64,000 bases of DNA from Saccharopolyspora gloriosae (lineage in GTDB: Bacteria; Actinomycetota; Actinomycetes; Mycobacteriales; Pseudonocardiaceae). Shown piece by piece: positions 1 through 64,000 of this stretch. Where the stretch lies: the NCBI RefSeq assembly GCF_014203325.1, contig NZ_JACHIV010000001.1:186001-250000 (forward strand), in the 5' to 3' direction. The position numbers and the translations under genes are program-made. Numbering within the stretch: the first letter of the stretch is position 1; the number at the start of each line of letters is the position of its first letter. The notes beneath the pieces were generated by a model. It did no database searches. It was not told the DNA's origin and saw nothing but the letters and a program-made list of their open reading frames with translations.

Positions 1-2
1 AC

Positions 3-611
3 ATCCTCGAAGTCAAGAACTCCGAGGCCGACGCGCAGCTCGTCGCGCAGGGCGTGGCCGAGCAGCTGTCCAACCGCGTGTCCTTCCGGCGCGCGATGCG
101 CAAGGCCATCCAGTCGGCCATGCGCTCGCCGCAGGTCAAGGGCATCCGGGTGCAGTGCGGTGGCCGTCTGGGCGGGGCCGAGATGTCCCGCTCGGAGTTC
201 TACCGCGAGGGTCGCGTCCCGCTGCACACGCTGCGCGCGGACATCGACTACGGCTTCTTCGAGGCCCGCACCACGTTCGGGCGCATCGGCGTCAAGGTGT
301 GGATCTACAAGGGTGAGCTGGTCGGCGGCCTGAAGCAGAAGCAGCAGGAGTCCGAGGTGCGCGCGCCTCGCGGCGAGGGCGGCGGCGGACGTGGCGAGCG
401 CGGCGACCGCGGTGGCCGTTCCGACCGCGGTGGCCGTCGTCGTTCCGGAGCTTCGGGCACCACCGGTGCCGGTGGCACCGAGGCCGGTCGCGCCGCAGCC
501 AAGGGCGGTTCGGCGGAGAGCTCGGAGCAGGCGCAGACCGCGGGCGACGTGGCCGCTGCCAACGCTCCGGCCGTGGCCGAGCCGCAGGCCGATCAGAAGA
601 CGGAGGGCTGA
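3..611 (+). CDS. rpsC: 30S ribosomal protein S3, 5' truncated
   Basis: C-terminal part of S3, the head-domain protein at the mRNA entry site of the 30S subunit. The frame is open from base 3, so the start lies outside the window; the first visible residues are [16 protein letters not shown]. The KH-2/C-terminal core is recognised by [13 protein letters not shown] and [15 protein letters not shown]. After about residue 120 of the visible part the protein continues in a long Gly/Arg/Asp-rich tail with RGG-like repeats, then an Ala-rich acidic end. Extended S3 tails are common in actinobacteria. rplP follows after 3 bases, so the genes are co-transcribed and probably translationally coupled. Confidence 0.97.
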
Positions 612-614
612 GCA

Positions 615-1034
615 GTGCTGGTCCCACGCAGGGTGAAGTGGCGCAAGAGCCACGCACCGAAGCGCAGTGGCTTCGCCAAGGGCGGCACCCGCATCAACTT
701 CGGCGAGTACGGCATCCAGGCGGTCGAGCACGGCTACGTGACCAACCGTCAGATCGAGTCGGCGCGTATCGCGATCACCCGGCACGTCAAGCGTGGCGGC
801 AAGGTCTGGATCAACATCTTCCCGGACCGCCCGCTGACGAAGAAGCCGGCCGAGACCCGTCAGGGTTCCGGTAAGGGCTCGCCCGAGTCCTGGGTCGCGA
901 ACGTCAAGCCGGGCCGCGTCATGTTCGAGCTGAACTTCCCGAACAAGAAGACGGCCGTCGAAGCGCTGACCCGCGCGGCGCACAAGCTGCCGATGAAGTG
1001 CAAGATCGTGTCCCGCGAGGGTGGTGACTTCTGA
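615..1034 (+). CDS. rplP: 50S ribosomal protein L16
   Basis: L16 (139 aa, normal length) helps form the A-site region and organises 23S rRNA in the 50S subunit. The GTG start gives [19 protein letters not shown], the expected N-terminus; the motif [10 protein letters not shown] and the basic C-terminal [11 protein letters not shown] are typical. Its stop TGA overlaps the ATG of rpmC by one base, so termination-reinitiation coupling is likely. Confidence 0.98.
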
Positions 1035-1276
1035 TGGCGGCTGGTGTCACCGCTGGTGAGCTCCGGGAGCTGGGCGACGAGGAACTGGTGGCCAAGGTCC
1101 GGGAGTCGAAGGAAGAGCTGTTCAACCTTCGCTTCCAGATGGCGACCGGGCAGTTGGAGAACAACCGCCGGTTGCGCGTGGTCCGCAGGGACATCGCCCG
1201 GATCTACACCATCATGCGCGAGCGCGAGCTCGGCCTGACGGTGTCCCCTGACGCGACCGAGGAGGGCGCGGCATGA
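1034..1276 (+). CDS. rpmC: 50S ribosomal protein L29
   Basis: L29 (80 aa) is a small helical protein near the exit tunnel of the 50S subunit that contacts the signal recognition particle. It is identified by the [20 protein letters not shown] helix and the conserved [17 protein letters not shown] segment. It is slightly longer at the C-terminus than the E. coli protein, as usual in actinobacteria. It overlaps rplP by one base and rpsQ by four (ATGA). Confidence 0.97.
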
Positions 1277-1554
1277 GCAGCCAGGCAGAGGAACAGAGCG
1301 TGGCGCGGAACTACCGCAAGACCCGCGAGGGATACGTCGTGTCCGACAAGATGGACAAGACGATCGTGGTGTCGCTGGAGGACCGCAAGAAGCACGCTCT
1401 CTACAGCAAGGTCATGCGCCAGACCACCAAGGTCAAGGCGCACGACGAGGCCAACACGGCCGGTGTCGGCGACCGCGTGCTCCTGATGGAGACCCGGCCG
1501 CTGTCCGCGACGAAGCGCTGGCGCCTCGTCGAGGTCGTGGAGAAGGCCAAGTAG
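1273..1554 (+). CDS. rpsQ: 30S ribosomal protein S17
   Basis: S17 (93 aa) is a primary 16S rRNA-binding protein of the OB-fold type. The core [19 protein letters not shown] and [21 protein letters not shown] is unmistakable; the first about 15 residues are a variable extension. It overlaps rpmC by ATGA. It is the last gene of the S10 block here: a strong stem-loop and a 139-base gap follow before rplN. Confidence 0.97.
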
Positions 1555-1564
1555 GACATCGAAA

Positions 1565-1600
1565 GCGGGCCGGGCGCCGGTATGTCGGCGTCCGGCCCGC
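1565..1600 (+). terminator. Stem-loop at the S10/spc operon junction
   Basis: A 15-bp stem (1565-1579 with 1586-1600, one G-U pair) closes a 6-base loop, 11 bases after the rpsQ stop. There is no clear T-run, so it may be a partial terminator or attenuator rather than a full stop. It marks the boundary between the S10-type and spc-type gene blocks; the 93 bases after it could hold an rplN promoter, but I see no convincing one. Confidence 0.65.
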
Positions 1601-1693
1601 TGCCGGTGATGACCGCGCGCGTCAAGTCGGAAATTTGGCGCGCCAGAGTGTGTCCGCGCGCAGGGTGCGGGCACTTAGGGTCAGGAGTCAGAC

Positions 1694-2062
1694 GTGATCC
1701 AGCAGGAGTCGCGACTGCGTGTCGCCGACAACACTGGGGCCAAGGAGATCCTCACGATCCGGGTCCTCGGTGGTTCTGGTCGGCGTTACGCGGGTATCGG
1801 TGACGTCATCGTCGCCACCGTCAAGGAAGCAATTCCGGGTGCCGGCGTGAAGAAGGGCGATGTGGTCAAGGCCGTCATCGTCCGGCAGAAGAAGGAAAAG
1901 CGCCGCGCGGATGGTTCCTACATCCGGTTCGACGAGAACGCCGCGGTGCTGCTCAAGACCGACGGTGGTCCCCGTGGGACCCGCATCTTCGGCCCGGTCG
2001 GGCGCGAGCTGCGCGACAAGAAGTACATGAAGATCATTTCGCTCGCGCCGGAGGTGCTGTGA
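1694..2062 (+). CDS. rplN: 50S ribosomal protein L14
   Basis: L14 (122 aa, standard length) sits at the 50S-30S interface (bridge B8) and near the factor-binding side. The GTG start gives [19 protein letters not shown], the canonical N-terminus; [20 protein letters not shown] and FGPVGRELR are conserved. The stop overlaps the rplX start by one base. First gene of the spc-type block. Confidence 0.98.
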
Positions 2063-2376
2063 TGAAGATCAAGAAGGGCGACACCGTCGTCGTGATCTCC
2101 GGCAAGGACAAGGGCGCTCGCGGCAAGGTCATCGAGGCCTACCCGCAGCGTGAGCGGGTCCTGGTCGAAGGCGTGAACCGGATCAAGAAGCACACCAAGG
2201 TCTCCCGGACCGAGCGTGGTGCGCAGTCCGGCGGAATCGTCACCCAGGAGGCGCCGATTCACGTGAGCAACGTGATGGTGGTCGACTCCGACGGCACTCC
2301 CACGCGTGTGGGCTACCGGTTCGGCGAGGACGGCAAGAAGGTTCGCGTGTCCCGCCGCAACGGGAAGGACATCTGA
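2062..2376 (+). CDS. rplX: 50S ribosomal protein L24
   Basis: L24 (104 aa) is an assembly-initiating 50S protein with an N-terminal KOW motif ([20 protein letters not shown]). The ATG at 2062, sharing one base with the rplN stop, gives the family N-terminus MKIKKGD; a GTG one codon upstream is possible but less likely. It ends in the usual RRNGKDI. Confidence 0.97.
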
Positions 2377-2378
2377 TC

Positions 2379-2942
2379 ATGACCACCACGGAGAAGATCG
2401 TCCCCCGGCTCAAGACCCGGTACCGCGACGAGATCCGCAAGGCCCTGCACGAGGAGTTCGAGTACTCGAACGCCATGCTGGTCCCCGGCGTGGTCAAGGT
2501 CGTCGTCAACATGGGTGTCGGTGACGCGGCGCGGGACAGCAAGCTCATCGAAGGCGCGGTCCGCGACCTGACCACGATCACCGGTCAGCGCCCCGAGATC
2601 CGCCGGGCCCGCAAGTCCATCGCTCAGTTCAAGCTGCGCGAAGGCATGCCGATCGGTGCGCGCGTCACGCTGCGCGGCGACCGCATGTGGGAGTTCGTCG
2701 ACCGCCTGGTCACGATCGCGCTGCCGCGCATCCGTGACTTCCGCGGCCTGTCGCCGAAGCAGTTCGACGGCAACGGCAACTACACCTTCGGGCTCAACGA
2801 GCAGTCGATGTTCCACGAGATCGACCCCGACTCGATCGACCGTCCCCGCGGTATGGACATCACAGTGGTGACCACGGCCACCACCAATGAGGAAGGCCGG
2901 CGGCTGCTGCGCCACCTGGGCTTCCCGTTCAAGGAGCAGTGA
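2379..2942 (+). CDS. rplE: 50S ribosomal protein L5
   Basis: L5 (187 aa) binds 5S rRNA in the central protuberance. It is recognised by [19 protein letters not shown], the [20 protein letters not shown] segment and [20 protein letters not shown] near the C-terminus. It begins two bases after the rplX stop. Length is normal for actinobacteria. Confidence 0.98.
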
Positions 2943-2984
2943 TGTCGGGTATCGCAGGGCGTCGAAACAAGGAGAACTGAGCCG

Positions 2985-3170
2985 ATGGCCAAGAAGGCGC
3001 TGATCAACAAGGCCGCGCGCAAGCCGAAGTTCAAGGTGCGCGGCTACACCCGCTGCCAGCGCTGCGGGCGTCCGCGGTCGGTGTTCCGCAAGTTCGGCCT
3101 GTGCCGCGTGTGCTTCCGCGAGATGGCGCACGCCGGCGAGCTGCCGGGCGTGAGCAAGTCTTCCTGGTGA
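2985..3170 (+). CDS. rpsN: 30S ribosomal protein S14, zinc-binding (type Z)
   Basis: Short S14 (61 aa) of the zinc-ribbon form, a head-domain protein of the 30S subunit. The four zinc ligands are visible as C24-x2-C27 and C40-x2-C43 (CQRCG, CRVCF). The ATG at 2985 is preceded by AAGGAG. The zinc form is the housekeeping version; zinc-free paralogues used in zinc starvation are longer and normally sit elsewhere. Confidence 0.97.
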
Positions 3171-3185
3171 GTGCCCGCCCGCTGG

Positions 3186-3293
3186 GCGATACCCGGTCAC
3201 GGGTACGCTCGGCGGGCACCACCAGGGCTTTTACCCGCTTCGGCGGGTGGCGCGCGTGCGTGCCGCTGACATGAGCCTGCCCGTCCGGCAGGC
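3186..3293 (+). other. Three consecutive stem-loops between rpsN and rpsH
   Basis: The 216-base spacer contains three short hairpins. The first is at 3186-3208 (9 bp with one bulged A, loop GTCA). The second is at 3233-3248 (6 bp, TTCG tetraloop). The third is at 3275-3293 (7 bp, GCCTGCC/GGCAGGC, 5-base loop). None has a T-run. The spacer is unusually long for this operon and may be a structured leader for the rpsH part; the role is inferred only. Confidence 0.5.
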
Positions 3294-3386
3294 ATCCGAC
3301 TTCGCCTAGGCCAGGATCCAGACCTCCCGCTGTGCGGGACGCGTCCGGGCCCGTCGGAACCGGGTGAGAAAGGTGGACCAGGTCAC

Positions 3387-3785
3387 ATGACGATGACCGA
3401 CCCCATCGCAGACATGCTGACGCGTCTGCGGAATGGAAGTTCGGCGTATCACGACGAGGTCGTGATGCCGCATTCGAAGCTCAAGGCGAACATCGCCGAA
3501 ATCCTCAAGCGCGAGGGTTACGTGACGGGTTCCCGTGCCGAGCAGGGCGAGAAGGGCCAGAACCTGGTCGTCGAGCTCAAGTACGGCCCGAACCGGGAAC
3601 GCAGCATCGCCGGCCTGCGGCGGGTCTCCAAGCCCGGTCTGCGGGTCTACGCGAAGTCCACGAACCTGCCGAAGGTTCTCGGCGGCCTGGGCATCGCGAT
3701 CATTTCCACGTCCGGTGGTCTGGTGACCGACCGGCAGGCCATCAAGCAGGGCGTGGGCGGGGAAGTCCTCGCCTACGTTTGGTAA
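3387..3785 (+). CDS. rpsH: 30S ribosomal protein S8
   Basis: S8 (132 aa) binds the central domain of 16S rRNA and in E. coli represses the spc operon mRNA. It starts [17 protein letters not shown], and the C-terminal motif ([13 protein letters not shown]-like, GGEVLAYVW) is conserved. It is preceded by the 216-base structured spacer; rplF follows after 12 bases with a good GGAGGAG ribosome-binding site. Confidence 0.98.
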
Positions 3786-3797
3786 GGGAGGAGGAGC

Positions 3798-4337
3798 ATG
3801 TCGCGTATCGGGAAGCTTCCGATCACCGTGCCCTCCGGTGTCGAGGTCACCATCGACGGGCAGGCGGTGACGGTCAAGGGCCCCAAGGGCACCTTGGAGC
3901 AGAACATCGCCGAGCCGATCACCGTTGAGAAGGACGAAGACGGGTCGGTCCTGGTCAAGCGGCCGGACGACGAGCGCGAGAGCCGCTCGCTGCACGGTCT
4001 GTCGCGCAGCCTGGTCAACAACATGGTGCTCGGCGTCAGCAAGGGCTACCAGAAGGACCTGGAAATCCACGGCGTGGGTTACCGGGTGCTGCTCAAGGGC
4101 GCGAACCTCGAGTTCTCCTTGGGCTACAGCCACCCCATCGTGATCGAGCCCCCGAAGGGCATCGAGTTCGCGACCGAGGGTGCGACCAAGCTGTCGGTCA
4201 AGGGCATCGACAAGCAGTTGGTCGGCGAGATCGCCGCGAGGATCCGCAAGCTGCGCCGTCCCGACCCGTACAAGGGCAAGGGCGTGCGTTACGCCGGCGA
4301 AGCCATCCGCCGCAAGGTCGGAAAGACGGGTAAGTGA
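3798..4337 (+). CDS. rplF: 50S ribosomal protein L6
   Basis: L6 (179 aa) lies near the sarcin-ricin loop and the factor-binding centre. It starts [17 protein letters not shown] and shows the internal duplication of the family. The C-terminal signature is [13 protein letters not shown] (PDPYKGKGI-type). A strong GGAGGAG precedes the ATG. Its stop overlaps a GTG start of rplR by four bases (GTGA). Confidence 0.98.
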
Positions 4338-4744
4338 CCATGAGCGAGACAACCACTGCTACGAAGCGCAAGCCCGTGGGCAAGGACATCTCGACCGTGC
4401 GTCGGATCGCCCGCGCGAACCGCCACTTCCGGCTCCGGAAGAAGATCAGCGGCACGCCGGCGCGTCCGCGCCTGGTCGTGACCCGGTCCACGCGGCACAT
4501 CGTCGCGCAGGTCATCGACGACGTCGCGGGTCACACGCTGGCGTCGGCCTCCAGCATGGAAGCCGACCTGCGCACCCTCGAGGGCGACAAGAAGGCCAAG
4601 GCGACCAAGGTCGGCGAGCTCGTCGCCGCCCGTGCCAAGGACGCCGGTGTCGAGAAGGTCGTGTTCGACCGGGGTGGCAACGCCTACCACGGCCGGGTCG
4701 CGGCGCTGGCCGACGCCGCCCGTGACGGCGGCCTGGAGTTCTGA
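4334..4744 (+). CDS. rplR: 50S ribosomal protein L18
   Basis: L18 (136 aa from GTG 4334, 134 aa from ATG 4340) binds 5S rRNA in the central protuberance. The motifs [15 protein letters not shown] and [27 protein letters not shown] are typical. I prefer the GTG that overlaps the rplF stop because of coupling; the ATG six bases on is an equally possible start. Confidence 0.96.
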
Positions 4745-4786
4745 CATGCGTACGACTGAGATGACAACGATCGAGAGGGACGCCTG

Positions 4787-5398
4787 ATGCCTGGACGCAC
4801 TCGGCGTGACGGCGGTTCGGAGTCCGGCGGCAAAGACCGCCGGGACCGCCGCGACGGTGGCCGTGGCGGGGCGGCCCAAGAGAAGAGCATGCAGTTCGAG
4901 CGTGTCGTGACGATCAACCGCGTCGCGAAGGTCGTCAAGGGCGGCCGGCGGTTCAGCTTCACCGCGCTCGTGGTCGTCGGTGACACCGACGGCATGGTCG
5001 GTGTCGGTTACGGCAAGGCCAAGGAAGTGCCCGCGGCGATCGCCAAGGGCGTGGAGGAGGCGAAGAAGAACTTCTTCCGCGTCCCCCGCCTCGGCGGCAC
5101 GATCACGCACCCGGTCCAGGGTGAGGACGCCGCCGGCGTCGTCATGCTGCGTCCGGCCAGCGCCGGTACCGGTGTCATCGCCGGCGGCCCGGTGCGCGCG
5201 GTGCTGGAAGGCGCCGGCGTGCACGACGTGCTGAGCAAGTCGCTGGGCAGCGACAACCCGATCAACATCGTGCACGCCACGGTGGCGGCGCTCAAGAGCC
5301 TGCAGCGTCCGGAGGAGGTCGCGGCCCGCCGCGGTCTGCCGCTGGAAGACGTGGCTCCCGCGTTCATGCTGCGTGCGCGTGCCGGTCAGGGGGCGTGA
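4787..5398 (+). CDS. rpsE: 30S ribosomal protein S5
   Basis: S5 (203 aa) is needed for decoding fidelity and mRNA unwinding at the 30S entry tunnel. After a basic, Gly/Arg-rich N-terminal extension of about 35 residues come the double-stranded RNA-binding domain ([20 protein letters not shown]) and the C-terminal domain ([24 protein letters not shown]). The overhang of about 30 residues compared with E. coli is common in actinobacteria. Confidence 0.98.
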
Positions 5399-5399
5399 C

Positions 5400-5582
5400 G
5401 TGGCACAGCTGAAGATCACCCAGACCCGTGGTCTGGTGGGCACGAAGAGCAACCAGCGCGACAGCATGCGCACCCTCGGCCTGCGCAAGATCCGCCAGAC
5501 CGTGGTTCGCCCTGATGACGCGAACACGCGTGGCCTGGTCAAGGCCGTGCACCACCTGGTGACGGTTGAGGAGGTCGACTGA
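5400..5582 (+). CDS. rpmD: 50S ribosomal protein L30
   Basis: L30 (60 aa). The GTG at 5400 gives [20 protein letters not shown], the family start; a longer upstream reading would run into rpsE and is rejected. It lies one base after the rpsE stop and two before rplO. The conserved TLRTLGL-type segment is [12 protein letters not shown]. Confidence 0.96.
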
Positions 5583-5584
5583 GC

Positions 5585-6034
5585 ATGGTCATCAAGATTC
5601 ACGACCTGCGCCCCGCGCCGGGTTCGAACCGGGACAAGATCCGGGTCGGCCGCGGTGAGGGCTCCAAGGGCAAGACCGCGGGCCGCGGTACCAAGGGCAC
5701 CAAGGCTCGCAAGACCGTCTCCCCGCGCTTCGAAGGCGGGCAGATGCCGATCCAGATGCGGCTCCCGAAGCTTCGCGGCTTCAAGAACCGCAACCGGGTG
5801 GAGTACCAAGGCGTGAACCTCGGCCGCCTGGCCGCTGCGTTCCCGAACGGTGGCACCGTCGGCATCGACGAGCTGATCTCGGCCGGACTCGCCAACAAGG
5901 GCGAGCTGGTCAAGGTTCTCGGTGGTGGTGAGCTGGAGGGCGTCAAGCTGGACGTCACCGCGCACGCCTTCACCGGCAGCGCGCAGGAGAAGATCACTGC
6001 CGCGGGCGGTTCGGCTACCAAGCTGGAGAGCTGA
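5585..6034 (+). CDS. rplO: 50S ribosomal protein L15
   Basis: L15 (149 aa) is a late-assembly 50S protein. The N-terminal half is the extended basic Gly-rich part ([20 protein letters not shown], then [18 protein letters not shown]), followed by the globular C-terminal domain. It ends the contiguous spc block in this genome: a strong terminator-type hairpin and an accessory island separate it from secY. Confidence 0.98.
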
Positions 6035-6054
6035 ACGCTCCGGTGATTCCGGTC

Positions 6055-6092
6055 GAAAGGGCCGGTCGACCTTCGGGTCGGCCGGCCCTTTC
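6055..6092 (+). terminator. Terminator hairpin after rplO
   Basis: A 17-bp stem (6055-6071 with 6076-6092, one G-U pair) is capped by a TTCG tetraloop, 20 bases after the rplO stop. The stem foot is GAAAGG/CCTTTC. This looks like a true transcription terminator, so the secY block must have its own promoter or depend on read-through. Confidence 0.8.
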
Positions 6093-6545
6093 GCATGTCC
6101 GGGTCGTGTTAGCGGTGCTTGCGTGGTTTCCCGGGAAAGCTCGCCGTCGCCCGGTCGAGGCGTGCTGGGCGACATCCGGGCATCGGCACTGGACAACGCC
6201 TCGGCTCGAAGTTGATTCCCGGCTTCCGCCGTTATCGCTGATAACGCGTTTTCCGGCCGATTTTCCGGTTCTCGTCCGGCGTTTTTCGATTCGGCTCAGG
6301 TATATGTGAACGCTGAGTTCTGCTGCGGTGAACCGGAACTGATCTGAATCGGCGCGCGCCGGGTGGCTGCTCGGCAGGTGCTCGTGGCCGATCGGACGCG
6401 CCTTGCTCCGCGAAGGGCCTTGGTGACCTGGTGTTCCGTTCCGGTCGCCGGTGGCGCGTGAGGTCGGCCGGGGTGCGGTGGAGCAGTGGGGCTGAGCCGT
6501 CCGGGCGCAGCGAAAAGTGTGAGCAATCGCCGCCGTTCCGCCGAA

Positions 6546-6559
6546 TGGAAGCGCTCCCA
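6546..6559 (+). promoter_or_regulatory. CebR-like LacI-family operator palindrome
   Basis: TGGAAGCGCTCCCA differs at one position from TGGGAGCGCTCCCA, the known box of CebR, the cellobiose/cellulose-utilisation repressor of streptomycetes. The palindrome extends outward to GAATGG...CCATTC (6543-6562), with a single mismatched symmetric pair. It lies 90 bases upstream of the first secreted-protein gene. Regulation by a LacI-family protein is an inference. Confidence 0.5.
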
Positions 6560-6605
6560 TTCGCAGGTACTGGCCATTCCGATGCGCGTTTAAGTTGTTC
6601 GGACC

Positions 6606-6621
6606 AGTGCTCCCGAGCACT
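6606..6621 (+). promoter_or_regulatory. Inverted repeat before the secreted-protein gene
   Basis: AGTGCTC-CC-GAGCACT is a perfect 7-bp inverted repeat with a two-base centre, 29 bases before the ATG at 6650. Such a tight centre suits a dimeric DNA-binding protein better than an RNA hairpin. No regulator is identifiable. Confidence 0.35.
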
Positions 6622-6649
6622 CCTTCGGAATCAATTATGAGGAGCAGGT

Positions 6650-7147
6650 ATGCGGCGTCGAACGCTACGAGCCGGACTGCCGATCGCGGCGATGTCCCTG
6701 CTGGCGGCCACCGTTCCCGGAATCGCCGGTGCCGCGGCGGCCGAGGCGAGCCCGGCGCGGCACTGCGCCTTCGACGCGGGCACCGGCCAGCAGCGCTGCT
6801 TCGACACCCTCGCCGAGGCCACCGGCAGCGCCCGGTCGGAGGTGGCGAGCACGCGGGACGGCGAGGTCGTGCAGGGGACCTTGTTCGACGAGGAGAACTA
6901 CGGCGGGGACAGCTTCACGATCTACGGCGCCGGGCTGTGCGAGAAGGACGGCAAGGTCGAGTACCAGATCGACCTGCCGGACGACTGGAAGGACCGGGTC
7001 ACCTCGGTGCAGCCGTGGGCGAACTGCTGGATCTGGCTGTACCCGGAGCCGAACCTCGGCGGCGACCGCGACGGGCCGTTCAAGGAGAACACCGCCTACG
7101 TCGGTGACCTGATCAACGACCGCACCCAGTCCGTCGGACTCAGCTGA
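6650..7147 (+). CDS. Secreted beta/gamma-crystallin-like (peptidase inhibitor I36-like) protein
   Basis: A 165-aa exported protein. The signal peptide is clear: MRRRT, a hydrophobic stretch (LPIAAMSLLAATVPGIAGA), then an Ala-x-Ala-type cleavage region near residue 27-31. The mature part resembles the beta/gamma-crystallin-type fold found in actinobacterial I36 inhibitors. The signs are LFDEENYGGDSFTIYG, a Cys near GLCEKDG paired with CWIWLYPEPNLGG, and the closing DRTQSVGLS. GAGGAG precedes the ATG. It is first in a three-gene island between rplO and secY, behind a CebR-like box. Extracellular binding or protease-inhibitor activity is inferred from the fold only. Confidence 0.75.
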   Translation: MRRRTLRAGLPIAAMSLLAATVPGIAGAAAAEASPARHCAFDAGTGQQRCFDTLAEATGSARSEVASTRDGEVVQGTLFDEENYGGDSFTIYGAGLCEKDGKVEYQIDLPDDWKDRVTSVQPWANCWIWLYPEPNLGGDRDGPFKENTAYVGDLINDRTQSVGLS

Positions 7148-7202
7148 GCGGTCGCCGAGCGCGGCACCGAACCGGCGCCGCCCAACATCGAGGAGAGCCC
7201 TC

Positions 7203-7808
7203 ATGTCCCCACGTCGATCCAGCGCGGTCCTCGTCTCGGCGTTCTCGCTGGCAGCGATGGCCTTCGCGCCGTCGGCCGCCGCCGCGGACGAGCCGACGGT
7301 CCGCGAACTCATGGAGAAGTGCGACAACGGCACCGACAGCTGCGTGTTCCACCCGGAAGGCCAGCCGGAGTACTACACCGATGAGGCGCACACCGTCGGT
7401 GACCCGGTCTACAACTGCACCGACGGGATCCAGCGCTCCTCGGTGGAGTGGTCGGACACGACCTCGCAGAGCAACAGCGTCGGCATGTCGATGACCACGG
7501 AGGCCGGGTTCGGCAAGGTCTTCTCCATCGCCTACGAGCAGAGCTACGAGCACACCTGGGAGGAGTCGCACACCGAATCCCAGACGACGAACGTGGACAC
7601 CGAGCCGAACCAGGTGGGTTCGGTCGAGCGCGCGGCGCAGATGCAGAAGGTGAAGGGCACCTACGAGCTGCACTTCGAGGACAAGTTCTACGACCACTAC
7701 ATCTGGTACGTGCCGATGGAGGTCACGGGCCCGGCGCCGGACCCGACCAGCGCGGTCAGCCAGCACGTGCGGGACATGACGGAGGAAGAGATCTCCCAGT
7801 GCCCGTGA
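7203..7808 (+). CDS. Secreted protein, paralogue 1 (possible aerolysin/ETX-MTX2-like)
   Basis: A 201-aa protein with a signal peptide (basic start, SAVLVSAFSLAAMAFAPSAAAA) and a mature start at ADEPTVREL. I do not recognise a named family with certainty. It has CDNGTDSCVFHP near the N-terminus, then a Ser/Thr-rich alternating strand region (SDTTSQSNSVGMSM, HTESQTTNV) and KGTYELHFEDKFYDHYIWY. The alternating Ser/Thr strands, a following basic-aromatic strand and a central insertion recall ETX/MTX2-type beta pore formers; this is a weak inference. The next gene, 139 bases on, is a close paralogue, so this is a tandem duplication. GAGGAG precedes the ATG. Confidence 0.8.
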   Translation: MSPRRSSAVLVSAFSLAAMAFAPSAAAADEPTVRELMEKCDNGTDSCVFHPEGQPEYYTDEAHTVGDPVYNCTDGIQRSSVEWSDTTSQSNSVGMSMTTEAGFGKVFSIAYEQSYEHTWEESHTESQTTNVDTEPNQVGSVERAAQMQKVKGTYELHFEDKFYDHYIWYVPMEVTGPAPDPTSAVSQHVRDMTEEEISQCP

Positions 7809-7875
7809 TGATCCCGGTGCCCGTGACGAGCCCGGTGCCCGTGATGAGCCCGGTGCTCGTGATGATCCCGGTGCT
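7804..7875 (+). repeat. Four 18-bp tandem repeats between secreted paralogues
   Basis: Four head-to-tail copies of CGTGATGATCCCGGTGCC with one to three substitutions (7804-7821, 7822-7839, 7840-7857, 7858-7875). The first copy overlaps the last codons and stop of the preceding gene. The array has no spacers, so it is not CRISPR. It probably arose by slippage and lies in the spacer created by the gene duplication. Confidence 0.85.
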
Positions 7876-7947
7876 CTGGAAGTGCTCCCCGTCCTTGAAC
7901 GCCTCGGCGGCGCCGTCCGGGTCCGCCGCCGGAAGAGAGGTCCACCG

Positions 7948-8544
7948 ATGATCCACCGCATCGCCACCGCCGCCGCCACGGCCGCCGTGGCAGGACTGCT
8001 GGTCGTCCCGCCCGCCTCCGCGGCCGACGAACCCACCGCGCGCGAACTGCTGGAGAAGTGCGACAACGGCACCGACAGCTGCGTGTTCCACCCGGAGGGG
8101 GAGCCGGAGTACTTCCAGAACACCTCCGAGCTCGTCGGCAGCCCCACGTTCAACTGCACCGAGCTGCCGCAGCGGATGGGGGTGTCCTGGTCGGACACCA
8201 CCTCCGAGAGCAACAGCCTCGGGCTGTCGATGTCGACCTCGTTCGGCGAGGTGTTCAAGGTGACCTTCAAGGCCAGCTACGGCCACGAGTGGAAGGAATC
8301 CCACACCGAGACCCAGACGACGAACATCGACGTCAATCCCGGTGACGCCGGGCGGGTCTTCCACGGGCCGAAGATGCAGAAGGTCAAGGGCACCTACGAG
8401 CTGCACTTCGAGGACAAGTTCTACGACCACTACATCTGGTACGTGCCGATGGAGGTCACCGGCCCCGCCGATTCCCAGGAGAGCACGATCACCCAGGACA
8501 CCAGCCCGATGACCGACGAGGAGAAGTCGGCCAACTGCGGCTGA
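7948..8544 (+). CDS. Secreted protein, paralogue 2
   Basis: A 198-aa paralogue of the preceding gene. The ATG at 7948 with GGAAGAGAGG upstream gives a normal signal peptide (IATAAATAAVAGLLVVPPASA) and mature start ADEPTAREL. The shared features are CDNGTDSCVFHPEGEPEYF, the SDTTSESNSLGLSMSTS strand, ESHTETQTTNI and the identical block KVKGTYELHFEDKFYDHYIW. The two proteins differ most in the central strand region and the C-terminal tail. The same weak aerolysin-like suggestion applies. A long hairpin follows directly. Confidence 0.8.
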   Translation: MIHRIATAAATAAVAGLLVVPPASAADEPTARELLEKCDNGTDSCVFHPEGEPEYFQNTSELVGSPTFNCTELPQRMGVSWSDTTSESNSLGLSMSTSFGEVFKVTFKASYGHEWKESHTETQTTNIDVNPGDAGRVFHGPKMQKVKGTYELHFEDKFYDHYIWYVPMEVTGPADSQESTITQDTSPMTDEEKSANCG

Positions 8545-8555
8545 TCCGCGGATCC

Positions 8556-8590
8556 GCGGGGCCTTCCGGCGCACTGCCGGGAGGCCCCGC
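8556..8590 (+). terminator. Terminator hairpin closing the secreted-protein island
   Basis: A 15-bp GC-rich stem (8556-8570 with 8576-8590, one G-U pair) with a 5-base loop starts 12 bases after the stop codon. It isolates the island from secY, whose own control region follows. Confidence 0.75.
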
Positions 8591-8868
8591 GGCGGGTCGT
8601 GCGCAGGTCGGACCGGTCGGTGGACCGGGAGGGCCGCGCCGGCCGCGCTCCCGTCGGCGAACCCTCTTCCCGGTGCTGTGACCGGGAGGGTGCGGCGGAT
8701 CACCGCCGACTGACGGAGCGTATTCGGCGACCTGCTAGAGTCGCCCAGGCAGCACCGTGCCGAGCACGGTGCTGTGGATTTTCCAGCCGTGCCGGCCCCG
8801 CGTACGAGGATTTGGGAAGCCGGCCATCGTTCGGCCGGTAACCCCGGCTTGCGCACCAGGAGGTTCGC
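8591..8868 (+). promoter_or_regulatory. secY upstream region
   Basis: With the hairpin before it, this makes 324 gene-free bases. A possible promoter has TAGAGT at 8736-8741 as -10 and CTGACG at 8710-8715 as -35, with a rather long 20-base spacer. Just after it lies a perfect 10-bp inverted repeat, CAGCACCGTG/CACGGTGCTG (8750-8774, 5-base loop), which would fall in the leader mRNA or act as an operator. The GTG start of secY is preceded by AGGAGG. Confidence 0.4.
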
Positions 8869-10173
8869 GTGCTCGGCGCCTTCCGCTCGGCTCTGGCGAC
8901 GCCGGACCTGCGCCGCAAGATCCTGTTCACACTGGGCATGGTCGTGCTGTACCGGCTCGGCGCCACGATTCCCTCTCCGGGGGTTTCGTACCCGAACGTC
9001 CAGCAGTGCTATCAGGAACTGCAGGGCAGTCAGAGTGTCTTCTCGCTGTTGAACCTGTTCAGCGGTGGCGCGCTGTTGCAGCTGTCGGTGTTGTCGCTGG
9101 GCATCATGCCCTACATCACCGCGAGCATCATCATCCAGCTGCTCCAGGTGGTCATTCCTCGCTTCGAGCAGTTGAAGAAGGAAGGGCAGTCCGGCCAGGC
9201 GAAGCTGACGCAGTACACCCGCTACCTGGCGATCGCGCTCGCGGTGCTGCAGGCGACGGGCATCGTCGCGCTCGCCGAGCGCGGCCAGCTCTTCCCCGAC
9301 TGCTCCGCGGACGTCATCCCGGACAGCTCGGTGCTGAACCTCATCACCATCGTGGTCGTGATGACGGCGGGCGCCGCGCTGCTGATGTGGATGGGTGAGC
9401 TGATCACCGAGCGCGGTGTCGGCAACGGCATGTCGCTGCTCATCTTCACCTCGATCGCGGCCCGGATCCCCGCTGAGGGCGGCAAGATCCTGCAGACGCA
9501 CGGCGGCCTGGTGTTCACCGTGGTCTGCCTGTTCGCGGTGGCGATCATCGCCACGGTGGTCTTCATCGAGCAGGCGCAGCGCCGGATCCCGGTGCAGTAC
9601 GCGAAGCGCATGATCGGTCGCCGGATGTACGGCGGGACGTCGACGTACCTGCCGCTGAAGGTGAACCAGGCCGGTGTCATCCCGGTGATCTTCGGTTCCT
9701 CGCTGCTGTACCTGCCGCAGCTGCTCGGGCAGCTCGCGGGCAACCAGGACTCCTGGTGGGCGCGGTTCATCCAGACCTACATCGTCGACCCGTCCAGCTG
9801 GGTGCACATCCTGCTGTACATGGCGATGATCATCTTCTTCGCCTACTTCTACGTCTCCATCACGTTCAACCCGGAGGAACGGGCTGACGAGATGAAGAAG
9901 TTCGGCGGCTTCATCCCCGGCATCAGGCCTGGTCGGCCGACCGCCGAGTACCTGAGCTTCGTGCTGTCCCGCATCACGCTGCCCGGCTCGTTGTACCTGG
10001 GCATCATCGCGATCCTGCCGAACTTCTTCCTGGGCCTGACGGGCCAGGGCGGGAACCAGAACTTCCCGTTCGGCGGCACGGCGGTGTTGATCATGGTCAA
10101 CGTCGGCTTGGACACCGTGAAGCAGATCGAGAGCCAACTCACGCAGCGGAACTACGAGGGTTTCCTCCGGTAA
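8869..10173 (+). CDS. secY: Protein translocase subunit SecY
   Basis: SecY (434 aa) is the channel of the general secretion translocon in the cytoplasmic membrane. The GTG start gives MLGAFRSALATPDLRRKILFT, the family N-terminus. Ten membrane segments can be counted, with the signatures LGIMPYITASIIIQLLQ (second helix) and GVGNGMSLLIF. The segment FGGFIPGIRPGRPTAEYL is the conserved cytosolic loop. It heads the secY-adk-map block, separated from rplO by an accessory island that is not typical of the spc operon. Confidence 0.97.
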   Translation: MLGAFRSALATPDLRRKILFTLGMVVLYRLGATIPSPGVSYPNVQQCYQELQGSQSVFSLLNLFSGGALLQLSVLSLGIMPYITASIIIQLLQVVIPRFEQLKKEGQSGQAKLTQYTRYLAIALAVLQATGIVALAERGQLFPDCSADVIPDSSVLNLITIVVVMTAGAALLMWMGELITERGVGNGMSLLIFTSIAARIPAEGGKILQTHGGLVFTVVCLFAVAIIATVVFIEQAQRRIPVQYAKRMIGRRMYGGTSTYLPLKVNQAGVIPVIFGSSLLYLPQLLGQLAGNQDSWWARFIQTYIVDPSSWVHILLYMAMIIFFAYFYVSITFNPEERADEMKKFGGFIPGIRPGRPTAEYLSFVLSRITLPGSLYLGIIAILPNFFLGLTGQGGNQNFPFGGTAVLIMVNVGLDTVKQIESQLTQRNYEGFLR

Positions 10174-10434
10174 ACTCCCCGAGTACGGATGGCGGACTCA
10201 TTGTTTCGCATCGCGGAAGCTCATCGGCGTTCCGCATAGCGCGTGCATTATGGTGTTCGTCCGTGGCGACGTTCGGCGTGGCCCTGGCCTGGGCTGATAC
10301 CAGGGCGGCCCGCCGAGCGTCGATCCCGCCGGGCAACGCGCGCGGCGATCAGCATCCGCACTCCACGGGGTGAGTGCGGAGCGCTCGACGAAGGTGGCTG
10401 CAGACCACCGCAATGATTCGGAGGCAGACCCTTG

Positions 10435-10989
10435 GTGCGATTGGTTCTCGTCGGCCCGCCTGGTGCGGGCAAGGGCACCCAAGCGGCCGTGCTGGGCGAA
10501 CGGCTCGCCGTTCCGCACATCTCCACCGGCGACCTGTTCCGCGCGAACATCGGGAATTCCACGCCACTCGGGCAGAAGGCCAAGTCCTACATGGACGCGG
10601 GCGAACTGGTTCCCGACGAGGTCACCAACGAGATGGTTCGCGAGCGGCTGGCGGAGCCGGACGCGCAGGACGGGTTCCTGCTCGACGGATTCCCGCGGAC
10701 GACGCCGCAGGCCGACGTGCTCGGCGAAATCCTGGCCGACAACGGCATGGAGCTCACCGCCGTCGTCCAGTTCGACGTGCCCGAGGAAGAGCTCGTGCGC
10801 CGCATGCTCGACCGCGGCCGGTCGGACGACACCGAGGACGTGATCCGGCGCAGGCTCGCCGTCTACCACTCGGAGACCGAACCGCTGCTGGACTACTACC
10901 GGGCCAAGGTCGTCAAGATCGACGCACTCGGCTCGGTCGAGGACATCACCGACCGCGCGCTCGACGCGTTGGGCCAGAAGAAGGCCTGA
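10435..10989 (+). CDS. adk: Adenylate kinase (short-LID form)
   Basis: Converts AMP and ATP to two ADP. The GTG at 10435 gives the family start [16 protein letters not shown], with the P-loop GPPGAGKGT at residues 7-15; a TTG one codon upstream is also possible (GGAGG 7-10 bases away). [13 protein letters not shown] is the adenylate-kinase signature. The LID is short, without Cys zinc ligands ([15 protein letters not shown]), as in mycobacterial enzymes of about 181 aa; this one is 184 aa. A 261-base gap from secY leaves room for a separate promoter. Confidence 0.97.
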
Positions 10990-11028
10990 CGGGCGCGCAC
11001 CAGACCTGAGGAACGGACGGGAACACGG

Positions 11029-11820
11029 GTGTTTCGGCGAGGCAAGGGCATCGAGCTCAAATCGGTCGGCGAGATCGAGGCGATGCGGGCGGCGGGGCTG
11101 GTCGTGGCCAGCGCGCTCGCCGCGGTCTCCGCGAAGGCCGAACCCGGTGTCAGCACCGGTGAGCTCGACGAGGTCGCCGAGCAGGTGATCCGGGACGCCG
11201 GTGCCGTCCCGTCCTTCCAGGGCTACCACGGCTTCCCGGCGTCGATCTGCGCGTCGGTGAACGAGAAGGTCGTGCACGGCATCCCGTCGAAGTCCGAGGT
11301 GCTCGCCGACGGCGACCTGCTGTCGGTGGACTGCGGGGCCATCCTCGAAGGCTGGCACGGGGACTCCGCCGTCACCCTGTCGATCGGCGCGGTCAGCGAG
11401 CGCGACCAGGCGCTGTCCGACGCGACGCGCCAGGCCATGTGGGCCGGGTTGCAGCGGGCGCAGGCCGGAGCGCACCTGACCGACATCTCGCACGCCGTGC
11501 AGACCGCGGCGCAGGCGGCGGGCAAGTCCGACGGCATCGACTACGGGATCATCGCCGAGTACGGCGGCCACGGCATCGGCACCGAGATGCACATGGAGCC
11601 GTTCCTGCCGAACCTCGGCAAGCCCGGTCGCGGCCCGAAGCTGCGGGTCGGCATGGCGTTGGCGGTCGAGCCGATGCTGACGCTCGGCTCGGTGGACACC
11701 GTGGAACTGGACGACGAGTGGACCGTGGTCACCTTCGACGGTTCCCGCGCGGCGCACTGGGAGCACACCGTCGCGATCACCGAAGACGGGCCCTGGGTCC
11801 TCACCGCTCCGGAGCAGTGA
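11029..11820 (+). CDS. map: Methionine aminopeptidase, type I
   Basis: Removes initiator Met from nascent proteins (263 aa, GTG start). The five metal ligands are visible: D in VDCGA, D in GDSAVT, H in [11 protein letters not shown] in AVEPML and E in WEHTVAI. The substrate His lies in GYHGFPAS. There is no N-terminal zinc-finger or SH3-binding extension. It ends the secY-adk-map block; a long hairpin follows, then convergent methyltransferases. Confidence 0.97.
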
Positions 11821-11858
11821 GCCGAGCCCCTAGCCCGGCGTGAGAACACCTCTGACGC

Positions 11859-11901
11859 GAATGCCTCATCCGGCGGCGAGAGCCGTCCGGATGAGGCATT
11901 C
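11859..11901 (+). terminator. Bidirectional terminator between map and a methyltransferase
   Basis: A 15-bp perfect stem (11859-11873 with 11887-11901) is extended by CGGC/GCCG around a GAGA tetraloop, with one bulged T. It lies in the 93-base gap between two convergent genes and can serve both. Confidence 0.8.
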
Positions 11902-11913
11902 GTCGTGCGGGGG

Positions 11914-12519
11914 TCAGTGCCGCGGGCGGCGGCAGACGTACACGCGGGCGGGCGGGACGTTGCGCCACACCGTGCTGCGCGGCAGCACTTCCTCGAAGGT
12001 CTCCCGCAGGATCTCGGTGAAGGCGATCGTGTTCGCCCGCCACAACGTCGTCACGTAGGTGACCGTGGTGAACACGCCTTCCTTCGTCAGCACCTTCGAG
12101 ACCTCGCGCAGCAAGGCGCGTTGCTGGTCGGCGGGCAGCAGCGTCCACGGGATGCTGCTGATGACCGCGTCCACCTGGGTGCGGTTCGCCGCGGCGAGCA
12201 GTTCGACGAGGTGCCGGGCATCGCCTTCGATGACCTCCAGCCAGGGCTTCGTGGAGTTGAGGTACCGCACCAGCTCCGGGTCGATCTCCACGGCCAAGTG
12301 GTCGGAGCCGTCGGGCAGCCGTTCGCGCAACGCCCCGCTGAGCGCACCGGTGCCCGGCCCGAGTTCGAGCACCGTCGGCGTGCCGCTGGCCGGGACGACC
12401 TCCGCGACCGCTCTCGCGACGTGCTCGGAGGTGGGGAGCACGGCACCCACGGTGCCGGGCTGCCGGACGGCGCGCGTGACGAAGGTGCGGTACTCGCGCA
12501 GCTTGGCTTGCTTGCTCAC
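11914..12519 (-). CDS. PmtA-like SAM-dependent methyltransferase, copy 1
   Basis: Class I methyltransferase (201 aa from the GTG at 12519, preceded by CTGGAG). The SAM-binding motif I is VLELGPGTG (about residues 50-58). The acidic motif II is VEIDPEL, and the segment VDAVISSIPWTLLP takes the place of motif IV. The overall pattern resembles phospholipid N-methyltransferases (PmtA) and, more distantly, rRNA adenine dimethylases; the substrate is unknown. A second, similar gene lies upstream on the same strand (12833-13480). Both are reversed relative to the ribosomal genes and sit between map and infA, which is unusual. Confidence 0.8.
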   Translation of the reverse strand: MSKQAKLREYRTFVTRAVRQPGTVGAVLPTSEHVARAVAEVVPASGTPTVLELGPGTGALSGALRERLPDGSDHLAVEIDPELVRYLNSTKPWLEVIEGDARHLVELLAAANRTQVDAVISSIPWTLLPADQQRALLREVSKVLTKEGVFTTVTYVTTLWRANTIAFTEILRETFEEVLPRSTVWRNVPPARVYVCRRPRH

Positions 12520-12832
12520 TCGGCGCTCCAGGATCGGAAGAGAGGTCCTGGAGAACCGTAACGGCCCGCCCCCGGAATCCGGCGGTCCCGGATGCCGTGA
12601 GCGGGAAATCGCCCGGATCTGCCCCAAAGGGCACGGAGATCCTTTTCGGGGCATTTCCGGATCGTCGTTCTGGCGATGGCCGCGTCGCTGACCAGTGCTC
12701 GGGCGAGAGCACCGAAGGTTCTCGGTGCTCTGCTCACGAGGTCCGCTATCGGGGTCGCGGCCGCTCGAAGAATTGATCTCGAAGCGAAAAGCGCTCCGAT
12801 CCCGCCGCAGCACAAGATCGAACGGCGTTTCG
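12520..12832 (-). other. Spacer between the two methyltransferase genes
   Basis: 313 bases with no gene I can support. A frame open upstream of the copy 1 start is Arg/Ser/Pro-rich and unlike the family, so it is not taken as coding. It probably carries the leader of copy 1. No clear promoter or terminator is visible. Confidence 0.5.
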
Positions 12833-13480
12833 TCAGTGCAACGGGCGCCGGCAGATGTAATGCAGGATCGGCGGGAAGTTGCGCCACGTCGTGTGCGTGA
12901 GCACCTCGTCGAACGTGGTGGCCAGGCGGGTGCGGAACCGCTTGCCGCCGGGGTTGTGCTCCGCGGGCAGGTAGGTGAGCGCGGTGAACGCGCCGTGCGG
13001 GGCGAGCACCTTGGTGACCTCGCCGAGGACGCGGTCCTGTTCGTCGTCGGGGAGCAGCGACCACGGGATGCTGCTGATCACCGCGTCCACCCGGTCGACG
13101 CCCCGCTCGGCCAGCAGCGGGACCAGGTCACCGGCGTCGCCGTGCACGAGCTCCATCCACGGCGCGTGCGCCCGCAGGTGCTCCACCATCTCGTCGACGA
13201 GCTCGATGCCGATGTGCCGGGCCCCCGCGGGCAGCCGCTCGTGGATGCCGCCGCTGAGCGAGCCGGTGCCGGGGCCGAGCTCCAGCACGACGGGCGTGCC
13301 GGTGGTGGGCACCACCTGCGCGACGGTCGCCGCGACGGCGGCCGAGGTGGGGGTGGCCGCACCGACCTCCCGCGGATTGCGCACGGCACTGGTGAGGAAC
13401 GTGCGGTATTCGGCGAGCCTGCCCACCGGTCCGGGCGACGGCTTCCGGGCGGCGGATGTGTGGTCCTGTTGCGCGGTCAC
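12833..13480 (-). CDS. PmtA-like SAM-dependent methyltransferase, copy 2
   Basis: 215-aa paralogue of copy 1, with GAGGAGAG before the GTG start. Motif I is VVLELGPGTG (about residues 64-73) and motif II is IGIELVDEM. VDAVISSIPWSLLPDDEQ aligns with copy 1, as does the closing CRRPLH against CRRPRH. The N-terminus is longer by about 14 residues. The family assignment (phospholipid N-methyltransferase-like) comes from motif spacing; the substrate is not known. The two copies probably arose by tandem duplication and have since diverged. Confidence 0.8.
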   Translation of the reverse strand: MTAQQDHTSAARKPSPGPVGRLAEYRTFLTSAVRNPREVGAATPTSAAVAATVAQVVPTTGTPVVLELGPGTGSLSGGIHERLPAGARHIGIELVDEMVEHLRAHAPWMELVHGDAGDLVPLLAERGVDRVDAVISSIPWSLLPDDEQDRVLGEVTKVLAPHGAFTALTYLPAEHNPGGKRFRTRLATTFDEVLTHTTWRNFPPILHYICRRPLH

Positions 13481-14137
13481 TGCTCTCCTCGAAGCGCGGA
13501 TCAGCGGTCGGAACGGGTGGCTGCGTTGGCGCCGGAACCGGAGCTGCTCGCGGGTTCCTCGGACGGAGCGCTGGGCGAATCCGAGTCGCCGGGGCTTTCC
13601 GCAACCGCGCCGGTCGACATCATCGTCGCGCCGACGGGTGAGATCGAACGTAGACAGCCCGCGAGCGGTGCCGCAACCACCCGAGTGGGGGGTGCGGTGG
13701 AGGTCTGCTCACACTCGCTCCCGCCCGTTCACCCACCGTCGATGCGCGCGCACCCACCGCGTTGACGCGCCCGCTCCGCGTGAGGGGCCCGGCGCCGGGG
13801 TGGATCGCGCGCGAGCGCCGAATCCGGACCGGCCCGCCGACCAGGGACGTTGTCCAGCCCCCGGATGAAGCCCGAATCGGCCTGCGCGTACAGTGGAGCA
13901 ACGGCGCACTCATCGCGCCGGTTCGTCGTGCCTTGTGCTCGCAGGGGGCATTCCGGGGAGTTCGTCATCGGACTCATCGGCCGGGCCGTCCCACGGGCGT
14001 CTCGCGGTTCACCGCACACTCAGGGCAGTTCGGGCCGACCGGAGCGCGTCCGTCGCCGGTCCTGGAGGGAAGTCTCCGGGTCGGGTGGCCGAAGGCGCAA
14101 GCCTTACCAACCGTCACCGTCACGAAACGCGGAGGAC
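13481..14137 (+). promoter_or_regulatory. infA operon upstream region
   Basis: 657 bases without a gene. A candidate promoter has TACAGT (13889-13894) with ATGAAG (13865-13870) 18 bases upstream; this is modest evidence. Frames open here are compositionally non-coding, including one continuous with infA. It should contain the promoters for the infA-rpmJ-rpsM-rpsK-rpsD-rpoA-rplQ operon and for the divergent methyltransferase. Confidence 0.4.
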
Positions 14138-14359
14138 ATGGGCAAAAAAGACGGGGCCATTGAGGTCGAGGGTCGCGTGATCGAGCCGCTCCCCAACGCG
14201 ATGTTCCGCGTCGAGTTGGAGAACGGGCACAAGGTCCTCGCGCACATCAGTGGCAAGATGCGTCAGCACTACATCCGCATCCTGCCCGAGGACCGGGTCG
14301 TCGTGGAGCTCTCGCCCTACGACCTTTCCCGTGGGCGCATCGTCTACCGCTACAAGTGA
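14138..14359 (+). CDS. infA: Translation initiation factor IF-1
   Basis: IF-1 (73 aa, standard) is an OB-fold factor that blocks the A site during initiation. The ATG at 14138, with GGAGGA directly upstream, gives [20 protein letters not shown]. The RNA-binding core [20 protein letters not shown] and the final GRIVYRYK are conserved. First gene of the second ribosomal block. Confidence 0.98.
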
Positions 14360-14411
14360 CCTCCACGGTGTCCGGGAGACCGGGCACGCGTCCGAGCAGG
14401 AGAGCACGACC

Positions 14412-14525
14412 GTGAAGGTCCAACCTAGTGTGAAGAAGATCTGCGACAAGTGCCAGATCATCCGTCGTCATGGGCGGGTCCTGGTCATTTGCGACAACCA
14501 GCGCCACAAGCAGCGCCAGGGCTGA
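14412..14525 (+). CDS. rpmJ: 50S ribosomal protein L36, zinc-binding
   Basis: L36 (37 aa) from the GTG at 14412: [14 protein letters not shown]. It has the zinc-ribbon ligands C11, C14, C27 and H32, so it is the zinc-containing housekeeping form. It lies 52 bases after infA. Confidence 0.97.
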
Positions 14526-14698
14526 TCGCGTCCGTCGCGGACATGTAGCCGTACTGACAATCCAAGGGAACTCCCCTCGCCTGCCGGCTCGTGAGTGAGC
14601 CGGTCCACCTCCGGTTCCAGGCCGGGGCTTCACGCCGGATGCGGTGTGGAGGCGGCAGGGGTTGCAGACCTGGAACGACACGAAGGAGACCTGCCTAC

Positions 14699-15079
14699 AT
14701 GGCAAGGATCACCGGTGTCGACCTCCCGCGTGACAAGCGCATGGAGGTCGCGCTGACCTACATCTTCGGGATCGGCCGCAGCCGCTCCCAGGAGATCCTG
14801 ACGGCGACGGACATCTCGTTCGACGCGCGCGCGAAGGATCTCGACGATGACCAGCTCGCGAAGCTCCGCGAGTACATCGAGAACAATTTTCGGGTCGAGG
14901 GTGACCTGCGCCGCGAGGTCGCGGCCGACATCCGCCGGAAGATCGAGATCGGTTGCTACGAGGGGACGCGGCACCGCCGCCACCTCCCGTTGAACGGGCA
15001 GCGGACGAAGACCAACGCCCGTACCCGCAAGGGACCGAAGAAGACGGTCGCCGGCAAGAAGAAGGCCGGGAAGAAGTAA
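14699..15079 (+). CDS. rpsM: 30S ribosomal protein S13
   Basis: S13 (126 aa) is a head protein that contacts P-site tRNA and forms intersubunit bridges. The ATG at 14699 with AAGGAG upstream gives [21 protein letters not shown]; the frame is open further upstream but lacks family similarity there. The helix-two-turns-helix ([14 protein letters not shown]) and the basic tail [18 protein letters not shown] are present. It is 173 bases after rpmJ. Confidence 0.97.
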
Positions 15080-15104
15080 GCGTCGCTAGGAGACCACAAC
15101 AGCT

Positions 15105-15509
15105 ATGCCACCCAAGTCTCGCGCTGGCGCCGTCAAGAAGGTGCGGCGCAAGGAAAAGAAGAATGTTGCGCACGGACAAGCGCACATCAAGAGCACCTTC
15201 AACAACACCATCGTCTCGATCACGGACCCGACCGGTGCGGTGATCAGCTGGGCCTCCGCGGGCCACGTCGGGTTCAAGGGCTCTCGCAAGTCCACCCCGT
15301 ACGCCGCGCAGATGGCCGCTGAGAACGCCGCCCGCAAGGCCGCCGAGCACGGCATGAAGAAGGTCGACGTCTTCGTGAAGGGTCCGGGTTCGGGCCGCGA
15401 GACGGCGATCCGCTCGCTGCAGGCCGCCGGCCTCGAGGTCGGCACGATCCAGGACGTGACCCCGCAGCCGCACAACGGCTGCCGGCCGCCCAAGCGGCGC
15501 CGGGTCTGA
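15105..15509 (+). CDS. rpsK: 30S ribosomal protein S11
   Basis: S11 (134 aa) of the 30S platform, near the E site. It shows [37 protein letters not shown] and the final [11 protein letters not shown]. The gene is tightly packed between rpsM and rpsD. Confidence 0.98.
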
Positions 15510-15532
15510 TCGCGGGAAAGGAGTAGAAGAAG

Positions 15533-16138
15533 ATGGCACGTTACACCGGTCCCGCGACCCGCAAGTCCCGCCGTCTCAAGGTTGACCTCATCGGTGGGGA
15601 CCAGGCGTTCGAGCGTCGTCCGTACCCGCCGGGGCAGCACGGGCGCGCGCGCATCAAGGAAACCGAGTACCTGCTGCAGCTCCAGGAGAAGCAGAAGGCT
15701 CGTTTCACCTACGGCATCCTCGAGCGGCAGTTCCGCTCCTACTACGAGGAAGCCAACCGCCGCACCGGGCGTACCGGCGAGAACCTCCTGCAGCTGCTGG
15801 AGTCCCGCCTGGACAACGTGATCTACCGGTCCGGTCTGGCCCGCACCCGCCGGATGGCGCGGCAGCTGGTCAGCCACGGCCACTTCGTGGTCAACGGCAC
15901 CAAGGTGAACGTTCCGAGCTTCCAGGTCTCGAAGTTCGACATCATCGACGTGAAGCCGAAGTCGGTGAACACCACGCCGTTCATCATCGCCAAGGAGACC
16001 TTGGGCGAGCGGCCGGTGCCGGCATGGCTGCAGGTCGTGCCGTCGAACCTCCGCATCCTGGTGCACCAGCTCCCGGAGCGCGCGCAGATCGACACCCCGG
16101 TCACCGAGCAGCTCATCGTCGAGTACTACTCGAAGTGA
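15533..16138 (+). CDS. rpsD: 30S ribosomal protein S4 (zinc-free form)
   Basis: S4 (201 aa) is a primary 16S rRNA-binding assembly protein. The N-terminal domain has no Cys zinc ligands, so it is the C-minus form. The S4 RNA-binding domain is at about residues 90-155 (ESRLDNVIYRSGLARTRRMA, SHGHFVVNG). It ends in the conserved EQLIVEYYSK. A GC-rich hairpin follows in the gap to rpoA. Confidence 0.98.
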   Translation: MARYTGPATRKSRRLKVDLIGGDQAFERRPYPPGQHGRARIKETEYLLQLQEKQKARFTYGILERQFRSYYEEANRRTGRTGENLLQLLESRLDNVIYRSGLARTRRMARQLVSHGHFVVNGTKVNVPSFQVSKFDIIDVKPKSVNTTPFIIAKETLGERPVPAWLQVVPSNLRILVHQLPERAQIDTPVTEQLIVEYYSK

Positions 16139-16144
16139 TGCTTC

Positions 16145-16174
16145 CCGCCGGCGGCCCTCACCGGTCGCCGGCGG
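16145..16174 (+). other. Stem-loop in the rpsD-rpoA gap
   Basis: CCGCCGGCG/CGCCGGCGG (9 bp) is extended by three more pairs including one G-U around a 6-base loop, seven bases after the rpsD stop. There is no T-run. It may attenuate read-through into rpoA; this is inference. Confidence 0.5.
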
Positions 16175-16283
16175 TGGCCGTCCGGGCGGCGGAGCCGGAT
16201 TCCGTCGTCCGCTCGCGGTTCGCCGCGAGCTGCTATCGGATCGACGTCAAATAGCGGGCGTCGTGAGGTAAAGGAAACTCAAC

Positions 16284-17366
16284 ATGCTCATCTCCCAGCG
16301 ACCCTCACTGGCCGAAGAGGCCGTGACCGAGACCCGCTCCCGGTTCGTCATCGAACCGCTGGAGCCCGGCTTCGGCTACACCCTCGGCAACTCGCTGCGC
16401 CGGACCTTGCTGTCCTCCATTCCCGGCGCGGCCGTCACCAGCCTGCGCATTGACGGTGTGCTGCACGAGTTCACCACCATTCCGGGCGTGAAGGAGGACG
16501 TCACCGACGTCATCCTGAACCTCAAGGAGCTCGTCACGAGCTCCGAGGAGGACGAGCCGGTCACGATGTACCTGCGCAAGCAGGGCCCCGGTGAGGTCAC
16601 CGCGGCCGACATCGTGCCGCCGGCCGGGGTCACCGTGCACAACCCGGATCTGCACATCGCCACGCTCAACGGCAAGGGAAAGCTGGAGATCGAGCTCGTC
16701 GTCGAGCGCGGTCGCGGCTACGTCCCGGCGGTGCAGAACAAGCAGACCGGTGCGGAGATCGGTCGCATCCCGGTGGACTCGATCTACTCGCCGGTGCTGA
16801 AGGTGACCTACAAGGTCGAGGCCACCCGTGTTGAGCAGCGCACCGACTTCGACAAGCTGATCCTGGACGTCGAGACCAAGCCGTCGATCACGCCGCGCGA
16901 CGCGGTCGCGTCGGCCGGTCGGACCCTGGTCGAGCTGTTCGGGCTGGCGCGCGAGCTCAACGTGGACGCCGAGGGCATCGAGATCGGACCGTCGCCCGCC
17001 GAGGCCGACACCATCGCGGCCTACGCGATGCCGATCGAGGACCTGGACCTGACGGTGCGCTCCTACAACTGCCTCAAGCGGGAGGGCATTCACACCGTCG
17101 GCGAACTGGTGTCGCGCAGCGAGGCGGACCTGCTGGACATCCGCAACTTCGGTGCGAAGTCCATCGACGAGGTCAAGCTGAAGCTGGTGGGTCTGGGACT
17201 GGCACTGAAGGACAGCCCGCCCGGGTTCGACCCGTCGGCCGCGGCCGCCGAGTACGCCTCGGAGGGCTGGTCGGCGGACGACGACACCCCGCTGGGCTCC
17301 TTGTCGGTGGCCGAGGACAACGGCTACGACGACGGTCAGGACTACGCGGAGACAGAGCAGCTGTAG
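16284..17366 (+). CDS. rpoA: DNA-directed RNA polymerase alpha subunit
   Basis: Alpha subunit (360 aa). The N-terminal dimerisation/assembly domain (to about residue 230) is recognised by [20 protein letters not shown] and [16 protein letters not shown]. The C-terminal domain, which binds UP elements and activators, contains [18 protein letters not shown] and [16 protein letters not shown]. An acidic tail of about 40 residues follows. AAGGAAA precedes the ATG. Confidence 0.98.
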
Positions 17367-17417
17367 CTGTGATGCGCGGGAAGGGCCACCCGATCCGCGC
17401 CTTGAGAGGAGCAAGCG

Positions 17418-17957
17418 ATGCCCACCCCCACCAAGGGAGCGCGTCTCGGCGGGTCGCCGTCGCACGAGCGGTTGATGCTGGCCAACCTGGCCACGTCGCT
17501 GTTCGAGCACGGGAAGATCACGACGACCGAGGCGAAGGCGAAGCGGCTGCGGCCGCTCGCCGAGCGCCTGATCACCAAAGCGAAAAAGGGCGACCTGCAC
17601 AACCGTCGCGAGGTCATGAAGACCATCCGCGACAAGGACGTCGTGCACAAGCTGTTCGCCGAGATCGGTCCGCACTTCGCGGAGCGTCCGGGCGGCTACA
17701 CCCGGATCATCAAGGCGATGCCGCGTCGCGGTGACAGCGCCAAGATGGCCGTGATCGCCCTGGTGACGGAGAAGACCGTCACCTCCGAGGCGGAAGCCGC
17801 CCGCGGCACCAAGTTCGCGAAGGACGCCGAGCCGGCCGCCGAGGCGACCCCGGCCGCGGACGAGTCCGCCGCGGTCGAGACCGAGGCCGTCGAGGCCAAG
17901 GCCGACGACGCCGCTGAGGCCAAGGCCGAGGAGGCCGAGAAGAAGGACGAGTCCTGA
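17418..17957 (+). CDS. rplQ: 50S ribosomal protein L17 with acidic tail
   Basis: L17 (179 aa). The conserved core (residues 1 to about 118) starts [20 protein letters not shown] and includes [20 protein letters not shown]. The last about 60 residues form a low-complexity Ala/Glu/Asp/Lys tail, longer than in E. coli and typical of actinobacteria. A strong hairpin begins 19 bases after the stop, inside the region before truA. Confidence 0.97.
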
Positions 17958-17975
17958 TTCCGGTTTCTGACGCGT

Positions 17976-18018
17976 CGAACGAGCCCGTCGCTCCTTCCGG
18001 GGAGGGCGGGCTCGTTCG
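17976..18018 (+). terminator. Stem-loop between rplQ and truA
   Basis: A perfect 12-bp stem (17976-17987 CGAACGAGCCCG with 18007-18018 CGGGCTCGTTCG) and a 19-base loop containing GGGGAGG. It looks like the end of the rpoA-rplQ transcript, but it overlaps the likely true N-terminal coding sequence of truA, so it could also control that gene. Confidence 0.65.
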
Positions 18019-18025
18019 TCTTCGC

Positions 18026-18856
18026 TTGGACGTGTCCTACGACGGCACGGACTTCGCCGGTTGGGCGAAGCAGCCCGGGCAGCGCACGGTGCAAGGCCTC
18101 CTGGAGGACGCGCTGTCGAAGCAGCCGCCGGGCCGGGAGATGTCGCGATCCGTCGTGGTGGCGGGCCGCACGGACGCGGGCGTGCACGCCGACGGCCAAG
18201 TCGTGCACGTGGACGCCAAACCGTTCCGCTCCGCCGCCGAGGCGCGGTTTCCCGTTGACGCACAAGGGATTCCGCTCCTCGACCGGCTCGCGCACCGGTG
18301 GAACCGCATCCTGCCCGGCGACGTGCGGGTGCGCTCGGTCGTGCTGGCGCCCGACGGCTTCAACGCCCGCTTCTCCGCGCTGCGGCGGCACTACCGGTAC
18401 CAGGTCTCGGACGCGCCGTGGGGCGTCGATCCGTCGCGGCGGCGGAACACCCTGGCGTGGAACCGCACCGTGGACGTCGACGCGCTGAACGCCGCCTCGC
18501 GGGATCTGTTGGGACTGCGGGATTTCGCCGCGTTCTGCAAGCCCCGCGACGGCGCGACGACCGTGCGCGAGCTGCAGCGCTTCGAGTGGGAACGGGTCGC
18601 CGAGCACCTGATCGTGGCCCGGGTGAGCGCGGACGCGTTCTGCCATTCGATGGTGCGGAGCCTGGTGGGCGTGCTGCTGCTGGTCGGCGACGGCCGCCAA
18701 GGCCGCGGTTGGCCCGCGGAACTGGCGGACTCCGCGGAACGCACCAGTGCGGTCGCGCCCGCGCACGGGTTGACGTTGGTGGGCGTCGACTACCCGGACA
18801 CCGCAGAACTCGCGGAGCGCGCTGAGCTCACTCGCGCGGTGCGCTCGCTTCGGTGA
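18026..18856 (+). CDS. truA: tRNA pseudouridine(38-40) synthase TruA
   Basis: Forms pseudouridine at positions 38-40 of the tRNA anticodon arm. The catalytic Asp is in GRTDAGVHA, and SYDGTDFAGWAKQPGQRTVQG and FNARFSALRRHYRY are family motifs. 276 aa from the TTG at 18026. However, the in-frame bases just upstream encode LVRLR, which matches the start of the conserved core in actinobacterial TruA. The real start is therefore probably further upstream, possibly at a non-ATG/GTG codon near 17954-17963, overlapping the rplQ stop. In that case the stem-loop at 17976-18018 lies inside the coding sequence. Confidence 0.93.
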   Translation: MDVSYDGTDFAGWAKQPGQRTVQGLLEDALSKQPPGREMSRSVVVAGRTDAGVHADGQVVHVDAKPFRSAAEARFPVDAQGIPLLDRLAHRWNRILPGDVRVRSVVLAPDGFNARFSALRRHYRYQVSDAPWGVDPSRRRNTLAWNRTVDVDALNAASRDLLGLRDFAAFCKPRDGATTVRELQRFEWERVAEHLIVARVSADAFCHSMVRSLVGVLLLVGDGRQGRGWPAELADSAERTSAVAPAHGLTLVGVDYPDTAELAERAELTRAVRSLR

Positions 18857-18888
18857 TTCCCGCCCGGTCGTTTTGCTCGGGTGGTCCT

Positions 18889-18995
18889 GTGGCGGAACCT
18901 CAGGTGTCTTCTCGCTGCGGGATCTTTTTCCCAAGTGGCTCCGCCACGAGGGAAAAAGCCGTCCTCGCGAGAAGACACCTGAGAACCCGCCGGTG
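18889..18995 (+). repeat. Palindromic repeat element, copy A
   Basis: First of three copies of a long palindrome. A 17-bp arm (CTCAG + GTGT + CTTCTCGC) pairs with GCGAGAAG + ACAC + CTGAG. Inside is a second stem (CTTTTTCCC/GGGAAAAAG) with a small TGGC/GCCA hairpin at the tip. Flanks GTGGCGGAAC and GAACCCGCCGGTG are shared with the other copies. It sits between the convergent ends of truA and the ABC permease. Confidence 0.85.
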
Positions 18996-19148
18996 AGGAC
19001 TTCTTGACGTGGGCTATGTGCTTCGCACATACAGGCACGGCCTCCGGCCGCAAGGCAGACTTCGCTCCGCTCGTCCACTGCACGGCTTCGCCGCTAGGCA
19101 TTGCTTTTGGCTGCGCGGCGGAGTGGTGTGCGGGGGCGGGGGGTGTTG
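18996..19148 (+). other. Hairpin-rich spacer after repeat A
   Basis: No gene. It holds several small stem-loops in a row: TATGTGC/GCACATA (19015-19031), a CGGCC-type hairpin near 19038-19051 and CGGC-TTCG-CCG near 19083-19093. This part differs from the sequence that follows the other two repeat copies. Confidence 0.5.
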
Positions 19149-20336
19149 TCAGGGTTTGCGGAGGGCTTCGGTCAGTTTGACTCGGGCTCCGGTTCTGAGG
19201 ATGGCGTTGGCGTAGATTCGGCCGCCCAGGCGGAGCAGGCCGGCCAGGGCGGCGATGCTCAGGAGCACGGCGACCGCGGACTCCCAGGGCTCGGCCACGC
19301 CCAGGGCGGTGCGCATCGGCATCAGCACCGGGGAGAAGCCGGGGACCAAGGACAGCGCGGCGCCCAGCGTGCTCTCCGGATCGTTCGGCAGCACGGTGAG
19401 GCCGACGACGAACGGGATCACCAGCAGCATGATCACCGGGGTGACCACGCTCTGCAGGTCCTCCTGGCGCGACACCAGGGACGCGGCGGCGGCGAGCACC
19501 GTGGCGTACAGGTAGAAGCCGAGCAGGAACCACACCAGCGCCCACAGCATGGTCCCGAGCAGCGCGGCGGAGGGCAGCGCCAGCACCCCGGCTCCGACGG
19601 CGACCGCGAGCCCGATCCCGCCGATCAGCACGAACTGCGCCAGCCCGGCCAGCCCGATCCCGAGCACCTTGCCCGCGAGCAGCTGGGTGGGGCGGATGGT
19701 GGAGAGCAGGATCTCCACGACGCGGCTCGTCTTCTCCTCCACCACGCCTTGCGCCACGGCCTGGCCGAACATGATCAGGAAGAAGTAGAGCAGCATCCCC
19801 GCGCCGACGGCCATGCCGAGCCGCTGGCCGCGCTGCGGGTCGTCGGGCTCCAGCGTCCGCACGTCCACCTGCGCCCCCGCCAGCACGGCTCGCACGTCCG
19901 CGGGGTCCAGCCCGGCCATCGCGAGCTCGGCGTCGAGGGCCTGCTGGCGCACCACCTCGTCCAGCGCTGTGCGCACCCCCGAATCGGGCGCGGTGCGCAC
20001 GATGAGGTTCAGGGCGTCCGGTGCTCCGGCGACGAGCCCGTCCAGTTCGCCGTCGGCGACGAGCGCCTCCCCGGTGGCCTGATCCGGGATCCGGGTGCTC
20101 TCGACGGTGGTGCCGAGCCGGGCGGCGGTGCGTTCGAGGGGCGTCGCGACGGCGGTCGCCTGCCCGGTGAACCCGATCTTGGAAGTGGCCCCCTGCTGTC
20201 CGATGAAGAACATCAGCGCGGCGTAGCCGACCAGGATCGCGAGGATCGCGCCGGTGCTGATCAGGAAGGACCGGGTGCGGATCCGGGTGTTGACCTCGCG
20301 GCGGGCGACGGTCCACACGGTGCGCAGCGGACTCAC
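19149..20336 (-). CDS. ABC-2 type exporter permease (NatB-like)
   Basis: Membrane half of an ABC exporter (395 aa from the GTG at 20336, overlapping the ATPase stop as GTGA). An N-terminal membrane helix (FLISTGAILAILVGYAALMFF) is followed by a large extracellular domain of about 150 residues. Five or more helices come after the segment EEKTSRVVEILLSTIRPTQLLAGK, which is the hallmark of ABC-2 permeases of the NatB/YhaP type. It forms a transporter with the ATPase next to it; sodium export is the textbook case, but the substrate here is unknown. Confidence 0.9.
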   Translation of the reverse strand: MSPLRTVWTVARREVNTRIRTRSFLISTGAILAILVGYAALMFFIGQQGATSKIGFTGQATAVATPLERTAARLGTTVESTRIPDQATGEALVADGELDGLVAGAPDALNLIVRTAPDSGVRTALDEVVRQQALDAELAMAGLDPADVRAVLAGAQVDVRTLEPDDPQRGQRLGMAVGAGMLLYFFLIMFGQAVAQGVVEEKTSRVVEILLSTIRPTQLLAGKVLGIGLAGLAQFVLIGGIGLAVAVGAGVLALPSAALLGTMLWALVWFLLGFYLYATVLAAAASLVSRQEDLQSVVTPVIMLLVIPFVVGLTVLPNDPESTLGAALSLVPGFSPVLMPMRTALGVAEPWESAVAVLLSIAALAGLLRLGGRIYANAILRTGARVKLTEALRKP

Positions 20337-21244
20337 GCGGCACGCTCCTCGGTGACGACGGTGCGGAACAGGTCGGTGAGGTCGGGCCGGTCGCGGCGGA
20401 ACTCGTGCACCGGGCCCGTGGCGAGAGCGGCGCGCAGCACGGCCTGGTCGTCGGCGCCCTCGGCGAGTTCGAGGGTGGTGCGGCCGTCCCGGACGTCGAG
20501 GACGCGGACTCCGGCGAGCCCGTCGGCCCATCCCGCGGTGGCCAGCGGCGCGTGCACCACGAGCTTCGCTGCGCCCTGATCGCGCAGCTCGGCGACGGTG
20601 CCGCACGCGACGGTGCTCCCGGCGGCGACGATGCCGACCCGGTCGCAGAGCCGCTGCACCAGGTCGAGCTGATGGCTGGAGAACAGCACCGGGATGCCCC
20701 TGTCGCGGGTTTCGCGCAGCACGTCGCTCATCACCTCCACGGCCACCGGGTCGAGGCCGGAGAACGGCTCGTCGAGCACCAGCACGTCCGGTTCGTGCAC
20801 GAGGGCCGCCGCGAGCTGCACGCGCTGCTGGTTGCCGAGGCTGAGCCGCTGCACCTGCTCCTCGCGCCGGTCCCGCAGGCCGAGCCGGTCGGTCCAGTGC
20901 GCGGCGGCGGACCGCGCGCGCTCGCGGCTCATGCCGTGCAGCTCCCCGAGGTAGGAGAGTTGTTCGGCGACCTTCATCTTCGGGTAGAGGCCGCGTTCCT
21001 CCGGCATGTAGCCGAAGCGCCTGCGGACGTCTAGGTCGAGCGGTGCCCCGCGGAAGCGCACCTCGCCCGAGTCCGCGGCGAGCACGCCGAGCGCGATGCG
21101 CATCGTGGTGGTCTTGCCCGCGCCGTTGCTGCCGACGAAGCCGAACAGCTCACCGGCGCCGACGGTGAACGTCATGTCGCGCAACGCGACGGTCTCGCCG
21201 TAGCGCTTGGAGATGCGGTCGATCTCCAGGCCGCTGTCCGCCAC
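20333..21244 (-). CDS. ABC transporter ATP-binding protein (NatA-like)
   Basis: ATPase of the exporter (303 aa). The GTG at 21244 is chosen because GAGGAGG lies eight bases upstream. Visible motifs are Walker A GSNGAGKTTT, signature LSLGNQQRVQLAAAL, Walker B VLVLDEPFSGLDP and the H-loop in SSHQ. The C-terminal about 90 residues are the DUF4162-type extension common in NatA/drug-export ATPases. It lies 129 bases downstream of glpD on the same strand and may share its transcript. Confidence 0.93.
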   Translation of the reverse strand: MADSGLEIDRISKRYGETVALRDMTFTVGAGELFGFVGSNGAGKTTTMRIALGVLAADSGEVRFRGAPLDLDVRRRFGYMPEERGLYPKMKVAEQLSYLGELHGMSRERARSAAAHWTDRLGLRDRREEQVQRLSLGNQQRVQLAAALVHEPDVLVLDEPFSGLDPVAVEVMSDVLRETRDRGIPVLFSSHQLDLVQRLCDRVGIVAAGSTVACGTVAELRDQGAAKLVVHAPLATAGWADGLAGVRVLDVRDGRTTLELAEGADDQAVLRAALATGPVHEFRRDRPDLTDLFRTVVTEERAA

Positions 21245-21373
21245 GTGCAACGCCTCCTCGGGTTCGTACCGCCTGCGGATCATCGTGCCGGACGAGGTGC
21301 GGGGATCGGTCCGGTTCGGGGCTTTCCGCGAGGTCGGGGCATGTCGGTTCGGTCACGGGTTCCCGGTGCGGGG

Positions 21374-22951
21374 TCAGTCGAGCAGGCCGTGCAGGGCCTT
21401 GTCGACGAGGGCGGTCACCACGGGCAGCGCCTCCGCCCGAAGGTCCGGCCGCAGGCCCAGCCGGGTGCGCCGGTCGAGGACGTCGTCGGCGTCGAGCGCC
21501 CCTTCGTGGCGCACCGCCCACAGCACTTCGGCGGCGGTGAGCTCGGTGCCAGGCGCCACCGGTTCGGCGAGGTCCGGGTCCAGTTCGGCGAGCGCGGCCA
21601 CCCGGCCCGCTTCGGTGCCGTAACGCGCCACGAGCCGCGGTGCCGCCTCGATCCGGTGCAGGTGCGCCCGGTCCGCGGCGCCGACCAGCGGAACGGCGGT
21701 GGTGCGGGACGGGCCCGCGGGCAGTCCGGCGGCGCGGACGGCGGTGTCCACGGCTTCGGCGGCCATCCGCCGGTAGGTGGTGAGCTTGCCGCCGACGACG
21801 GTGACCACCCCGTCCGGGGAGGTGCGCACCGCGTGCCTGCGGGACAGGTCGGCCGACGACGCCTTGCGCTTGCCCGCGGGTTCGTCCAGCAGCGGGCGCA
21901 GCCCGGCGAACGACCCCAGCACGTGCTCCCTGCCGAGCGGTGCGCCGAGCGCGCCGCGCACCGCGGTCAGCAGCTGGTCCACATCGGACTCCGGCACTCC
22001 CGGCACGGCGGGGATGGGGCCGTGCACCGGTTCGTCGGTCAGTCCCAGGTAGGCGGTGCCGTCGGATTGCGGCAGCAGCAGGAGGAAGCGCCCGGACTCG
22101 GCGGGCAAGGTCAGCGCGGTGCCGGTGAGCCCGGCGGCCTCGGCGTCGATGACCAGGTGCGAGCCGCGCGAGGGGCGCAGCCGGACCTCCGGCGAGAGCT
22201 CCCCGGCCCACACGCCGGTCGCGTTCACCACGGCGCGCGCCGACAACCGCAGGTGCTGCCCGGTGCGCTGCTCGACGGTGTCCGCGCCGTCGCGATCCAG
22301 CGCGGTCGCGCGCACCCGGGTGAGCACTCGCGCGCCGAAACCGGCGGCGGTGCGGGCGAGCGCGACGACGAGCCGCGCGTCGTCGATGAGCTGCCCGTCG
22401 TAGCTCAGCAGCCCGCCGCGCAGCCCTTCGGTGCGCAGGCCCGGCACGAGCGCTCCCGCTTCGACGGCGGGGACGCGGCGCGGCGCGGGCAGCACCGCGG
22501 CCGGAGTCCGCGCGGCGCGGCGCAGCGCATCGCCCGCGTGCAGCCCGGCGGTGAGCACGGCCTCCGACTTCCGGGACACGGCCTCGTGCAACGGGATCAG
22601 CTGCGGCAAGGTGCGCACCAGGTGCGGCGCGGTGCGGGTCATCAGCACGTCGCGTTCGACGGCGCTCTCCCTGGCCGTCGCGAGGTCGCCGTGCGCGAGG
22701 TAGCGCAGTCCACCGTGGACGAGCTTGCTGGACCAGCGCGACGTTCCCCACGCGAGGTCGTCGGCTTCCACCAGCGCGACGCGCAGCCCGCGGGAGGCGG
22801 CGTCCAAGGCCACTCCGGCGCCGGTGACCCCTGCTCCGACCACCAGCAGGTCCAGCGTCTCGTCGGCCACCGCGGACAGCTCGGCGCCGCGGCGGGCGGT
22901 GTTCAGCGAGGTGGCGCGCAAGGAGCCTGCGGGCAGCGGCGTGGTGCTCAT
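21374..22951 (-). CDS. glpD: FAD-dependent glycerol-3-phosphate dehydrogenase
   Basis: Oxidises glycerol-3-phosphate to DHAP, passing electrons to quinone at the membrane face (525 aa). The FAD-binding motif is LLVVGAGVTGAGVALDAASRG. Family signatures are WGTSRWSSKLVHGGLRYL and VVGGKLTTYRRMA, and the C-terminal DAO_C domain runs from about residue 400. GGAGG precedes the ATG, which overlaps the TetR stop by ATGA, so the regulator and enzyme are co-translated. The gene order GlpD-TetR-divergent flavoprotein matches the mycobacterial glpD1 locus. Confidence 0.95.
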   Translation of the reverse strand: MSTTPLPAGSLRATSLNTARRGAELSAVADETLDLLVVGAGVTGAGVALDAASRGLRVALVEADDLAWGTSRWSSKLVHGGLRYLAHGDLATARESAVERDVLMTRTAPHLVRTLPQLIPLHEAVSRKSEAVLTAGLHAGDALRRAARTPAAVLPAPRRVPAVEAGALVPGLRTEGLRGGLLSYDGQLIDDARLVVALARTAAGFGARVLTRVRATALDRDGADTVEQRTGQHLRLSARAVVNATGVWAGELSPEVRLRPSRGSHLVIDAEAAGLTGTALTLPAESGRFLLLLPQSDGTAYLGLTDEPVHGPIPAVPGVPESDVDQLLTAVRGALGAPLGREHVLGSFAGLRPLLDEPAGKRKASSADLSRRHAVRTSPDGVVTVVGGKLTTYRRMAAEAVDTAVRAAGLPAGPSRTTAVPLVGAADRAHLHRIEAAPRLVARYGTEAGRVAALAELDPDLAEPVAPGTELTAAEVLWAVRHEGALDADDVLDRRTRLGLRPDLRAEALPVVTALVDKALHGLLD

Positions 22952-23604
22952 GGGGCCTCCGGGTGGGCAGGTCGGGCGGGGGCCGGGCGCAGCGCCGCGT
23001 CGAGCAGTGCGGCCAGTTCGCGGTTCATCGCGTCGGGGGCGGTTCCGGCGGTGAGGCGGGCGGAGAGCACGAAGGACTGGACGAGCAGCAGCAGCGCCCT
23101 TGCCTGCGCGGCGGGATCGGAGTGGCGCACCGAGCCGTCGACGTGCCCGTCGGCGAGGTAGTCGAGCAGGAAGCGCTCCGCGGCGAGCTGGGTGCTGCCG
23201 AGGCGTTCGACGAGGTAGGGCAGCAGCAGTGCGGCATCGGTGTCGAGGACCCTGCGCAGCAGCGGCGAGTCCTGGAGCTGCCGGACGGTGTCGAGGGTGG
23301 CGGTGACGAGCCGTTCGCGGGCGGTGCCGCTGCCCTCCTGTTCCCGCGCGTGGCGCAGGATCGCGCAGAAGTCCCTCGTCATCAAGGTTCCGACGAGGCT
23401 GCTGACGTCGGGGAAGCGCCGGTACAGCGTCATCCGGCTGATCCGGGCGCGGCGGGCGATCTCGGTGAGCGTGGTGCGCCGCACGCCGTGCGCGAGCACG
23501 CTGTCCCGCGTGGCGCGCAGGATCTCGGCGTCCTCGACGCGGTTCGCCGCCGTCCGGGAGGGCAGCCTCGGCCAGCCCGCGGCGCTGTGACGTTGCGACG
23601 TCAT
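22948..23604 (-). CDS. TetR-family transcriptional regulator
   Basis: 218 aa from the ATG at 23604; the frame is open further but would overlap the divergent gene. The N-terminal HTH is typical: ILRATRDSVLAHGVRRTTLTEIARRARISRMTLYRRFPD. The C-terminal ligand domain is helical and not diagnostic. It is co-translated with glpD and faces the flavoprotein gene across only 16 bp, so it probably regulates both sides. The transcript may be leaderless, as there is no room for a promoter outside the neighbouring coding regions. Confidence 0.92.
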   Translation of the reverse strand: MTSQRHSAAGWPRLPSRTAANRVEDAEILRATRDSVLAHGVRRTTLTEIARRARISRMTLYRRFPDVSSLVGTLMTRDFCAILRHAREQEGSGTARERLVTATLDTVRQLQDSPLLRRVLDTDAALLLPYLVERLGSTQLAAERFLLDYLADGHVDGSVRHSDPAAQARALLLLVQSFVLSARLTAGTAPDAMNRELAALLDAALRPAPARPAHPEAP

Positions 23605-23620
23605 ATGTAACACTGTACTG
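23605..23620. promoter_or_regulatory. 16-bp divergent control region
   Basis: Only ATGTAACACTGTACTG separates the TetR ATG from the flavoprotein GTG. It is A/T-rich against its surroundings and contains GTA...TAC half-symmetry, so it is a likely site for the TetR protein or overlapping -10 elements. No ribosome-binding site fits on either side, which suggests leaderless mRNAs. Confidence 0.45.
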
Positions 23621-25279
23621 GTGAGCGAGTTGATCGACCACACCCTGCGAGGTGGCTGGACGCCCTCCGGGGCCGGTGCGGCCCCGTTGCCGGCGCACGC
23701 GCTGCGCTGGCTGTCCACGCGCATCGGGCTCGACGGGATCACCACGCCCGCCGCGCCCGCATCGCTGCTGGACGTGCCGGGCAGCGCGCTGCCGGAAGCG
23801 GCCCGCGCGGAGCTCGCGGAACTGCTCGGCGAGCACCAGGTGCAGACCGGGGCGACGGCCCGGCTGGGGCGCGCCGGTGGCTTGTCCTACGCGGACCTGG
23901 TGCGCCGCCGCGACGGCACGGACCTGGCGATCCCGGACGCGGTGCTGCTGCCCGCGGACCCGGCGCAGGTGCAGCAGGTGCTCGAGGTGTGCGTGCGCCA
24001 CGACGTGGCCGTGGTGCCGTTCGGCGGCGGTACGTCCGTCGTCGGCGGGGTCACCGCGCTGCGCGGCGAGAAGTCGTCGGTCGTGGCGCTGGACCTGGCC
24101 GGGTTGGACCGGCTGATCTCCGTCGACCCGGTGTCGCGGATCGCGGTGCTGCAGGCGGGAGTCCGGGCGCCGGAGGCGGAGTCGTTGCTGGCGGCGCACG
24201 GTTTCACGCTGGGCCACTTCCCGCAGTCGTTCGAACGCGCCACCATCGGCGGGTTCGCCGCCACCCGCTCGGCCGGGCAGGCCTCGTCGGGTTACGGGCG
24301 GTTCGCGGACATGGTCGAGGGAGTGCGGGTGGCGACCCCGGTGGGCGAGTGGCGGCTCGGCTCCGCGCCCGCGTCGGCCGCCGGGCCCGACCTGCGCCAG
24401 CTCGCCGTCGGCGGGGAGGGGGCGCTGGGCGTCATCACCGAGGTGGCGCTGCGGGTGCGGCCCAAGCCCACCGAGATGCGCTACGAGGCGCTGGTGCTGG
24501 ACGGCTGGCAGGCGGGCGCGGAGGCGGTGCGCGCGCTGGCGCAGCAGCGGGTCCTCGCCGACGTCACCAGGTTGTCCGATGTGGACGAGACCGCCGTGCA
24601 GCTGGAGCTCTCCGGCGGCGTGAAATCCCGCGCGCTGCGGACGTTGCTGCTGGGGCGGCGCATCGCCGAACCGTGCCTGCTGGTCCTCGGCTGGGAGTCC
24701 ACCAGCGGCGCGGAGCTCAAGCAGCGCCGGGCGGCGACGTTGCGGGCGCTGAGCGGATTCCGCTCGCTGCGGCTCGGGCCGCGCGGCGGGGAAGCCTGGC
24801 ACAGCAACAGGTTCGCGGGACCACGGCAGCGGGACGCGCTGCTCGACGTGGGCGTGTGCGTGGAGACGCTGGAGACCGCGACCTGCTGGTCCCGGCTGTC
24901 CGAGCTGCGCTCGGCGGTGCGCGCCGCGCTGGTGCGCGCGCTGGAGCACGACGGGCGGGCGCCGATCGTGATGTGCCACCTCTCGCACGCCTACGAAACG
25001 GGCGCCTCGCTGTACTTCACGGTGCTGGCGGCGCGCAGCGCGCAGGACCCGATCGGCCAGTGGCAGCGCGCGAAGGACGCGGCGACCGACGCCATCACCA
25101 AGCGCGTCCCCGGCCACGAGATGGGCCGCGGCACCCTCACCCACCACCACGCGGTGGGCGCGGACCACTTGCCGTGGCTCGAATCCGAGATCGGCTCGAT
25201 CGGCACCACCGTCCTCGCCGCGGCGAAGCGGGCGGTCGACCCGACCGGAATCCTCAACCCCGGCAAGCTGATCCGCTGA
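23621..25279 (+). CDS. Alkyl-DHAP-synthase-like FAD-linked oxidase
   Basis: 552-aa flavoprotein of the VAO/PCMH fold. The FAD-binding segment is VVPFGGGTSVVGG, with GHFPQSFERATIGGF and SAGQASSGYGR. The C-terminal catalytic part has HLSHAYETGASLYFT, GTLTHHHAVGADH and the closing DPTGILNPGKL. These match alkyldihydroxyacetonephosphate synthases (AGPS family), which make the ether bond from acyl-DHAP. In bacteria the family also includes enzymes of unproven substrate. Its partner across the divergent promoter, GlpD, makes DHAP, which fits lipid or glycerol metabolism. The mycobacterial equivalent beside glpD1 is annotated only as a flavoprotein. Confidence 0.88.
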   Translation: MSELIDHTLRGGWTPSGAGAAPLPAHALRWLSTRIGLDGITTPAAPASLLDVPGSALPEAARAELAELLGEHQVQTGATARLGRAGGLSYADLVRRRDGTDLAIPDAVLLPADPAQVQQVLEVCVRHDVAVVPFGGGTSVVGGVTALRGEKSSVVALDLAGLDRLISVDPVSRIAVLQAGVRAPEAESLLAAHGFTLGHFPQSFERATIGGFAATRSAGQASSGYGRFADMVEGVRVATPVGEWRLGSAPASAAGPDLRQLAVGGEGALGVITEVALRVRPKPTEMRYEALVLDGWQAGAEAVRALAQQRVLADVTRLSDVDETAVQLELSGGVKSRALRTLLLGRRIAEPCLLVLGWESTSGAELKQRRAATLRALSGFRSLRLGPRGGEAWHSNRFAGPRQRDALLDVGVCVETLETATCWSRLSELRSAVRAALVRALEHDGRAPIVMCHLSHAYETGASLYFTVLAARSAQDPIGQWQRAKDAATDAITKRVPGHEMGRGTLTHHHAVGADHLPWLESEIGSIGTTVLAAAKRAVDPTGILNPGKLIR

Positions 25280-25368
25280 GAACGCCAGAAGCGGACCGTT
25301 GAGCGGCGCTCGCGCGACCGGCACCGTATTCGTCTTGCCGTTCCAGGTGCGCGGTGTTCTTGCGCTGT

Positions 25369-25526
25369 GTCTTGTCAGCGGCGGAGCCGCTGAGCAGTGA
25401 CCGGCTTGAGCAAGGCGACCACCGGCGGGTTCTCAGCGGCCTTCTCGCGAGGACAGCGATTTCGCTGTGTATGGACATACATGAGAAATCGATCCCGCAG
25501 CGAGAAGGCCGCTGAGGTTCCGCCAC
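25369..25526 (-). repeat. Palindromic repeat element, copy B (reverse strand)
   Basis: Same element on the reverse strand. The 17-bp arm carries CGGC/GCCG in the variable box. The inner stem is replaced by CGATTTC/GAAATCG with a TGTATG/CATACA tip. It shares with copy C a further about 45 bases, including a second hairpin (CAGCGGC/GCCGCTG) and CTGACAAGAC. It lies between the convergent ends of the flavoprotein and the MDR oxidoreductase. Confidence 0.85.
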
Positions 25527-25569
25527 CCGACCGGCTACGCAGGCCAAGCTCACGGACTGAAAAAGGCCA

Positions 25570-26589
25570 TCAGATCGTGACGAGCATCTTGCCGGTGTTC
25601 TTGCCCTGGAGGAGGCCGAAGAACGCTTCGGGGGCGTTGCGCAGGCCCTCGACGACGGTCTCCTCGTAGTGGATCTTGCCGTCGCGCACCAGCGGGGCGA
25701 CGTCGGTGTGGAACTTCTCCCGCAGGTCGGCGTGGTCGATCACGATGAAGCCGCGGATGCGCAGGCGCTTCTTCACGATCTTGAACATGTTGCGCGGGCC
25801 GGGGGAGGGCTCGGCGTCGTTGTAGACGGAGATCGCCCCGCACGCCGCGATGCGGCCGAAGTCGTTGAGCTCGTCGATGGCCGCTTCCAGGTGGTCCCCG
25901 CCGACGTTGTCGAAGTACACATCGATGCCGTCGGGCGCCGCCTGCGCGAGCTGGTCGCGGACCGCGCCGTCCTTGTAGTTGAACGCGGCGTCGAAGCCGA
26001 GGTCCTCGGTGATGTGGCGGACCTTCTCGGCGGAGCCCGCGCTGCCGATGACCTTCGCCGCCCCGTTCTGCTTGGCGAGCTGGCCGACCAGCGAACCCAC
26101 CGCGCCCGCGGCGCCGGAGACGAAGACGGTGTCGCCTTCCTTGAACTCGGCGATCTCGAACAAGCCCGCGTAGGCGGTCAGGCCCGGCATGCCCAGCACG
26201 CCCAGGTAGGCGTTGAGCGGCGCGGCGTCGCCGTCGACGGGCACGGCCCGCTTGGCGTCGAGCGTCGCGTACTCGCGCCACCCGAGGTAGTGCAGCACGT
26301 GCTGGCCGACCTCGAACTGCGGCGAGTTCGACGCGATGACCTCGCCGACGGCGCCGCCGTCGAGCGGCTTGCCGAGCTGGAACGGAGGCACGTAGGACTT
26401 GACGTCGTTCATCCGGCCGCGCATCGCCGGGTCGACGCTCATGACCTTGTTGCGGACCAGGATCTGGCCCTCGCCGGGAGCGGTCACCGGTGCGTCGGTG
26501 ATCTCGAAGTTGTCCTGCGTGGGGAAGCCGTTCGGGCGGCTCGCGAGCCGGATTTCGACGCCGGTGTCCGGAAGTCCCTGGGTCGTCAC
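25570..26589 (-). CDS. MDR-family NADP-dependent oxidoreductase
   Basis: 339-aa zinc-free medium-chain reductase of the leukotriene B4 dehydrogenase/CurA type, which reduces enone or enal double bonds with NADPH. The GTG at 26589 is chosen because GGAGG lies six bases upstream. Motifs include MSVDPAMRGRMND, GMPGLTAYAGLFEIAEFKEGD, the nucleotide loop VSGAAGAVGSLVGQLAK and VYFDNVGGDHLEAAI. It stands alone; its own promoter should lie in the A/T-rich bases around 26600-26640. Confidence 0.93.
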   Translation of the reverse strand: MTTQGLPDTGVEIRLASRPNGFPTQDNFEITDAPVTAPGEGQILVRNKVMSVDPAMRGRMNDVKSYVPPFQLGKPLDGGAVGEVIASNSPQFEVGQHVLHYLGWREYATLDAKRAVPVDGDAAPLNAYLGVLGMPGLTAYAGLFEIAEFKEGDTVFVSGAAGAVGSLVGQLAKQNGAAKVIGSAGSAEKVRHITEDLGFDAAFNYKDGAVRDQLAQAAPDGIDVYFDNVGGDHLEAAIDELNDFGRIAACGAISVYNDAEPSPGPRNMFKIVKKRLRIRGFIVIDHADLREKFHTDVAPLVRDGKIHYEETVVEGLRNAPEAFFGLLQGKNTGKMLVTI

Positions 26590-26782
26590 GCTGGCCTCCA
26601 TATACGAAACTGATTCGTGTCGGAAATAGTGTGTAGCAAGGGGTTCGCCGTCCACATGATGGCCGCGCGGGCAACGCCGTGCGCGGTGGACGCCCCTGCA
26701 GGGCAACCTCGCCGAAGACCGGATCATTCCCGGTTCGGCAGTGGCATCGCTAACGAAATCGAACCGCCGCCGCGGGGCCCGC

Positions 26783-27169
26783 TCACTCCGGGTTCTTGCC
26801 CCGGCGCAACGAGGGCGACCAGCGGGACTTCTCCAACGAGCGGCGCAACATCAGGTACGCCGACTGCACCGAGGCGATCAAGTCCTCCGCGCGGCCCGGC
26901 GCCACCCTGCGCTCCGGGGCGGGCATCGGCGTCACCCGCATCCAGCGCTCGTCCCACAGCGCCTGCATCGCGTGCTTCCAGCGCTTCTCCACCTCGTCGA
27001 CGACCTCGTCGCGGACCTCGGCGGCCTCCTCGATCCGCACCGAGGCCGCCGCGACCTCCTGCGCCAGCCGGGCCGACTTCTCCCGCTCGTGCTCGCGCAT
27101 CCGCTCGGCCGCGCTGGTCGCCGTCGCGATGAGCTCCTTGTACCGCGCCGACGCCGGAACCTCGCTCAT
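26783..27169 (-). CDS. Coiled-coil protein beside the FtsK-like ATPase
   Basis: 128 aa, with the start overlapping the ATPase stop by ATGA. It is almost wholly helical: a heptad-rich region from about residue 10 to 75 (TSAAERMREHEREKSARLAQ onward), then WKHAMQALWDERW and a Pro-rich turn before a short basic C-terminus. I see no catalytic motif or membrane segment. I do not recognise the family. Position and coupling suggest it works with the ATPase as an adaptor or structural partner. Confidence 0.75.
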   Translation of the reverse strand: MSEVPASARYKELIATATSAAERMREHEREKSARLAQEVAAASVRIEEAAEVRDEVVDEVEKRWKHAMQALWDERWMRVTPMPAPERRVAPGRAEDLIASVQSAYLMLRRSLEKSRWSPSLRRGKNPE

Positions 27170-29985
27170 CCCGCGCCCTCCTCGTCCGCGTTCCGCCGGG
27201 CCGCCGCCGGTGCGCCGGTCAGGTCGAACGGCAGCACCACCTCCGGCTGCGCGTGCACCGAGCGGTCGAAGAACAGGCCGCGCCGCGCGCGCGGCGACCA
27301 GTGCACCAGCTGCCCGGCGGCGAAGCTCGACAGCTCCTGGCCGTGCACGTCGAACGCCACCCACGCGCCGATCTCGTCGACCGGCCCCATCAGCGTCGTC
27401 TTCAGCCGCTGCGCGCTGCGCCACCAGCCCAGCACGTGCAGCCGCTGCTCCGGGCCCTGCTTGAGCAGTTTCCGCAGCTGGTCGAGGCCGCTGGTGAAGG
27501 TGCTGGGGTCCTTCTTCTCCATCGCCGAGTGCGCCGCGTCGACGCCGTAGCACAGCACGTACTCCGGGAGGCCGTCCGCGCTCTCGCTCGCGGCGCGGTC
27601 GTCCACCTTCGCGGCGAGCTCCGGGACGACCTTCACGGCCTGGTCCACCCCGTGGTGGACGTGCACCTCGTGGCCCAGCTCCACCAGCGCCTCGGCCAGG
27701 TCCGCGACGTCCGGCGCGACCTCCTCGACCAGGCCGAGCAGCGTGAACCGCACCTGGTGCGCCCGGTGCTGGCGGGCCAGCGACAACGCGGCCGCGCCCA
27801 GCACGCTCACCGCGTCCACCCGCACCGAGCCGATCACGGCGATGTTCCGGCCCGGCGAGCGGTCCATCCGCACGACCGCGGCCGTGCCGTTCACGTCGAT
27901 CACCTGCCCCAGCAGCGCCTTCGCCGGGGCGGCTTCCGGTGACAGCCGGGTGAAGTCCGGCAGCGTGGACAGCGCGGGCAGCAGCGAACCGTCGAACAGC
28001 CGCGGTGGCACCGCGTTCTCCGGGCGCCGCTCCCACAGCCGGCGCTGCAGCTCGTCGAACGTGCCCTTCGCCGTGGAGTCCGGGATCCGCGCGACGTCGT
28101 TGCCGTGCTTGACCCCGGACTCGTGGTTGATCACCGCGTGCCAGCGCGGCAGCTCCAGCGCCGCCTCGTTCTGATCGGCCAGCACCCGGCGCGCCTTCGG
28201 CAGCGCGATGCGCAGGATGAACTGCTCGAAGATCGCCGGTTTGCCCCAGAACGCCTCGATGCCCGAGACGTCCTGGCTCGCCAGCACCAGGTGGATGCCC
28301 TGCGACCGGCCGCGCCGCGCCACGTCCTCCAGCAGCGAGGTGGCCTGCGCGGAGACCGTGTCGCGTTCGGCGAACAGGTACTGGAACTCGTCGATCACCG
28401 CCACGATCCGCGGCCAGCGGCCCTCCGGGTCCTCGGCGCGCAGCTCCTCCAGCTTCGTGACCTCGTGCGCCTTCGCAGCATCCGCGCGGCGGCGCATCTC
28501 GGTGGACAGGAAGCGCAGCAGCGCCAGCCCGAACTCGCGGTCCTCGTTGACGTTCACCCCGACCAGTTGCGCGTGCGGCAGCCACGTCGGATCCCGCCTG
28601 CCCGGCGTGAACTGCGCGAACGACACGCCCTCCTTGAAGTCCAGGAGGTACAGCTCCAGCTCGTCCGGCGAGTACCGCGCGGCCATGCCGCCGAGCATCG
28701 CGTACAGGAAGTTCGTCTTGCCCGATCCGCTCGGGCCGCCGATCAGCGTGTGCGGGCTCGCGTCACCGAGCGTCACCTTCACCGGCTCGCCCTCGTGGAA
28801 CCCCGCCGGAGCCTGCAGTCCCGAAGCGGAGCGCTGCGCCCACAGCGGCTCCGGCACCAGGTCCTCGAACGTGCGGACCCGCGACCGGCGCGCGATGAAC
28901 TCGGTGGCGATCGCCGAGCACGCCTTGGTCACCGCTTCCCGCGACGGCGCCGCGTCCAGCCGCACCACCGCTTCCGGCCCGGTCATGCTGGTCCGGGCCT
29001 CCTCGGCGCGCAGGGTGACCGACTCCACCGAGCTGTTCACCGTCATCGGCAGGTCGGCCACGATCAGCTGCACGCCGCAGGCCAGCCCGTTGCGCGCCAC
29101 CCGCTGCAGCTGCTGCTGCTGTTCCTCGCGCAGCGGTTCGCCGTCGCCGAACAGCACCGCGATGCGCCACGGCTCGTCGCGCTGCCCGGTCTCCTCGGCC
29201 AGCGCCCGCAGCGAGATGTGACCGCCGTTGAGCGCGCTGGTGTGGATCCGGCGGATGTGGTCGGAGAGCTCCTCCAGCATCTCGCCGAGCCGCGTCGGAT
29301 CGTGCGCCGTGAGCAGGCCCGCGTTCGTCAGCGGGTACAGGCCGGGCAGCGTGCCGGTCAGCTGCGCCACGTCCCACACGTGCACCCGGACCAGGCCCGG
29401 CTTGTAGTGGCTGAGCACGCGCAGCACCAGGTTCTGCACCAGCGCCTCGCGCGCGTCGCCGGTCTGCTTGTTCGAGGTGATCCGCAGGTGCGCCTCGTCG
29501 AGCAGCGGCACGGCCACCGGGAACGGCCGCGGGTCGGGGGAGCCGGGCACGTGCCCGGTGCCGACGCGCCAGAGCTGCGGTGGCCGGGAGCTCGCGTCCG
29601 CGGTGCCGGGTTCGCCCAGCCATTCCGGCCACGGGCGGCCGGCGATCCCCGGCGCGGCCTCGGCGACCAGCGCGGCCAGCTGGTCGGGGCCCTGCCCGGT
29701 CCAGCCGGTGAAGATCTGCTCGCGCTCGGTGCGCGCCTCGTGCATCGCGCCGTCGAACATCGGGCCGGGTTCGCCGCCGACGATCGACGGGTCCCGCTCG
29801 GCCCTGGCCAGCCCGGCGGCGGCGATGCGCTGCGCGTACTCCTGCTGGGCGTAGGCGGAGCAGACCCGGTCGAACTCGTTCTCGGCTGCGCCGAGGGCGG
29901 TCGCGACGGTGCTCCGCAGGTGCTCGAAGGCCGTTTCGATGCTGCTACGCCGCTCGTTGCGTTTGCGCACACCCCACCTCGGCAC
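27166..29985 (-). CDS. FtsK/SpoIIIE-type ATPase of unknown system
   Basis: A 939-aa protein without membrane helices. The first about 100 residues are helical; about 150-350 is an uncharacterised domain. The FtsK/SpoIIIE motor follows: Walker A GGPSGSGKTN at residues 416-425, LYLLDFKEGVSF, Walker B IVAVIDEFQYLF (527-538), ARRGRSQGIHLVLASQ and ILRIALPKARRVL. A second, degenerate RecA-like half (about 690-900, FTLLGLVEE, YVLCYGVDAA) lacks a recognisable P-loop. Unlike cell-division FtsK it has no N-terminal membrane domain or gamma domain. The neighbourhood resembles a pared-down type VII (EccC-like) arrangement. The start may be the GTG at 29985 or 29970. Confidence 0.88.
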   Translation of the reverse strand: MPRWGVRKRNERRSSIETAFEHLRSTVATALGAAENEFDRVCSAYAQQEYAQRIAAAGLARAERDPSIVGGEPGPMFDGAMHEARTEREQIFTGWTGQGPDQLAALVAEAAPGIAGRPWPEWLGEPGTADASSRPPQLWRVGTGHVPGSPDPRPFPVAVPLLDEAHLRITSNKQTGDAREALVQNLVLRVLSHYKPGLVRVHVWDVAQLTGTLPGLYPLTNAGLLTAHDPTRLGEMLEELSDHIRRIHTSALNGGHISLRALAEETGQRDEPWRIAVLFGDGEPLREEQQQQLQRVARNGLACGVQLIVADLPMTVNSSVESVTLRAEEARTSMTGPEAVVRLDAAPSREAVTKACSAIATEFIARRSRVRTFEDLVPEPLWAQRSASGLQAPAGFHEGEPVKVTLGDASPHTLIGGPSGSGKTNFLYAMLGGMAARYSPDELELYLLDFKEGVSFAQFTPGRRDPTWLPHAQLVGVNVNEDREFGLALLRFLSTEMRRRADAAKAHEVTKLEELRAEDPEGRWPRIVAVIDEFQYLFAERDTVSAQATSLLEDVARRGRSQGIHLVLASQDVSGIEAFWGKPAIFEQFILRIALPKARRVLADQNEAALELPRWHAVINHESGVKHGNDVARIPDSTAKGTFDELQRRLWERRPENAVPPRLFDGSLLPALSTLPDFTRLSPEAAPAKALLGQVIDVNGTAAVVRMDRSPGRNIAVIGSVRVDAVSVLGAAALSLARQHRAHQVRFTLLGLVEEVAPDVADLAEALVELGHEVHVHHGVDQAVKVVPELAAKVDDRAASESADGLPEYVLCYGVDAAHSAMEKKDPSTFTSGLDQLRKLLKQGPEQRLHVLGWWRSAQRLKTTLMGPVDEIGAWVAFDVHGQELSSFAAGQLVHWSPRARRGLFFDRSVHAQPEVVLPFDLTGAPAAARRNADEEGAG

Positions 29986-30004
29986 CTGGTGTTACAGACC
30001 GTGA

Positions 30005-30028
30005 GGAAACTACCACTCGGAAGTTTCC
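30005..30028. promoter_or_regulatory. Operator-like inverted repeat before the FtsK-like gene
   Basis: GGAAACT-(10 bases)-AGTTTCC is a perfect 7-bp inverted repeat placed 19 bp upstream of the ATPase start. The half-site spacing fits a dimeric repressor or activator. It indicates possible separate control of the ATPase from the small-protein genes upstream. Confidence 0.4.
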
Positions 30029-30108
30029 GTTCATGGGTCGTGGTGGCGCGGAGCACCGCGCCTCGGCTCCGCTGCCGCCGATCGGCGGTGACCCCGGCGG
30101 CACGCGGC

Positions 30109-30360
30109 TCACAGTCGCATCGCGAACGCGCGCAAGGTCTCGACCACGTGCGAGAGCGTGGTCAGCGTGCGTTCCAGTTGGTCATCGGCCCTGCTCAGCT
30201 CCGGCGGCACCACCGTCTCCGGATGATCCGGATCCAGGCGGGTCAGCGCGGCCTGCGTCTCCGACAGGGCGCGCCGTCCGGTGGTCAGCTGCTGCCGGGC
30301 CTCGTCGAGCTTGGCCTCGGTGTCGCGCAGCGCGGCCACCAGCTCCGTCAGCGACGACAC
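30109..30360 (-). CDS. Small helical protein upstream of the FtsK-like ATPase
   Basis: 83 aa from a GTG one base after the preceding stop. It is predicted as two long helices: LTELVAALRDTEAKLDEAR and, after a Pro-rich turn (LDPDHPETVVPPEL), SRADDQLERTLTTLSHVVET. The helical-hairpin layout and size recall WXG100-type substrates, but there is no WXG motif. I do not know the family. It is tightly linked to the 86-aa gene before it. Confidence 0.75.
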   Translation of the reverse strand: MSSLTELVAALRDTEAKLDEARQQLTTGRRALSETQAALTRLDPDHPETVVPPELSRADDQLERTLTTLSHVVETLRAFAMRL

Positions 30361-30361
30361 G

Positions 30362-30622
30362 TCACAGCCGTCCAGCCCAGCCGTCGGCCGCCTCGATGCT
30401 GTTGCTGATCGAGCTCTTCAGCAGGTCCAGGTTCTGGCCCGCGTCCACCAGCATGTTGCGCGCCTGCAAGATCTCGTCGTGCCCGCTGCCCTGGATGGCC
30501 TGGCTCAGCAGGCCCTGCGCCTCGTCCAGGGCGAGGCGTGCCTGCCCGAGCGACCCGAGGGCTTCATCGGCCTTCGACTTGGCTTGAGCAACTCCGTTGC
30601 GAACCTCTTCGACGCTCGCCAT
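30362..30622 (-). CDS. Small helical protein, partner of the FtsK-like ATPase
   Basis: 86 aa. The ATG at 30622 is preferred because GGAAGG lies nine bases upstream; a longer reading begins at 30685. The sequence is Ala/Gln/Leu-rich helix throughout (VAQAKSKADEALGSLGQARL, then QARNMLVDAGQNLDLLKSSI), with a conserved-looking end, DGWAGRL. Similar small proteins occur beside FtsK-like ATPases in other actinomycetes as far as I recall, without known function. It could be a secreted or filament-forming partner. Confidence 0.75.
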   Translation of the reverse strand: MASVEEVRNGVAQAKSKADEALGSLGQARLALDEAQGLLSQAIQGSGHDEILQARNMLVDAGQNLDLLKSSISNSIEAADGWAGRL

Positions 30623-30801
30623 CTGCAGCCAACCTTCCGGGGTACTGATCAGGGGTGTGTCGATCCACAAGTTAGCGTCCGCCACTAGTCCGTTCGCGGG
30701 CAGGGCGGGCGATGTTGATCAGGGATGGCAACCGCTGCGGAGATCGTTCCGGCGCTCGCCGGGACGACCTCGGTGAGCACGCGCGCGACCTCGCCGAGCG
30801 T

Positions 30802-31668
30802 TCATCGCGCGGGCTGCCGCTCCGCCGTGCCGGGTGCGGGCGCGGCCACGCTGAGCTCCACCGCGGCGATCCCCGACGGCGGTGTCGGAGCCGCGGACCA
30901 CCGGGACACCACCGACCCCTCGTCCCGGCGCAACCGGGACCAGCCGTTGCCGCCGAGCACCTGCACCGCGTTCGCCACGATCTCCGCGGGCTCGCCCAGC
31001 GACGGGCCCAGATCCAGCACGATCCGCACCACCGGGGGGCGCTCGGTCCAGTCGGTGATCGTCGAACGCCCGGACAACCTGCTCGCCAACGCGCGCGCCG
31101 GCCACTCCGCGCCCGCCCGGCGCTCGGTCACCACGTCCACCAGCAGCGCCAGCCGCGGGCGCGGCCTGCCCTGCTCGTCGACATCGCTGAGCACCGGCTC
31201 CGGTGCGGGAGCGGGCTCGTCCGGATCGTCGAGCCGGAGGTCGAAACCGGAACCGTCCGGCAGCTCCGAACCGGCCCACGCCTCGACCAGCAACCGCTCG
31301 CCGCCGCGCACCAGCGCCTCGACCAGGTCCGGATCGTCGATCACCGTCCATGCCGTCGGCGGTTCGCACGCCACCCGGTGCCCGCCGTAGCGGGGACCGA
31401 GATCGCGCAAGAACGTCCGCACCGCGCGCGCCAGCGCCGCCGGACCCGCCTGGGTGCCTGGCTCGGACGTCGAGACGCCGACCGTGACCGACCAGCAGCC
31501 CGGTTCCTCGTCGGAGCAGTCGCCGGATTCCACGATCCGGCCACCGACCTGGCGCAGCAGTGCACGGCACGCGTCGCGTGCGGAACGGTCGTCGTCGGCG
31601 CCCACGACGACGGTGATGAGCAGTTCCAGCCCGGATTTCTCAACCATCGCCGGGGCATTGTCGCGCAT
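30802..31668 (-). CDS. Uncharacterised protein heading the FtsK-like operon
   Basis: 288 aa (an ATG at residue 8 is an alternative start). There is no signal peptide or membrane helix. Two similar alpha/beta halves seem present: LELLITVVVGADDDRSARDA with a Trp-rich strand CWSVTVGVSTSE, and RPRLALLVDVVTER with PVVRIVLDLGPSL. This suggests an internal duplication of a small domain joined by an acidic Pro-rich linker (DDPDEPAPAPEPVL). The function is unknown. It precedes the two helical proteins by 179 bases. Confidence 0.7.
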   Translation of the reverse strand: MRDNAPAMVEKSGLELLITVVVGADDDRSARDACRALLRQVGGRIVESGDCSDEEPGCWSVTVGVSTSEPGTQAGPAALARAVRTFLRDLGPRYGGHRVACEPPTAWTVIDDPDLVEALVRGGERLLVEAWAGSELPDGSGFDLRLDDPDEPAPAPEPVLSDVDEQGRPRPRLALLVDVVTERRAGAEWPARALASRLSGRSTITDWTERPPVVRIVLDLGPSLGEPAEIVANAVQVLGGNGWSRLRRDEGSVVSRWSAAPTPPSGIAAVELSVAAPAPGTAERQPAR

Positions 31669-31847
31669 CCGGTACCCCGGAACGAAGGGTTGATCAGGTG
31701 AACCACGTCGCCGTCCCGCCTACCGGGAGGTGCCCGCGGCGGGGCCGGGCGGACGCGGACGGCGCACCGGCCCTTCCCGGTCGGGCGAGCGGGGTCCGAT
31801 CGCTCACGCGGCGCGACCACCCCGGCCCGCCCGCTGGGCGGAACGTG

Positions 31848-31884
31848 CGACGGCCCCTCCGCTCGTGGAGCGGAGGGGCCGTCG
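31848..31884. terminator. Perfect 17-bp hairpin downstream of the PRC-barrel gene
   Basis: 31848-31864 pairs exactly with 31868-31884 around a GTG loop, 15 bases beyond the stop of the reverse-strand PRC-barrel gene. It is probably that gene's terminator. Confidence 0.8.
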
Positions 31885-31899
31885 TCGCGCCCAGGGACC

Positions 31900-32982
31900 T
31901 CAGGCGGTCGTGTCCCGGCCGGTCACGCCGCCGCCCGAACCGCCGCTTCCGGAGCCGCCGCTGCCCGAACCGCCGGAGCCGCTGCCGCGCGTCGAGGAGC
32001 TCTGCTCGCCCGACCGCTGGTGCTTGCCGCCGCCGGTCTGGTCCTGCACGTCGAACCGCTCGCGCCGGACCTCGTCCTGCACGGTCCGCTCCTCCGTGAC
32101 CAGCTCGGCGCGCAACCGCAGCCGCTCCACCGGCACCGACTCCTTCGTGACCATCGGACGGTCCTCGTGCAGCACGACCTCCTGCTCGTCCTCGCCGAGC
32201 GACGAGGTGGCCGGCATCGAGCCGCGCTCCGACTCGCCGATCGGCTCCCGCTCGATGCGCACCTCCTCGTGGCTGATCGGCACCGTGACGGTCTGCTGCT
32301 CGGTCACGACGTACTTGCGCACCCGGACCCTGCCGGACTCGATCTGCTCGGTGTTCACCCGCAACCGCTCCTCGGAGCGGGTCATCGACTTCATGCCCGC
32401 GGCGTCACCGCTGGCCGTGGCCGACCCCGACGCGGCCGTCGTGCCCGAGCCGGTGCGGGTGCCGCTGCCGGACGTGGTCCCCGTCGTGGAGCGGGTGTCC
32501 TGCTCGGTGGCGCCGCTCGACGTCCGCCCACCGGCCATCGCCGCGCCGCCCGCCGCCATGCCGCCGGCCGCGGCGCCCGCGGTGCCGGTCTGCTTGCCGG
32601 ATTCGGCCTCGGCCGCCCCGGTCTGCTGCGGCACGTCGCGCTGTTGTTGCTGCGGCGACGTCGAACCCTGCTGCAGGCCGTAGTAGTCGTAGAGGTCGTG
32701 GCCCTCCTTGTCGGAGAGGTGGCCCTGCTCGGCGTCGACCCGCGGGGCGTCGCGGACCTTCTCCTTGGTCACCCCGACGTTGATGCCCTTGTCGCCGCGT
32801 TCGGCGCCGGACAACGGCACGAAGCTCTCCTTGGTGCCGAACAACCCCGTGCGGACCGTGACCCATTCCGGCTGGTGGTTGGCGTCGTCGACGTAAACGT
32901 TGCCGACCCGGCCGATCCGGTCGCCTTCCCGGTCGTACACCTCGCTGCCGATGAGGTCCTGTGCACGCTTGACGTCCTTCAT
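31900..32982 (-). CDS. PRC-barrel and DUF2382 domain protein
   Basis: 360 aa, cytoplasmic. The PRC-barrel is at residues 1 to about 80 (LIGSEVYDREGDRIGRVGNV). A low-complexity Gln/Gly/Ser/Thr linker spans about 105-195. The DUF2382 (YsnF/AvaK-type) domain is at about 200-315 (RVNTEQIESGRVRVRKYVVT, EEVRIEREPIGE, VERLRLRAELVTEERTV). A Gly-Ser repeat tail follows. Such proteins are linked to stress and envelope responses in actinobacteria and Deinococcus, without a fixed biochemical role. Monocistronic, with GAGGCGG before the ATG. Confidence 0.92.
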   Translation of the reverse strand: MKDVKRAQDLIGSEVYDREGDRIGRVGNVYVDDANHQPEWVTVRTGLFGTKESFVPLSGAERGDKGINVGVTKEKVRDAPRVDAEQGHLSDKEGHDLYDYYGLQQGSTSPQQQQRDVPQQTGAAEAESGKQTGTAGAAAGGMAAGGAAMAGGRTSSGATEQDTRSTTGTTSGSGTRTGSGTTAASGSATASGDAAGMKSMTRSEERLRVNTEQIESGRVRVRKYVVTEQQTVTVPISHEEVRIEREPIGESERGSMPATSSLGEDEQEVVLHEDRPMVTKESVPVERLRLRAELVTEERTVQDEVRRERFDVQDQTGGGKHQRSGEQSSSTRGSGSGGSGSGGSGSGGSGGGVTGRDTTA

Positions 32983-33252
32983 GACTACCGCCTCACTCGT
33001 CTGCTGGTTCGCAGCCCGGGCTCGTCGCTTCGGCCGGGAGCGCGAATGCGCTGGGCGATCCGGCCGCTGTGCGGTGCCGCGTACTCACGTTGTGCCCGGC
33101 CGGGGCGGGCCGCAATCGGCTTCGCAGCCCACTTCACGCATGTGGGTGAGGGCGGTGCCGGGATCCAGGCGGAATGTGATCAGCACGTCGCAGTGGGGGC
33201 GACGAACGAGTAATAACAACCGCGCTTACGAGTGATCGCGTGACCAGGACGG

Positions 33253-34056
33253 TCAGGTGTTGAGCTCCCGGCCCACGAAGGTCAGCACCTCGTCGACGAC
33301 CTCGGCCCGGTTCGTCTCGTTGAACAACTCGTGGCGGGCGCCGGGGTAGACGTGCTCGTAGAAGTCCAGCCCTCGCACCCGGTCGATGCCGGTTCGGGTG
33401 TCGGCCTCGGGGACCAGTTCGTCGTCCTCGCCGTGCACCCACAACGTCGGCAGCCGCAGCGCCGGCCCGTCGTTCACCGCCTCCAGGCAGCGGTCGATCA
33501 TGCGCAGCGTGGCCCGCTTGAACGAGCCGTGCCACACCAGCGGATCGGCCTCGTACTCCCGGCCCACCTCGGGGTCGCGGGACAACGTCGACGGATCGAT
33601 CGGTGCCTGCGGGATCTCGTCGCACTCCAACAGGTCCAGCACGTGCCAGGTGCCCAGGACCGGCCCCGACAGCACCACGGCCGCCAGCTCGTCCTGGTGC
33701 TCCTGCGCGAACCGCACCGCGAACATGCCGCCCAGGGAATGCCCGATCAGCACCACCGGCAGCTGCGGGTACCGCTCGGAGACCTCGCGGCGCACCGCGT
33801 CGAGATCGGCGACGACCTGCTCCGCGTCGCTGATCAGGACCCGCTCGCCCGGCGATTCCCCGTGCCCCGGCAGGTCCGGCGCGACGACCACCGCGCGCGC
33901 CGATACGAGCTGCTCCGCGAGCCACTGGTACCGACCCGAATGCTCGCCGTAGCCGTGCACCACCAGCGCGATCCAGCCCGGCGCGCGCCCGGACCACTCG
34001 CGCACCATTCGCTCGCCCCTCGGGCCTGCGACGGACCGCTGAATTGCCTCGATCAT
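33253..34056 (-). CDS. Monoacylglycerol-lipase-like alpha/beta hydrolase
   Basis: 267 aa from the ATG at 34056; longer readings upstream are non-coding in character. The lid-type hydrolase motifs are VHGYGEHSGRYQWLAEQL (HGXGEHSGRY, the MGL signature), the nucleophile in IGHSLGGMFA, the catalytic Asp in HGEDDELVPE and the His in GARHELFNE. It probably hydrolyses monoacylglycerols or lysophospholipids. The 270 bases between it and the PRC-barrel gene show no further gene. Confidence 0.9.
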   Translation of the reverse strand: MIEAIQRSVAGPRGERMVREWSGRAPGWIALVVHGYGEHSGRYQWLAEQLVSARAVVVAPDLPGHGESPGERVLISDAEQVVADLDAVRREVSERYPQLPVVLIGHSLGGMFAVRFAQEHQDELAAVVLSGPVLGTWHVLDLLECDEIPQAPIDPSTLSRDPEVGREYEADPLVWHGSFKRATLRMIDRCLEAVNDGPALRLPTLWVHGEDDELVPEADTRTGIDRVRGLDFYEHVYPGARHELFNETNRAEVVDEVLTFVGRELNT

Positions 34057-34153
34057 GGGTATCACCCCAGCACAACAGGTCCGACAAGGCCAGCACCGGC
34101 AAGGGCCCGTCCTCGGCTCGGGACGTTCGGGCCGGGCGGTGCGCGCACGACGA

Positions 34154-34180
34154 TGCCCGGCGCCGCCGTGGCGCCGGGCA
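34154..34180. terminator. Hairpin after the DUF4232 lipoprotein gene
   Basis: TGCCCGGCGCC/GGCGCCGGGCA, 11 bp perfect, 5-base loop, ten bases beyond the stop of the reverse-strand lipoprotein gene. No T-run. Confidence 0.65.
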
Positions 34181-34190
34181 CCGATCCCGA

Positions 34191-34880
34191 TCAGGAGTGG
34201 TAGGCGCTGTTCTCGATCGCCCCGAACCCGCACACCGAGCCGAGGTCCCAGCTCACCGTCAGCGGATCCCGCTCGTCGGGCGGCGTCACCAGGGCGCTGA
34301 CCGGTTTCGGCTGGCACGGGCCCTGTTCGGACTCGCCCTCGTGCGGGACGGCGGTCCAGTGCAACGTGGAGCTCGCGGACTGCCCCGGGGCCAGCCGCAC
34401 CACCTGCGGGCCGGGGCTCGGGGTCCGCTCCATCTTCGTCGGCACTTCGGCGTCGTCCGCGCCGAGCAGCTGCATGCCGCCGTAGCCGTAGACCGTGCAG
34501 GCCTCGCCGCTGGTGTTGGTCAGCGTGAGCTCCGCGTACCGCTGGCCCGCGCCCGACTCACCGTGCTGCACGGCGCCGGAGAGCATCGAGGTGTGGCAGC
34601 GCTCCACCTGGCTGCGGGGCTCGGCCGCGGCCTGCCCGGAAGCCGCCGGGCTGCTCTCCGCCGCCGGGGACGGAGCAGCCGCCGCGGACGGCTCCTGGGC
34701 CTGCGAGGCGCCGGGAAGCGGAACGGTCGGCAGCGGCGCGTCGGACACCTGCGGGCTCTGCGCCTGGTTCGTCATGGAGCCGCAGCCGCCGAGCAGTGCC
34801 GCGCCCAGCGCCACCGCCGTCACCTGGCAGATCCGGTTCGTCTTGCTGGGCTTCCGGCCATCCAGTCGTTGCGAGAACAC
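34191..34880 (-). CDS. DUF4232-type lipoprotein
   Basis: 229 aa exported lipoprotein. The signal peptide ends in the lipobox LLGGC with the acylated Cys near residue 33. A Pro/Ala/Ser-rich linker of about 60 residues would span the cell wall. The C-terminal domain (about 94-229) has the DUF4232 pattern: CHTSMLSG, AELTLTNTSGEACTVYGYGG and a paired Cys near the end (GSVCGFG). Function unknown. GGAGG precedes the GTG start by nine bases. Confidence 0.88.
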   Translation of the reverse strand: MFSQRLDGRKPSKTNRICQVTAVALGAALLGGCGSMTNQAQSPQVSDAPLPTVPLPGASQAQEPSAAAAPSPAAESSPAASGQAAAEPRSQVERCHTSMLSGAVQHGESGAGQRYAELTLTNTSGEACTVYGYGGMQLLGADDAEVPTKMERTPSPGPQVVRLAPGQSASSTLHWTAVPHEGESEQGPCQPKPVSALVTPPDERDPLTVSWDLGSVCGFGAIENSAYHS

Positions 34881-35390
34881 CGTTGACCACCTCCATCGGC
34901 CGCCTCGTACGGCCCGTCGTCGCTATCCGGTCCGCTGTTCTGAAGACGTCTGGCGCCACAGGTGGTTGCACGTCTTGTGCGGTCCGCCCGGAGTTCCCCC
35001 GGATGGAGGCGCCGCCCGTTCGGGCCGCCCCCACTGTGCCGCCGCCCGATCCGGTCCGCGACCTGCGCCGTCGATCGGTTCGGGAGCAGTGCTTGATCGT
35101 GATCGGCGATCGCGCCGCTGGGGAGCGCGACATGATCACCGGGCGCGGAACAGGACCGATCGGGTGGCGCTCTTGACCTGAACGGCGGAACTCGGTGATC
35201 GTTGACCTTCGATACGTTGGCTATGAGAACTGTCCCCGGTCGGCGGAGAACGACGTTCCTCGCTTTCGGAAAGAAATGCCGGCGCCGGGGCCGGCGGAAC
35301 AGACCGCGAAGAGAGACGAGACCGCCGATCCGGTTCGTGTGGCGTGACTCGCGCACCGGACCGCATCCGGTGAAGTGAGGGGGTTCGGGG
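34881..35390. promoter_or_regulatory. Divergent control region between the lipoprotein and muramidase genes
   Basis: 510 bases without a gene. Two TTGACC boxes (35173-35178 and 35202-35207) lie 29 bp apart towards the muramidase gene and may be -35 elements, but I cannot pair them with convincing -10 hexamers. Open frames here are non-coding in composition. Confidence 0.35.
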
Positions 35391-36182
35391 ATGGCGAGCA
35401 TTCCAGGAATCGATGTCGCGCGATATCAAGGAGAACCGGACTGGGCCGCCGTTCGCGGCGCCGGATTCGCGTTCAGCTACATCAAGGCGACCGAAGGCGT
35501 CGGCTATGTGAGCCCGACGCTGGATTCACAACTCGGCGGGGCTCGCGCGGCCGGGCTGGTGACCGGGCTCTACCACTTCGCCCGGCCGGACACGAACTCG
35601 CCGCAGGCGGAGGCCGCCGACTTCGCCGGGCAGCTGGCCCGGACCAACTCCAGCGGCGCGGGGAACCTGCCGCCGTGCCTGGACATGGAGACCGAGGCCG
35701 CTGACCTCGGGGCGTGGATCAAGGGCTTCGTGGACGCGTTGCGCGGCCACACCGGGCGCAACGAGGTCGTCGTGTACGCCTCCTCGTCCTGGTTCAGCGA
35801 CAAGCTGGCCACCGACTCGTGGGTCGACCCGGGCGTGTTCCTGTGGGTCGCGCACTACGGGCAGCCGCCGGGACAGCCGGGCTTCCTCACCGATCGGGTG
35901 GCGATCCACCAGCACGCTTCCGACGGGCAGGTGCCCGGGATCGCCGGTGCGACCGACCTCAACGTGTCGCTGGTGGACCTGCCGGTGCTCACCGGCGGCA
36001 CCGCGCCGCCGCCGGCGCCGCCCGCTCCGCCCGCGCCCGAGACCTACGTGGTGCAGCCGGGGGACACGCTCTCCGGGATCGGGGCGAAGGTCGGCGTGGC
36101 CTGGCAGTCCATCGCGCAGGCCAACGGCATCAGCGACCCGAACCTGATCTACGTGGGACAGGTCCTGCGCATTCCCCGCTGA
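35391..36182 (+). CDS. GH25 muramidase with C-terminal LysM
   Basis: 263-aa lysozyme of the Chalaropsis type, cleaving MurNAc-GlcNAc bonds of peptidoglycan. The GH25 domain (about 1-195) has GIDVARYQG with D8, YIKATEG with E35 and the acidic pair in LDMETE (D98, E100). A Pro/Ala linker leads to one LysM repeat (about 217-263: YVVQPGDTLSGIGAKVGVAW). No signal peptide is visible before the catalytic domain, which is odd for a wall hydrolase: release may need lysis, a holin or a non-classical route. The family includes phage endolysins, but no other phage gene is nearby. Confidence 0.93.
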   Translation: MASIPGIDVARYQGEPDWAAVRGAGFAFSYIKATEGVGYVSPTLDSQLGGARAAGLVTGLYHFARPDTNSPQAEAADFAGQLARTNSSGAGNLPPCLDMETEAADLGAWIKGFVDALRGHTGRNEVVVYASSSWFSDKLATDSWVDPGVFLWVAHYGQPPGQPGFLTDRVAIHQHASDGQVPGIAGATDLNVSLVDLPVLTGGTAPPPAPPAPPAPETYVVQPGDTLSGIGAKVGVAWQSIAQANGISDPNLIYVGQVLRIPR

Positions 36183-36211
36183 CGCGCGGGCTCGTTCGTC
36201 CCGGGTGAATC

Positions 36212-36250
36212 CCGGTTGGTCTCTCACCGTTCTCGCGAGGGACCGACCGG
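36212..36250. terminator. Bidirectional terminator between the muramidase and CopD-like genes
   Basis: A 14-bp stem (36212-36225 with 36237-36250, two G-U pairs) with an 11-base loop lies in the 89-base gap of two convergent genes. Confidence 0.65.
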
Positions 36251-36271
36251 GGCACGCCGGTGGGCGCGAGA

Positions 36272-37363
36272 TCAGGTGAGGACGGGGGCGCGGGCGAGCA
36301 CCGCGCCGAGGCCGTAGGCCAGTCCCATGACGGCGAGCTCCGCCGCCGCCCAAGCGATGAGCGCGGTTCGCCGGTGGCGTTCCACGCGGGGCAGCAGCCG
36401 GTACCGGGCGTGGCCGCCCAGGCCGGCGAGCAGCGCGAGCAGGACGGTTTTGAGCAGCACGATCCGCCCGTAGCCGGTGGTCACGAGGCCGTCGAGTCCG
36501 CTGCCGGTGGCCGTGAGCTCGGTCAGGCCGTTGAACAGGCCGGATGCCGCGACCGCGAGGATGGCGGCGGTCGCGAGCCGCGAATAGCGCGGCAGCGCGG
36601 TGGCCAGCTGGCTCCGGTGCGGGGCGACGAACAGGGCGACCGCGGCGAGTCCGCCCGCCCAGACGGCGGCGGCGAGCACGTGCAGCTGCACCGAGATCAT
36701 GCTCAGGTTGTGGTACTCCCAGTCGGTGGCGTGCCCGGTCAGCGGCATCGGCAGCAGTCCGAGCAGGGCGAGCACGGCGCGCAGGTCGTCGGTGGATCCC
36801 TCGTTCGCTGGGCCGCCGCCCACGGTCCGGCCGTCGCGCACGACGCCGGTCAAGCCGAGCGCCGCGCAGCCCGCGGCGCACACCGCGCTCAGCGCCAGCG
36901 CCGTTCCGGCGGGCACGCCGCTGATGTACCCGGCGACGTCCTCGGCGCTCGGGGTGCCGCCGAGGAGTTCGGCGGCGTAGAGCACCAGCAGCAGCAAGGC
37001 GCAGGCCAGCCAGGCGAGTGCCGTGATCACCGCGGTCCGCCGGGACAGCGCGAGGTGCCTGCGGGCGTGCCTGCCGCGGTCGGGGACCAACCTGGGCAGC
37101 AGGCCAAGTCCGACCGTCGCGACGGCCGCGAGGTCGAGCAGCGCCCGCACCGGTGGTGCGATGAAGCGGGTGGCCGTGTCGGGCGCGGCGAGGCCGGGCA
37201 CTTCGTCGGCGCCGATGTGGGCCGCGGCGGCGAGCGCGGCGGCCGAGGCGAGCACCACGGGGGCGATGGCCGCGATGCGGACCCCGTTCCCCGAGGTCTT
37301 GCGGCCGGGAGCGGCTCGCCCGGATCGGTGGTGGTCGGGGCCGGTCCCGGTGTCGGCGGACAT
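36272..37363 (-). CDS. CopD-like copper-related membrane protein
   Basis: 363 aa with about eight membrane helices. The copper-resistance D domain is recognised by GHATDWEYHNLSMISVQLHVLAAAVWAGGLAAV-type residues (His in both segments) in the C-terminal half. There is no CopC domain attached. Such proteins are thought to move copper across the membrane; evidence is limited for actinobacterial stand-alone forms. It has a basic, Gly-rich cytosolic N-terminus and its own short transcript. Confidence 0.85.
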   Translation of the reverse strand: MSADTGTGPDHHRSGRAAPGRKTSGNGVRIAAIAPVVLASAAALAAAAHIGADEVPGLAAPDTATRFIAPPVRALLDLAAVATVGLGLLPRLVPDRGRHARRHLALSRRTAVITALAWLACALLLLVLYAAELLGGTPSAEDVAGYISGVPAGTALALSAVCAAGCAALGLTGVVRDGRTVGGGPANEGSTDDLRAVLALLGLLPMPLTGHATDWEYHNLSMISVQLHVLAAAVWAGGLAAVALFVAPHRSQLATALPRYSRLATAAILAVAASGLFNGLTELTATGSGLDGLVTTGYGRIVLLKTVLLALLAGLGGHARYRLLPRVERHRRTALIAWAAAELAVMGLAYGLGAVLARAPVLT

Positions 37364-38359
37364 CGCAGCATCGTCGCACCTGGTCGAGATGTGCCGGGGT
37401 CCGCGGTGACCGGGAACGGTTCAGCGTGTTGGCCCGATCACGATTCCGCCGGAATAGTTGATCTTGAATGTGGCTCGGGCGTTCCGCTGGCGTGCGGTTA
37501 TTCCTGCGGCATAACGATTTCCGCGGGTTCGGATCCGCTGCCTCCGCGTGACGTGAAACCATCGTTCGTTGTGTTGCTGACAAAGGTCTCAGCGGGGTTG
37601 TTCTACAGTCGTGCACGTGGATCAAGCGGGCGGTAATGAGTGGGCGGGGTATGTGGCGCATACCCCGCTGCTGCTCGCGCCCGCGGATTCACGAGGGGAA
37701 GGCGGGGTGGCGCGACTGAACCCGCACCGACTGCGTTCGTCCGTTCACGGCGCGCATTCTTGTTATGCCGGTCGGAGCACCGCGCGGGTTCGGCGCGTTT
37801 CCCGCGCGACGGCCGTTCACTGCTATTCGCCGATTGTTTCCCCGCAGGTTCTGGGTGAGCTGGAAACCTTATCGGGCGAGCCGGTCGCGACGGGATCTTC
37901 GGCTCGCCCCGCCGAGAACCCGGACCGCCGCCGCGGGGGGCTCGGGGTGATCCCTTACGCGGAACGGAGCGCGCGCGGTGGATCCGGCGGCGACCTCCGG
38001 GGCGGTCGTCTGCGGTGTTCGGGGGAATCCGGCACGGCTGCGCTGGGTGAACGGGTCGAAAGGTCCGGATCGCGCCCGAGTGCCGCCGTGCTCGGCGCAT
38101 CATGGGGTGGACCGATCCGGGGCGGTGGCGCCGTGGACGTGGATGTGCGCGGCGCATGATCGGCTCAGGGAAAGTGAGGGTGCGCGCCCCGATGTGGGGC
38201 AGGCCCGCGATGCGCGAGATTGAGCGGTGTGGACGAACAGCACGGACTGCCAGGGACGACTTCCGGGAGCGGGGTCGGCCGGACGTCGCGTCGCGGGCTC
38301 CGGGGTGGGGCGTGCGCGGCTCGGAGGCCGGGTGACCGGCAGGTGATCTTCGTGGGGCG
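37364..38359. other. 1-kb gene-free region
   Basis: The longest stretch without a supported gene. The left part (37430-37620) is A/T-enriched and holds TACAGT (37604-37609), a plausible -10. About 35 bases further is a perfect hairpin (listed separately). Open frames on both strands here are rich in Arg, Ser, Cys and His, lack family similarity and start poorly, so I do not call them. A small RNA or a decayed gene is possible. Confidence 0.45.
37644..37668. other. Perfect inverted repeat in the 1-kb gap
   Basis: GCGGGGTATG/CATACCCCGC (10 bp, 5-base loop) lies about 28 bases after the start point expected from the TACAGT element. It could be the first stem of a regulatory RNA or an operator. 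Confidence 0.4.
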
Positions 38360-39304
38360 GTGTGCGACGTGACCACGCTCGCGGTGGCGCTGGCGGCGCT
38401 GGGAGCCTGCGGCTATGCGGTCGGCGCCCGGCTGCAGCACGGCGCGGTGCAGGACGCGATCGGCGACGGCGGGCTGAAGGTCCGCAGCCAGGTCCGGTTG
38501 CTGCGCAACCATCGGTGGCTGCTCGGTCTGCTCGCGCTGGGCAGCGGGGCGCTGCTGCACGCGTGCGCGCTGGGTCTCGCGCCGTTGAGCGTGGTGCAAC
38601 CGGTCGGGGTGCTGGCGCTGCCGATCACCGTGCTGCTCAACGCGCGGCAGCAGGGCGTGCGCACGCGGGATTTGAACGTGCACGTGGTGCTGGCGGTGTT
38701 GGCCGCGACCGGGGGCGTCGCGGCGTTCGTGTTCTTGGCGGCCGGGAGCGCGACCGCCACGGCGGTGCTGCCGGACGAGCAGCTGCTGGCGACCCAGCTC
38801 GTCGCCGGTGCGGTGCTGGCCCTCGGGGTGTTCGGGTTGCTCACCCGGTCGAAGGTCCGCTGCATGGCCTACGCCGCGGGCTGCGCGGTCGCCTACGGAC
38901 TGGTCTCGTTGCTGGTGCGCGCCCTGGTGCAGCAGCTCGGCAGCACCCCGCTGCTGGACATCAACCCGCTGCCGGTGGTCGTGATCGTCGTCGCGATGGT
39001 CGTGGGCGGCTGGTTGCTGCAGCACGGCTACGCCAGCGGTCCGCCCGACCTGGTGGTGGCCTGCCTGACGGTGATCGATCCGCTGGTGGCGGTGGGCCTG
39101 GGGATCGGCCTGCTGGGCGAGGCCGATGCCGTCGGCAGCGCCACCGCGGTCGGCGAAATCCTGTGTGCCGTGATCGCCTGTGCCGGGGTGTTCGCACTCG
39201 CGCGGCATCACCCGGACACCCAGGAACAGCGAGTGCAACAAACCGTGACCGGCGACGGCAACACCGACGTACGGCGGATACGTTCTGACGGGAGTTCAAC
39301 TTGA
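38360..39304 (+). CDS. DMT-superfamily-like membrane transporter
   Basis: 314 aa (GTG at 38360; a GTG three codons later is also possible). Nine or ten hydrophobic segments run from residue 5 to about 285, with the pattern of the EamA/NIPA-type drug-metabolite transporter superfamily (LSVVQPVGVLALPITVLLNA in an early helix pair, repeated in LTVIDPLVAVGLGIGLLG in the second half). The C-terminal tail is short and polar. Its stop overlaps the TTG start of a glycosyltransferase, so it is probably the export or flippase part of a glycoconjugate operon; that role is inferred. Confidence 0.82.
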   Translation: MCDVTTLAVALAALGACGYAVGARLQHGAVQDAIGDGGLKVRSQVRLLRNHRWLLGLLALGSGALLHACALGLAPLSVVQPVGVLALPITVLLNARQQGVRTRDLNVHVVLAVLAATGGVAAFVFLAAGSATATAVLPDEQLLATQLVAGAVLALGVFGLLTRSKVRCMAYAAGCAVAYGLVSLLVRALVQQLGSTPLLDINPLPVVVIVVAMVVGGWLLQHGYASGPPDLVVACLTVIDPLVAVGLGIGLLGEADAVGSATAVGEILCAVIACAGVFALARHHPDTQEQRVQQTVTGDGNTDVRRIRSDGSST

Positions 39305-40539
39305 CTTCGCAACCGTTCGGTGGAGATCGGCTGCGCATCGTGATCGGTGCGGTGATGTACCCGCCCGAGGTGAACGGTGCTGCCAACTTCGGCCACCGGC
39401 TCGCCACCGGGCTGGCCCGCCGCGGCCATGACGTGCACGTGATCTGCCACTCGGTGGATCGGCAAGAGAGCACCCGCGTCGAGGACGGGGTGACGGTGCA
39501 CCGGGTCGCGTCGTACCGCACCCCGGCGCACCCGACGTTCCGCGCGTGCCCGCCGTGGCAGGCGTCCTCGGTGGCGGACCGGCTGCTCCGGGAGATCCAG
39601 CCGGACATCGTGCACGTCCAGTCGCACTTCTTCATCGGCCGCGGTCTGATCAACGCCGCTCGCCGGCAGGGCATCGGGCTGATCGCCACCAACCACTTCA
39701 TGCCGGAGAACATCTTCGGCTACGTGCGGATTCCGCGTGCCCTGCAGAAGGCGGGCGCGTGGCTGCTCTGGCACAACCTGATCAAGCACTACGGCAAGGC
39801 GCAGCTGGTCACCGCCCCGACGCCGCGGGCGGTGCAGCTCCTGCAGGAGAACGGGTTCGCCAAGCCCGCGGTGCCGGTGTCGTGCGGGATCGACGTCGAC
39901 CTGTACCGGAGCCGGGCGCACGAGGTGCGCAAGCAGGACCCGGACCCGTCGACCCGCACCATCCTGTTCGTCGGCAGGCTCGACGAGGAGAAGCACATCG
40001 ACGACCTGCTGCGGGCGATGGCGCTGCTCAAGACGACCCGCGCCACCCGCCTGGAGATCGTCGGGGACGGAAGTTGCCGGGAGCCGCTCGGCGAGCTGGC
40101 CGCCGAGCTCGGCATCGAGGACCGGGTGCACTTCGCGGGCCTGGTCGACGAGCAGGAGCTGCTCGACGCCTACGCCAGGGCGGACCTGTTCTGCATGCCG
40201 AGCATCGCCGAGCTGCAGAGCCTGGCCACCATGGAGGCGATGTCGGCGGTCACACCCGTCGTGCTGGCGGACGCGATGGCCTTGCCGCACCTGGTGGAGG
40301 CCGGGAAGAACGGCTGGCTGTACCCGCCGCGGGACGTGCACGCGCTGGCCCACGCGATCGACGACGTGATCGCCGACCGCGACACCATCGACCGGATGGG
40401 CGCCGCGGGCGAGCGGTTGGTGAGCCGCAAGCACGACATCGACGCGGTGCTGGGCCGGTTCGAGTCGATCTACCGGCACGCGCTCGCGCACGACGACGGG
40501 GTGACGCCGGTGGAGCTGCCTGCCGAGCTGGCGAGTTGA
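39301..40539 (+). CDS. GT4-family glycosyltransferase (PimB-like)
   Basis: 412 aa, TTG start overlapping the preceding stop, with GGGAG upstream. GT-B fold. The N-terminal acceptor domain has YPPEVNGAANFGHRLATGLARRGHDV and HVQSHFFIGRGLI. The donor domain has ILFVGRLDEEKHIDDLLRAM and the EX7E motif in PSIAELQSLATMEAMS. The layout resembles mannosyl- and glucosyltransferases acting on lipid acceptors (PimB-type); the sugar and acceptor cannot be read from sequence. Confidence 0.92.
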   Translation: MTSQPFGGDRLRIVIGAVMYPPEVNGAANFGHRLATGLARRGHDVHVICHSVDRQESTRVEDGVTVHRVASYRTPAHPTFRACPPWQASSVADRLLREIQPDIVHVQSHFFIGRGLINAARRQGIGLIATNHFMPENIFGYVRIPRALQKAGAWLLWHNLIKHYGKAQLVTAPTPRAVQLLQENGFAKPAVPVSCGIDVDLYRSRAHEVRKQDPDPSTRTILFVGRLDEEKHIDDLLRAMALLKTTRATRLEIVGDGSCREPLGELAAELGIEDRVHFAGLVDEQELLDAYARADLFCMPSIAELQSLATMEAMSAVTPVVLADAMALPHLVEAGKNGWLYPPRDVHALAHAIDDVIADRDTIDRMGAAGERLVSRKHDIDAVLGRFESIYRHALAHDDGVTPVELPAELAS

Positions 40540-40548
40540 GCCGCCGCC

Positions 40549-41538
40549 ATGACCAGCAGACCACTGACCCGCGACTCCGCGGTCCCGCCGGAACCGGCCC
40601 TGGGCGCCGAGCTGCGCGTGGAGCGCATCCAGGGTTCTGACCTGCACTTCTGGATCTACCGCGCCGGCGCGGGCGAGGCCCCGGAGCCCCGGGGCTCCGG
40701 AGCTCCGGGGAACGCGGTGCCGGAGCCCGGCGCCGATGCCGATGAGACCGGCGGAGATCCGCTGATCGTCATGGTGCACGGGCTGCGCGGTACCCACCAC
40801 GGGCTGGAACCGATAGTCGAGCGGTTGCCCGGTCGCACCGTGGTCGTTCCAGACCTGCCTGGTTTCGGGGACTCGGGTCCGATGACCGACCGCGCGCACG
40901 ACGTCGCCGGCTACGCCGCCGTGATCGTCGAGCTGATCGAACGGCTCGGCGGGAGACAGCGGCCGGTGGTGCTGCTCGGGCACTCGTTCGGTTCGATGGT
41001 CGCGGCTCATGTCGTGTCCTGTGTTCCGGAGTTGGTGGCACGGCTGGTGCTGGTGAATCCGATCTCGACCCCGGCGTTGCACGGGCCGAGGGTGATGCTG
41101 TCCCGGCTGACCTCGCTGTACTACACGCTGGGCACGGCGTTGCCCGCGCGGCTGGGCCGGCTGCTGCTGGCGAACCGGTTGGTGGTGCGGGCGGCGGGCC
41201 AGGCGATGCTGCGGACCCGTGATCCGCAGGTGCGCCGTTTCGTGCACGAGAGCCATCTGCGGCACTTCAGCCGGTTCCACAGCCCGCAGCTGCTGAGCGA
41301 GACCTACGAAGCCTCGGTGACCGGCACGGTCGCGGACTACCGCGCTGCGCTGGCGTTGCCGACCCTGCTGGTCGCGGGCGAGTCCGACGAGATCGCGCCG
41401 GTCGCCGGCCAGCGCGAACTCGTCGCGGGGCTGCCGGACGCCGAACTGGTGATCATCCCGGGCGTCGGCCACCTCGTGCACTACGAGACCCCGGCCGCCG
41501 CCGCGGCGGAGATCGACCGCTTCTTGGGAGAGGCATGA
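40549..41538 (+). CDS. Alpha/beta hydrolase in the glycoconjugate operon
   Basis: 329 aa. The oxyanion loop is VHGLRGTHHGLEPIVERL, the nucleophile elbow LLGHSFGSMVAAHV, the acid VAGESDEIAPVAGQ and the His GVGHLVHYE. Between residues 40 and 65 is a Pro/Gly/Glu insertion encoded by a strongly palindromic DNA stretch. The enzyme may deacylate or transfer acyl groups on the operon's product; unproven. It begins nine bases after the first glycosyltransferase and overlaps the second by ATGA. Confidence 0.88.
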   Translation: MTSRPLTRDSAVPPEPALGAELRVERIQGSDLHFWIYRAGAGEAPEPRGSGAPGNAVPEPGADADETGGDPLIVMVHGLRGTHHGLEPIVERLPGRTVVVPDLPGFGDSGPMTDRAHDVAGYAAVIVELIERLGGRQRPVVLLGHSFGSMVAAHVVSCVPELVARLVLVNPISTPALHGPRVMLSRLTSLYYTLGTALPARLGRLLLANRLVVRAAGQAMLRTRDPQVRRFVHESHLRHFSRFHSPQLLSETYEASVTGTVADYRAALALPTLLVAGESDEIAPVAGQRELVAGLPDAELVIIPGVGHLVHYETPAAAAAEIDRFLGEA

Positions 41539-42710
41539 GCGCACGCCCCACCGACGCGGCCGAGACCACCGGCGCCGCCGACGTGGTCGACGGGCGGTCC
41601 CCGCGAGTGTTCGTCGACGCCCGGTGGACCAGGACCGACGCGCACGACGGGATCAGCCGCTTCGGGGCCGGGCTGATCGAGGCGCTGCACGTCCTGCACC
41701 CGGTGACGATGCTGATCCACGACGAGCGCCAGCTCGCGCTGCTGCCCGCGGGCGTGCCGCACATCAAGATCAACAGCCCGTTCTCGGTGCGGGAGCTCGT
41801 CGTCTCGCGCAGGCTGCACGCGCTGGGCGCCGACGTGGTCTTCAGCCCGATGCAGGTCATCGGTGGTGTCGGCCGCCGCTACCGGCTCGTGCTCACGTTG
41901 CACGACCTGATCTACTACCGGCACCCGGAGCCGCCGGGCTTCCTGCCCGTGCCCGTGCGGGCGATCTGGCGGCTGTACCACCGCGCCTACTGGCCGCAGC
42001 GGCTGCTGCTGAACCGCGCCGACGCGGTGGTCACCGTCAGCGAGACCACGCGGCGGTTGATCGGGCGCCACCGGCTCACCCGGCGGCCCGTGACGGTCGT
42101 GCGCAACGCGCCCTCCGAGCCTCCGGAGCCGGACCAGGACGGTGCCGAGCAGGGGCCGGTGGGCCAGGTCCGGGACCTCGTCTACATGGGTTCGTTCATG
42201 CCCTACAAGGACGTGGAGACGCTGCTGGCGGGCATGGGCTCGCTGCCCGGGTACCGCCTGCACCTGCTGAGCCGGATCGCCCCGGCCCGGGAGGCCGAGC
42301 TGCGCGCGCTGGTGCCGTCCGGATCGGACGTGGTGTTCTGGAACGGCATCGAGGAGGAGGCGTACCGGACGCTGCTGCGCCGGGCGACCGCCCTGGTCAC
42401 CGCCTCGCGGGACGAGGGTTTCGGATTGCCGATCATCGAGGCGATGCATGCCGGAACTCCTGTCGTGTGCAGCGATCTGGACATCTTCCGCGAGGTGACC
42501 GGTGGCCACGCCCGGTTCTTCCCCGCCGGTGACGCCACGGCTTTCGCGGCGGCCGTCCGCGAGGTGGACGACGACCCCGAGCGGCGAGCGGAATCGGTGC
42601 GCCGCGGCCGCGAGCAGGCGGCCGGGTTCACCTGGGACCGATCGGCCCGGCAGTTGTTGCGCGTGCTGGTGCCGGGCCGACCCGTGCCGCCCGAGGAGTC
42701 GGCGTCCTGA
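41535..42710 (+). CDS. GT4-family glycosyltransferase
   Basis: 391 aa, coupled to the hydrolase by ATGA. After a variable 20-residue N-terminus it has VDARWTRTDAHDGISRFGAGL, the donor-side YMGSFMPYKDVETLLAGM and the EX7E motif in DEGFGLPIIEAMHAGTPVVCSD. The best match is the mannosyltransferase-like branch of GT4 used in O-antigen and exopolysaccharide assembly. It ends the four-gene operon; a perfect hairpin follows. Confidence 0.92.
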   Translation: MSARPTDAAETTGAADVVDGRSPRVFVDARWTRTDAHDGISRFGAGLIEALHVLHPVTMLIHDERQLALLPAGVPHIKINSPFSVRELVVSRRLHALGADVVFSPMQVIGGVGRRYRLVLTLHDLIYYRHPEPPGFLPVPVRAIWRLYHRAYWPQRLLLNRADAVVTVSETTRRLIGRHRLTRRPVTVVRNAPSEPPEPDQDGAEQGPVGQVRDLVYMGSFMPYKDVETLLAGMGSLPGYRLHLLSRIAPAREAELRALVPSGSDVVFWNGIEEEAYRTLLRRATALVTASRDEGFGLPIIEAMHAGTPVVCSDLDIFREVTGGHARFFPAGDATAFAAAVREVDDDPERRAESVRRGREQAAGFTWDRSARQLLRVLVPGRPVPPEESAS

Positions 42711-42743
42711 GGAGTTCCCGTGGGTGATCCGCGCGGCGCTGCG

Positions 42744-42772
42744 GGTGGCGGAACCGCGGTGGTTCCGCCACC
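42744..42772. terminator. Bidirectional hairpin after the glycoconjugate operon
   Basis: GGTGGCGGAACC/GGTTCCGCCACC, 12 bp perfect, 5-base loop, in the gap of two convergent genes. Its arm shares GGTGGCGGAACC with the outer end of the palindromic repeat family, though the rest is absent. Confidence 0.75.
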
Positions 42773-42823
42773 GGCAGGGCGAGGATCGAGCAGCGACGCT
42801 CCCGGCGGGACGGCCGACGGTGA

Positions 42824-43252
42824 TCAGCGTGGCCAGACCTTGATGGCGCGCGCCACGTACTCGGACCGGGGAACGAAGGAACCCGGCGGATAGGTCGAGA
42901 ATTCGGCGTGCGTGTCGCACATCGGATCCTGGTACACCGTCACGGGTTTTCCGGTCTGGTTGACGAACGATTTCGCCTCCGGCTGCGGTGGCAGCGCGAC
43001 GCATTCTTCGAGCGCCGTCGTGCGCAGCTCCGCCCGGTGCGGTTCACCCCGGTACTCGATGTGCGGATAAGTGCAGAAAGACCCGTCCTGGCACGGAATC
43101 GGCTCGGCCGGGCCCGCTTGCGCGACGGCTCCGCCGAGGGCGCTGAGCGCGATCCCGAACGCGAGCGCCGGGGCCAGCGCGGATCGTCGTGAAATCCACA
43201 GTGGACGATTTCGCGAACGCGCGGACCTGATCTCAGAAGTGGCGGCGTGCAT
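42824..43252 (-). CDS. Secreted I36-like small Cys-rich protein
   Basis: 142 aa with a long signal peptide (basic N-terminus, SALAPALAFGIALSALGGAVAQA). The mature part of about 95 residues has four to five Cys: CQDGSFCTYPHIEYRGE, LEECVALPP and DPMCDTHAEF. The pattern (CxxGxFC, later Cys, aromatic strand, closing AIKVW) resembles actinobacterial peptidase-inhibitor I36-type proteins. Whether it inhibits a protease is unknown. AAAGGTGAT precedes the ATG. Confidence 0.78.
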   Translation of the reverse strand: MHAATSEIRSARSRNRPLWISRRSALAPALAFGIALSALGGAVAQAGPAEPIPCQDGSFCTYPHIEYRGEPHRAELRTTALEECVALPPQPEAKSFVNQTGKPVTVYQDPMCDTHAEFSTYPPGSFVPRSEYVARAIKVWPR

Positions 43253-43390
43253 GAGCGATCACCTTTCACGGCAAGGGAAATCAACGAGGGAATCGTCTTC
43301 CGGGCCGTCTTCGCGGCCCTGACGAAATCCAGATTCCCGAAACCGGGATCAGAGCGCCAGCACTTCAACTGGATACACCCCGACCGAGTG

Positions 43391-43434
43391 GATTTCCGGT
43401 TCGCCGCCGGTGATCTGGCGGCGAACCGGAAATC
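43391..43434. terminator. Perfect 18-bp terminator after the IclR gene
   Basis: 43391-43408 pairs exactly with 43417-43434 (8-base loop), five bases beyond the IclR stop on the reverse strand. The stem end is GGAAATC. It probably ends the whole ADH-amidohydrolase-DUF59-IclR transcript. Confidence 0.82.
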
Positions 43435-43439
43435 CCTGC

Positions 43440-44261
43440 TCAGCCCGCGGAACTGGTGACCAGCGAGCGCGTGACCCGGACCGCGCCCTGCCGCACGGCG
43501 CGCTCCACCGCCCACCGCCGGGCGCGGAACTCCGCGATCGGCAACGAGATGGCCACCGACGCGGTCACGCAGCCCGCCGGATCGAACACCGGTGAGGCCA
43601 TGCACGCCAGCCCCGGCTGGAACTCCGCGATCTCCAGCGCGATCTGCGACTGCCGCACGTGCGAGAGGTGTTCCTCCAGCGCGGCGGGGGTGCGGATCGT
43701 CGACGGAGTGCACGGGACCATCCCCGCCTGCTCCAGGTAGCGCGCCCGCTGCTGCGGCTCCATCGCCGCGAGCATGATCTTGCCGAACGCCGTCGCGTGC
43801 GAGGCCTGGTGGAAGCCCACGTCCAACGGCTGCACCCGGGGCCGCCGATCGGAATCCTCCACGTGCGCGATGACGACCTCGGTGTCCCGGTAGATCGCGT
43901 AGTACGCGGCCGCGTCGGCGTGCTGGTGCAACCGCCGGATCGCCCCGGCGATCTCCGGCTGCACCGCGAGCTGCCGCGACAGCGCCTGCCCGAGGAACCG
44001 GGCCTTGTACCCGAGCGCGAACACGTGCTGGTCGGTCAGGTGCACCACGTGCCCGGCCTCCACCAACGTCGTGAGCAGGTGGTAGGTCGTCGGCAAGGTC
44101 AGGTCGAGCTCCGCGGCGAGCCGCTTCGCGGTGACCCCGCACGGCGAGGCCGCGATGGTCTCCAGCACCCGCAGCGCGCGGCCCACCGACTGCAGGGTTC
44201 CCGACGGCGCCTTGGCGCCGTTGTGCTGCGGGTCCCGTCCGCCGGTGGGCAGCGCGCTCAT
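43440..44261 (-). CDS. IclR-family transcriptional regulator
   Basis: 273 aa from the ATG at 44261. The winged HTH is at about residues 22-80 (SVGRALRVLETIAASPCGVT, LPTTYHLLTTLVEAGHVV). The effector domain follows (FHQASHATAFGKIMLAAM, CMASPVFDPAGCVTASVAIS), typical of IclR proteins that sense small carboxylic or aromatic acids. It lies five bases downstream of the DUF59 gene, so it is in the same operon and likely autoregulates it. Confidence 0.93.
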   Translation of the reverse strand: MSALPTGGRDPQHNGAKAPSGTLQSVGRALRVLETIAASPCGVTAKRLAAELDLTLPTTYHLLTTLVEAGHVVHLTDQHVFALGYKARFLGQALSRQLAVQPEIAGAIRRLHQHADAAAYYAIYRDTEVVIAHVEDSDRRPRVQPLDVGFHQASHATAFGKIMLAAMEPQQRARYLEQAGMVPCTPSTIRTPAALEEHLSHVRQSQIALEIAEFQPGLACMASPVFDPAGCVTASVAISLPIAEFRARRWAVERAVRQGAVRVTRSLVTSSAG

Positions 44262-44266
44262 GGTTC

Positions 44267-44977
44267 TCAATGTAGGCCAGACCGGGCGGCCGTCCCGCCC
44301 GATCCGTACCGGGTGTCGAGCAGGCCACGACACCAACCGGCATTGCCCTCGATGCTGACGCGTGTCGTGCGCGCGAACCGCAGCCGGGCCGAGAGTCCCT
44401 CGACGGGGACGGCGTCGCCGTGCTCGTCGACCAGCAGCAGCGCGTCCGGCCCGGACGGCAGTCCGAGCTGGTCCCGCCGCCTGCGCAGCCGGTCCAGCGC
44501 GGTGCTCGGCTGGAGGCCGCCGAGCCGCACCTCGACCAGGTCGGCCAGCTCGGTGCCCTCGCGGAGCAGCTGCTGGGCGACCTGTTCCTGGTAGGCCAGG
44601 TGCGCCTTGCGCAGGAACGTGCGGCGCAGCTCATCGAGCTCGCCGGCGGCCAGGCCGGGGAACGCCGCGTCGAAGCCGTCCCCGGCCGCGACCCCCGCGT
44701 TGATCTCCTCGGAGGCGAAGTGGTCCAGCAACCGCACCCGCACCCGCCGCACGCCGGGCAGCTCGGCCACCGCGTCGTGCGCGTCGGCGACCATCAAATA
44801 GGCGAAGTTCGGCGCGCAGAAGTACGTCGGCAGCCGCAGGTCGACGTGCACCTCGTCGCCGTCGACCTCCGTCCCGGCCACGAAGTCCAGCTCGGTGACG
44901 GGCTGGTCGAGCTCCGGGTCGAGCACGGTGCCCAGCGCCCGCCACACCTCCGTTTCCAGGCTCACGGCGGTGGTCAT
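44267..44977 (-). CDS. DUF59/MIP18-type metal-cluster assembly protein
   Basis: 236 aa. The N-terminal MIP18/DUF59 domain (about 8-100) shows LGTVLDPELDQPVTELDFV, a conserved Cys in LPTYFCAPNF and ELPGVRRVRVRLLDHF. The C-terminal half is helical, then a small strand-rich end, not diagnostic. DUF59 proteins assist Fe-S or di-iron insertion. Such a gene accompanies amidohydrolase and ADH genes in actinobacterial propane monooxygenase (prm/mim) clusters. It overlaps the amidohydrolase stop by ATGA. It should help metallate the amidohydrolase or a monooxygenase encoded elsewhere. Confidence 0.85.
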   Translation of the reverse strand: MTTAVSLETEVWRALGTVLDPELDQPVTELDFVAGTEVDGDEVHVDLRLPTYFCAPNFAYLMVADAHDAVAELPGVRRVRVRLLDHFASEEINAGVAAGDGFDAAFPGLAAGELDELRRTFLRKAHLAYQEQVAQQLLREGTELADLVEVRLGGLQPSTALDRLRRRRDQLGLPSGPDALLLVDEHGDAVPVEGLSARLRFARTTRVSIEGNAGWCRGLLDTRYGSGGTAARSGLH

Positions 44978-46026
44978 GACGACATCGCCTCCTTGTTCAG
45001 CTCCGAGGCGACCGGCTCGCGCCCGGTGGGGATCTCCGGCTCGGCGGCGCGCATCTCGGCGGGCACCTCGATGTCGTAGAGCCGCGCGGCGTTCAAGCCG
45101 AGGATCTTGCGCTTGACGTCGGTGGTGAGCACTCCGTACTCGGACTGCATGTCCTCCGGGATCTGGAAGTCGACGAACTGCTCCACCAGCCACTTCGGCG
45201 TCCAGATCGCGTAGTCGCTGGAGAAGGTGATCCGGTTCTCGTCCAGCCAGAACAGCAGCTCGCCGATGATCTGGGCGAAGTAGCGCGGCCGGTGGTTCAT
45301 GAAGGCCATCGCCACCGCCAGTCCGCCGTAGACGTTGGGCTCCTGGGTCGCGATCCAGCAGAAGTCCTCCAGCCGCGGCAGGCCCACGTGCTCCACGATG
45401 AAGTTCAGCTCGGGGAACGCCGAGGCCACGTCGTCGACGTCGGCCACGTCGAAAGCGTCCCGGTTGAGCGGGTAGATCGTCGGTCCCTTGTGGATGTGGA
45501 TGTTGCGGATGCCCAGTTCCTGGCACTTCTCCAGGTAGCGGTAGGACCACGGGTCGGTCAGCTTCCAGCCCTTCGACTCGCCCTTCCACTCGGCGGTGTA
45601 GAGCTTCGTCCCCTTGAGCTGCCACCGTTCGGCGAGCCGTTCCAGGGCGCCCAGCCCGGCTTCGCCGTCGCGCGGGTCCCAGCCGCCGTTGACGATGAAC
45701 TTGTCCGGGTGCTTCTCCGCGAGCACGCCGTCCTGCTCGGTGGTGTTGAAGCCGTTGACGAAGAAGTCGGTGAGGTAGGTCGGCTGGAAGATGGCCTTGT
45801 CGACGTAGCCCACTTCGAACAGGTCGTGGAGGATCTTCTCCTCGCTCTGCTTCTGGAACTGCTCGTGGGTCCACAGCTCGGATTCGGGGCTGAGGTTGCG
45901 GTGGTAGTCGTAGAAGCAGTTCAGGAAGCCCTCGCCGTAGCGGTTGGCCTGGTTGGCCGGGGTCCCGTCCCACGCGTGGATGTGGCTGTCGACGATGAAG
46001 TACTTGGTGCCGTCTTTTTCGTACAT
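44974..46026 (-). CDS. Amidohydrolase of the propane-monooxygenase-associated type
   Basis: 350 aa, Amidohydrolase_2 TIM barrel. The metal ligands H15 and H17 are in FIVDSHIHAWDG, further ligands in NIHIHKG and IVEHVGLPRLEDF, and the catalytic Asp in ITFSSDYAIWTP. The segment NRYGEGFLNCFYDYHRNLSPE is characteristic of the branch found next to propane and other soluble di-iron monooxygenases, where it appears needed for active enzyme. The direct reaction is not settled. It lies 24 bases after the ADH gene. Confidence 0.88.
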   Translation of the reverse strand: MYEKDGTKYFIVDSHIHAWDGTPANQANRYGEGFLNCFYDYHRNLSPESELWTHEQFQKQSEEKILHDLFEVGYVDKAIFQPTYLTDFFVNGFNTTEQDGVLAEKHPDKFIVNGGWDPRDGEAGLGALERLAERWQLKGTKLYTAEWKGESKGWKLTDPWSYRYLEKCQELGIRNIHIHKGPTIYPLNRDAFDVADVDDVASAFPELNFIVEHVGLPRLEDFCWIATQEPNVYGGLAVAMAFMNHRPRYFAQIIGELLFWLDENRITFSSDYAIWTPKWLVEQFVDFQIPEDMQSEYGVLTTDVKRKILGLNAARLYDIEVPAEMRAAEPEIPTGREPVASELNKEAMSS

Positions 46027-46050
46027 GGCGAACCTCCGTGGCGGGACGGA

Positions 46051-47079
46051 TCAGGGAACGAGAATGGCGCGGCCACCGGGAATGCGTCCGGCGTCGAGGT
46101 CGTCGAGGGCGTCCAGCGCGGCGTCGAGCGGGTAGGTGCGGGTGCGCAGCGAGACCTTCCCCTGCGCGGTCAGCGTCATCAGCTCGTCGAGGTCGTTGTA
46201 GGAGCCGACGAGGTTGCCGATCACGTTGATCTCGCGGGAGATGATGTCGATGGTGGGCACGTCGACCCGCCCGCCGTAGCCGATGACGAAGTACGACCCG
46301 GCGTCCCTGGTCATGGCGACGCCGTCGGCTTCGGTGCCGTTCTCGCCGACGAAGTCGAGGACCACGTGGGCGCCCTTGCCGCCGGTGATGTCCCGGACGG
46401 CGTCGACGTGGTTCCCGTCGGCGGCCACGGTGTGGTGCGCGCCGAGTTCCGCGGCGAGCGCGAGCGCCTCGGGCGACCGGTCCACGACGGTGATCTCGGC
46501 GGGGCTCAGCGCCACGAGCGACTGCAACCCGATGTGGCCGAGGCCGCCCGCGCCGATCATCACCACGTGCGTGCCCGGGTAGAGCAGCGGGACCGCTTTG
46601 CGCACCGCGTGGTAGGCGGTGAGCCCGGCGTCGGCCAGCGCGGCCACGTCGGCCGGTTCCAGACCGTCGTCGAGCTTGACCACCGAGCGGGCGTTGGTGC
46701 GCAGCAGCTCCGCCATCCCGCCGTCGGTGTCGATGCCGGGGAACAGCGAGTTCTCGCAGTGCACGTCGTCCCCGCTGCGGCACGCCCGGCACAGCCCGCA
46801 GGTGACCAGCGGGTGCAGGATGACCTTGTCGCCGGGGCGCACGTTGCTGACGGCGGCGCCGACCTCGCGGACGGTGCCGGCGTTCTCGTGACCGATGACG
46901 TAGGGCAGCGCGACGCCGCTCTTGCCGGCCCACTGGCCTTCGATGATGTGCAGGTCGGTGCGGCACACGCCTGCCGCGCCGACTTCGACCAGCACGTCCA
47001 GCGGTTCCCGCACGACCGGATCGGGCACCGATTCGACCGCGGGTCTCTCGCCGTATGCGTGCACTCTGACGGCTCGCAC
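46051..47079 (-). CDS. Zinc-dependent alcohol dehydrogenase, NAD-linked
   Basis: 342 aa. Catalytic zinc ligands are C39, H64 and E65 (GVCRTDLHI, VIGHENAGTV). The structural zinc site is C94, C97, C100 and C108 (CGLCRACRSGDDVHC). The coenzyme loop is VVMIGAGGLGHIGLQ and the acidic residue in VVDRSPE favours NAD. The size and HENAGTV motif fit the short-chain/2-propanol dehydrogenase group found in alkane-oxidation clusters. The GTG start has GAGAGGAG upstream. First gene of a four-gene operon. Confidence 0.92.
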   Translation of the reverse strand: MRAVRVHAYGERPAVESVPDPVVREPLDVLVEVGAAGVCRTDLHIIEGQWAGKSGVALPYVIGHENAGTVREVGAAVSNVRPGDKVILHPLVTCGLCRACRSGDDVHCENSLFPGIDTDGGMAELLRTNARSVVKLDDGLEPADVAALADAGLTAYHAVRKAVPLLYPGTHVVMIGAGGLGHIGLQSLVALSPAEITVVDRSPEALALAAELGAHHTVAADGNHVDAVRDITGGKGAHVVLDFVGENGTEADGVAMTRDAGSYFVIGYGGRVDVPTIDIISREINVIGNLVGSYNDLDELMTLTAQGKVSLRTRTYPLDAALDALDDLDAGRIPGGRAILVP

Positions 47080-47308
47080 GAGGGACTCCTCTCCGTTGAG
47101 CTGTGTCCTGCTTCACAGCGTGGCCGGAGCGTCCCGACGGCGGAAAGAGCCGTTGTCAGATGCTGATAACGGCAGGTCCGCAACCTGGCGGACCAAGGGC
47201 CTTGAGCGGTTCAGCGGAGTCGGCGGCGGCCGAACGCCACGCGCCGGCGGGTGCCGGAGGAGCGCGCGCCGGGCTGTGCCGGGAGTGGGCCACGGGGACA
47301 CTCCCGCC

Positions 47309-47587
47309 ATGGGCGAGATCGGCTGGAAGGTGCGGATCGGGAACGACGAGCTGGTGGTGCGGCGCCGCTACGAGCTGCTCGGCATCGGCAACGACATGCT
47401 CATCGCGCTCTGGTTCATCGCGGGCAGCGTGCTGTTCTTCCACGACTACACCGCTACGGCGGGCACCTGGATGTTCCTGCTGGGCAGCGTCGAGCCGGCG
47501 ATCCGCCCGGCGCTGCGGCTGTCCCGGCACCTGCACCTGCGCCGCTTCGGGCCCGCGACGCCCCACGAGTCGTCCCAGGAGTTCTGA
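47309..47587 (+). CDS. YrhK-domain membrane protein
   Basis: 92 aa. Starts MGEIGWKVRIGNDELVVRRR; two membrane helices (LIALWFIAGSVLFFHDY and WMFLLGSVEPAIRPAL) have the YrhK-domain spacing, followed by the usual RLSRHLHLRRF. Function unknown. It runs divergently from the ADH operon with 229 bp between them and converges with the next gene after only 15 bases. Confidence 0.85.
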   Translation: MGEIGWKVRIGNDELVVRRRYELLGIGNDMLIALWFIAGSVLFFHDYTATAGTWMFLLGSVEPAIRPALRLSRHLHLRRFGPATPHESSQEF

Positions 47588-47602
47588 CGGCGGGCGGCCC
47601 GC

Positions 47603-47965
47603 TCACAGGTAGCAGGCGCTGACGTAGCCGGTGACCCGGGTGCGGCGGTCGAGCAGCTGCCACCAGGTGTCGTCCCGCGCCCCGCCGGGGCAGGTGACGT
47701 GCTCGCCGACGACCTGCCTGCGCAGCCGCACCTGGTCGCCGGGATTGCCGACGCCGAGCACGACCGACGAGGTGCCCGGACCGGCCCGCAGGTTGACGCC
47801 GGGCGTCCGGAAGTCCCCGTAGCGGTCCACCCCGGCCTCCCGGCTCAGTTCGGCGAGCCGATGGCCGAATTCGAACACGAAGTGCGCCACACCGGTCGCC
47901 AGGCCGTTCATCGGCAGCACGAGTGCGGCCACCCCGGCGATCACGGCATTCCGGATCGTGTGCAT
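47603..47965 (-). CDS. Secreted SH3-like small protein
   Basis: 120 aa. The N-terminal segment IRNAVIAGVAALVLPMNGLA is a signal peptide or anchor. The mature part has a bacterial SH3 pattern: TPGVNLRAGPGTSSVVLGVG, a Cys (VTCPGG), WWQLLDRRTRVTGYV and a final CYL. The two Cys likely form a disulfide. Such domains bind peptidoglycan or other wall ligands; the target is unknown. Confidence 0.8.
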   Translation of the reverse strand: MHTIRNAVIAGVAALVLPMNGLATGVAHFVFEFGHRLAELSREAGVDRYGDFRTPGVNLRAGPGTSSVVLGVGNPGDQVRLRRQVVGEHVTCPGGARDDTWWQLLDRRTRVTGYVSACYL

Positions 47966-48334
47966 GAGTTCCCCCTGACTCCCGCAGCCAGGTCGAACGC
48001 CCCCGGCCGGGAGTTCGCGAATAGATCGTTCCGACGTTTCCCCGTAGCCGAATCAATCGAACGCACTTCCCATTTTATCGGCCGGAGCCGCTTCGCAGGG
48101 AGTGTCCGATCGAGTGCTTCGATGAAAGCTCCGGATCGTGCGGAACTCTGAAAAGAATTCGCGGCCGGATTACGGTGCGCGATGCGGATACCCACTTCAG
48201 TGCCCACGATGTGCCGATGTGGTGGACGGGGTCCAGCGGTGCGTGACCGGCTTCGCGGGGGAGTCCGGTGGATAGGATCCGCGGCGCGCGGAACTCCGCC
48301 CGTCGCGGGGCGAGCCACCGAACGGGAGGAATCG
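47966..48334. promoter_or_regulatory. Divergent control region
   Basis: 369 bases without a gene between two divergent small genes. TAAAAT on the reverse strand near 48073-48078 and TAGGAT at 48273-48278 on the forward strand are candidate -10 elements, without clear -35 partners. Confidence 0.35.
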
Positions 48335-48535
48335 ATGACCGATGTGGACCTGTGGGACGGACTCGCGGTGCGGCCGGGCTTGTGCCGGGAGTGCCGCCAC
48401 CCGTCGTTGAACCGCACGCGACACGGCGTCACGTACATGCGGTGCACCCGCGCCGGATGGGATGAGCGGATTCCACGCTATCCGGGACTACCGGTCGCGG
48501 AGTGCGTCGGATTCGAGCGCCGCGCTCGTCCATGA
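48335..48535 (+). CDS. Small four-Cys protein of unknown function
   Basis: 66 aa from the ATG at 48335 with GGGAGGA upstream. Two Cys in GLCRECRHP, one in MRCTRAGW and one in VAECVGF suggest a zinc knuckle. The middle has RTRHGVTYMRCTRAGWDERI. I do not recognise the family. No membrane segment. It converges with the symporter gene; a 14-bp hairpin follows. Confidence 0.65.
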   Translation: MTDVDLWDGLAVRPGLCRECRHPSLNRTRHGVTYMRCTRAGWDERIPRYPGLPVAECVGFERRARP

Positions 48536-48639
48536 GGACTACGCCACCGCGAACCGGCGATTCTGGCGGGAATTCGCGGCGATTCGACCGCATTTCGCGG
48601 TGCTGACCTGGCGGAACATTCGGACGGGGTATCGGCGGG

Positions 48640-48677
48640 CGGGTGCCGGGGCGCTCGCGTGCACGCCCCGGCACCCG
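48640..48677. terminator. Bidirectional terminator before the symporter gene end
   Basis: CGGGTGCCGGGGCG/CGCCCCGGCACCCG, 14 bp perfect with a 10-base loop, 13 bases past the symporter stop on the reverse strand and about 100 past the four-Cys gene. Confidence 0.78.
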
Positions 48678-48689
48678 CGTGGACGCTGG

Positions 48690-50315
48690 TCAGCCCTTCT
48701 CGGCGCCGATCCCGGTCAGCGAGCGGACCTCCATCTCGGCCCGCCGCTCGTGGTCGGCGGTCTCCTCGCTGAACAGCGTGCCGATCGCGGCGAACAGGAA
48801 GGAGATCGGGATCGACACGATGCCCGGATTGCGCAGCGGGAACAGCGCGAAGTCCACACCGGGGAAGATCGAGTCGGGCGAACCGGACACGACCGGTGAG
48901 AGCAGCACCAGCACCAGGCAGGACACCAGTCCGCTGTAGATCCCCCACAACGTGCCCGCGGTGTTGAACCGCCGCCAGAACAGCGAGTACAGCAGGGTGG
49001 ACAGGTTCGCGGAGGCCGCGAACGCGAACGCGAGTCCCACCAGGAAGGCGATGTTCTGGCCGTTGACGGCGATGCCGCCCGCGATGGAGAGGCCGCCGAT
49101 CGCCAGCGCGGTGTACCGCGCGACCCGCACCACCTGGCCGGAGTCGGCGTCGCCGTCGCGGATCATGTTGGCGTAGATGTCGTGGGCGAACGAGGCCGAA
49201 GCGGTCAGGGTGAGCCCGGCGACGACGGCCAGGATCGTCGCGAACGCGACGGCGGCCACGATGCCCAGCAGCAGCGTGCCGCCCACCTGGTAGGCCAGCA
49301 GCGGTGCCGCGGAGTTCTCCCCGCCGGGGGCGTCGAGGATGGCCGGCGTGCCGACCAGCGCCGCCGCGCCGTAGCCGATGATCAGGGTGCACAGGTAGAA
49401 CAGCGACATCGTCCACACCGCCCACACGACCGAGCGACGTGCCTCCTTGGCGTTCGGGACGGTGTAGAAGCGCATCAGGACGTGCGGCAGGCCCCCCACG
49501 CCGAGCACCAGCGCCAGCGACAGCGAGACGAAGTCCAGCCTGGTCATCGAGGACAGTCCGTACTGCACGCCCGGCGCGAAGATCTCCCGGCCGTTCGGGT
49601 TGTTCTCGGCGGCGTAGGTCAGCAGCTTGGAGATGTCGTAGCTGAACTTGCCGATCAGGAAGATCGTCAGCAGGCCGACGCACGCGAACAGCAGGGCGGC
49701 CTTGACGATCTGCACCCAGGTGGTGCCCTTCATGCCGCCGACCAGCACGTACAGCACCATGATCACGCCGACGACGGCGATCACGATGGCCTGGCCGCCG
49801 GCGTCGTGCACGTTGAGCAGCAGCGCGACGAGTCCGCCCGCGCCGGCCATCTGGGCGATCATGTAGACGAAGGTGATGGCGAGCGTGGAGATAGCCGCCG
49901 CGGCGCGCACCGGGCGTCGGCGCATCCGGAAGCTGAGGACGTCGCCCATCGTGAACCGGCCGGTGTTGCGCATCCGCTCGGCGATGAGCAGCAGGTTGAT
50001 CAGCCAGGCGACCAGGAATCCGATGGAGTACAGGAAGCCGTCGTAGCCGTGCACGGCGATGGCTCCGGCGATGCCGAGGAACGAGGCGGCGGAGAGGAAG
50101 TCGCCGGACAGCGCGATGCCGTTCTGCGCGCCGGTGAACGAGCCGCCCGCGGCGAAGTAGTCGGTGGTGGTGCTGCGGCTGCTGCCGCGGTAGACGACGA
50201 ACAGGGTGATCAGCACGAACCCGGCGAAGATCGCGGTGTTGACCGCGGGGCCGGCGGTGGGCAGCAGCGACCCGCCGGGGGCGTCCCGCGCGAGGGCGGT
50301 GATCGAGTGGTTCAC
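48690..50315 (-). CDS. Acetate/pyruvate-type sodium:solute symporter (ActP/MctC-like)
   Basis: 541 aa, about 13 membrane helices, SSS family. The signatures are GSFTGAQNGIALSGDFLSAA near the N-terminus, FVYMIAQMAGAGGLVALLL, the LVGGMKGTTWVQIVKAALL loop and GVGGLPHVLMRFYTVPNAKEARRS. Together with the preceding DUF485 gene it matches the ActP/MctC arrangement for uptake of acetate, propionate or pyruvate. The start overlaps the DUF485 stop by four bases. Confidence 0.92.
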   Translation of the reverse strand: MNHSITALARDAPGGSLLPTAGPAVNTAIFAGFVLITLFVVYRGSSRSTTTDYFAAGGSFTGAQNGIALSGDFLSAASFLGIAGAIAVHGYDGFLYSIGFLVAWLINLLLIAERMRNTGRFTMGDVLSFRMRRRPVRAAAAISTLAITFVYMIAQMAGAGGLVALLLNVHDAGGQAIVIAVVGVIMVLYVLVGGMKGTTWVQIVKAALLFACVGLLTIFLIGKFSYDISKLLTYAAENNPNGREIFAPGVQYGLSSMTRLDFVSLSLALVLGVGGLPHVLMRFYTVPNAKEARRSVVWAVWTMSLFYLCTLIIGYGAAALVGTPAILDAPGGENSAAPLLAYQVGGTLLLGIVAAVAFATILAVVAGLTLTASASFAHDIYANMIRDGDADSGQVVRVARYTALAIGGLSIAGGIAVNGQNIAFLVGLAFAFAASANLSTLLYSLFWRRFNTAGTLWGIYSGLVSCLVLVLLSPVVSGSPDSIFPGVDFALFPLRNPGIVSIPISFLFAAIGTLFSEETADHERRAEMEVRSLTGIGAEKG

Positions 50316-50752
50316 GTGCGCTCACCACCCACGTCCGGGGCGGCGTCCACTTCGGCGCGGAGTGCGTCGATCCGGGGATCGACGAAGCGTTCGGAGAACC
50401 GGACGTAAGCGGTGGTGATGAGCACTGTGGACGCGAATTGCCCGAGCCCGAGCAGCAAGCCGATGTTGATCTCGCCGAACACGGGGGTCGCCATGAACTC
50501 GGTCCGGTAGGCGGCCAGGAGCACGTATCCGAGATACCAGAGCAGGAATAACGCGGTCATCGGAAATACGAAGCTGATCACCTTGCGGCGGAGCGCGTGG
50601 AATTCGGAGCTCGCCGCGATGGCCTGGTAATCCGGCCCGCTCCGCAGTGCGGGGTCGGTGCTGCGTTCGATTCCCGCGAAGGGTTTCGGAGTTTTCCTCC
50701 TGGCGCGGTGCTGCGGATACGCGCGTATCGCTGTTTGAGTAGCGTCGCTCAT
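50312..50752 (-). CDS. DUF485 membrane protein (YjcH-like)
   Basis: 146 aa. After a 60-residue cytosolic N-terminus the DUF485 core has two helices (FVFPMTALFLLWYLGYVLLAA and IGLLLGLGQFASTVLITTAYV) with YRTEFMATPVFGEINIGL between them. It is the usual companion of ActP/MctC symporters and presumably helps their assembly or activity. First gene of the two-gene operon. Confidence 0.92.
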   Translation of the reverse strand: MSDATQTAIRAYPQHRARRKTPKPFAGIERSTDPALRSGPDYQAIAASSEFHALRRKVISFVFPMTALFLLWYLGYVLLAAYRTEFMATPVFGEINIGLLLGLGQFASTVLITTAYVRFSERFVDPRIDALRAEVDAAPDVGGERT

Positions 50753-51477
50753 GCTTCCTTCCCGGAAGTTCTACGTTCGGGTCGGTTGAACTCGGGGGAC
50801 CCGGTGGATGCGATGTCGAAGCTTTGCGGCGGCGAAGTTAACCACTTCTCCACTGCCAATGAAAAGAGATGTCACCACACAGGATGACGGCTCGATCACT
50901 TAGTGTGACTTTTTGCCGTCCGTGCCCGGCCCCCGTGACACGACAGGTTGGACTTCGACCACTCGGCGGCAAGGGCTGGTGAAGGTTTTCGGCCTGCCTC
51001 GTCAGGCATCGCGGGAGCCCGATCCTGCTTCCGTGCAGTGAAAAATTCCTCGTTCCGGGACTGCCGGAGCAACCCCGGGCGCACTTGACGTGCGGTGTTC
51101 GCCGGAGTGGATTGAGCCCAAAACGCCCTCCGTAGTTTCCAGGGGGCGGGGTTTATAGTGCAGGCACCGAAAGCAGACCGTCTCTCCTTCCTTCGCCCCG
51201 GTTAGGTGTCCGTGTCCGGAATGCCGCCAGTCCCGGCACAGCTAGTAACGATCGGTTCGGTAACGCTCGGTCTCGCTGGAGCCGCCGTACCGATACGGTC
51301 CTGTGCTGGAAGTAAGCCCCGCCGACTGCGAGCCTGCCCGCCGCCGGACCGTTTTCCACCCGACAACCCAGACGACGATTGCGGGATCACACGCATGCGC
51401 CGTTCCCCGACGCCAAGATCGCTCGAGAGAGCTCGCACGCTGAGTCCGGCCGCCCGGCCGATGCCGGGGTGGTGCTC
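50753..51477. promoter_or_regulatory. Control region between the symporter operon and the conservon
   Basis: 725 bases without a supported gene. TATAGT at 51155-51160 is a strong -10 for the conservon, with a weak -35; it would give a leader of about 310 bases. On the other side, TCACTTAGTGTGA (50896-50908) has TCAC/GTGA symmetry upstream of the DUF485 gene and may be an operator. Confidence 0.45.
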
Positions 51478-54400
51478 GTGACGGCGCCCACTCCTGCGCG
51501 CAGGCGAGTCGCGTTACGCCAATGGCGGAACTGGAGCCTGCCGGTCAAGTTCGCCGCGGTCGTGCTGGTGCCCGTGATCTTCGCGGTGGGTCTCGGCATC
51601 TCCCAGATCCGCTGGCAGGTCGAGCAGGCCAACGAGTACGAGCGCGTCTCCCACGTCCTCGACAGCGCGCAACGGGTCGAGCCGCTCGTGGCCGCGCTGC
51701 AGGACGAGCGCAACGCCGCCGTCCTGACCAACAACGCCGCCGAGCTCGACCGCCAGATCGCCGAGGTCGACAAGGCCTTCGCCGCCGTGGACGAGGAACT
51801 CGGCCACGGGTCCGGGCACGCCGCCGCCGAGTTCGGCCAGGTCGTCGAAGACCGCCACGACGAGGTGCACGCCGCCCTCGACAAGCTCAACGAAGCGCGC
51901 GAAGCGGTCCGGCGCGAATCGCTGTCGACTCCGGACACCATCAACGCCTACAGCACGGCGATCACCACGGTGCTGTCCCTGGACCGCGCGCTGACGAGCA
52001 CCGTGTCCGAACCGACGCTGGCCAGCACCGCCTCGGCGCTGCAGGACATGCTCTCCATGATGGAGGAGGTCCGGCTCCAGCAGGCCTGGGTGCTCAGCGG
52101 ACTCTCCCAGGGGCAGCTCGCGCCGCAGTCCGTCGACGCGCTGCAGGGATCCCGCGCGCGGCTGATCTCCAAGATCGCGGACGCGCGCGCCACGGTCGCC
52201 CGGCACTGGCAGGAGCGGCTGGACCAGACGACGCAGGGTCCCGAGATCGTGCAGCGCAACACGATGCTCACGCAGATCTTGATGGCCGGCATGAGCGGTG
52301 GCCCGTTCCCCGCCACTCCGGAGCAGTGGAACGGCATCTCCGACCAGGTCGTCATGCTCATCGACGACGGTCACAACGACCTCGCCGCCGAGGTCCGCAC
52401 CGGAGCCTCCACGCTGCGCGAGGACGCGGGCAACGCGGCGGGCTGGGACTCGGCGATGCTGCTGGCGTCGCTGCTGGTCGCGGCCGCGGTCATCACCGCG
52501 ATCACCCGGCAGCTGCTCGGTTCGCTGCGCACGCTGCGCCACGGCGCGCTCGACGCCGCCCAGCACGAACTGCCGGAAGCGGTCGCCGGCATCCGGGCCG
52601 GTGAAGAGGTCGCCGACCTCCCGCCGCTGCCGGTGCGGACCACCGAGGAGGTCGGGCAGGTCGCCCGCGCCTTCGACGAGGTGCAGCGGCAGGCGCTGCG
52701 GCTCGCCGCCGAGCAGGCCTCGCTGCGGCACGGCTACAGCGAGTCGTTCGTCGGCGTCTCCCGCCGGAGCCAGGGCCTGCTGGAGCGCCAGCTGCGCCTG
52801 TTCGAGCAGCTGGAGCAGGACGAAGAGGACCCGGACCAGCTGTCCAGGCTGTTCCAGCTGGACCACTTGGCGACCCGGATGCGCCGCAACAACGAGAACC
52901 TCATGGTGCTCTCCGGCAGCGACCTGGCGCGGCGGTTCGTGCGGCCCACCGAGCTGGGCGACATGCTCCGCGCCGCCGTCTCCGAGATCGAGCAGTACCC
53001 GCGGGTGGTCGTGCAGCCGCCGCCGCAGGTGCGGCTGCTGGGCCACGCGGCCAGCGACCTGGTGCGGCTGATGGCCGAGCTGATGGACAACGCCGCGAAC
53101 TTCTCCGCGCCGGACACCTCGGTCACCGTCTCCAGCTACCAGGCGGGCGACGGGTCGATCACCGTGGACGTGCTCGACGAGGGCATCGGCATGGGCGACC
53201 AGGAGCTCGCCGCGGCGAACGAGCGGTTGTCCAGGGTCGACGAGAACGACCTGGCCACCTCGCGCCGGATGGGCCTGTTCGTCGTGGCCCGGCTCGCGTT
53301 GCGCCACGGCGTCGGCGTGCGGCTGCACGGCGGGCCCGATGTGGACGGCGTGCGGGCCACTGTGGTCGTGCCCGCCGAGCACGTCGTCGCCGGTGCCCCC
53401 GCGGCACCGCCCGCCCCGGCGATGGGCGGGCAGCGCAACGGGGTGGCGCACCACGACCTGCCCACTTCCGGTTCGTTCGGGGCCGGCCCGCACTCGGCCG
53501 GGGCGTTCGGCGACGCCGCGCCGCAGCAGTCCGACGACACCGGTTTCGTGTGGAGCACCAGTGGCGGGGACTCCGGTTCCAGCGCCGGTGAGACCGGATT
53601 CAGCACGGCTGAAAACGGTTTCAGCACCGGCGAGACCGGCTTCAGCACTGCTGAGACGGGCTTCGGCACGGCGGCCGAAACCGGTTTCAGCACCGCGGAA
53701 TCCGGCGAGACCGGGCCGAACACGTTCAACACCGGATTCCTCACCGCGGCCGGTGACGGCCTGACGAGTTCCCCGCTGCCCAAGCGGGAACCCGCCGCCG
53801 GGCTGGTGGGGCCCTCGCAGCGCGAGGACGCCGCGTCGAGCGAGCCCGCGGGAAGCCTGTTCACGCCGGTGGAGATCCCGGAGCAGGACCAGGGCGAGTC
53901 CTACGACTTCTCCTCGGACTGGACCTCGTCGGACCTGGCGTGGCCGCCGGCGATCGAGGACCGGCCCGCGTCGGACGACGGACCGTCGCCGATCTTCGAA
54001 GAGGTCTCCACCCAGTGGTTCCAGCCCATCGAGGGCGAGGAGGAATCCGCGGGCGGTGCGCAGGGATGGCCCGGTGACGACGAGCAGGCGACGTCCATCA
54101 TGGACAGCGGTTCCTGGTCGTTCACCGCGGATTCCGCGGAGGAGGCCGAGGCGGAGGCCGCGGCGGCCGAGGGCGGTTCCGGGTTCACCGAGTCCGGCCT
54201 GCCGCGCCGCGAGACCCGCGACCGGTCGGCCGTGCACGTGGACGAGAACGATCCTCTTGGCATCGGAGATCTGGACGAACCGGGCCCCGATCAGGTGGAC
54301 TCGACCGGCGGGACGGCGACGATCGACGCCGCCGCGGCGGGTGCGCCCGCCGAGCGCAGCCCGCAGGAGTTGAGCCGCAGACTGGCCGACCTGCAAGGCG

Positions 54401-54831
54401 GCCTGCGATTCGGGAGGAAGGGCCCCATGACGTCGTCGCAGGACAACGCCGCGTCCGGACCCTCCACCGGCGAGCAGGAGGCGACGGGCGGCGGGAGTTC
54501 CAGCTGGATCACGGACTCCGCGAGCAACGGCGACCCGGCACCGGCGAACGGCAACGGCAACGGCAACGGCAACGGCGGCTGGAGCTTCGCGACCGACGAG
54601 TCGTGGAAGCAGGTCGAGGCGGCGACGACCTCGAACCCCACCTCGTTCACCGAGTCCGGGCTGCCCCGGCGCACGCCGAAGGCCCAGTTGGCCCCGGGCA
54701 GCGCGGGCACGGGCCCGGCCAGGCCGGAAGGCCAGCGGTTCGAGCGGGACGCGAGCGCGTTGCGCGGCAGGTTGTCCAGTTTCCAGTCGGGTGTCGAGCG
54801 CGGCAGGCATCGGCTGCCGGACGAATCGTAG
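51478..54831 (+). CDS. cvnA: Conservon sensor-kinase-like protein CvnA
   Basis: 1117 aa from the GTG at 51478; the frame is open from 51379 and the start is uncertain. Two membrane helices (about 23-44, FAAVVLVPVIFAVGLGI, and about 325-347, MLLASLLVAAAVITAI) flank a helical extracellular nitrate-sensor-like domain. HAMP-like and coiled regions lead to a HATPase_c domain with ELMDNAANFSAPDTSVTV (N box, about 535) and DEGIGMGD. No phospho-accepting His box is obvious. The last 470 residues are low-complexity, with about five ETGFSTA repeats (about 704-745) and FTESGLPRR twice. It works with CvnB, C and D in a membrane complex likened to G-protein-coupled signalling. Confidence 0.92.
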   Translation: MTAPTPARRRVALRQWRNWSLPVKFAAVVLVPVIFAVGLGISQIRWQVEQANEYERVSHVLDSAQRVEPLVAALQDERNAAVLTNNAAELDRQIAEVDKAFAAVDEELGHGSGHAAAEFGQVVEDRHDEVHAALDKLNEAREAVRRESLSTPDTINAYSTAITTVLSLDRALTSTVSEPTLASTASALQDMLSMMEEVRLQQAWVLSGLSQGQLAPQSVDALQGSRARLISKIADARATVARHWQERLDQTTQGPEIVQRNTMLTQILMAGMSGGPFPATPEQWNGISDQVVMLIDDGHNDLAAEVRTGASTLREDAGNAAGWDSAMLLASLLVAAAVITAITRQLLGSLRTLRHGALDAAQHELPEAVAGIRAGEEVADLPPLPVRTTEEVGQVARAFDEVQRQALRLAAEQASLRHGYSESFVGVSRRSQGLLERQLRLFEQLEQDEEDPDQLSRLFQLDHLATRMRRNNENLMVLSGSDLARRFVRPTELGDMLRAAVSEIEQYPRVVVQPPPQVRLLGHAASDLVRLMAELMDNAANFSAPDTSVTVSSYQAGDGSITVDVLDEGIGMGDQELAAANERLSRVDENDLATSRRMGLFVVARLALRHGVGVRLHGGPDVDGVRATVVVPAEHVVAGAPAAPPAPAMGGQRNGVAHHDLPTSGSFGAGPHSAGAFGDAAPQQSDDTGFVWSTSGGDSGSSAGETGFSTAENGFSTGETGFSTAETGFGTAAETGFSTAESGETGPNTFNTGFLTAAGDGLTSSPLPKREPAAGLVGPSQREDAASSEPAGSLFTPVEIPEQDQGESYDFSSDWTSSDLAWPPAIEDRPASDDGPSPIFEEVSTQWFQPIEGEEESAGGAQGWPGDDEQATSIMDSGSWSFTADSAEEAEAEAAAAEGGSGFTESGLPRRETRDRSAVHVDENDPLGIGDLDEPGPDQVDSTGGTATIDAAAAGAPAERSPQELSRRLADLQGGLRFGRKGPMTSSQDNAASGPSTGEQEATGGGSSSWITDSASNGDPAPANGNGNGNGNGGWSFATDESWKQVEAATTSNPTSFTESGLPRRTPKAQLAPGSAGTGPARPEGQRFERDASALRGRLSSFQSGVERGRHRLPDES

Positions 54832-54995
54832 GAGGACACATGCGTTGCTCGGCTGCGGATGAGCCTCGATGTCAGAAGGAGTTCTAGCCAGGCCACTGAG
54901 GGCGCGGGAAGACCGCGTCCGGTTCCACCGATTCGGCAACATGGAGTCGTCCGGACCGACATCGGCGATTCCACGACCACAAGCCAGGAGGTTGC

Positions 54996-55442
54996 ATGAC
55001 TCCCCAGGAGACGATGTCCCGGCGGTTCGGGTGGCTGGTCACGGACTTCACCCAGCGAGTCGCCGGTGTGGCGCACGCGATCGTGGTGTCCGCCGATGGA
55101 CTGCTGCTGACCGCTTCGGCCAACCTGCCCCAGGACCGGGCGGATCAGCTCGCCGCGGTCTCGTCCGGTCTGCTCAGCCTCACCAACGGAGCCGCGAAGT
55201 GCTTCGAGGCCGGTGAGGTCACCGAGACCATCGTGGAGATGCAGTACGGCACGCTGATCCAGATGGGCATCAGCGACGGGTCCTGCATCACGGCGTTGGC
55301 CGCGCCGCAGTGCGACATGGGCCTGATCGCGTACGAAATGGCCATGCTGGTGGAGCGCGTCGGGCAGATCCTCACCCCGGAGTTGCGGCACCAGTTGCAG
55401 GGCGCGAGAAATCCGTTCTCCCGGCCGGCCGCGGTGAGGTGA
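54996..55442 (+). CDS. cvnB: Conservon roadblock/LC7 protein CvnB
   Basis: 148 aa. Roadblock/LC7 domain: RFGWLVTDFTQRVAGVAHAIVVSADGLLL and LTNGAAKCFEAGEVTETIVE. It presumably binds or regulates the small GTPase CvnD. AGGAGG precedes the ATG. It lies 164 bases after cvnA and four before cvnC. Confidence 0.95.
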   Translation: MTPQETMSRRFGWLVTDFTQRVAGVAHAIVVSADGLLLTASANLPQDRADQLAAVSSGLLSLTNGAAKCFEAGEVTETIVEMQYGTLIQMGISDGSCITALAAPQCDMGLIAYEMAMLVERVGQILTPELRHQLQGARNPFSRPAAVR

Positions 55443-55446
55443 CGCG

Positions 55447-56304
55447 ATGAGCGAATCGGGGTTCGGCGAGCAGGACCGAAGACGGGACGAGCCGGACGCG
55501 AGCAGCTTCGCCGACGTGATGAACGGTTTCACCTTCGACAGCGGCCGGGGAAGGCGCGGCCGCCGCAAGAAGGGGGATCCGGTGGACGAACCGGCCGCCG
55601 AGCAGGACGCGGGTCAGCAGGGGGACGCGGGCGCGTCGCAGCCCCCGCCGGCCCCTCCGCAGGCTCGGCGTCCGACGGCTCGCCCGCCCGCGGACGTGTT
55701 CGACGGGCGGGATCCGTTCGATGCACCGGATCTGGAGTGGGAGACGCAGGCGCCGTCGTACCGGGACCCGGACGAGGGCTGGGGGGAGCGTGCGGATTTC
55801 GATTCGCGGGCCGGAAGTTCGGCCTCGTGGAACGTCGGGGCACCGGCCCAGGGAAGGCCCGATCGGCCGGCCCCGGGAAGGCCCGATCGGGGGGGAGGGA
55901 ATCCGGTGAGCGGACAGTCCAGGGGGGCGTTCGACGCTCCGGTCCCGGAACCGGAACCGTCGGCGGACGCCCCCGCGGCCATTCGCTCGTACACCTGGAC
56001 CGGCGGTCGGACCAGGTCGAACTACGAGCTGCAGATGGAGACGCTCGTGTCCACGAGCGAGGCCTTCCGGCCTGGCTCGACGGGGCGGATGGAACACGAG
56101 TCGATCGCCGAACTGTGCCGGCATCCCAGGTCGGTAGCCGAAGTCGGAGCGCTGCTTTCCGTTCCGATCGGGGTGGCTAGGGTGTTGCTGGCCGACATGG
56201 CGGAACTGGGGATGGTGACCGTGCACCAGACGGTCACCGAAAGCGGTAGCGCACCACACCTGTTGTTGATGGAAAGGGTATTGAGTGGACTCCGTCGGCT
56301 TTAG
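55447..56304 (+). CDS. cvnC: Conservon DUF742 protein CvnC
   Basis: 285 aa. The conserved DUF742 part is the C-terminal about 110 residues (AIRSYTWTGGRTRSNYELQMETLV, SIAELCRHPRSVAEVGALLSVPIGVARVLLADM), which has a winged-helix character. The N-terminal 170 residues are a disordered Pro/Asp/Arg-rich extension with a GRPDR repeat, unusually long for this family. The gene overlaps cvnD by 20 bases. Confidence 0.93.
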   Translation: MSESGFGEQDRRRDEPDASSFADVMNGFTFDSGRGRRGRRKKGDPVDEPAAEQDAGQQGDAGASQPPPAPPQARRPTARPPADVFDGRDPFDAPDLEWETQAPSYRDPDEGWGERADFDSRAGSSASWNVGAPAQGRPDRPAPGRPDRGGGNPVSGQSRGAFDAPVPEPEPSADAPAAIRSYTWTGGRTRSNYELQMETLVSTSEAFRPGSTGRMEHESIAELCRHPRSVAEVGALLSVPIGVARVLLADMAELGMVTVHQTVTESGSAPHLLLMERVLSGLRRL

Positions 56305-56920
56305 AGCTCCCCAAGGAGGCGCTCGGGGGCCGGTTGCCCCCCAGCGCGGTGCCACCACCTCGGCGAAGATCGTCGTCGCGGGCGGCTTCGGTGTCGGGAA
56401 GACGACGTTCGTCGGTTCCGTTTCCGAGATCGTCCCGCTGACCACCGAGGCGGTGATGACGGAGGCCAGCGCGGGCGTGGACGACCTCGCGGCCACACCG
56501 GACAAGAGAAGTACGACGGTCGCGATGGACTTCGGCCGCATCTCGCTGGATTCGGATCTGATCCTGTACCTGTTCGGCACCCCCGGGCAGCAGCGCTTCT
56601 GGTTCATGTGGGATGACCTTGTCAAGGGCGCGATCGGCGCGGTCGTGCTGGTCGACACCCGCAGGCTGGCGGATTCGTTCTCCGCTGTGGACTTCTTCGA
56701 GGATCGCGGTTTGCCGTACCTGATCGCGGTGAACGCTTTCAACGGCGACCTGCAGCACCGCATGGAGGAGATCCGGGAGGCCATGGCGATCGGGCCGCAC
56801 GTGCCGATCGGGCCGTGCGACGCCCGGGACCAGCAGTCCACGAAGCAGGCGCTGATCGCCTTGGTGCAGCACGCGATGCGGCACTGGCAGCAGCAGGGCG
56901 GCCAGCAGCCGCCGAGGTGA
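56285..56920 (+). CDS. cvnD: Conservon small GTPase CvnD
   Basis: 211 aa, MglA/Ras-like ATP/GTP-binding protein. The P-loop is GGFGVGKTT (about 33-41). Switch II has LFGTPGQQRFWFMWDDLV; Gln at this site is usual for the family. AVVLVDTRRLADSF and IAVNAFNG (in place of NKXD) follow. The GTG start lies within the end of cvnC. It completes the conservon and is its output switch. Confidence 0.95.
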   Translation: MDSVGFRAPQGGARGPVAPQRGATTSAKIVVAGGFGVGKTTFVGSVSEIVPLTTEAVMTEASAGVDDLAATPDKRSTTVAMDFGRISLDSDLILYLFGTPGQQRFWFMWDDLVKGAIGAVVLVDTRRLADSFSAVDFFEDRGLPYLIAVNAFNGDLQHRMEEIREAMAIGPHVPIGPCDARDQQSTKQALIALVQHAMRHWQQQGGQQPPR

Positions 56921-56927
56921 GCCCGCC

Positions 56928-56960
56928 CCCGGCCGATCGGTTTTCCCGCCGTCGGCCGGG
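56928..56960 (+). terminator. Hairpin after the conservon
   Basis: CCCGGCCGA/TCGGCCGGG, 9 bp perfect with a 15-base loop, eight bases after the cvnD stop. Likely the operon terminator. Confidence 0.6.
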
Positions 56961-57695
56961 ATTCCCGGTGGACGGGTCCACCGGTGGTCGTGGCACAACT
57001 GAAGATTTTCCTGGCGAGCGCGCCGTTGGAGCGGTTTTCCCGCTCAGCGGCGCGCTCGCCGTTGCGCGGGGCGTTCCGGCAGTGCAGCGGGGCGCCGTGG
57101 GTTCTGGGGCCGCACGGGAGGGACCAGGCGGCACCACGGGTGTTTTCCGGCGCTCGTCGCAGCCGCGTCCGGTGCCTCGGCGGTCTCGTCCGCGCGGGAC
57201 GGAATGCCGTGGCGGCGCGGGGATTTCCGCCCCTCGCCGAGGTGGAGACGCGAGCGTCGCCGGTGGGACTGTCCACCATGGCTAGTGGATCTTCGATCCG
57301 GACGCGTCGAGGATCGATCCGGACGGTCCCGGCGGGCGGTGCGCGCGGGACGGTGCCGCCGAACGCCGTGATCGCGTTTTCGCTGCCACAGCCGGGCTTT
57401 TCAAGCGATCCGTTCCGGATTGGGGCTGGTTAACGCACTTGTGGAATACCGTCCGTTGTGGACGAAAGAGCGGAACTCGGCGGTGGTTTCGCGCTCGGAT
57501 ATTCACCCAATTGAAAGAGTGCGCGGATCGTTATCGGGCGGCTAGCATTCTTTAATAGCGGCCCGTGGTCGTTACTTCCACTTCTTAAGATCATCTGAAC
57601 CAGCAGGATCGGCTGTCCGCCCAAGATCTTCTTCGGGGGGTGTGCCGCGTTGTGCCAGATGGCTTTCCGCTTCATGCAAGGAGATTCGGCGAAAG
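56961..57695. other. Gene-free stretch after the conservon
   Basis: 735 bases without a supported gene. The right part (57420-57640) is A/T-rich for this genome (for example GCATTCTTTAATAGC near 57546-57560) and probably carries the promoter of the next operon, though no hexamer pair is convincing. Confidence 0.5.
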
Positions 57696-58241
57696 GTGGC
57701 CACTGTGGACTTCGACGCGCTCTTTCATTCGCACTTGGCGGCGATTCGAGCCAGCGTCCGTGCGGGGTTTCGCTTCCGGCACCTGCCCACCGGGCAGGAA
57801 GACGAGTTCGTGCTGCAAGGATTCCGCGTGGAGAACGGGGTGATGGACACGTACCTCACCTATGCGGCCGACGACGCGGTCGCGGCTCGATATCGGGTCT
57901 CGGACCTGGAACTCCCCGATCCGCCGGCGCTGTGGCGCCGCGACGGGCCGGTGGACGAGGTGGTGCTGGCCTTGCTGGCACTGCCCGCGCACGGGGCTCG
58001 AGGATCCCCGATGGCGGCCGGTTTTCCGGTGCACTTCGGCATTCCGCCGCACGCCCACCGGGCTCGGCGGCATCCGGAATCCGAGCCTGACCCGCCGCCG
58101 GAAGCGGCGGAACCGTCCGCGTCGTCGCACGATTCGGCGCCGCCCGACGTGCTGTCCCGCATTCCGCGGCCCCGCGCCGGCGGCTGCGTCCCGAATTCGC
58201 CGACGCCGCGCGGCTCCCGCTTCCCGGGAGGTGCGCGATGA
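57696..58241 (+). CDS. Uncharacterised protein, first of a small operon
   Basis: 181 aa from the GTG at 57696 (GTG 57705 is an alternative). Not recognised. The first about 100 residues look folded (VDFDALFHSHLAAIRASVRAG, RHLPTGQEDEFVLQGFRVEN, VSDLELPDPPALW); the remainder is Pro/Ser/Arg-rich and probably disordered. No signal or membrane segment. It is coupled by ATGA to the next gene. Confidence 0.65.
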   Translation: MATVDFDALFHSHLAAIRASVRAGFRFRHLPTGQEDEFVLQGFRVENGVMDTYLTYAADDAVAARYRVSDLELPDPPALWRRDGPVDEVVLALLALPAHGARGSPMAAGFPVHFGIPPHAHRARRHPESEPDPPPEAAEPSASSHDSAPPDVLSRIPRPRAGGCVPNSPTPRGSRFPGGAR

Positions 58242-58486
58242 ACGGCAAGAAGCACCTGCCGATGGCCTGGCACTTCGAACGGGTCTCCTCGCGGGAGGCG
58301 TACACGTTCCGCTGGGGGCGCGGTTCCGGAATGATCACCGTGCACCGCGGTGACGCGCGCGGTTCGCACAGCGACGACAACCTGGTCGACTGCCTGCCGG
58401 TCGGCATCGACTGGATCGACGACCAGGACGTTCGGGTGCAGGCCCGCAAATGGATCAGAGCGAATGCGGGACGTGGCGTGCGCTGA
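58238..58486 (+). CDS. Uncharacterised small protein
   Basis: 82 aa, ATG overlapping the preceding stop. Contains AWHFERVSSREAYTFRWGRG and DDNLVDCLPVGIDWIDDQDV; mixed alpha/beta, soluble. The family is not recognised. Overlap with the preceding gene implies a shared function. Confidence 0.7.
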   Translation: MNGKKHLPMAWHFERVSSREAYTFRWGRGSGMITVHRGDARGSHSDDNLVDCLPVGIDWIDDQDVRVQARKWIRANAGRGVR

Positions 58487-58928
58487 GTGCGCCACCCGCA
58501 GGAATCCGCATTCCGGCGTCCGCGTCGAATTCGCCGAACGCCAATTCGCCCCCGGATTCGGGGAGTCGGTTTCGAAGCTCATTCATCCGGCCCCGCCCCT
58601 GCCCGGCCGCGGTTCCGAGCGTCGAGCCGGCGGGGGCGGTGGCGGACAGCGCGATTCGTTCCAGGACTCGCCGATGCGGTGCGGCGGGGGCTGGCGGTGC
58701 GTTCCACGGGCCGGTCGGCGCGGAGCCGCCCGGCCCGAGCGCCCCGCGGCGAACGCGGTGGCGTCCGGTCGGAACCGGCCTTCCCGCTGGTGCGGCGACG
58801 CGGGAATTTCGGCGAACGTTACGCGGACGACCCCGGTCGGCAAAGCGCCGTGCGTAGACCTGACCGGGAGGCGTTCGTTCCCCACGCGCGGGTCGAGCAA
58901 GCGGGCCCGGCAGAACAGGAGGTGCGCG
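58487..58928. other. Gene-free stretch before the CxxCxGxG gene
   Basis: 442 bases with no gene I can support; open frames in all registers are Arg/Ala-rich and non-coding in character. It ends with AGGAGG (58917-58922), the ribosome-binding site of the next small gene. Confidence 0.5.
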
Positions 58929-59099
58929 GTGAAAGTGCTGCTGCACGCGCCCGCCGCGGAACTGCCCGCGGAATGGTCCTGGTGCGCGGATTGCGCGGGC
59001 ACCGGGATCGTCCAAGCCGACCCGGCCGCGCCACCACCCGTCGAAGAGGACTGCTGGACATGCCGAGGCCTCGGCCTCGGCGCCTCGCATGTTCTCTGA
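58929..59099 (+). CDS. 56-aa DnaJ-zinc-finger-like protein
   Basis: Very short gene from the GTG at 58929 with a strong AGGAGG six bases upstream. It has two CxxCxGxG-type motifs, CADCAGTG (about 20-27) and CWTCRGLG (about 43-50), separated by an acidic Pro-rich linker. This is half of a DnaJ-type zinc finger and could bind one zinc ion. Stand-alone miniature proteins of this sort have no known function. Confidence 0.65.
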   Translation: MKVLLHAPAAELPAEWSWCADCAGTGIVQADPAAPPPVEEDCWTCRGLGLGASHVL

Positions 59100-59127
59100 T
59101 GGGACCTCCTGCGTAGTGGGTCGCTCA

Positions 59128-59280
59128 GCGGAACCTCAGTCGTCTTCTCGCTGCGGGATCTTTTTCCCGAGTGGCTCCGCCACGAGGGAAAAAGCTGTCC
59201 TCGCGAGAAGACGACTGAGAACCCGCCGGTGGTCGGCTTGCTCTGGTGGTCACTGCTCAGCGGCTTCGCCGCTGACAAGA
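59128..59280 (+). repeat. Palindromic repeat element, copy C
   Basis: Third copy, starting GCGGAACCTCAG. The variable box is TCGT/ACGA within the 17-bp arm; the inner stem and tip match copy A with two changes. The following about 70 bases, with a second hairpin (CAGCGGC-TTC-GCCGCTG, 59258-59274) and CTGACAAGAC, match copy B. It lies 28 bases after the zinc-finger-like gene and upstream of the jet operon. Confidence 0.85.
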
Positions 59281-59483
59281 CGGTGGTCGGAAGGGCATGT
59301 CGTGCTGATGCCTTTGCGGGCTCCCTGCGTCCCCCGGTGGTGGGGCGGGGTCACTCGGATTTTCCGTCGAGTCCGTTCTCGTTCGGCGGGACGAACTGCG
59401 TGTAGCCGTCGGATACCCGTTCGCCTGACAGCGTTGGTCCTCTACCGTGGGATGGTGGTTCCCGGACGGGGAGGAGGCCGTGG
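59281..59483 (+). promoter_or_regulatory. jet operon upstream region
   Basis: Together with repeat C and the short flank before it, this makes 384 gene-free bases. TACCGT (59443-59448) with TTCGCC (59420-59425) 17 bases upstream is a weak promoter candidate. GGAGGAGG (59470-59477) precedes the jetA GTG. Confidence 0.35.
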
Positions 59484-61019
59484 GTGGCGACGCAGCGGGT
59501 CCCGCCGGACATGTTCCGCTTCGCGGTCGGCGCTCAGGCCGAGGCGCACTCCGCGATCCTCCACGCGTTCGGCGAGGCCAACGAAGACCTGTGCACGGCG
59601 CTCGGCATCGACGACGTCCGGAGCCGGTTGCGCGCCGCGGACTGGTTCGACGCGCTCACCGACGAAGACCTGGCGGAACGGCTGAAGAAGCTCGCCGAAT
59701 GGGGACTGCTCGACGTCGTCCAGAACCACGCGGAGAACTACCGCACCGCCACCGAGTACGAGCGGCGGAACCTGCACTACTCGCTGACGAAGGCGGGTGA
59801 GGCCGCCTGCGCGGGAGTGCGCCACGCGCTCGCGGTGCTCAACGAGGCGGGGGCGTTGCAGACCGCGGTGCTCGACGCGCTCGCCGACCGGCTCACCGAG
59901 CTCGCCGGGCTGCTCGACGACCCCGCCACGGCGGACCGGCGGCTGTTCAGCGCGGTGCAGGAAGTGGAAGGGCGCCTGGAGGCCCTGCGCACCGGCGCCA
60001 CCGGCTTCAACGGGGAACTGCAACGCCTGCTGCGCGCCGACGGCGCCGACCTGGACACCTTCCACGAGGTGAAGGCCGCGACCGTGGCCTACCTGCAGGA
60101 GTTCGTGACGAACCTGGACCAGCGGACCCACGCGGTCGTCGCCGCGTTGGGCAGGGTCGAGGAGCACGGCATCGACGAGCTGCACCGCCGCGCGCTGAGC
60201 GGCGCCGACCTGCCGCCCACCGCGGGCGAGCACGCGACGCAGGAGTGGCTGCGGCACCGGCGGTCGCGTTGGGACGGCCTGCGCTCGTGGTTCCGCCCCG
60301 CCGACGGCAGCACGCCGCGCATCGACCAGCTGCACGCCGTGGCCCGGCGGGCGATCGTGGCGCTGCTGCAGGTGCTGGACCGGATCACCGAGGCGCGCCG
60401 CCACTCCTCCGGTGCCGCCGCCGACTTCCGGGAGCTCGCGCGGTGGTTCGCCACCGCCGACCGGGACGAGGACCTGCACCGGTTGTGGTCGGCGGCGTTC
60501 GGGCTCGGTTCCGCGCGCCACGCCCACCTCGCGCACGAGGACCCGGAACTCGTCGCGCCGTCCACGCCGTGGGCGCAGGCGCCGCGGGTGCGGGTGTCGG
60601 CCCTGCTGCGCAGCAACGGCCGCACCGAGAAGTTCGCCCGCACCGGGAAGGTGCGGGACACCTCGGCGGTCGCCGCGCTGCGCGCGAGCCGGGCCAGGCA
60701 GGAACGCGCGGAGCTGGAAGCGGCCTGGCGGCGCCTCGCCACCGGCGGCGAGGTCCGGTTGTCCTCGTTCGGCGAGCTGGAACCGGGGGTGTTCGACCGG
60801 CTGCTGGACCTGCTGGGGCGAGCGCTGGCCACCCGCGAGGACAGCACCGGGCTGCGCCGGGCCTGCACGGGCGACGGGCAGGTGGAGATCGTGCTGCGCG
60901 ACCCCGGCGACGCGCGGTCCGCGCGGCTGCGCACGTCGCGGGGGACGCTGCGCGGCGCGGACTACCTGGTGGACGTGCGGCTGCTCACCGACTCCCCGGA
61001 CGCGGAGGCGGCGGGATGA
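59484..61019 (+). CDS. jetA: Wadjet/Ept component JetA (DUF2397, TIGR02677-like)
   Basis: 511 aa from the GTG at 59484 behind GGAGGAGG. By family it corresponds to the kleisin-like subunit of an SMC-type plasmid-defence complex. The N-terminus MFRFAVGAQAEAHSAILHAF and the winged-helix segment LAERLKKLAEWGLLDVVQN, FHEVKAATVAYLQEFV and the C-terminal ARASRARQERAELEAAWRRL-type helices fit DUF2397. It is soluble and Ala/Arg-rich. It overlaps jetB by ATGA. Assignment rests on the gene trio as much as on sequence. Confidence 0.85.
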   Translation: MATQRVPPDMFRFAVGAQAEAHSAILHAFGEANEDLCTALGIDDVRSRLRAADWFDALTDEDLAERLKKLAEWGLLDVVQNHAENYRTATEYERRNLHYSLTKAGEAACAGVRHALAVLNEAGALQTAVLDALADRLTELAGLLDDPATADRRLFSAVQEVEGRLEALRTGATGFNGELQRLLRADGADLDTFHEVKAATVAYLQEFVTNLDQRTHAVVAALGRVEEHGIDELHRRALSGADLPPTAGEHATQEWLRHRRSRWDGLRSWFRPADGSTPRIDQLHAVARRAIVALLQVLDRITEARRHSSGAAADFRELARWFATADRDEDLHRLWSAAFGLGSARHAHLAHEDPELVAPSTPWAQAPRVRVSALLRSNGRTEKFARTGKVRDTSAVAALRASRARQERAELEAAWRRLATGGEVRLSSFGELEPGVFDRLLDLLGRALATREDSTGLRRACTGDGQVEIVLRDPGDARSARLRTSRGTLRGADYLVDVRLLTDSPDAEAAG

Positions 61020-62245
61020 GCAACCTGGCGAACCAGCTGGTCATCGCGGAACGCACCGACCTCGCGCGCGGCATCAAGCTGCTGCTGGCGCACCCGCTGA
61101 TCAGGGCGGACACCGATCCGGACGGCTTCGACCTGGTGCGCCGCCGCAAGGACACGCTCACCGACTGGTTCGACTACCACTGCGGCTGGGCGCTGGCCGT
61201 GGAGCCGCGGCTCGGCTACGCGCGGCTGGCGAAGGTGCGTTCCGATCCCGATGCGTCCCGCCCCGCCCGGCGCGACCGCAGCAGCAGGGCACCGTTCGAC
61301 CGGCGCCGCTACACGCTGTTCTGCGTGGCTGCGGCGGAACTGCTGGGCGGGCCCGCGACGACGATCGGGCTGCTGGCGGACCGGATCGTGCAGGCCACCG
61401 CGGCCGACCCGGTGCTGACCGCGTTCGACGCGGCGATGCGCTCGGAGCGGATGGCCTTTGTGGACGTGCTGCGCGCGTTGGAGTCCTTCGGGGTGCTCGA
61501 ATCGATCGACGGCAGCACGGAGAGCTTCGTGGACTCAGCCGAGGCGAAGGTGCTCTACCGGGTCGATGCCACGCTGCTGATGCGGTTGCTGTCCGCGCCG
61601 AACGGGCCGTCGCAGCCGGCCGAGCGGGACCAGGGCGCGGACCCGGACGAGGCGATCAGCGCGCTGGTCGCCGAATCCCGCTACGGCAACGCCGAGCAGG
61701 GCGCCACCGAGGTGCAATGCAACCTGTGGCTGCGGCATTCGGTGCTGCGCAAGCTGTTCGACGATCCGGTGGTGTATTGGGCGGATCTGACCGAGGCCCA
61801 GCGCGCCTACGCGACCTCGCAGGCGGGCCGCCAGATCATGCGGAAAGCCGCGGAGCAGGGCGGATTCGTGCTGGAGGAGCGCGCCGAGGGCGTGCTGCTG
61901 GTCGACCCGGAAGCGATGGCCACGGACGCGAAGTTCCCGGACGACGCGAACAACGCGAAGGTGGCGGCGCTGCACCTGCTGGACGCGCTGGGGACCTCGC
62001 GCTCCGGGCGCACCGCCGAACAGCTGCGCGGGGACGCCGAATCGGTGCTGGACCGCTCGCCCGGCGCCGCGCGCACCTACCGCTACTCGGACGGGCCGTC
62101 GCGGCTGGTCAACGACGCCGTCGCCGTGCTCGTCGATTTCGGCCTGGCCCGGCGGGACGGGGAGCGGATCGTCGCGCTGCCCGCCGCCGCCCGCTACGCG
62201 GTCGTGTCCGGTTTTCCCGACTCCGCTGGAGGAAACCCGTCGTGA
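61016..62245 (+). CDS. jetB: Wadjet/Ept component JetB (DUF2398, TIGR02678-like)
   Basis: 409 aa. Starts with VIAERTDLARGIKLLLAHPLI, a typical DUF2398 opening, then RRRYTLFCVAAAELL and the wing-like FVDVLRALESFGVLE. Later motifs are LWLRHSVLRKLFDDPVVYWADL and RQIMRKAAEQGGFVLEERAEGV. It corresponds to the KITE-type partner that joins the kleisin-like JetA to the SMC-like JetC. It overlaps both neighbours by four bases, so the three are co-translated. Confidence 0.87.
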   Translation: MSNLANQLVIAERTDLARGIKLLLAHPLIRADTDPDGFDLVRRRKDTLTDWFDYHCGWALAVEPRLGYARLAKVRSDPDASRPARRDRSSRAPFDRRRYTLFCVAAAELLGGPATTIGLLADRIVQATAADPVLTAFDAAMRSERMAFVDVLRALESFGVLESIDGSTESFVDSAEAKVLYRVDATLLMRLLSAPNGPSQPAERDQGADPDEAISALVAESRYGNAEQGATEVQCNLWLRHSVLRKLFDDPVVYWADLTEAQRAYATSQAGRQIMRKAAEQGGFVLEERAEGVLLVDPEAMATDAKFPDDANNAKVAALHLLDALGTSRSGRTAEQLRGDAESVLDRSPGAARTYRYSDGPSRLVNDAVAVLVDFGLARRDGERIVALPAAARYAVVSGFPDSAGGNPS

Positions 62246-64000
62246 CGGTCTCCGAACCCGCCGCGCCCGCGTCGTCCGACGGGGCGCGCGCGACCTCCCG
62301 GTGGCGGCCGTCGCGGGCGGGCATCCTCAACGTCTGGCGCTACTACGACGAGGTCTTCGAGTTCCACAGAGGACGGTTGCTGCTGCGCGGGCCGAACGGC
62401 ACCGGCAAGTCCAAGGCCCTCGAACTGCTGCTGCCGTTCCTGTTCGACGCGAACCTGCGCGCGAACCGCCTGTCCACCTTCGGCAGCGCCGAACGCACCA
62501 TGCACTGGAACCTGATGGGCGAGGGCGCGAACGGCGTGACCCGCGTCGGCTACGTGTGGCTGGAATTCCAGGCGGGGGCCGACGAGTGGTTCAGCTGCGG
62601 GGCCCGGTTGCAGGCCAGCAGGCACACCACGACGGTGCACGCCGACTACTTCACCACCCGCCGCCGGATCGGCGTCGACGGCGGCGTCGCGCTGGTCAAC
62701 GACAGCGGGCAGCCGCTGACGAAGACGGCGCTCACCGAGGCGCTGGGCGCCGACGGCACGGTGCACCCGACGGCCGCGGACCACCGCGAAGCCGTGCGCG
62801 CCGCGTTGTTCCCGGACCTCAGCGAGCAGCGCTTCGAAGCGCTGATCACCGCGTTGTTGCAGCTGCGCACGCCGAAGCTCTCCGAACGGCTCGACCCGAA
62901 CCTGCTGTCCACCTTGCTGTCGCGGGCGTTGCCGCCGCTGGGCCGCACCGAGATCGCCGAACTCGCCGAAGGCTTCGAACGGCTCGACCAGCAGCGCGAA
63001 CACCTCACCAGGCTGGACGCGGAGGTGCGGGCCGCGGAGGCCGTCGCCGACCGGCAGCGCACCTACGCGCAGCGGGTGCTGCGCGCGACGGCGGCCGAGG
63101 TCCTGTCCGCGACCGCCGAACTGGAACGGCTCTCCGCCGCGGCGAAGGACAGCGCGGACCTGCACGAACAGGCCGTGGCCGAGCGGGAGGCGGCCGAGGC
63201 GGGGAAAGCCGGGCTCGCGCAGGACGTCGAACGCACCCAGGCCCGCATCGACGGGCTGGCCGACGGCGAGCGGTACCGGCAGGGCGGGGAAACGGATCGG
63301 CTGCACACCGACGCGACGACCGCGGGCCGGTTCGCGGCGGGACTGCGCGAGCAGGCCGAGCGGCGCGCCGAGCAGGCCGCGCGGGACGCGGAGCGCGCCG
63401 AGCAGGCCGAGCAGCGCGCCACCTCGGCGTCCGCGGCGGCGCAGCGCGCCGAGCACGACGCCCGCCGGCACGCCGAGCGGGTCGGCCTGGCCGGGGCGTT
63501 CCAGGAGGTCGCGGGCACCGAGGACCGGCAGCGCACCCGGCGGCTGCTGCGCGCCGCCGTGCGCAGCAGGCACGACCTGATCGCCGAGGTCCGCGCCGAA
63601 CTCGACCGGCACGACGCGGCGCTCGCCGCCCGCACCGGCGCGGAGCACGAACTGGAGCAGGCAAGGGCCGACCTCGCCGCCGCCACCGACCGGCGCACCG
63701 CCGCCGCCGAAGCGCACGACACCGCCGTGCGGCACCAGGACGAGCTGGTCCGGGCGTGGGCGGCGCGGCTGGCGGAGCTCCCCGTCCCCGACGTCGACGA
63801 GGTCGCCGCGCACGCCGACTCCCGCGCCGCGCTGCTCGACCAACTCCGCCCCGGCCACCTCGCCGCCGCCGACGGGCTTGCGCAGCGGCACGCCGCCGAG
63901 GTCGCGCGGCGCCAGGAACGCCGGGACCGGCACGCTGAACTCACGGCGCAGCGCGAGAAGCTGCGGGAGCACTCCGACCTGCCGCGCCCCGAGCCCGCGG
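62242..64000 (+). CDS. jetC: Wadjet/Ept SMC-like ATPase JetC, 3' truncated by the window
   Basis: First 586 residues of a large protein of the TIGR02680 type (normally well above 1000 aa). The GTG at 62242 overlaps the jetB stop (GTGA). Walker A is RGPNGTGKSKALE (residues 49-61, GPNGTGKS at 50-57), preceded by RAGILNVWRYYDEVFEFHRG. A globular head half follows (SERLDPNLLSTLLSRALPPL), then a long Ala/Glu/Arg coiled coil from about residue 250 to the window end. The Walker B and second head half are beyond the window, as is the expected topoisomerase-like jetD nuclease gene. In known systems the complex extrudes and cuts small circular DNA. Confidence 0.88.
   Translation, partial: MTVSEPAAPASSDGARATSRWRPSRAGILNVWRYYDEVFEFHRGRLLLRGPNGTGKSKALELLLPFLFDANLRANRLSTFGSAERTMHWNLMGEGANGVTRVGYVWLEFQAGADEWFSCGARLQASRHTTTVHADYFTTRRRIGVDGGVALVNDSGQPLTKTALTEALGADGTVHPTAADHREAVRAALFPDLSEQRFEALITALLQLRTPKLSERLDPNLLSTLLSRALPPLGRTEIAELAEGFERLDQQREHLTRLDAEVRAAEAVADRQRTYAQRVLRATAAEVLSATAELERLSAAAKDSADLHEQAVAEREAAEAGKAGLAQDVERTQARIDGLADGERYRQGGETDRLHTDATTAGRFAAGLREQAERRAEQAARDAERAEQAEQRATSASAAAQRAEHDARRHAERVGLAGAFQEVAGTEDRQRTRRLLRAAVRSRHDLIAEVRAELDRHDAALAARTGAEHELEQARADLAAATDRRTAAAEAHDTAVRHQDELVRAWAARLAELPVPDVDEVAAHADSRAALLDQLRPGHLAAADGLAQRHAAEVARRQERRDRHAELTAQREKLREHSDLPRPEPA

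Follow-up and report, generated by a model that had tools for sequence, protein, structure and literature searches.

A probable MITE-like palindrome family with a variable, mostly paired box at gene 3' ends

Short palindromic repeats are known from several bacteria. As described in the available parts of PMC3733652, REP sequences are 20–40 bp long and carry GTAG or CGTC tags; the GTAG repeats are linked to tyrosine transposases and, in that account, CGTC repeats lack associated transposase genes. The excerpted text of PMC3049150 likens SPRITE to a terminator and records the proposal that BOX, RUP and SPRITE are MITEs. Correia/NEMIS and ERIC repeats fold when co-transcribed and are tied to RNase III or other transcript cleavage (sections of PMC2229807 and PMC3049150).

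The palindrome family described below is large and new to the sources searched. The element is short, non-coding and dispersed in many copies, as a MITE is. On balance, we read it as a non-autonomous MITE-like palindrome that lands or survives mostly at gene 3' ends, with its left end near the stop codon.

The family and its copies in the window

The core of the element is a 99-nt imperfect hairpin, and the element extends ~30–45 bp to its left and 55–125 bp or more to its right. Three copies occur in the window (the whole 64,000-nucleotide stretch of DNA analysed) where a preliminary description, made from the letters of the sequence, had placed them, and each has the 17-bp arm claimed there (CTCAG-N7-CTCGC / GCGAG-N7'-CTGAG). 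Copy 1 has its core at 18892–18990 (+), with box GTGTCTT at 18904–18910 and the complement at 18972–18978. Its left flank (18857–18891, +) starts directly after the stop codon of a pseudouridine synthase gene (18026–18856), and its right tail (18991–19115, +; right limit approximate) is of type B, an array of small TTCG-loop hairpins. Copy 2 is on the minus strand (core 25425–25523; box CGGCCTT at 25505–25511, complement at 25437–25443), with a left flank (25524–25569) that reaches the stop of an oxidoreductase gene (25570–26601) and a right tail of type A, which contains a GCGGC-loop-GCCGC hairpin (25369–25424; limit approximate). The core of copy 3 lies at 59128–59226 (+), with box TCGTCTT at 59140–59146 and its complement at 59208–59214, followed by a type A tail (59227–59281, +; limit approximate) beyond which jetA starts at 59484. 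The gene context is as first described, with copies 1 and 2 flanked by convergent genes and copy 3 upstream of jetA; genes were called with our own codon-based script rather than a standard gene finder; the script gives 641 nt before copy 3 and probably missed a TGA-ended reading frame shortly before the element. A fourth copy, a decayed remnant without assigned strand at 36183–36271, also lies between convergent genes; at this site one relative (G003) has a full copy, another (G005) a copy with an internal deletion and a third (G004) a different hairpin.

The 6.8-Mb genome contains 282 copies with exact matches to the constant segments of the arm, and the reversed control pattern has no match, so the repeat family is far beyond chance. 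The outer flanks of the 75 copies compared are unrelated. A structure model built from 53 copies chosen to be diverse matched 29 of 120 genomes and 12 of 46 genera sampled from one bacterial family, probably the Pseudonocardiaceae; in an order-wide sample of 200 genomes, the 11 with matches all came from the same family. Copy 2 had the highest model score, but is itself among the 53 model-building copies. The host bacterial group includes producers of antibiotics and insecticides. An Rfam 15 search of the window gave no match, and a search of five loci up to E=1 gave a single one, at 24 bits against a gathering score of 70.

Pairing and variation within the core

The preliminary description recognized a variable box in the arm but gave it four bases, since the other three positions read CTT in all three window copies; these positions vary as well in relatives, and the box is 7 bp long. 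An exact complement was claimed for each box, which is correct for the window copies but not for the family: among 89 copies of the same genome, 69 boxes are fully paired, 14 have one mismatch and 6 have more. In an unselected sample from this genome (31 candidates), box pairs are Watson-Crick in 87–94% of cases, compared to 34–66% with arms shuffled. This sample includes a degenerate copy near 4932984 that the context-count filter missed, as well as two false candidates (words GCGGCAC and GCCACGA), which were kept in the 31-candidate box statistics and dropped from the unselected count in the 89-copy tally. Elsewhere, one box pair is C-A in 52 of 131 distinct copies of other species.

Covariation is not confined to the window copies. 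In the diverse 53-copy set, double changes occur in 17 of 30 pairs and 94.8% of cells are paired; for each of five measures, none of 500 shuffles came up to the real alignment. The shuffles ignore the relatedness of copies, however, and the alignment tested is the one from which the structure was taken. Inner stems, which as first described differ between window copies yet stay paired, covary in this set too. The earlier statement that structure and not sequence is maintained applies to the box and inner stem, but the internal loops and the helices next to the box are well conserved in sequence as well. The box is as variable as the flanks and the neighbouring helices hardly vary, a contrast partly built in by the collection of copies: most loci of this genome in the conservation and pairing counts came from a listing with CCTCAG and CTTCTCG fixed, and included copies were allowed up to 3 changes in 24 end bases, so that patterns restricting changes at these places partly explain why the outer helix is so constant and why the box reads CTT. 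Covariation is strong, and close relatives differ in one short segment of helix but not in the helices next to it. We suggest that the constant helices and internal loops would be the recognised part of the element, and that the 7-bp box may be constrained to pairing alone.

Such pairing could also be a mutational by-product, in which template switching copies a change from arm to arm and produces covariation without function. The predominance of fully paired boxes fits this explanation, and copies with an inverted inner part (L010 and L107) indicate that exchange between arms occurs. Template switching should strike the adjoining CTCGC helix as well, however, where the commonest pair accounts for 27–28 of the 31 unselected candidates at each position, compared to 12–24 of 31 in the box, and the covariation in the inner stems is a further point against it. 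We consider it unlikely as the whole explanation, though template switching may supply changes that selection later sorts. The contrast between the box and its neighbouring helices makes a general question testable, namely whether bacteria keep palindromic repeats because the fold works or because their arms copy each other.

A highly variable box within a constant element also brings to mind a guide for insertion, either pairing with the target or copied from it. Columns of box and flank are indeed associated, at up to 0.43 bits in copies of this genome (shuffled maximum 0.30) and 0.42 in other species (0.15 shuffled), but the associated columns in other species belong mostly to the element's own flanks, in the parts that are conserved, and we read both associations as differences between subfamilies. 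Within tail type A or B, the flanks of same-box copies are no more alike than those of different-box copies, and we regard a guide function as highly improbable. Box and tail type are linked (e.g., GTGTCTT occurs 7 times in type B and never in A, TCGTCTT 9 times in A and never in B), which indicates that the movement of boxes across the family as a whole is restricted.

Gene ends, strand and empty sites

Across 464 kb of unselected sequence, 16 of 28 copies lie between convergent genes, 12 between co-directional genes and none between divergent genes (P = 3e-8 compared with the share of intergenic bases; a match at 1895930 with 5 mismatches, within a gene, was excluded from the 28). Every one of these copies faces at least one gene 3' end. 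Where the upstream gene is co-oriented, the core starts 28–46 nt after the stop codon in 17 of 23 copies. In a genome of another genus (G018), for which stretches were picked around top model hits, 24 of 25 copies have a co-oriented upstream gene, none is divergent, and the distance is 37–59 nt in 20 of the 24.

This placement is what would be expected of host-owned bidirectional terminators or RNA-stabilising 3' ends that serve one or both adjacent genes, with dispersal as a side issue. The much better preservation of the core than of the adjoining 30 bp, as well as ordinary hairpins found in the same place in relatives (site C in G005, site D in G004), are consistent with this alternative. 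Against it, the three window copies have, by eye, no T-run directly after the hairpin on either strand, the sequence conservation of the helices exceeds what a terminator needs, copies at site D have decayed in G005 and in the window, and 4 of 72 copies in a partly selected set lie between divergent genes. We therefore hold a primary terminator or 3'-end role to be possible but doubtful, and retain the MITE-like palindrome as the better explanation. Its core would be maintained as folded nucleic acid, either within the upstream gene's 3' UTR or in the form of single-stranded DNA.

Several features bear on the strand that folds. In the 17-bp helix of other species, C-A cells outnumber G-U cells (94 vs 21), and a C-A cell is a wobble on the opposite strand. 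This surplus in the sequences at first suggested a minus-strand RNA, but 51 of the 94 C-A cells occupy a single position, copies of this genome have 11 vs 8, and helix 3 has a plus-strand G-U in 49 of 53 copies. The minus-strand fold is more stable in 112 of 134 copies from other species and 43 of 61 from this genome, a modelled surplus that could derive from loop sequences.

As first proposed, the palindrome appears mobile: hundreds of copies are dispersed, some orthologous sites are empty in relatives, and four copies lie inside another palindrome. G005 is empty at sites 4959207 and 4972338, with flanks 95–98% identical. The insert at 4972338 starts directly after a TAA, before an older hairpin that looks like a terminator; this hairpin remains intact downstream of the insertion, a further argument against the element's being the terminator. 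At 1903937, the G003 insert is flanked on both sides by TCA, which is single in the empty G005 site. Further possible target duplications are TAA/GAA at 4972338, read from the empty site, and TATA in L113. Tested more generally, duplicated 4-mers combined with inverted ends (score at least 8) occurred in 12 of 125 other-species copies, compared to ~8 in shuffled pairs, and in none of the set from this genome; given no clear excess overall, the case for short target duplications comes from two sites.

Terminal inverted repeats are visible in some copies, for example in L007 (CCTGTCTTTGGTC... / ...GATCAAAGACAGG) and at 4972338 (GGGTCCGTT... / ...AACGACCC), and a copy-specific excess of such repeats was absent from type A (p 0.09) and type B (p 0.59) of this genome. 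Direct repeats beside the core showed no copy-specific excess in this genome (p 0.75) and a small one in other species (6.93 vs 6.36, 0 of 2000 permutations), which we read as subfamily structure. Four copies of type C sit in a different palindrome of 44 bp, at its TATA centre or close to it; empty copies of that palindrome occur among the same loci. Flanks as the split arms of a terminator were also considered and rejected (type B p 0.59 and type A p 0.09 in this genome, type D of other species p 0.42); the type-C signal (0 of 2000) arises because those four copies lie inside another palindrome.

Copies are oriented along the G-rich strand in 23 of 25 cases (two unselected 200-kb stretches). 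G018 shows a weaker bias: taking coordinate 0 as the origin, 19 of 25 copies follow the G-rich strand, and local GC skew was in agreement for 14 of 25. Because pattern listings miss some copies on the minus strand, they were not used for orientation; 1931710 and 1971496, which have matching arms, came to light on direct reading of the DNA. This bias, together with high copy number and intergenic position, would suit REP-type palindromes moved by a RAYT (Y1) transposase. A PF01797 profile search of the genome returned no match, and the same search was positive in 5 of 14 known control genomes; the core also far exceeds REP length (as given in the accessible portion of PMC3733652). The REP-associated transposase envisaged in the preliminary description is thus unsupported, and strict REP/RAYT mobility seems very improbable, though the PF01797 result counts against the GTAG kind only, CGTC repeats having no transposase link in the published account. 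Transposase searches covered two families, PF01797 and PF01609, and the five PF01609 loci in the genome were rejected as an autonomous partner, convincing ends being found at none.

Box turnover and relation to known repeats

In 15 orthologous comparisons at 10 sites (copy 1999435, too near an edge, was omitted), the box was never shared. It therefore changes, and is still mostly paired, while the site remains occupied. Two of the 15 comparisons differ by one base pair, as expected from ordinary stepwise compensation. In 10 of 14 aligned comparisons, a copy other than the orthologous one had the closest left flank, so that new insertion at the same gene end looks the same as conversion there; in this analysis the script may mispair copies where a box word occurs at two sites of one genome (e.g., G004 at 211425). 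Resident copies may be altered or replaced via exchange with other copies, by gene conversion or by new insertion at the same gene end.

A bolder and rather unlikely version is that the box is a self-templated, highly variable cassette, with resident hairpins rewritten in place in both arms at once. Rewriting would proceed by hairpin- or cruciform-guided exchange among hundreds of copies, leaving the parts beside the box fixed. If so, the genome would contain a few hundred hairpins that act as landmarks, in which the constant part is common to all and the paired tag changes; by landing within or next to stop codons they would keep genes whole. The link between box and tail type and the collection bias lower its odds.

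In the MITE-like explanation that we favour, copies would accumulate in hundreds because insertion leaves the gene unbroken and the hairpin either functions as an mRNA 3' end or is tolerated as one. The position next to stop codons hints at a simple means by which a mobile element could avoid doing harm.

Among described repeats, YPAL / RU-2 of Yersinia belongs to a different host group, and its description in the available text of PMC2229807, compared here as a description and not by sequence, includes neither a variable paired box nor stop-codon spacing. Correia/NEMIS and ERIC are likewise short repeats (sections of PMC2229807 and PMC3049150), with other sequences and hosts, and were compared by description. 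REP and BIME are also high-copy extragenic palindromes (excerpts of PMC3733652 and PMC2817692), but differ from a 99-nt core in a genome that lacks a PF01797 match. BOX, RUP and SPRITE of Streptococcus pneumoniae, from another host, with other sequences and again compared by description, are similar in being small structured repeats over-represented between convergent genes, in an account whose main text contains neither the word covariation nor the word compensatory (PMC3049150).

Structure and covariation of the palindrome

Re-reading the window sequence placed the three palindromes where the preliminary description had located them, each with a core of 99 nt (18892-18990 on the plus strand, 25425-25523 on the minus strand and 59128-59226 on the plus strand). 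Predicted folds and alignment divide the core into an outer part (GCGG, an AAC/AAC internal loop and a 17-bp helix), a conserved asymmetric internal part (TGCGGGATC facing GCTGTCCTC or GCCGTCCTC) and a centre made up of an inner stem, which varies, and a short hairpin at the apex. The 17-bp helix consists of CTCAG, seven variable bases (the box) and CTCGC; the box had been described as four bases long, but its other three positions vary in relatives. Copies of type B, as grouped by right tail (window 18991-19115 and many other loci), carry a tail of small TTCG-loop hairpins (GGCACGGCCTTCGGCCGCAAGGCAGGC...) of variable length, which may be a separate repeat. In L010:1482-1580, L107 and G003:C1:925186 (the last in a related genome), the inner part or its apical hairpin lies in reverse orientation to the outer arms, a sequence arrangement pointing to exchange between arms. 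Locus L056 has three matches in 2 kb (1536, 3141 and 3363), two of which overlap and are rearranged.

Compensatory change within the box had been claimed from the window copies, and our data bear this out. Among 31 candidate cores (2 of them not real copies) from 464 kb taken without selection for copies, box positions were Watson-Crick in 87-94%, versus 34-66% when right arms were shuffled among copies; in 53 copies picked for diversity, 94.8% of cells were paired and double changes occurred at 17 of 30 pairs, values attained in 0 of 500 shuffles. We therefore consider the covariation real. Pairing is imperfect in the family, with the box fully paired in 69 of 89 collected S. gloriosae copies, 14 having one mismatch and 6 having more.

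The commonest pair accounted for 27-28 of 31 unselected candidates at each CTCGC position and for only 12-24 of 31 at each box position. In 65 S. gloriosae copies having the same inner stem, variant letters per column per 100 copies numbered 29.0 in the box, 0.92 in the CTCGC helix, 0.61 in the inner helices and 0.00 in the CTCAG helix, the last value being partly built in by collection patterns that allow few changes at the ends. In the 30 bp adjoining each side the figure was 35, near that of the box. We propose a MITE-like mobile hairpin in which the constant part would be recognised by something and the box would be unconstrained apart from pairing.

Distribution and position at gene ends

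A pattern fixing only the constant arm segments found 282 copies in the 6.83-Mb S. gloriosae genome (reversed control pattern, 0); such listings miss some minus-strand copies found in the DNA, and their positions are unfit for strand statistics. The same core occurs in species of Saccharopolyspora, Amycolatopsis, Saccharothrix and Pseudonocardia (at least 120 stretches). The covariance-model search suggested in the preliminary description gave matches in 29 of 120 sampled family genomes and 12 of 46 genera (E <= 1e-6), with copy numbers that are lower bounds because at most 34 candidates were scored per genome under strict filters. Matches in 11 of 200 sampled genomes of the order all fell in that same family, the share of other families among the 200 not being stated.

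After removal of one false match within a gene, the unselected 464 kb contained 28 copies, with convergent neighbouring genes at 16, co-directional ones at 12 and divergent ones at none, against ~17%, ~57% and ~26% expected from intergenic bases (P = 3e-8). Seen in the orientation of the element, 23 of the 28 copies follow a gene that is transcribed towards them, and the core starts 28-46 nt after its stop codon for 17 of those 23. In another set of 75 copies, in part selected and with three at edges, 26 sites were convergent, 42 were co-directional, 4 were divergent and none lay inside genes. In G018, a genome of another genus, 25 copies in stretches chosen around top model hits were convergent (15) or co-directional (10) and never divergent, with a co-oriented upstream gene in 24 and a stop-to-core distance of 37-59 nt in 20 of those 24; in 125 copies from other species, the peak of stop triplets lies 39-44 nt upstream of the core. 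Of 25 copies in two 200-kb stretches, 23 were oriented along the G-rich strand, versus ~60% of coding bases, and 12 of 14 convergent sites agreed with it; the bias was weaker in G018 (19/25 by chromosome half, 14/25 by local skew). The gene-end position may reflect target choice, selection against other insertions or a useful role as an mRNA 3' end. Downstream of the third window copy, the Wadjet defence genes jetA, jetB and the start of jetC lie at 59484-63999.

Insertion sites and turnover of the box

Near-identical copies have unrelated outer flanks. Setting 27 S. gloriosae copies against syntenic DNA of three relatives gave, within the stretches compared, 16 pairs in G005, 12 in G003 and 3 in G004. 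The G005 sites comprised 7 with a same-orientation copy, 1 opposite, 1 doubtful and 7 without a recognisable core, among which 1931710 and 5006677 (positions, here and below, in S. gloriosae) are losses rather than empty sites because pieces of the element tail remain. In G003, 4 sites held a same-orientation copy, 1 an opposite one and 7 no core; in G004, 2 of 3 were occupied.

G005 has an empty site at 4972338, its flanks 95-98% identical, and the S. gloriosae insert starts directly after a TAA stop, leaving an older terminator-like hairpin intact downstream. A terminator function is plausible; the lack of a U-tract behind the hairpin in the three window copies weighs against this reading, as does, at this one site, the older hairpin that still stands. 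At 1903937, TCA borders the G003 insert on both sides and is single in the empty G005 site. Four copies in other species lie at or near the TATA centre of a different, ~44-bp palindrome of Saccharopolyspora species (CCGTGAGYACTTTGTG...CACAAAGTRCTCACGG; split in L098, L113, L120 and L124, empty at L185:2264, L185:7485, L143:5920 and L102:6002), which by sequence looks like a repeated terminator-type hairpin. These are single cases; a general test for target duplication across copies showed no clear excess. Loci L326-L330 hold insertion sequences that carry DDE_Tnp_1 genes and have ends resembling AAGAGCGCGTCTCACTTGG, and two nearly identical ones lie ~13 kb apart near 3.51-3.52 Mb.

Recurrence of box words at many sites (CGTTCTT in 18 of 89 S. 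gloriosae copies) suggests copying. The box is linked to tail type, and within a type the flanks of same-box copies were no more alike than those of different-box copies (right flank, 0.823 vs 0.818 in type A and 0.814 vs 0.811 in type B; left flank, 0.668 vs 0.648 and 0.676 vs 0.703). Fifteen orthologous comparisons at 10 occupied sites (8 with G005, 5 with G003 and 2 with G004; two in opposite orientation) yielded no shared box. Random pairs of S. gloriosae copies share one in about 4-7% of cases, so that orthology brings no better agreement; two of the comparisons show a difference of just one base pair. At 5004750, three species have in common a site-specific left flank that extends to the core; their boxes are TCGGTCT, CTGTCTT and TTGGTCT, each with its own paired complement. 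Both flanks were also closest to the ortholog at 4995126 (G005) and 1903937 (G003); of 14 comparisons, 10 had a left flank that was not closest to the ortholog, so these sites may equally well have received a new insertion at that gene end. In G018, by contrast, a single box was carried by 20 of 25 copies. In the proposed MITE-like hairpin, the boxes of resident copies would change through exchange or replacement.

Relation to described repeats

No Rfam family matches the palindrome, and entries and passages from the best-ranked matches in the open-licence literature on its host group and on bacterial MITEs contain no description of it. The closest elements described there are YPAL/RU-2 of Yersinia (PMC2229807) and the pneumococcal repeats (PMC3049150). 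On this comparison, we take the family to be a MITE/REP-like palindrome of a known kind, whose unusual feature is a paired, highly variable box.
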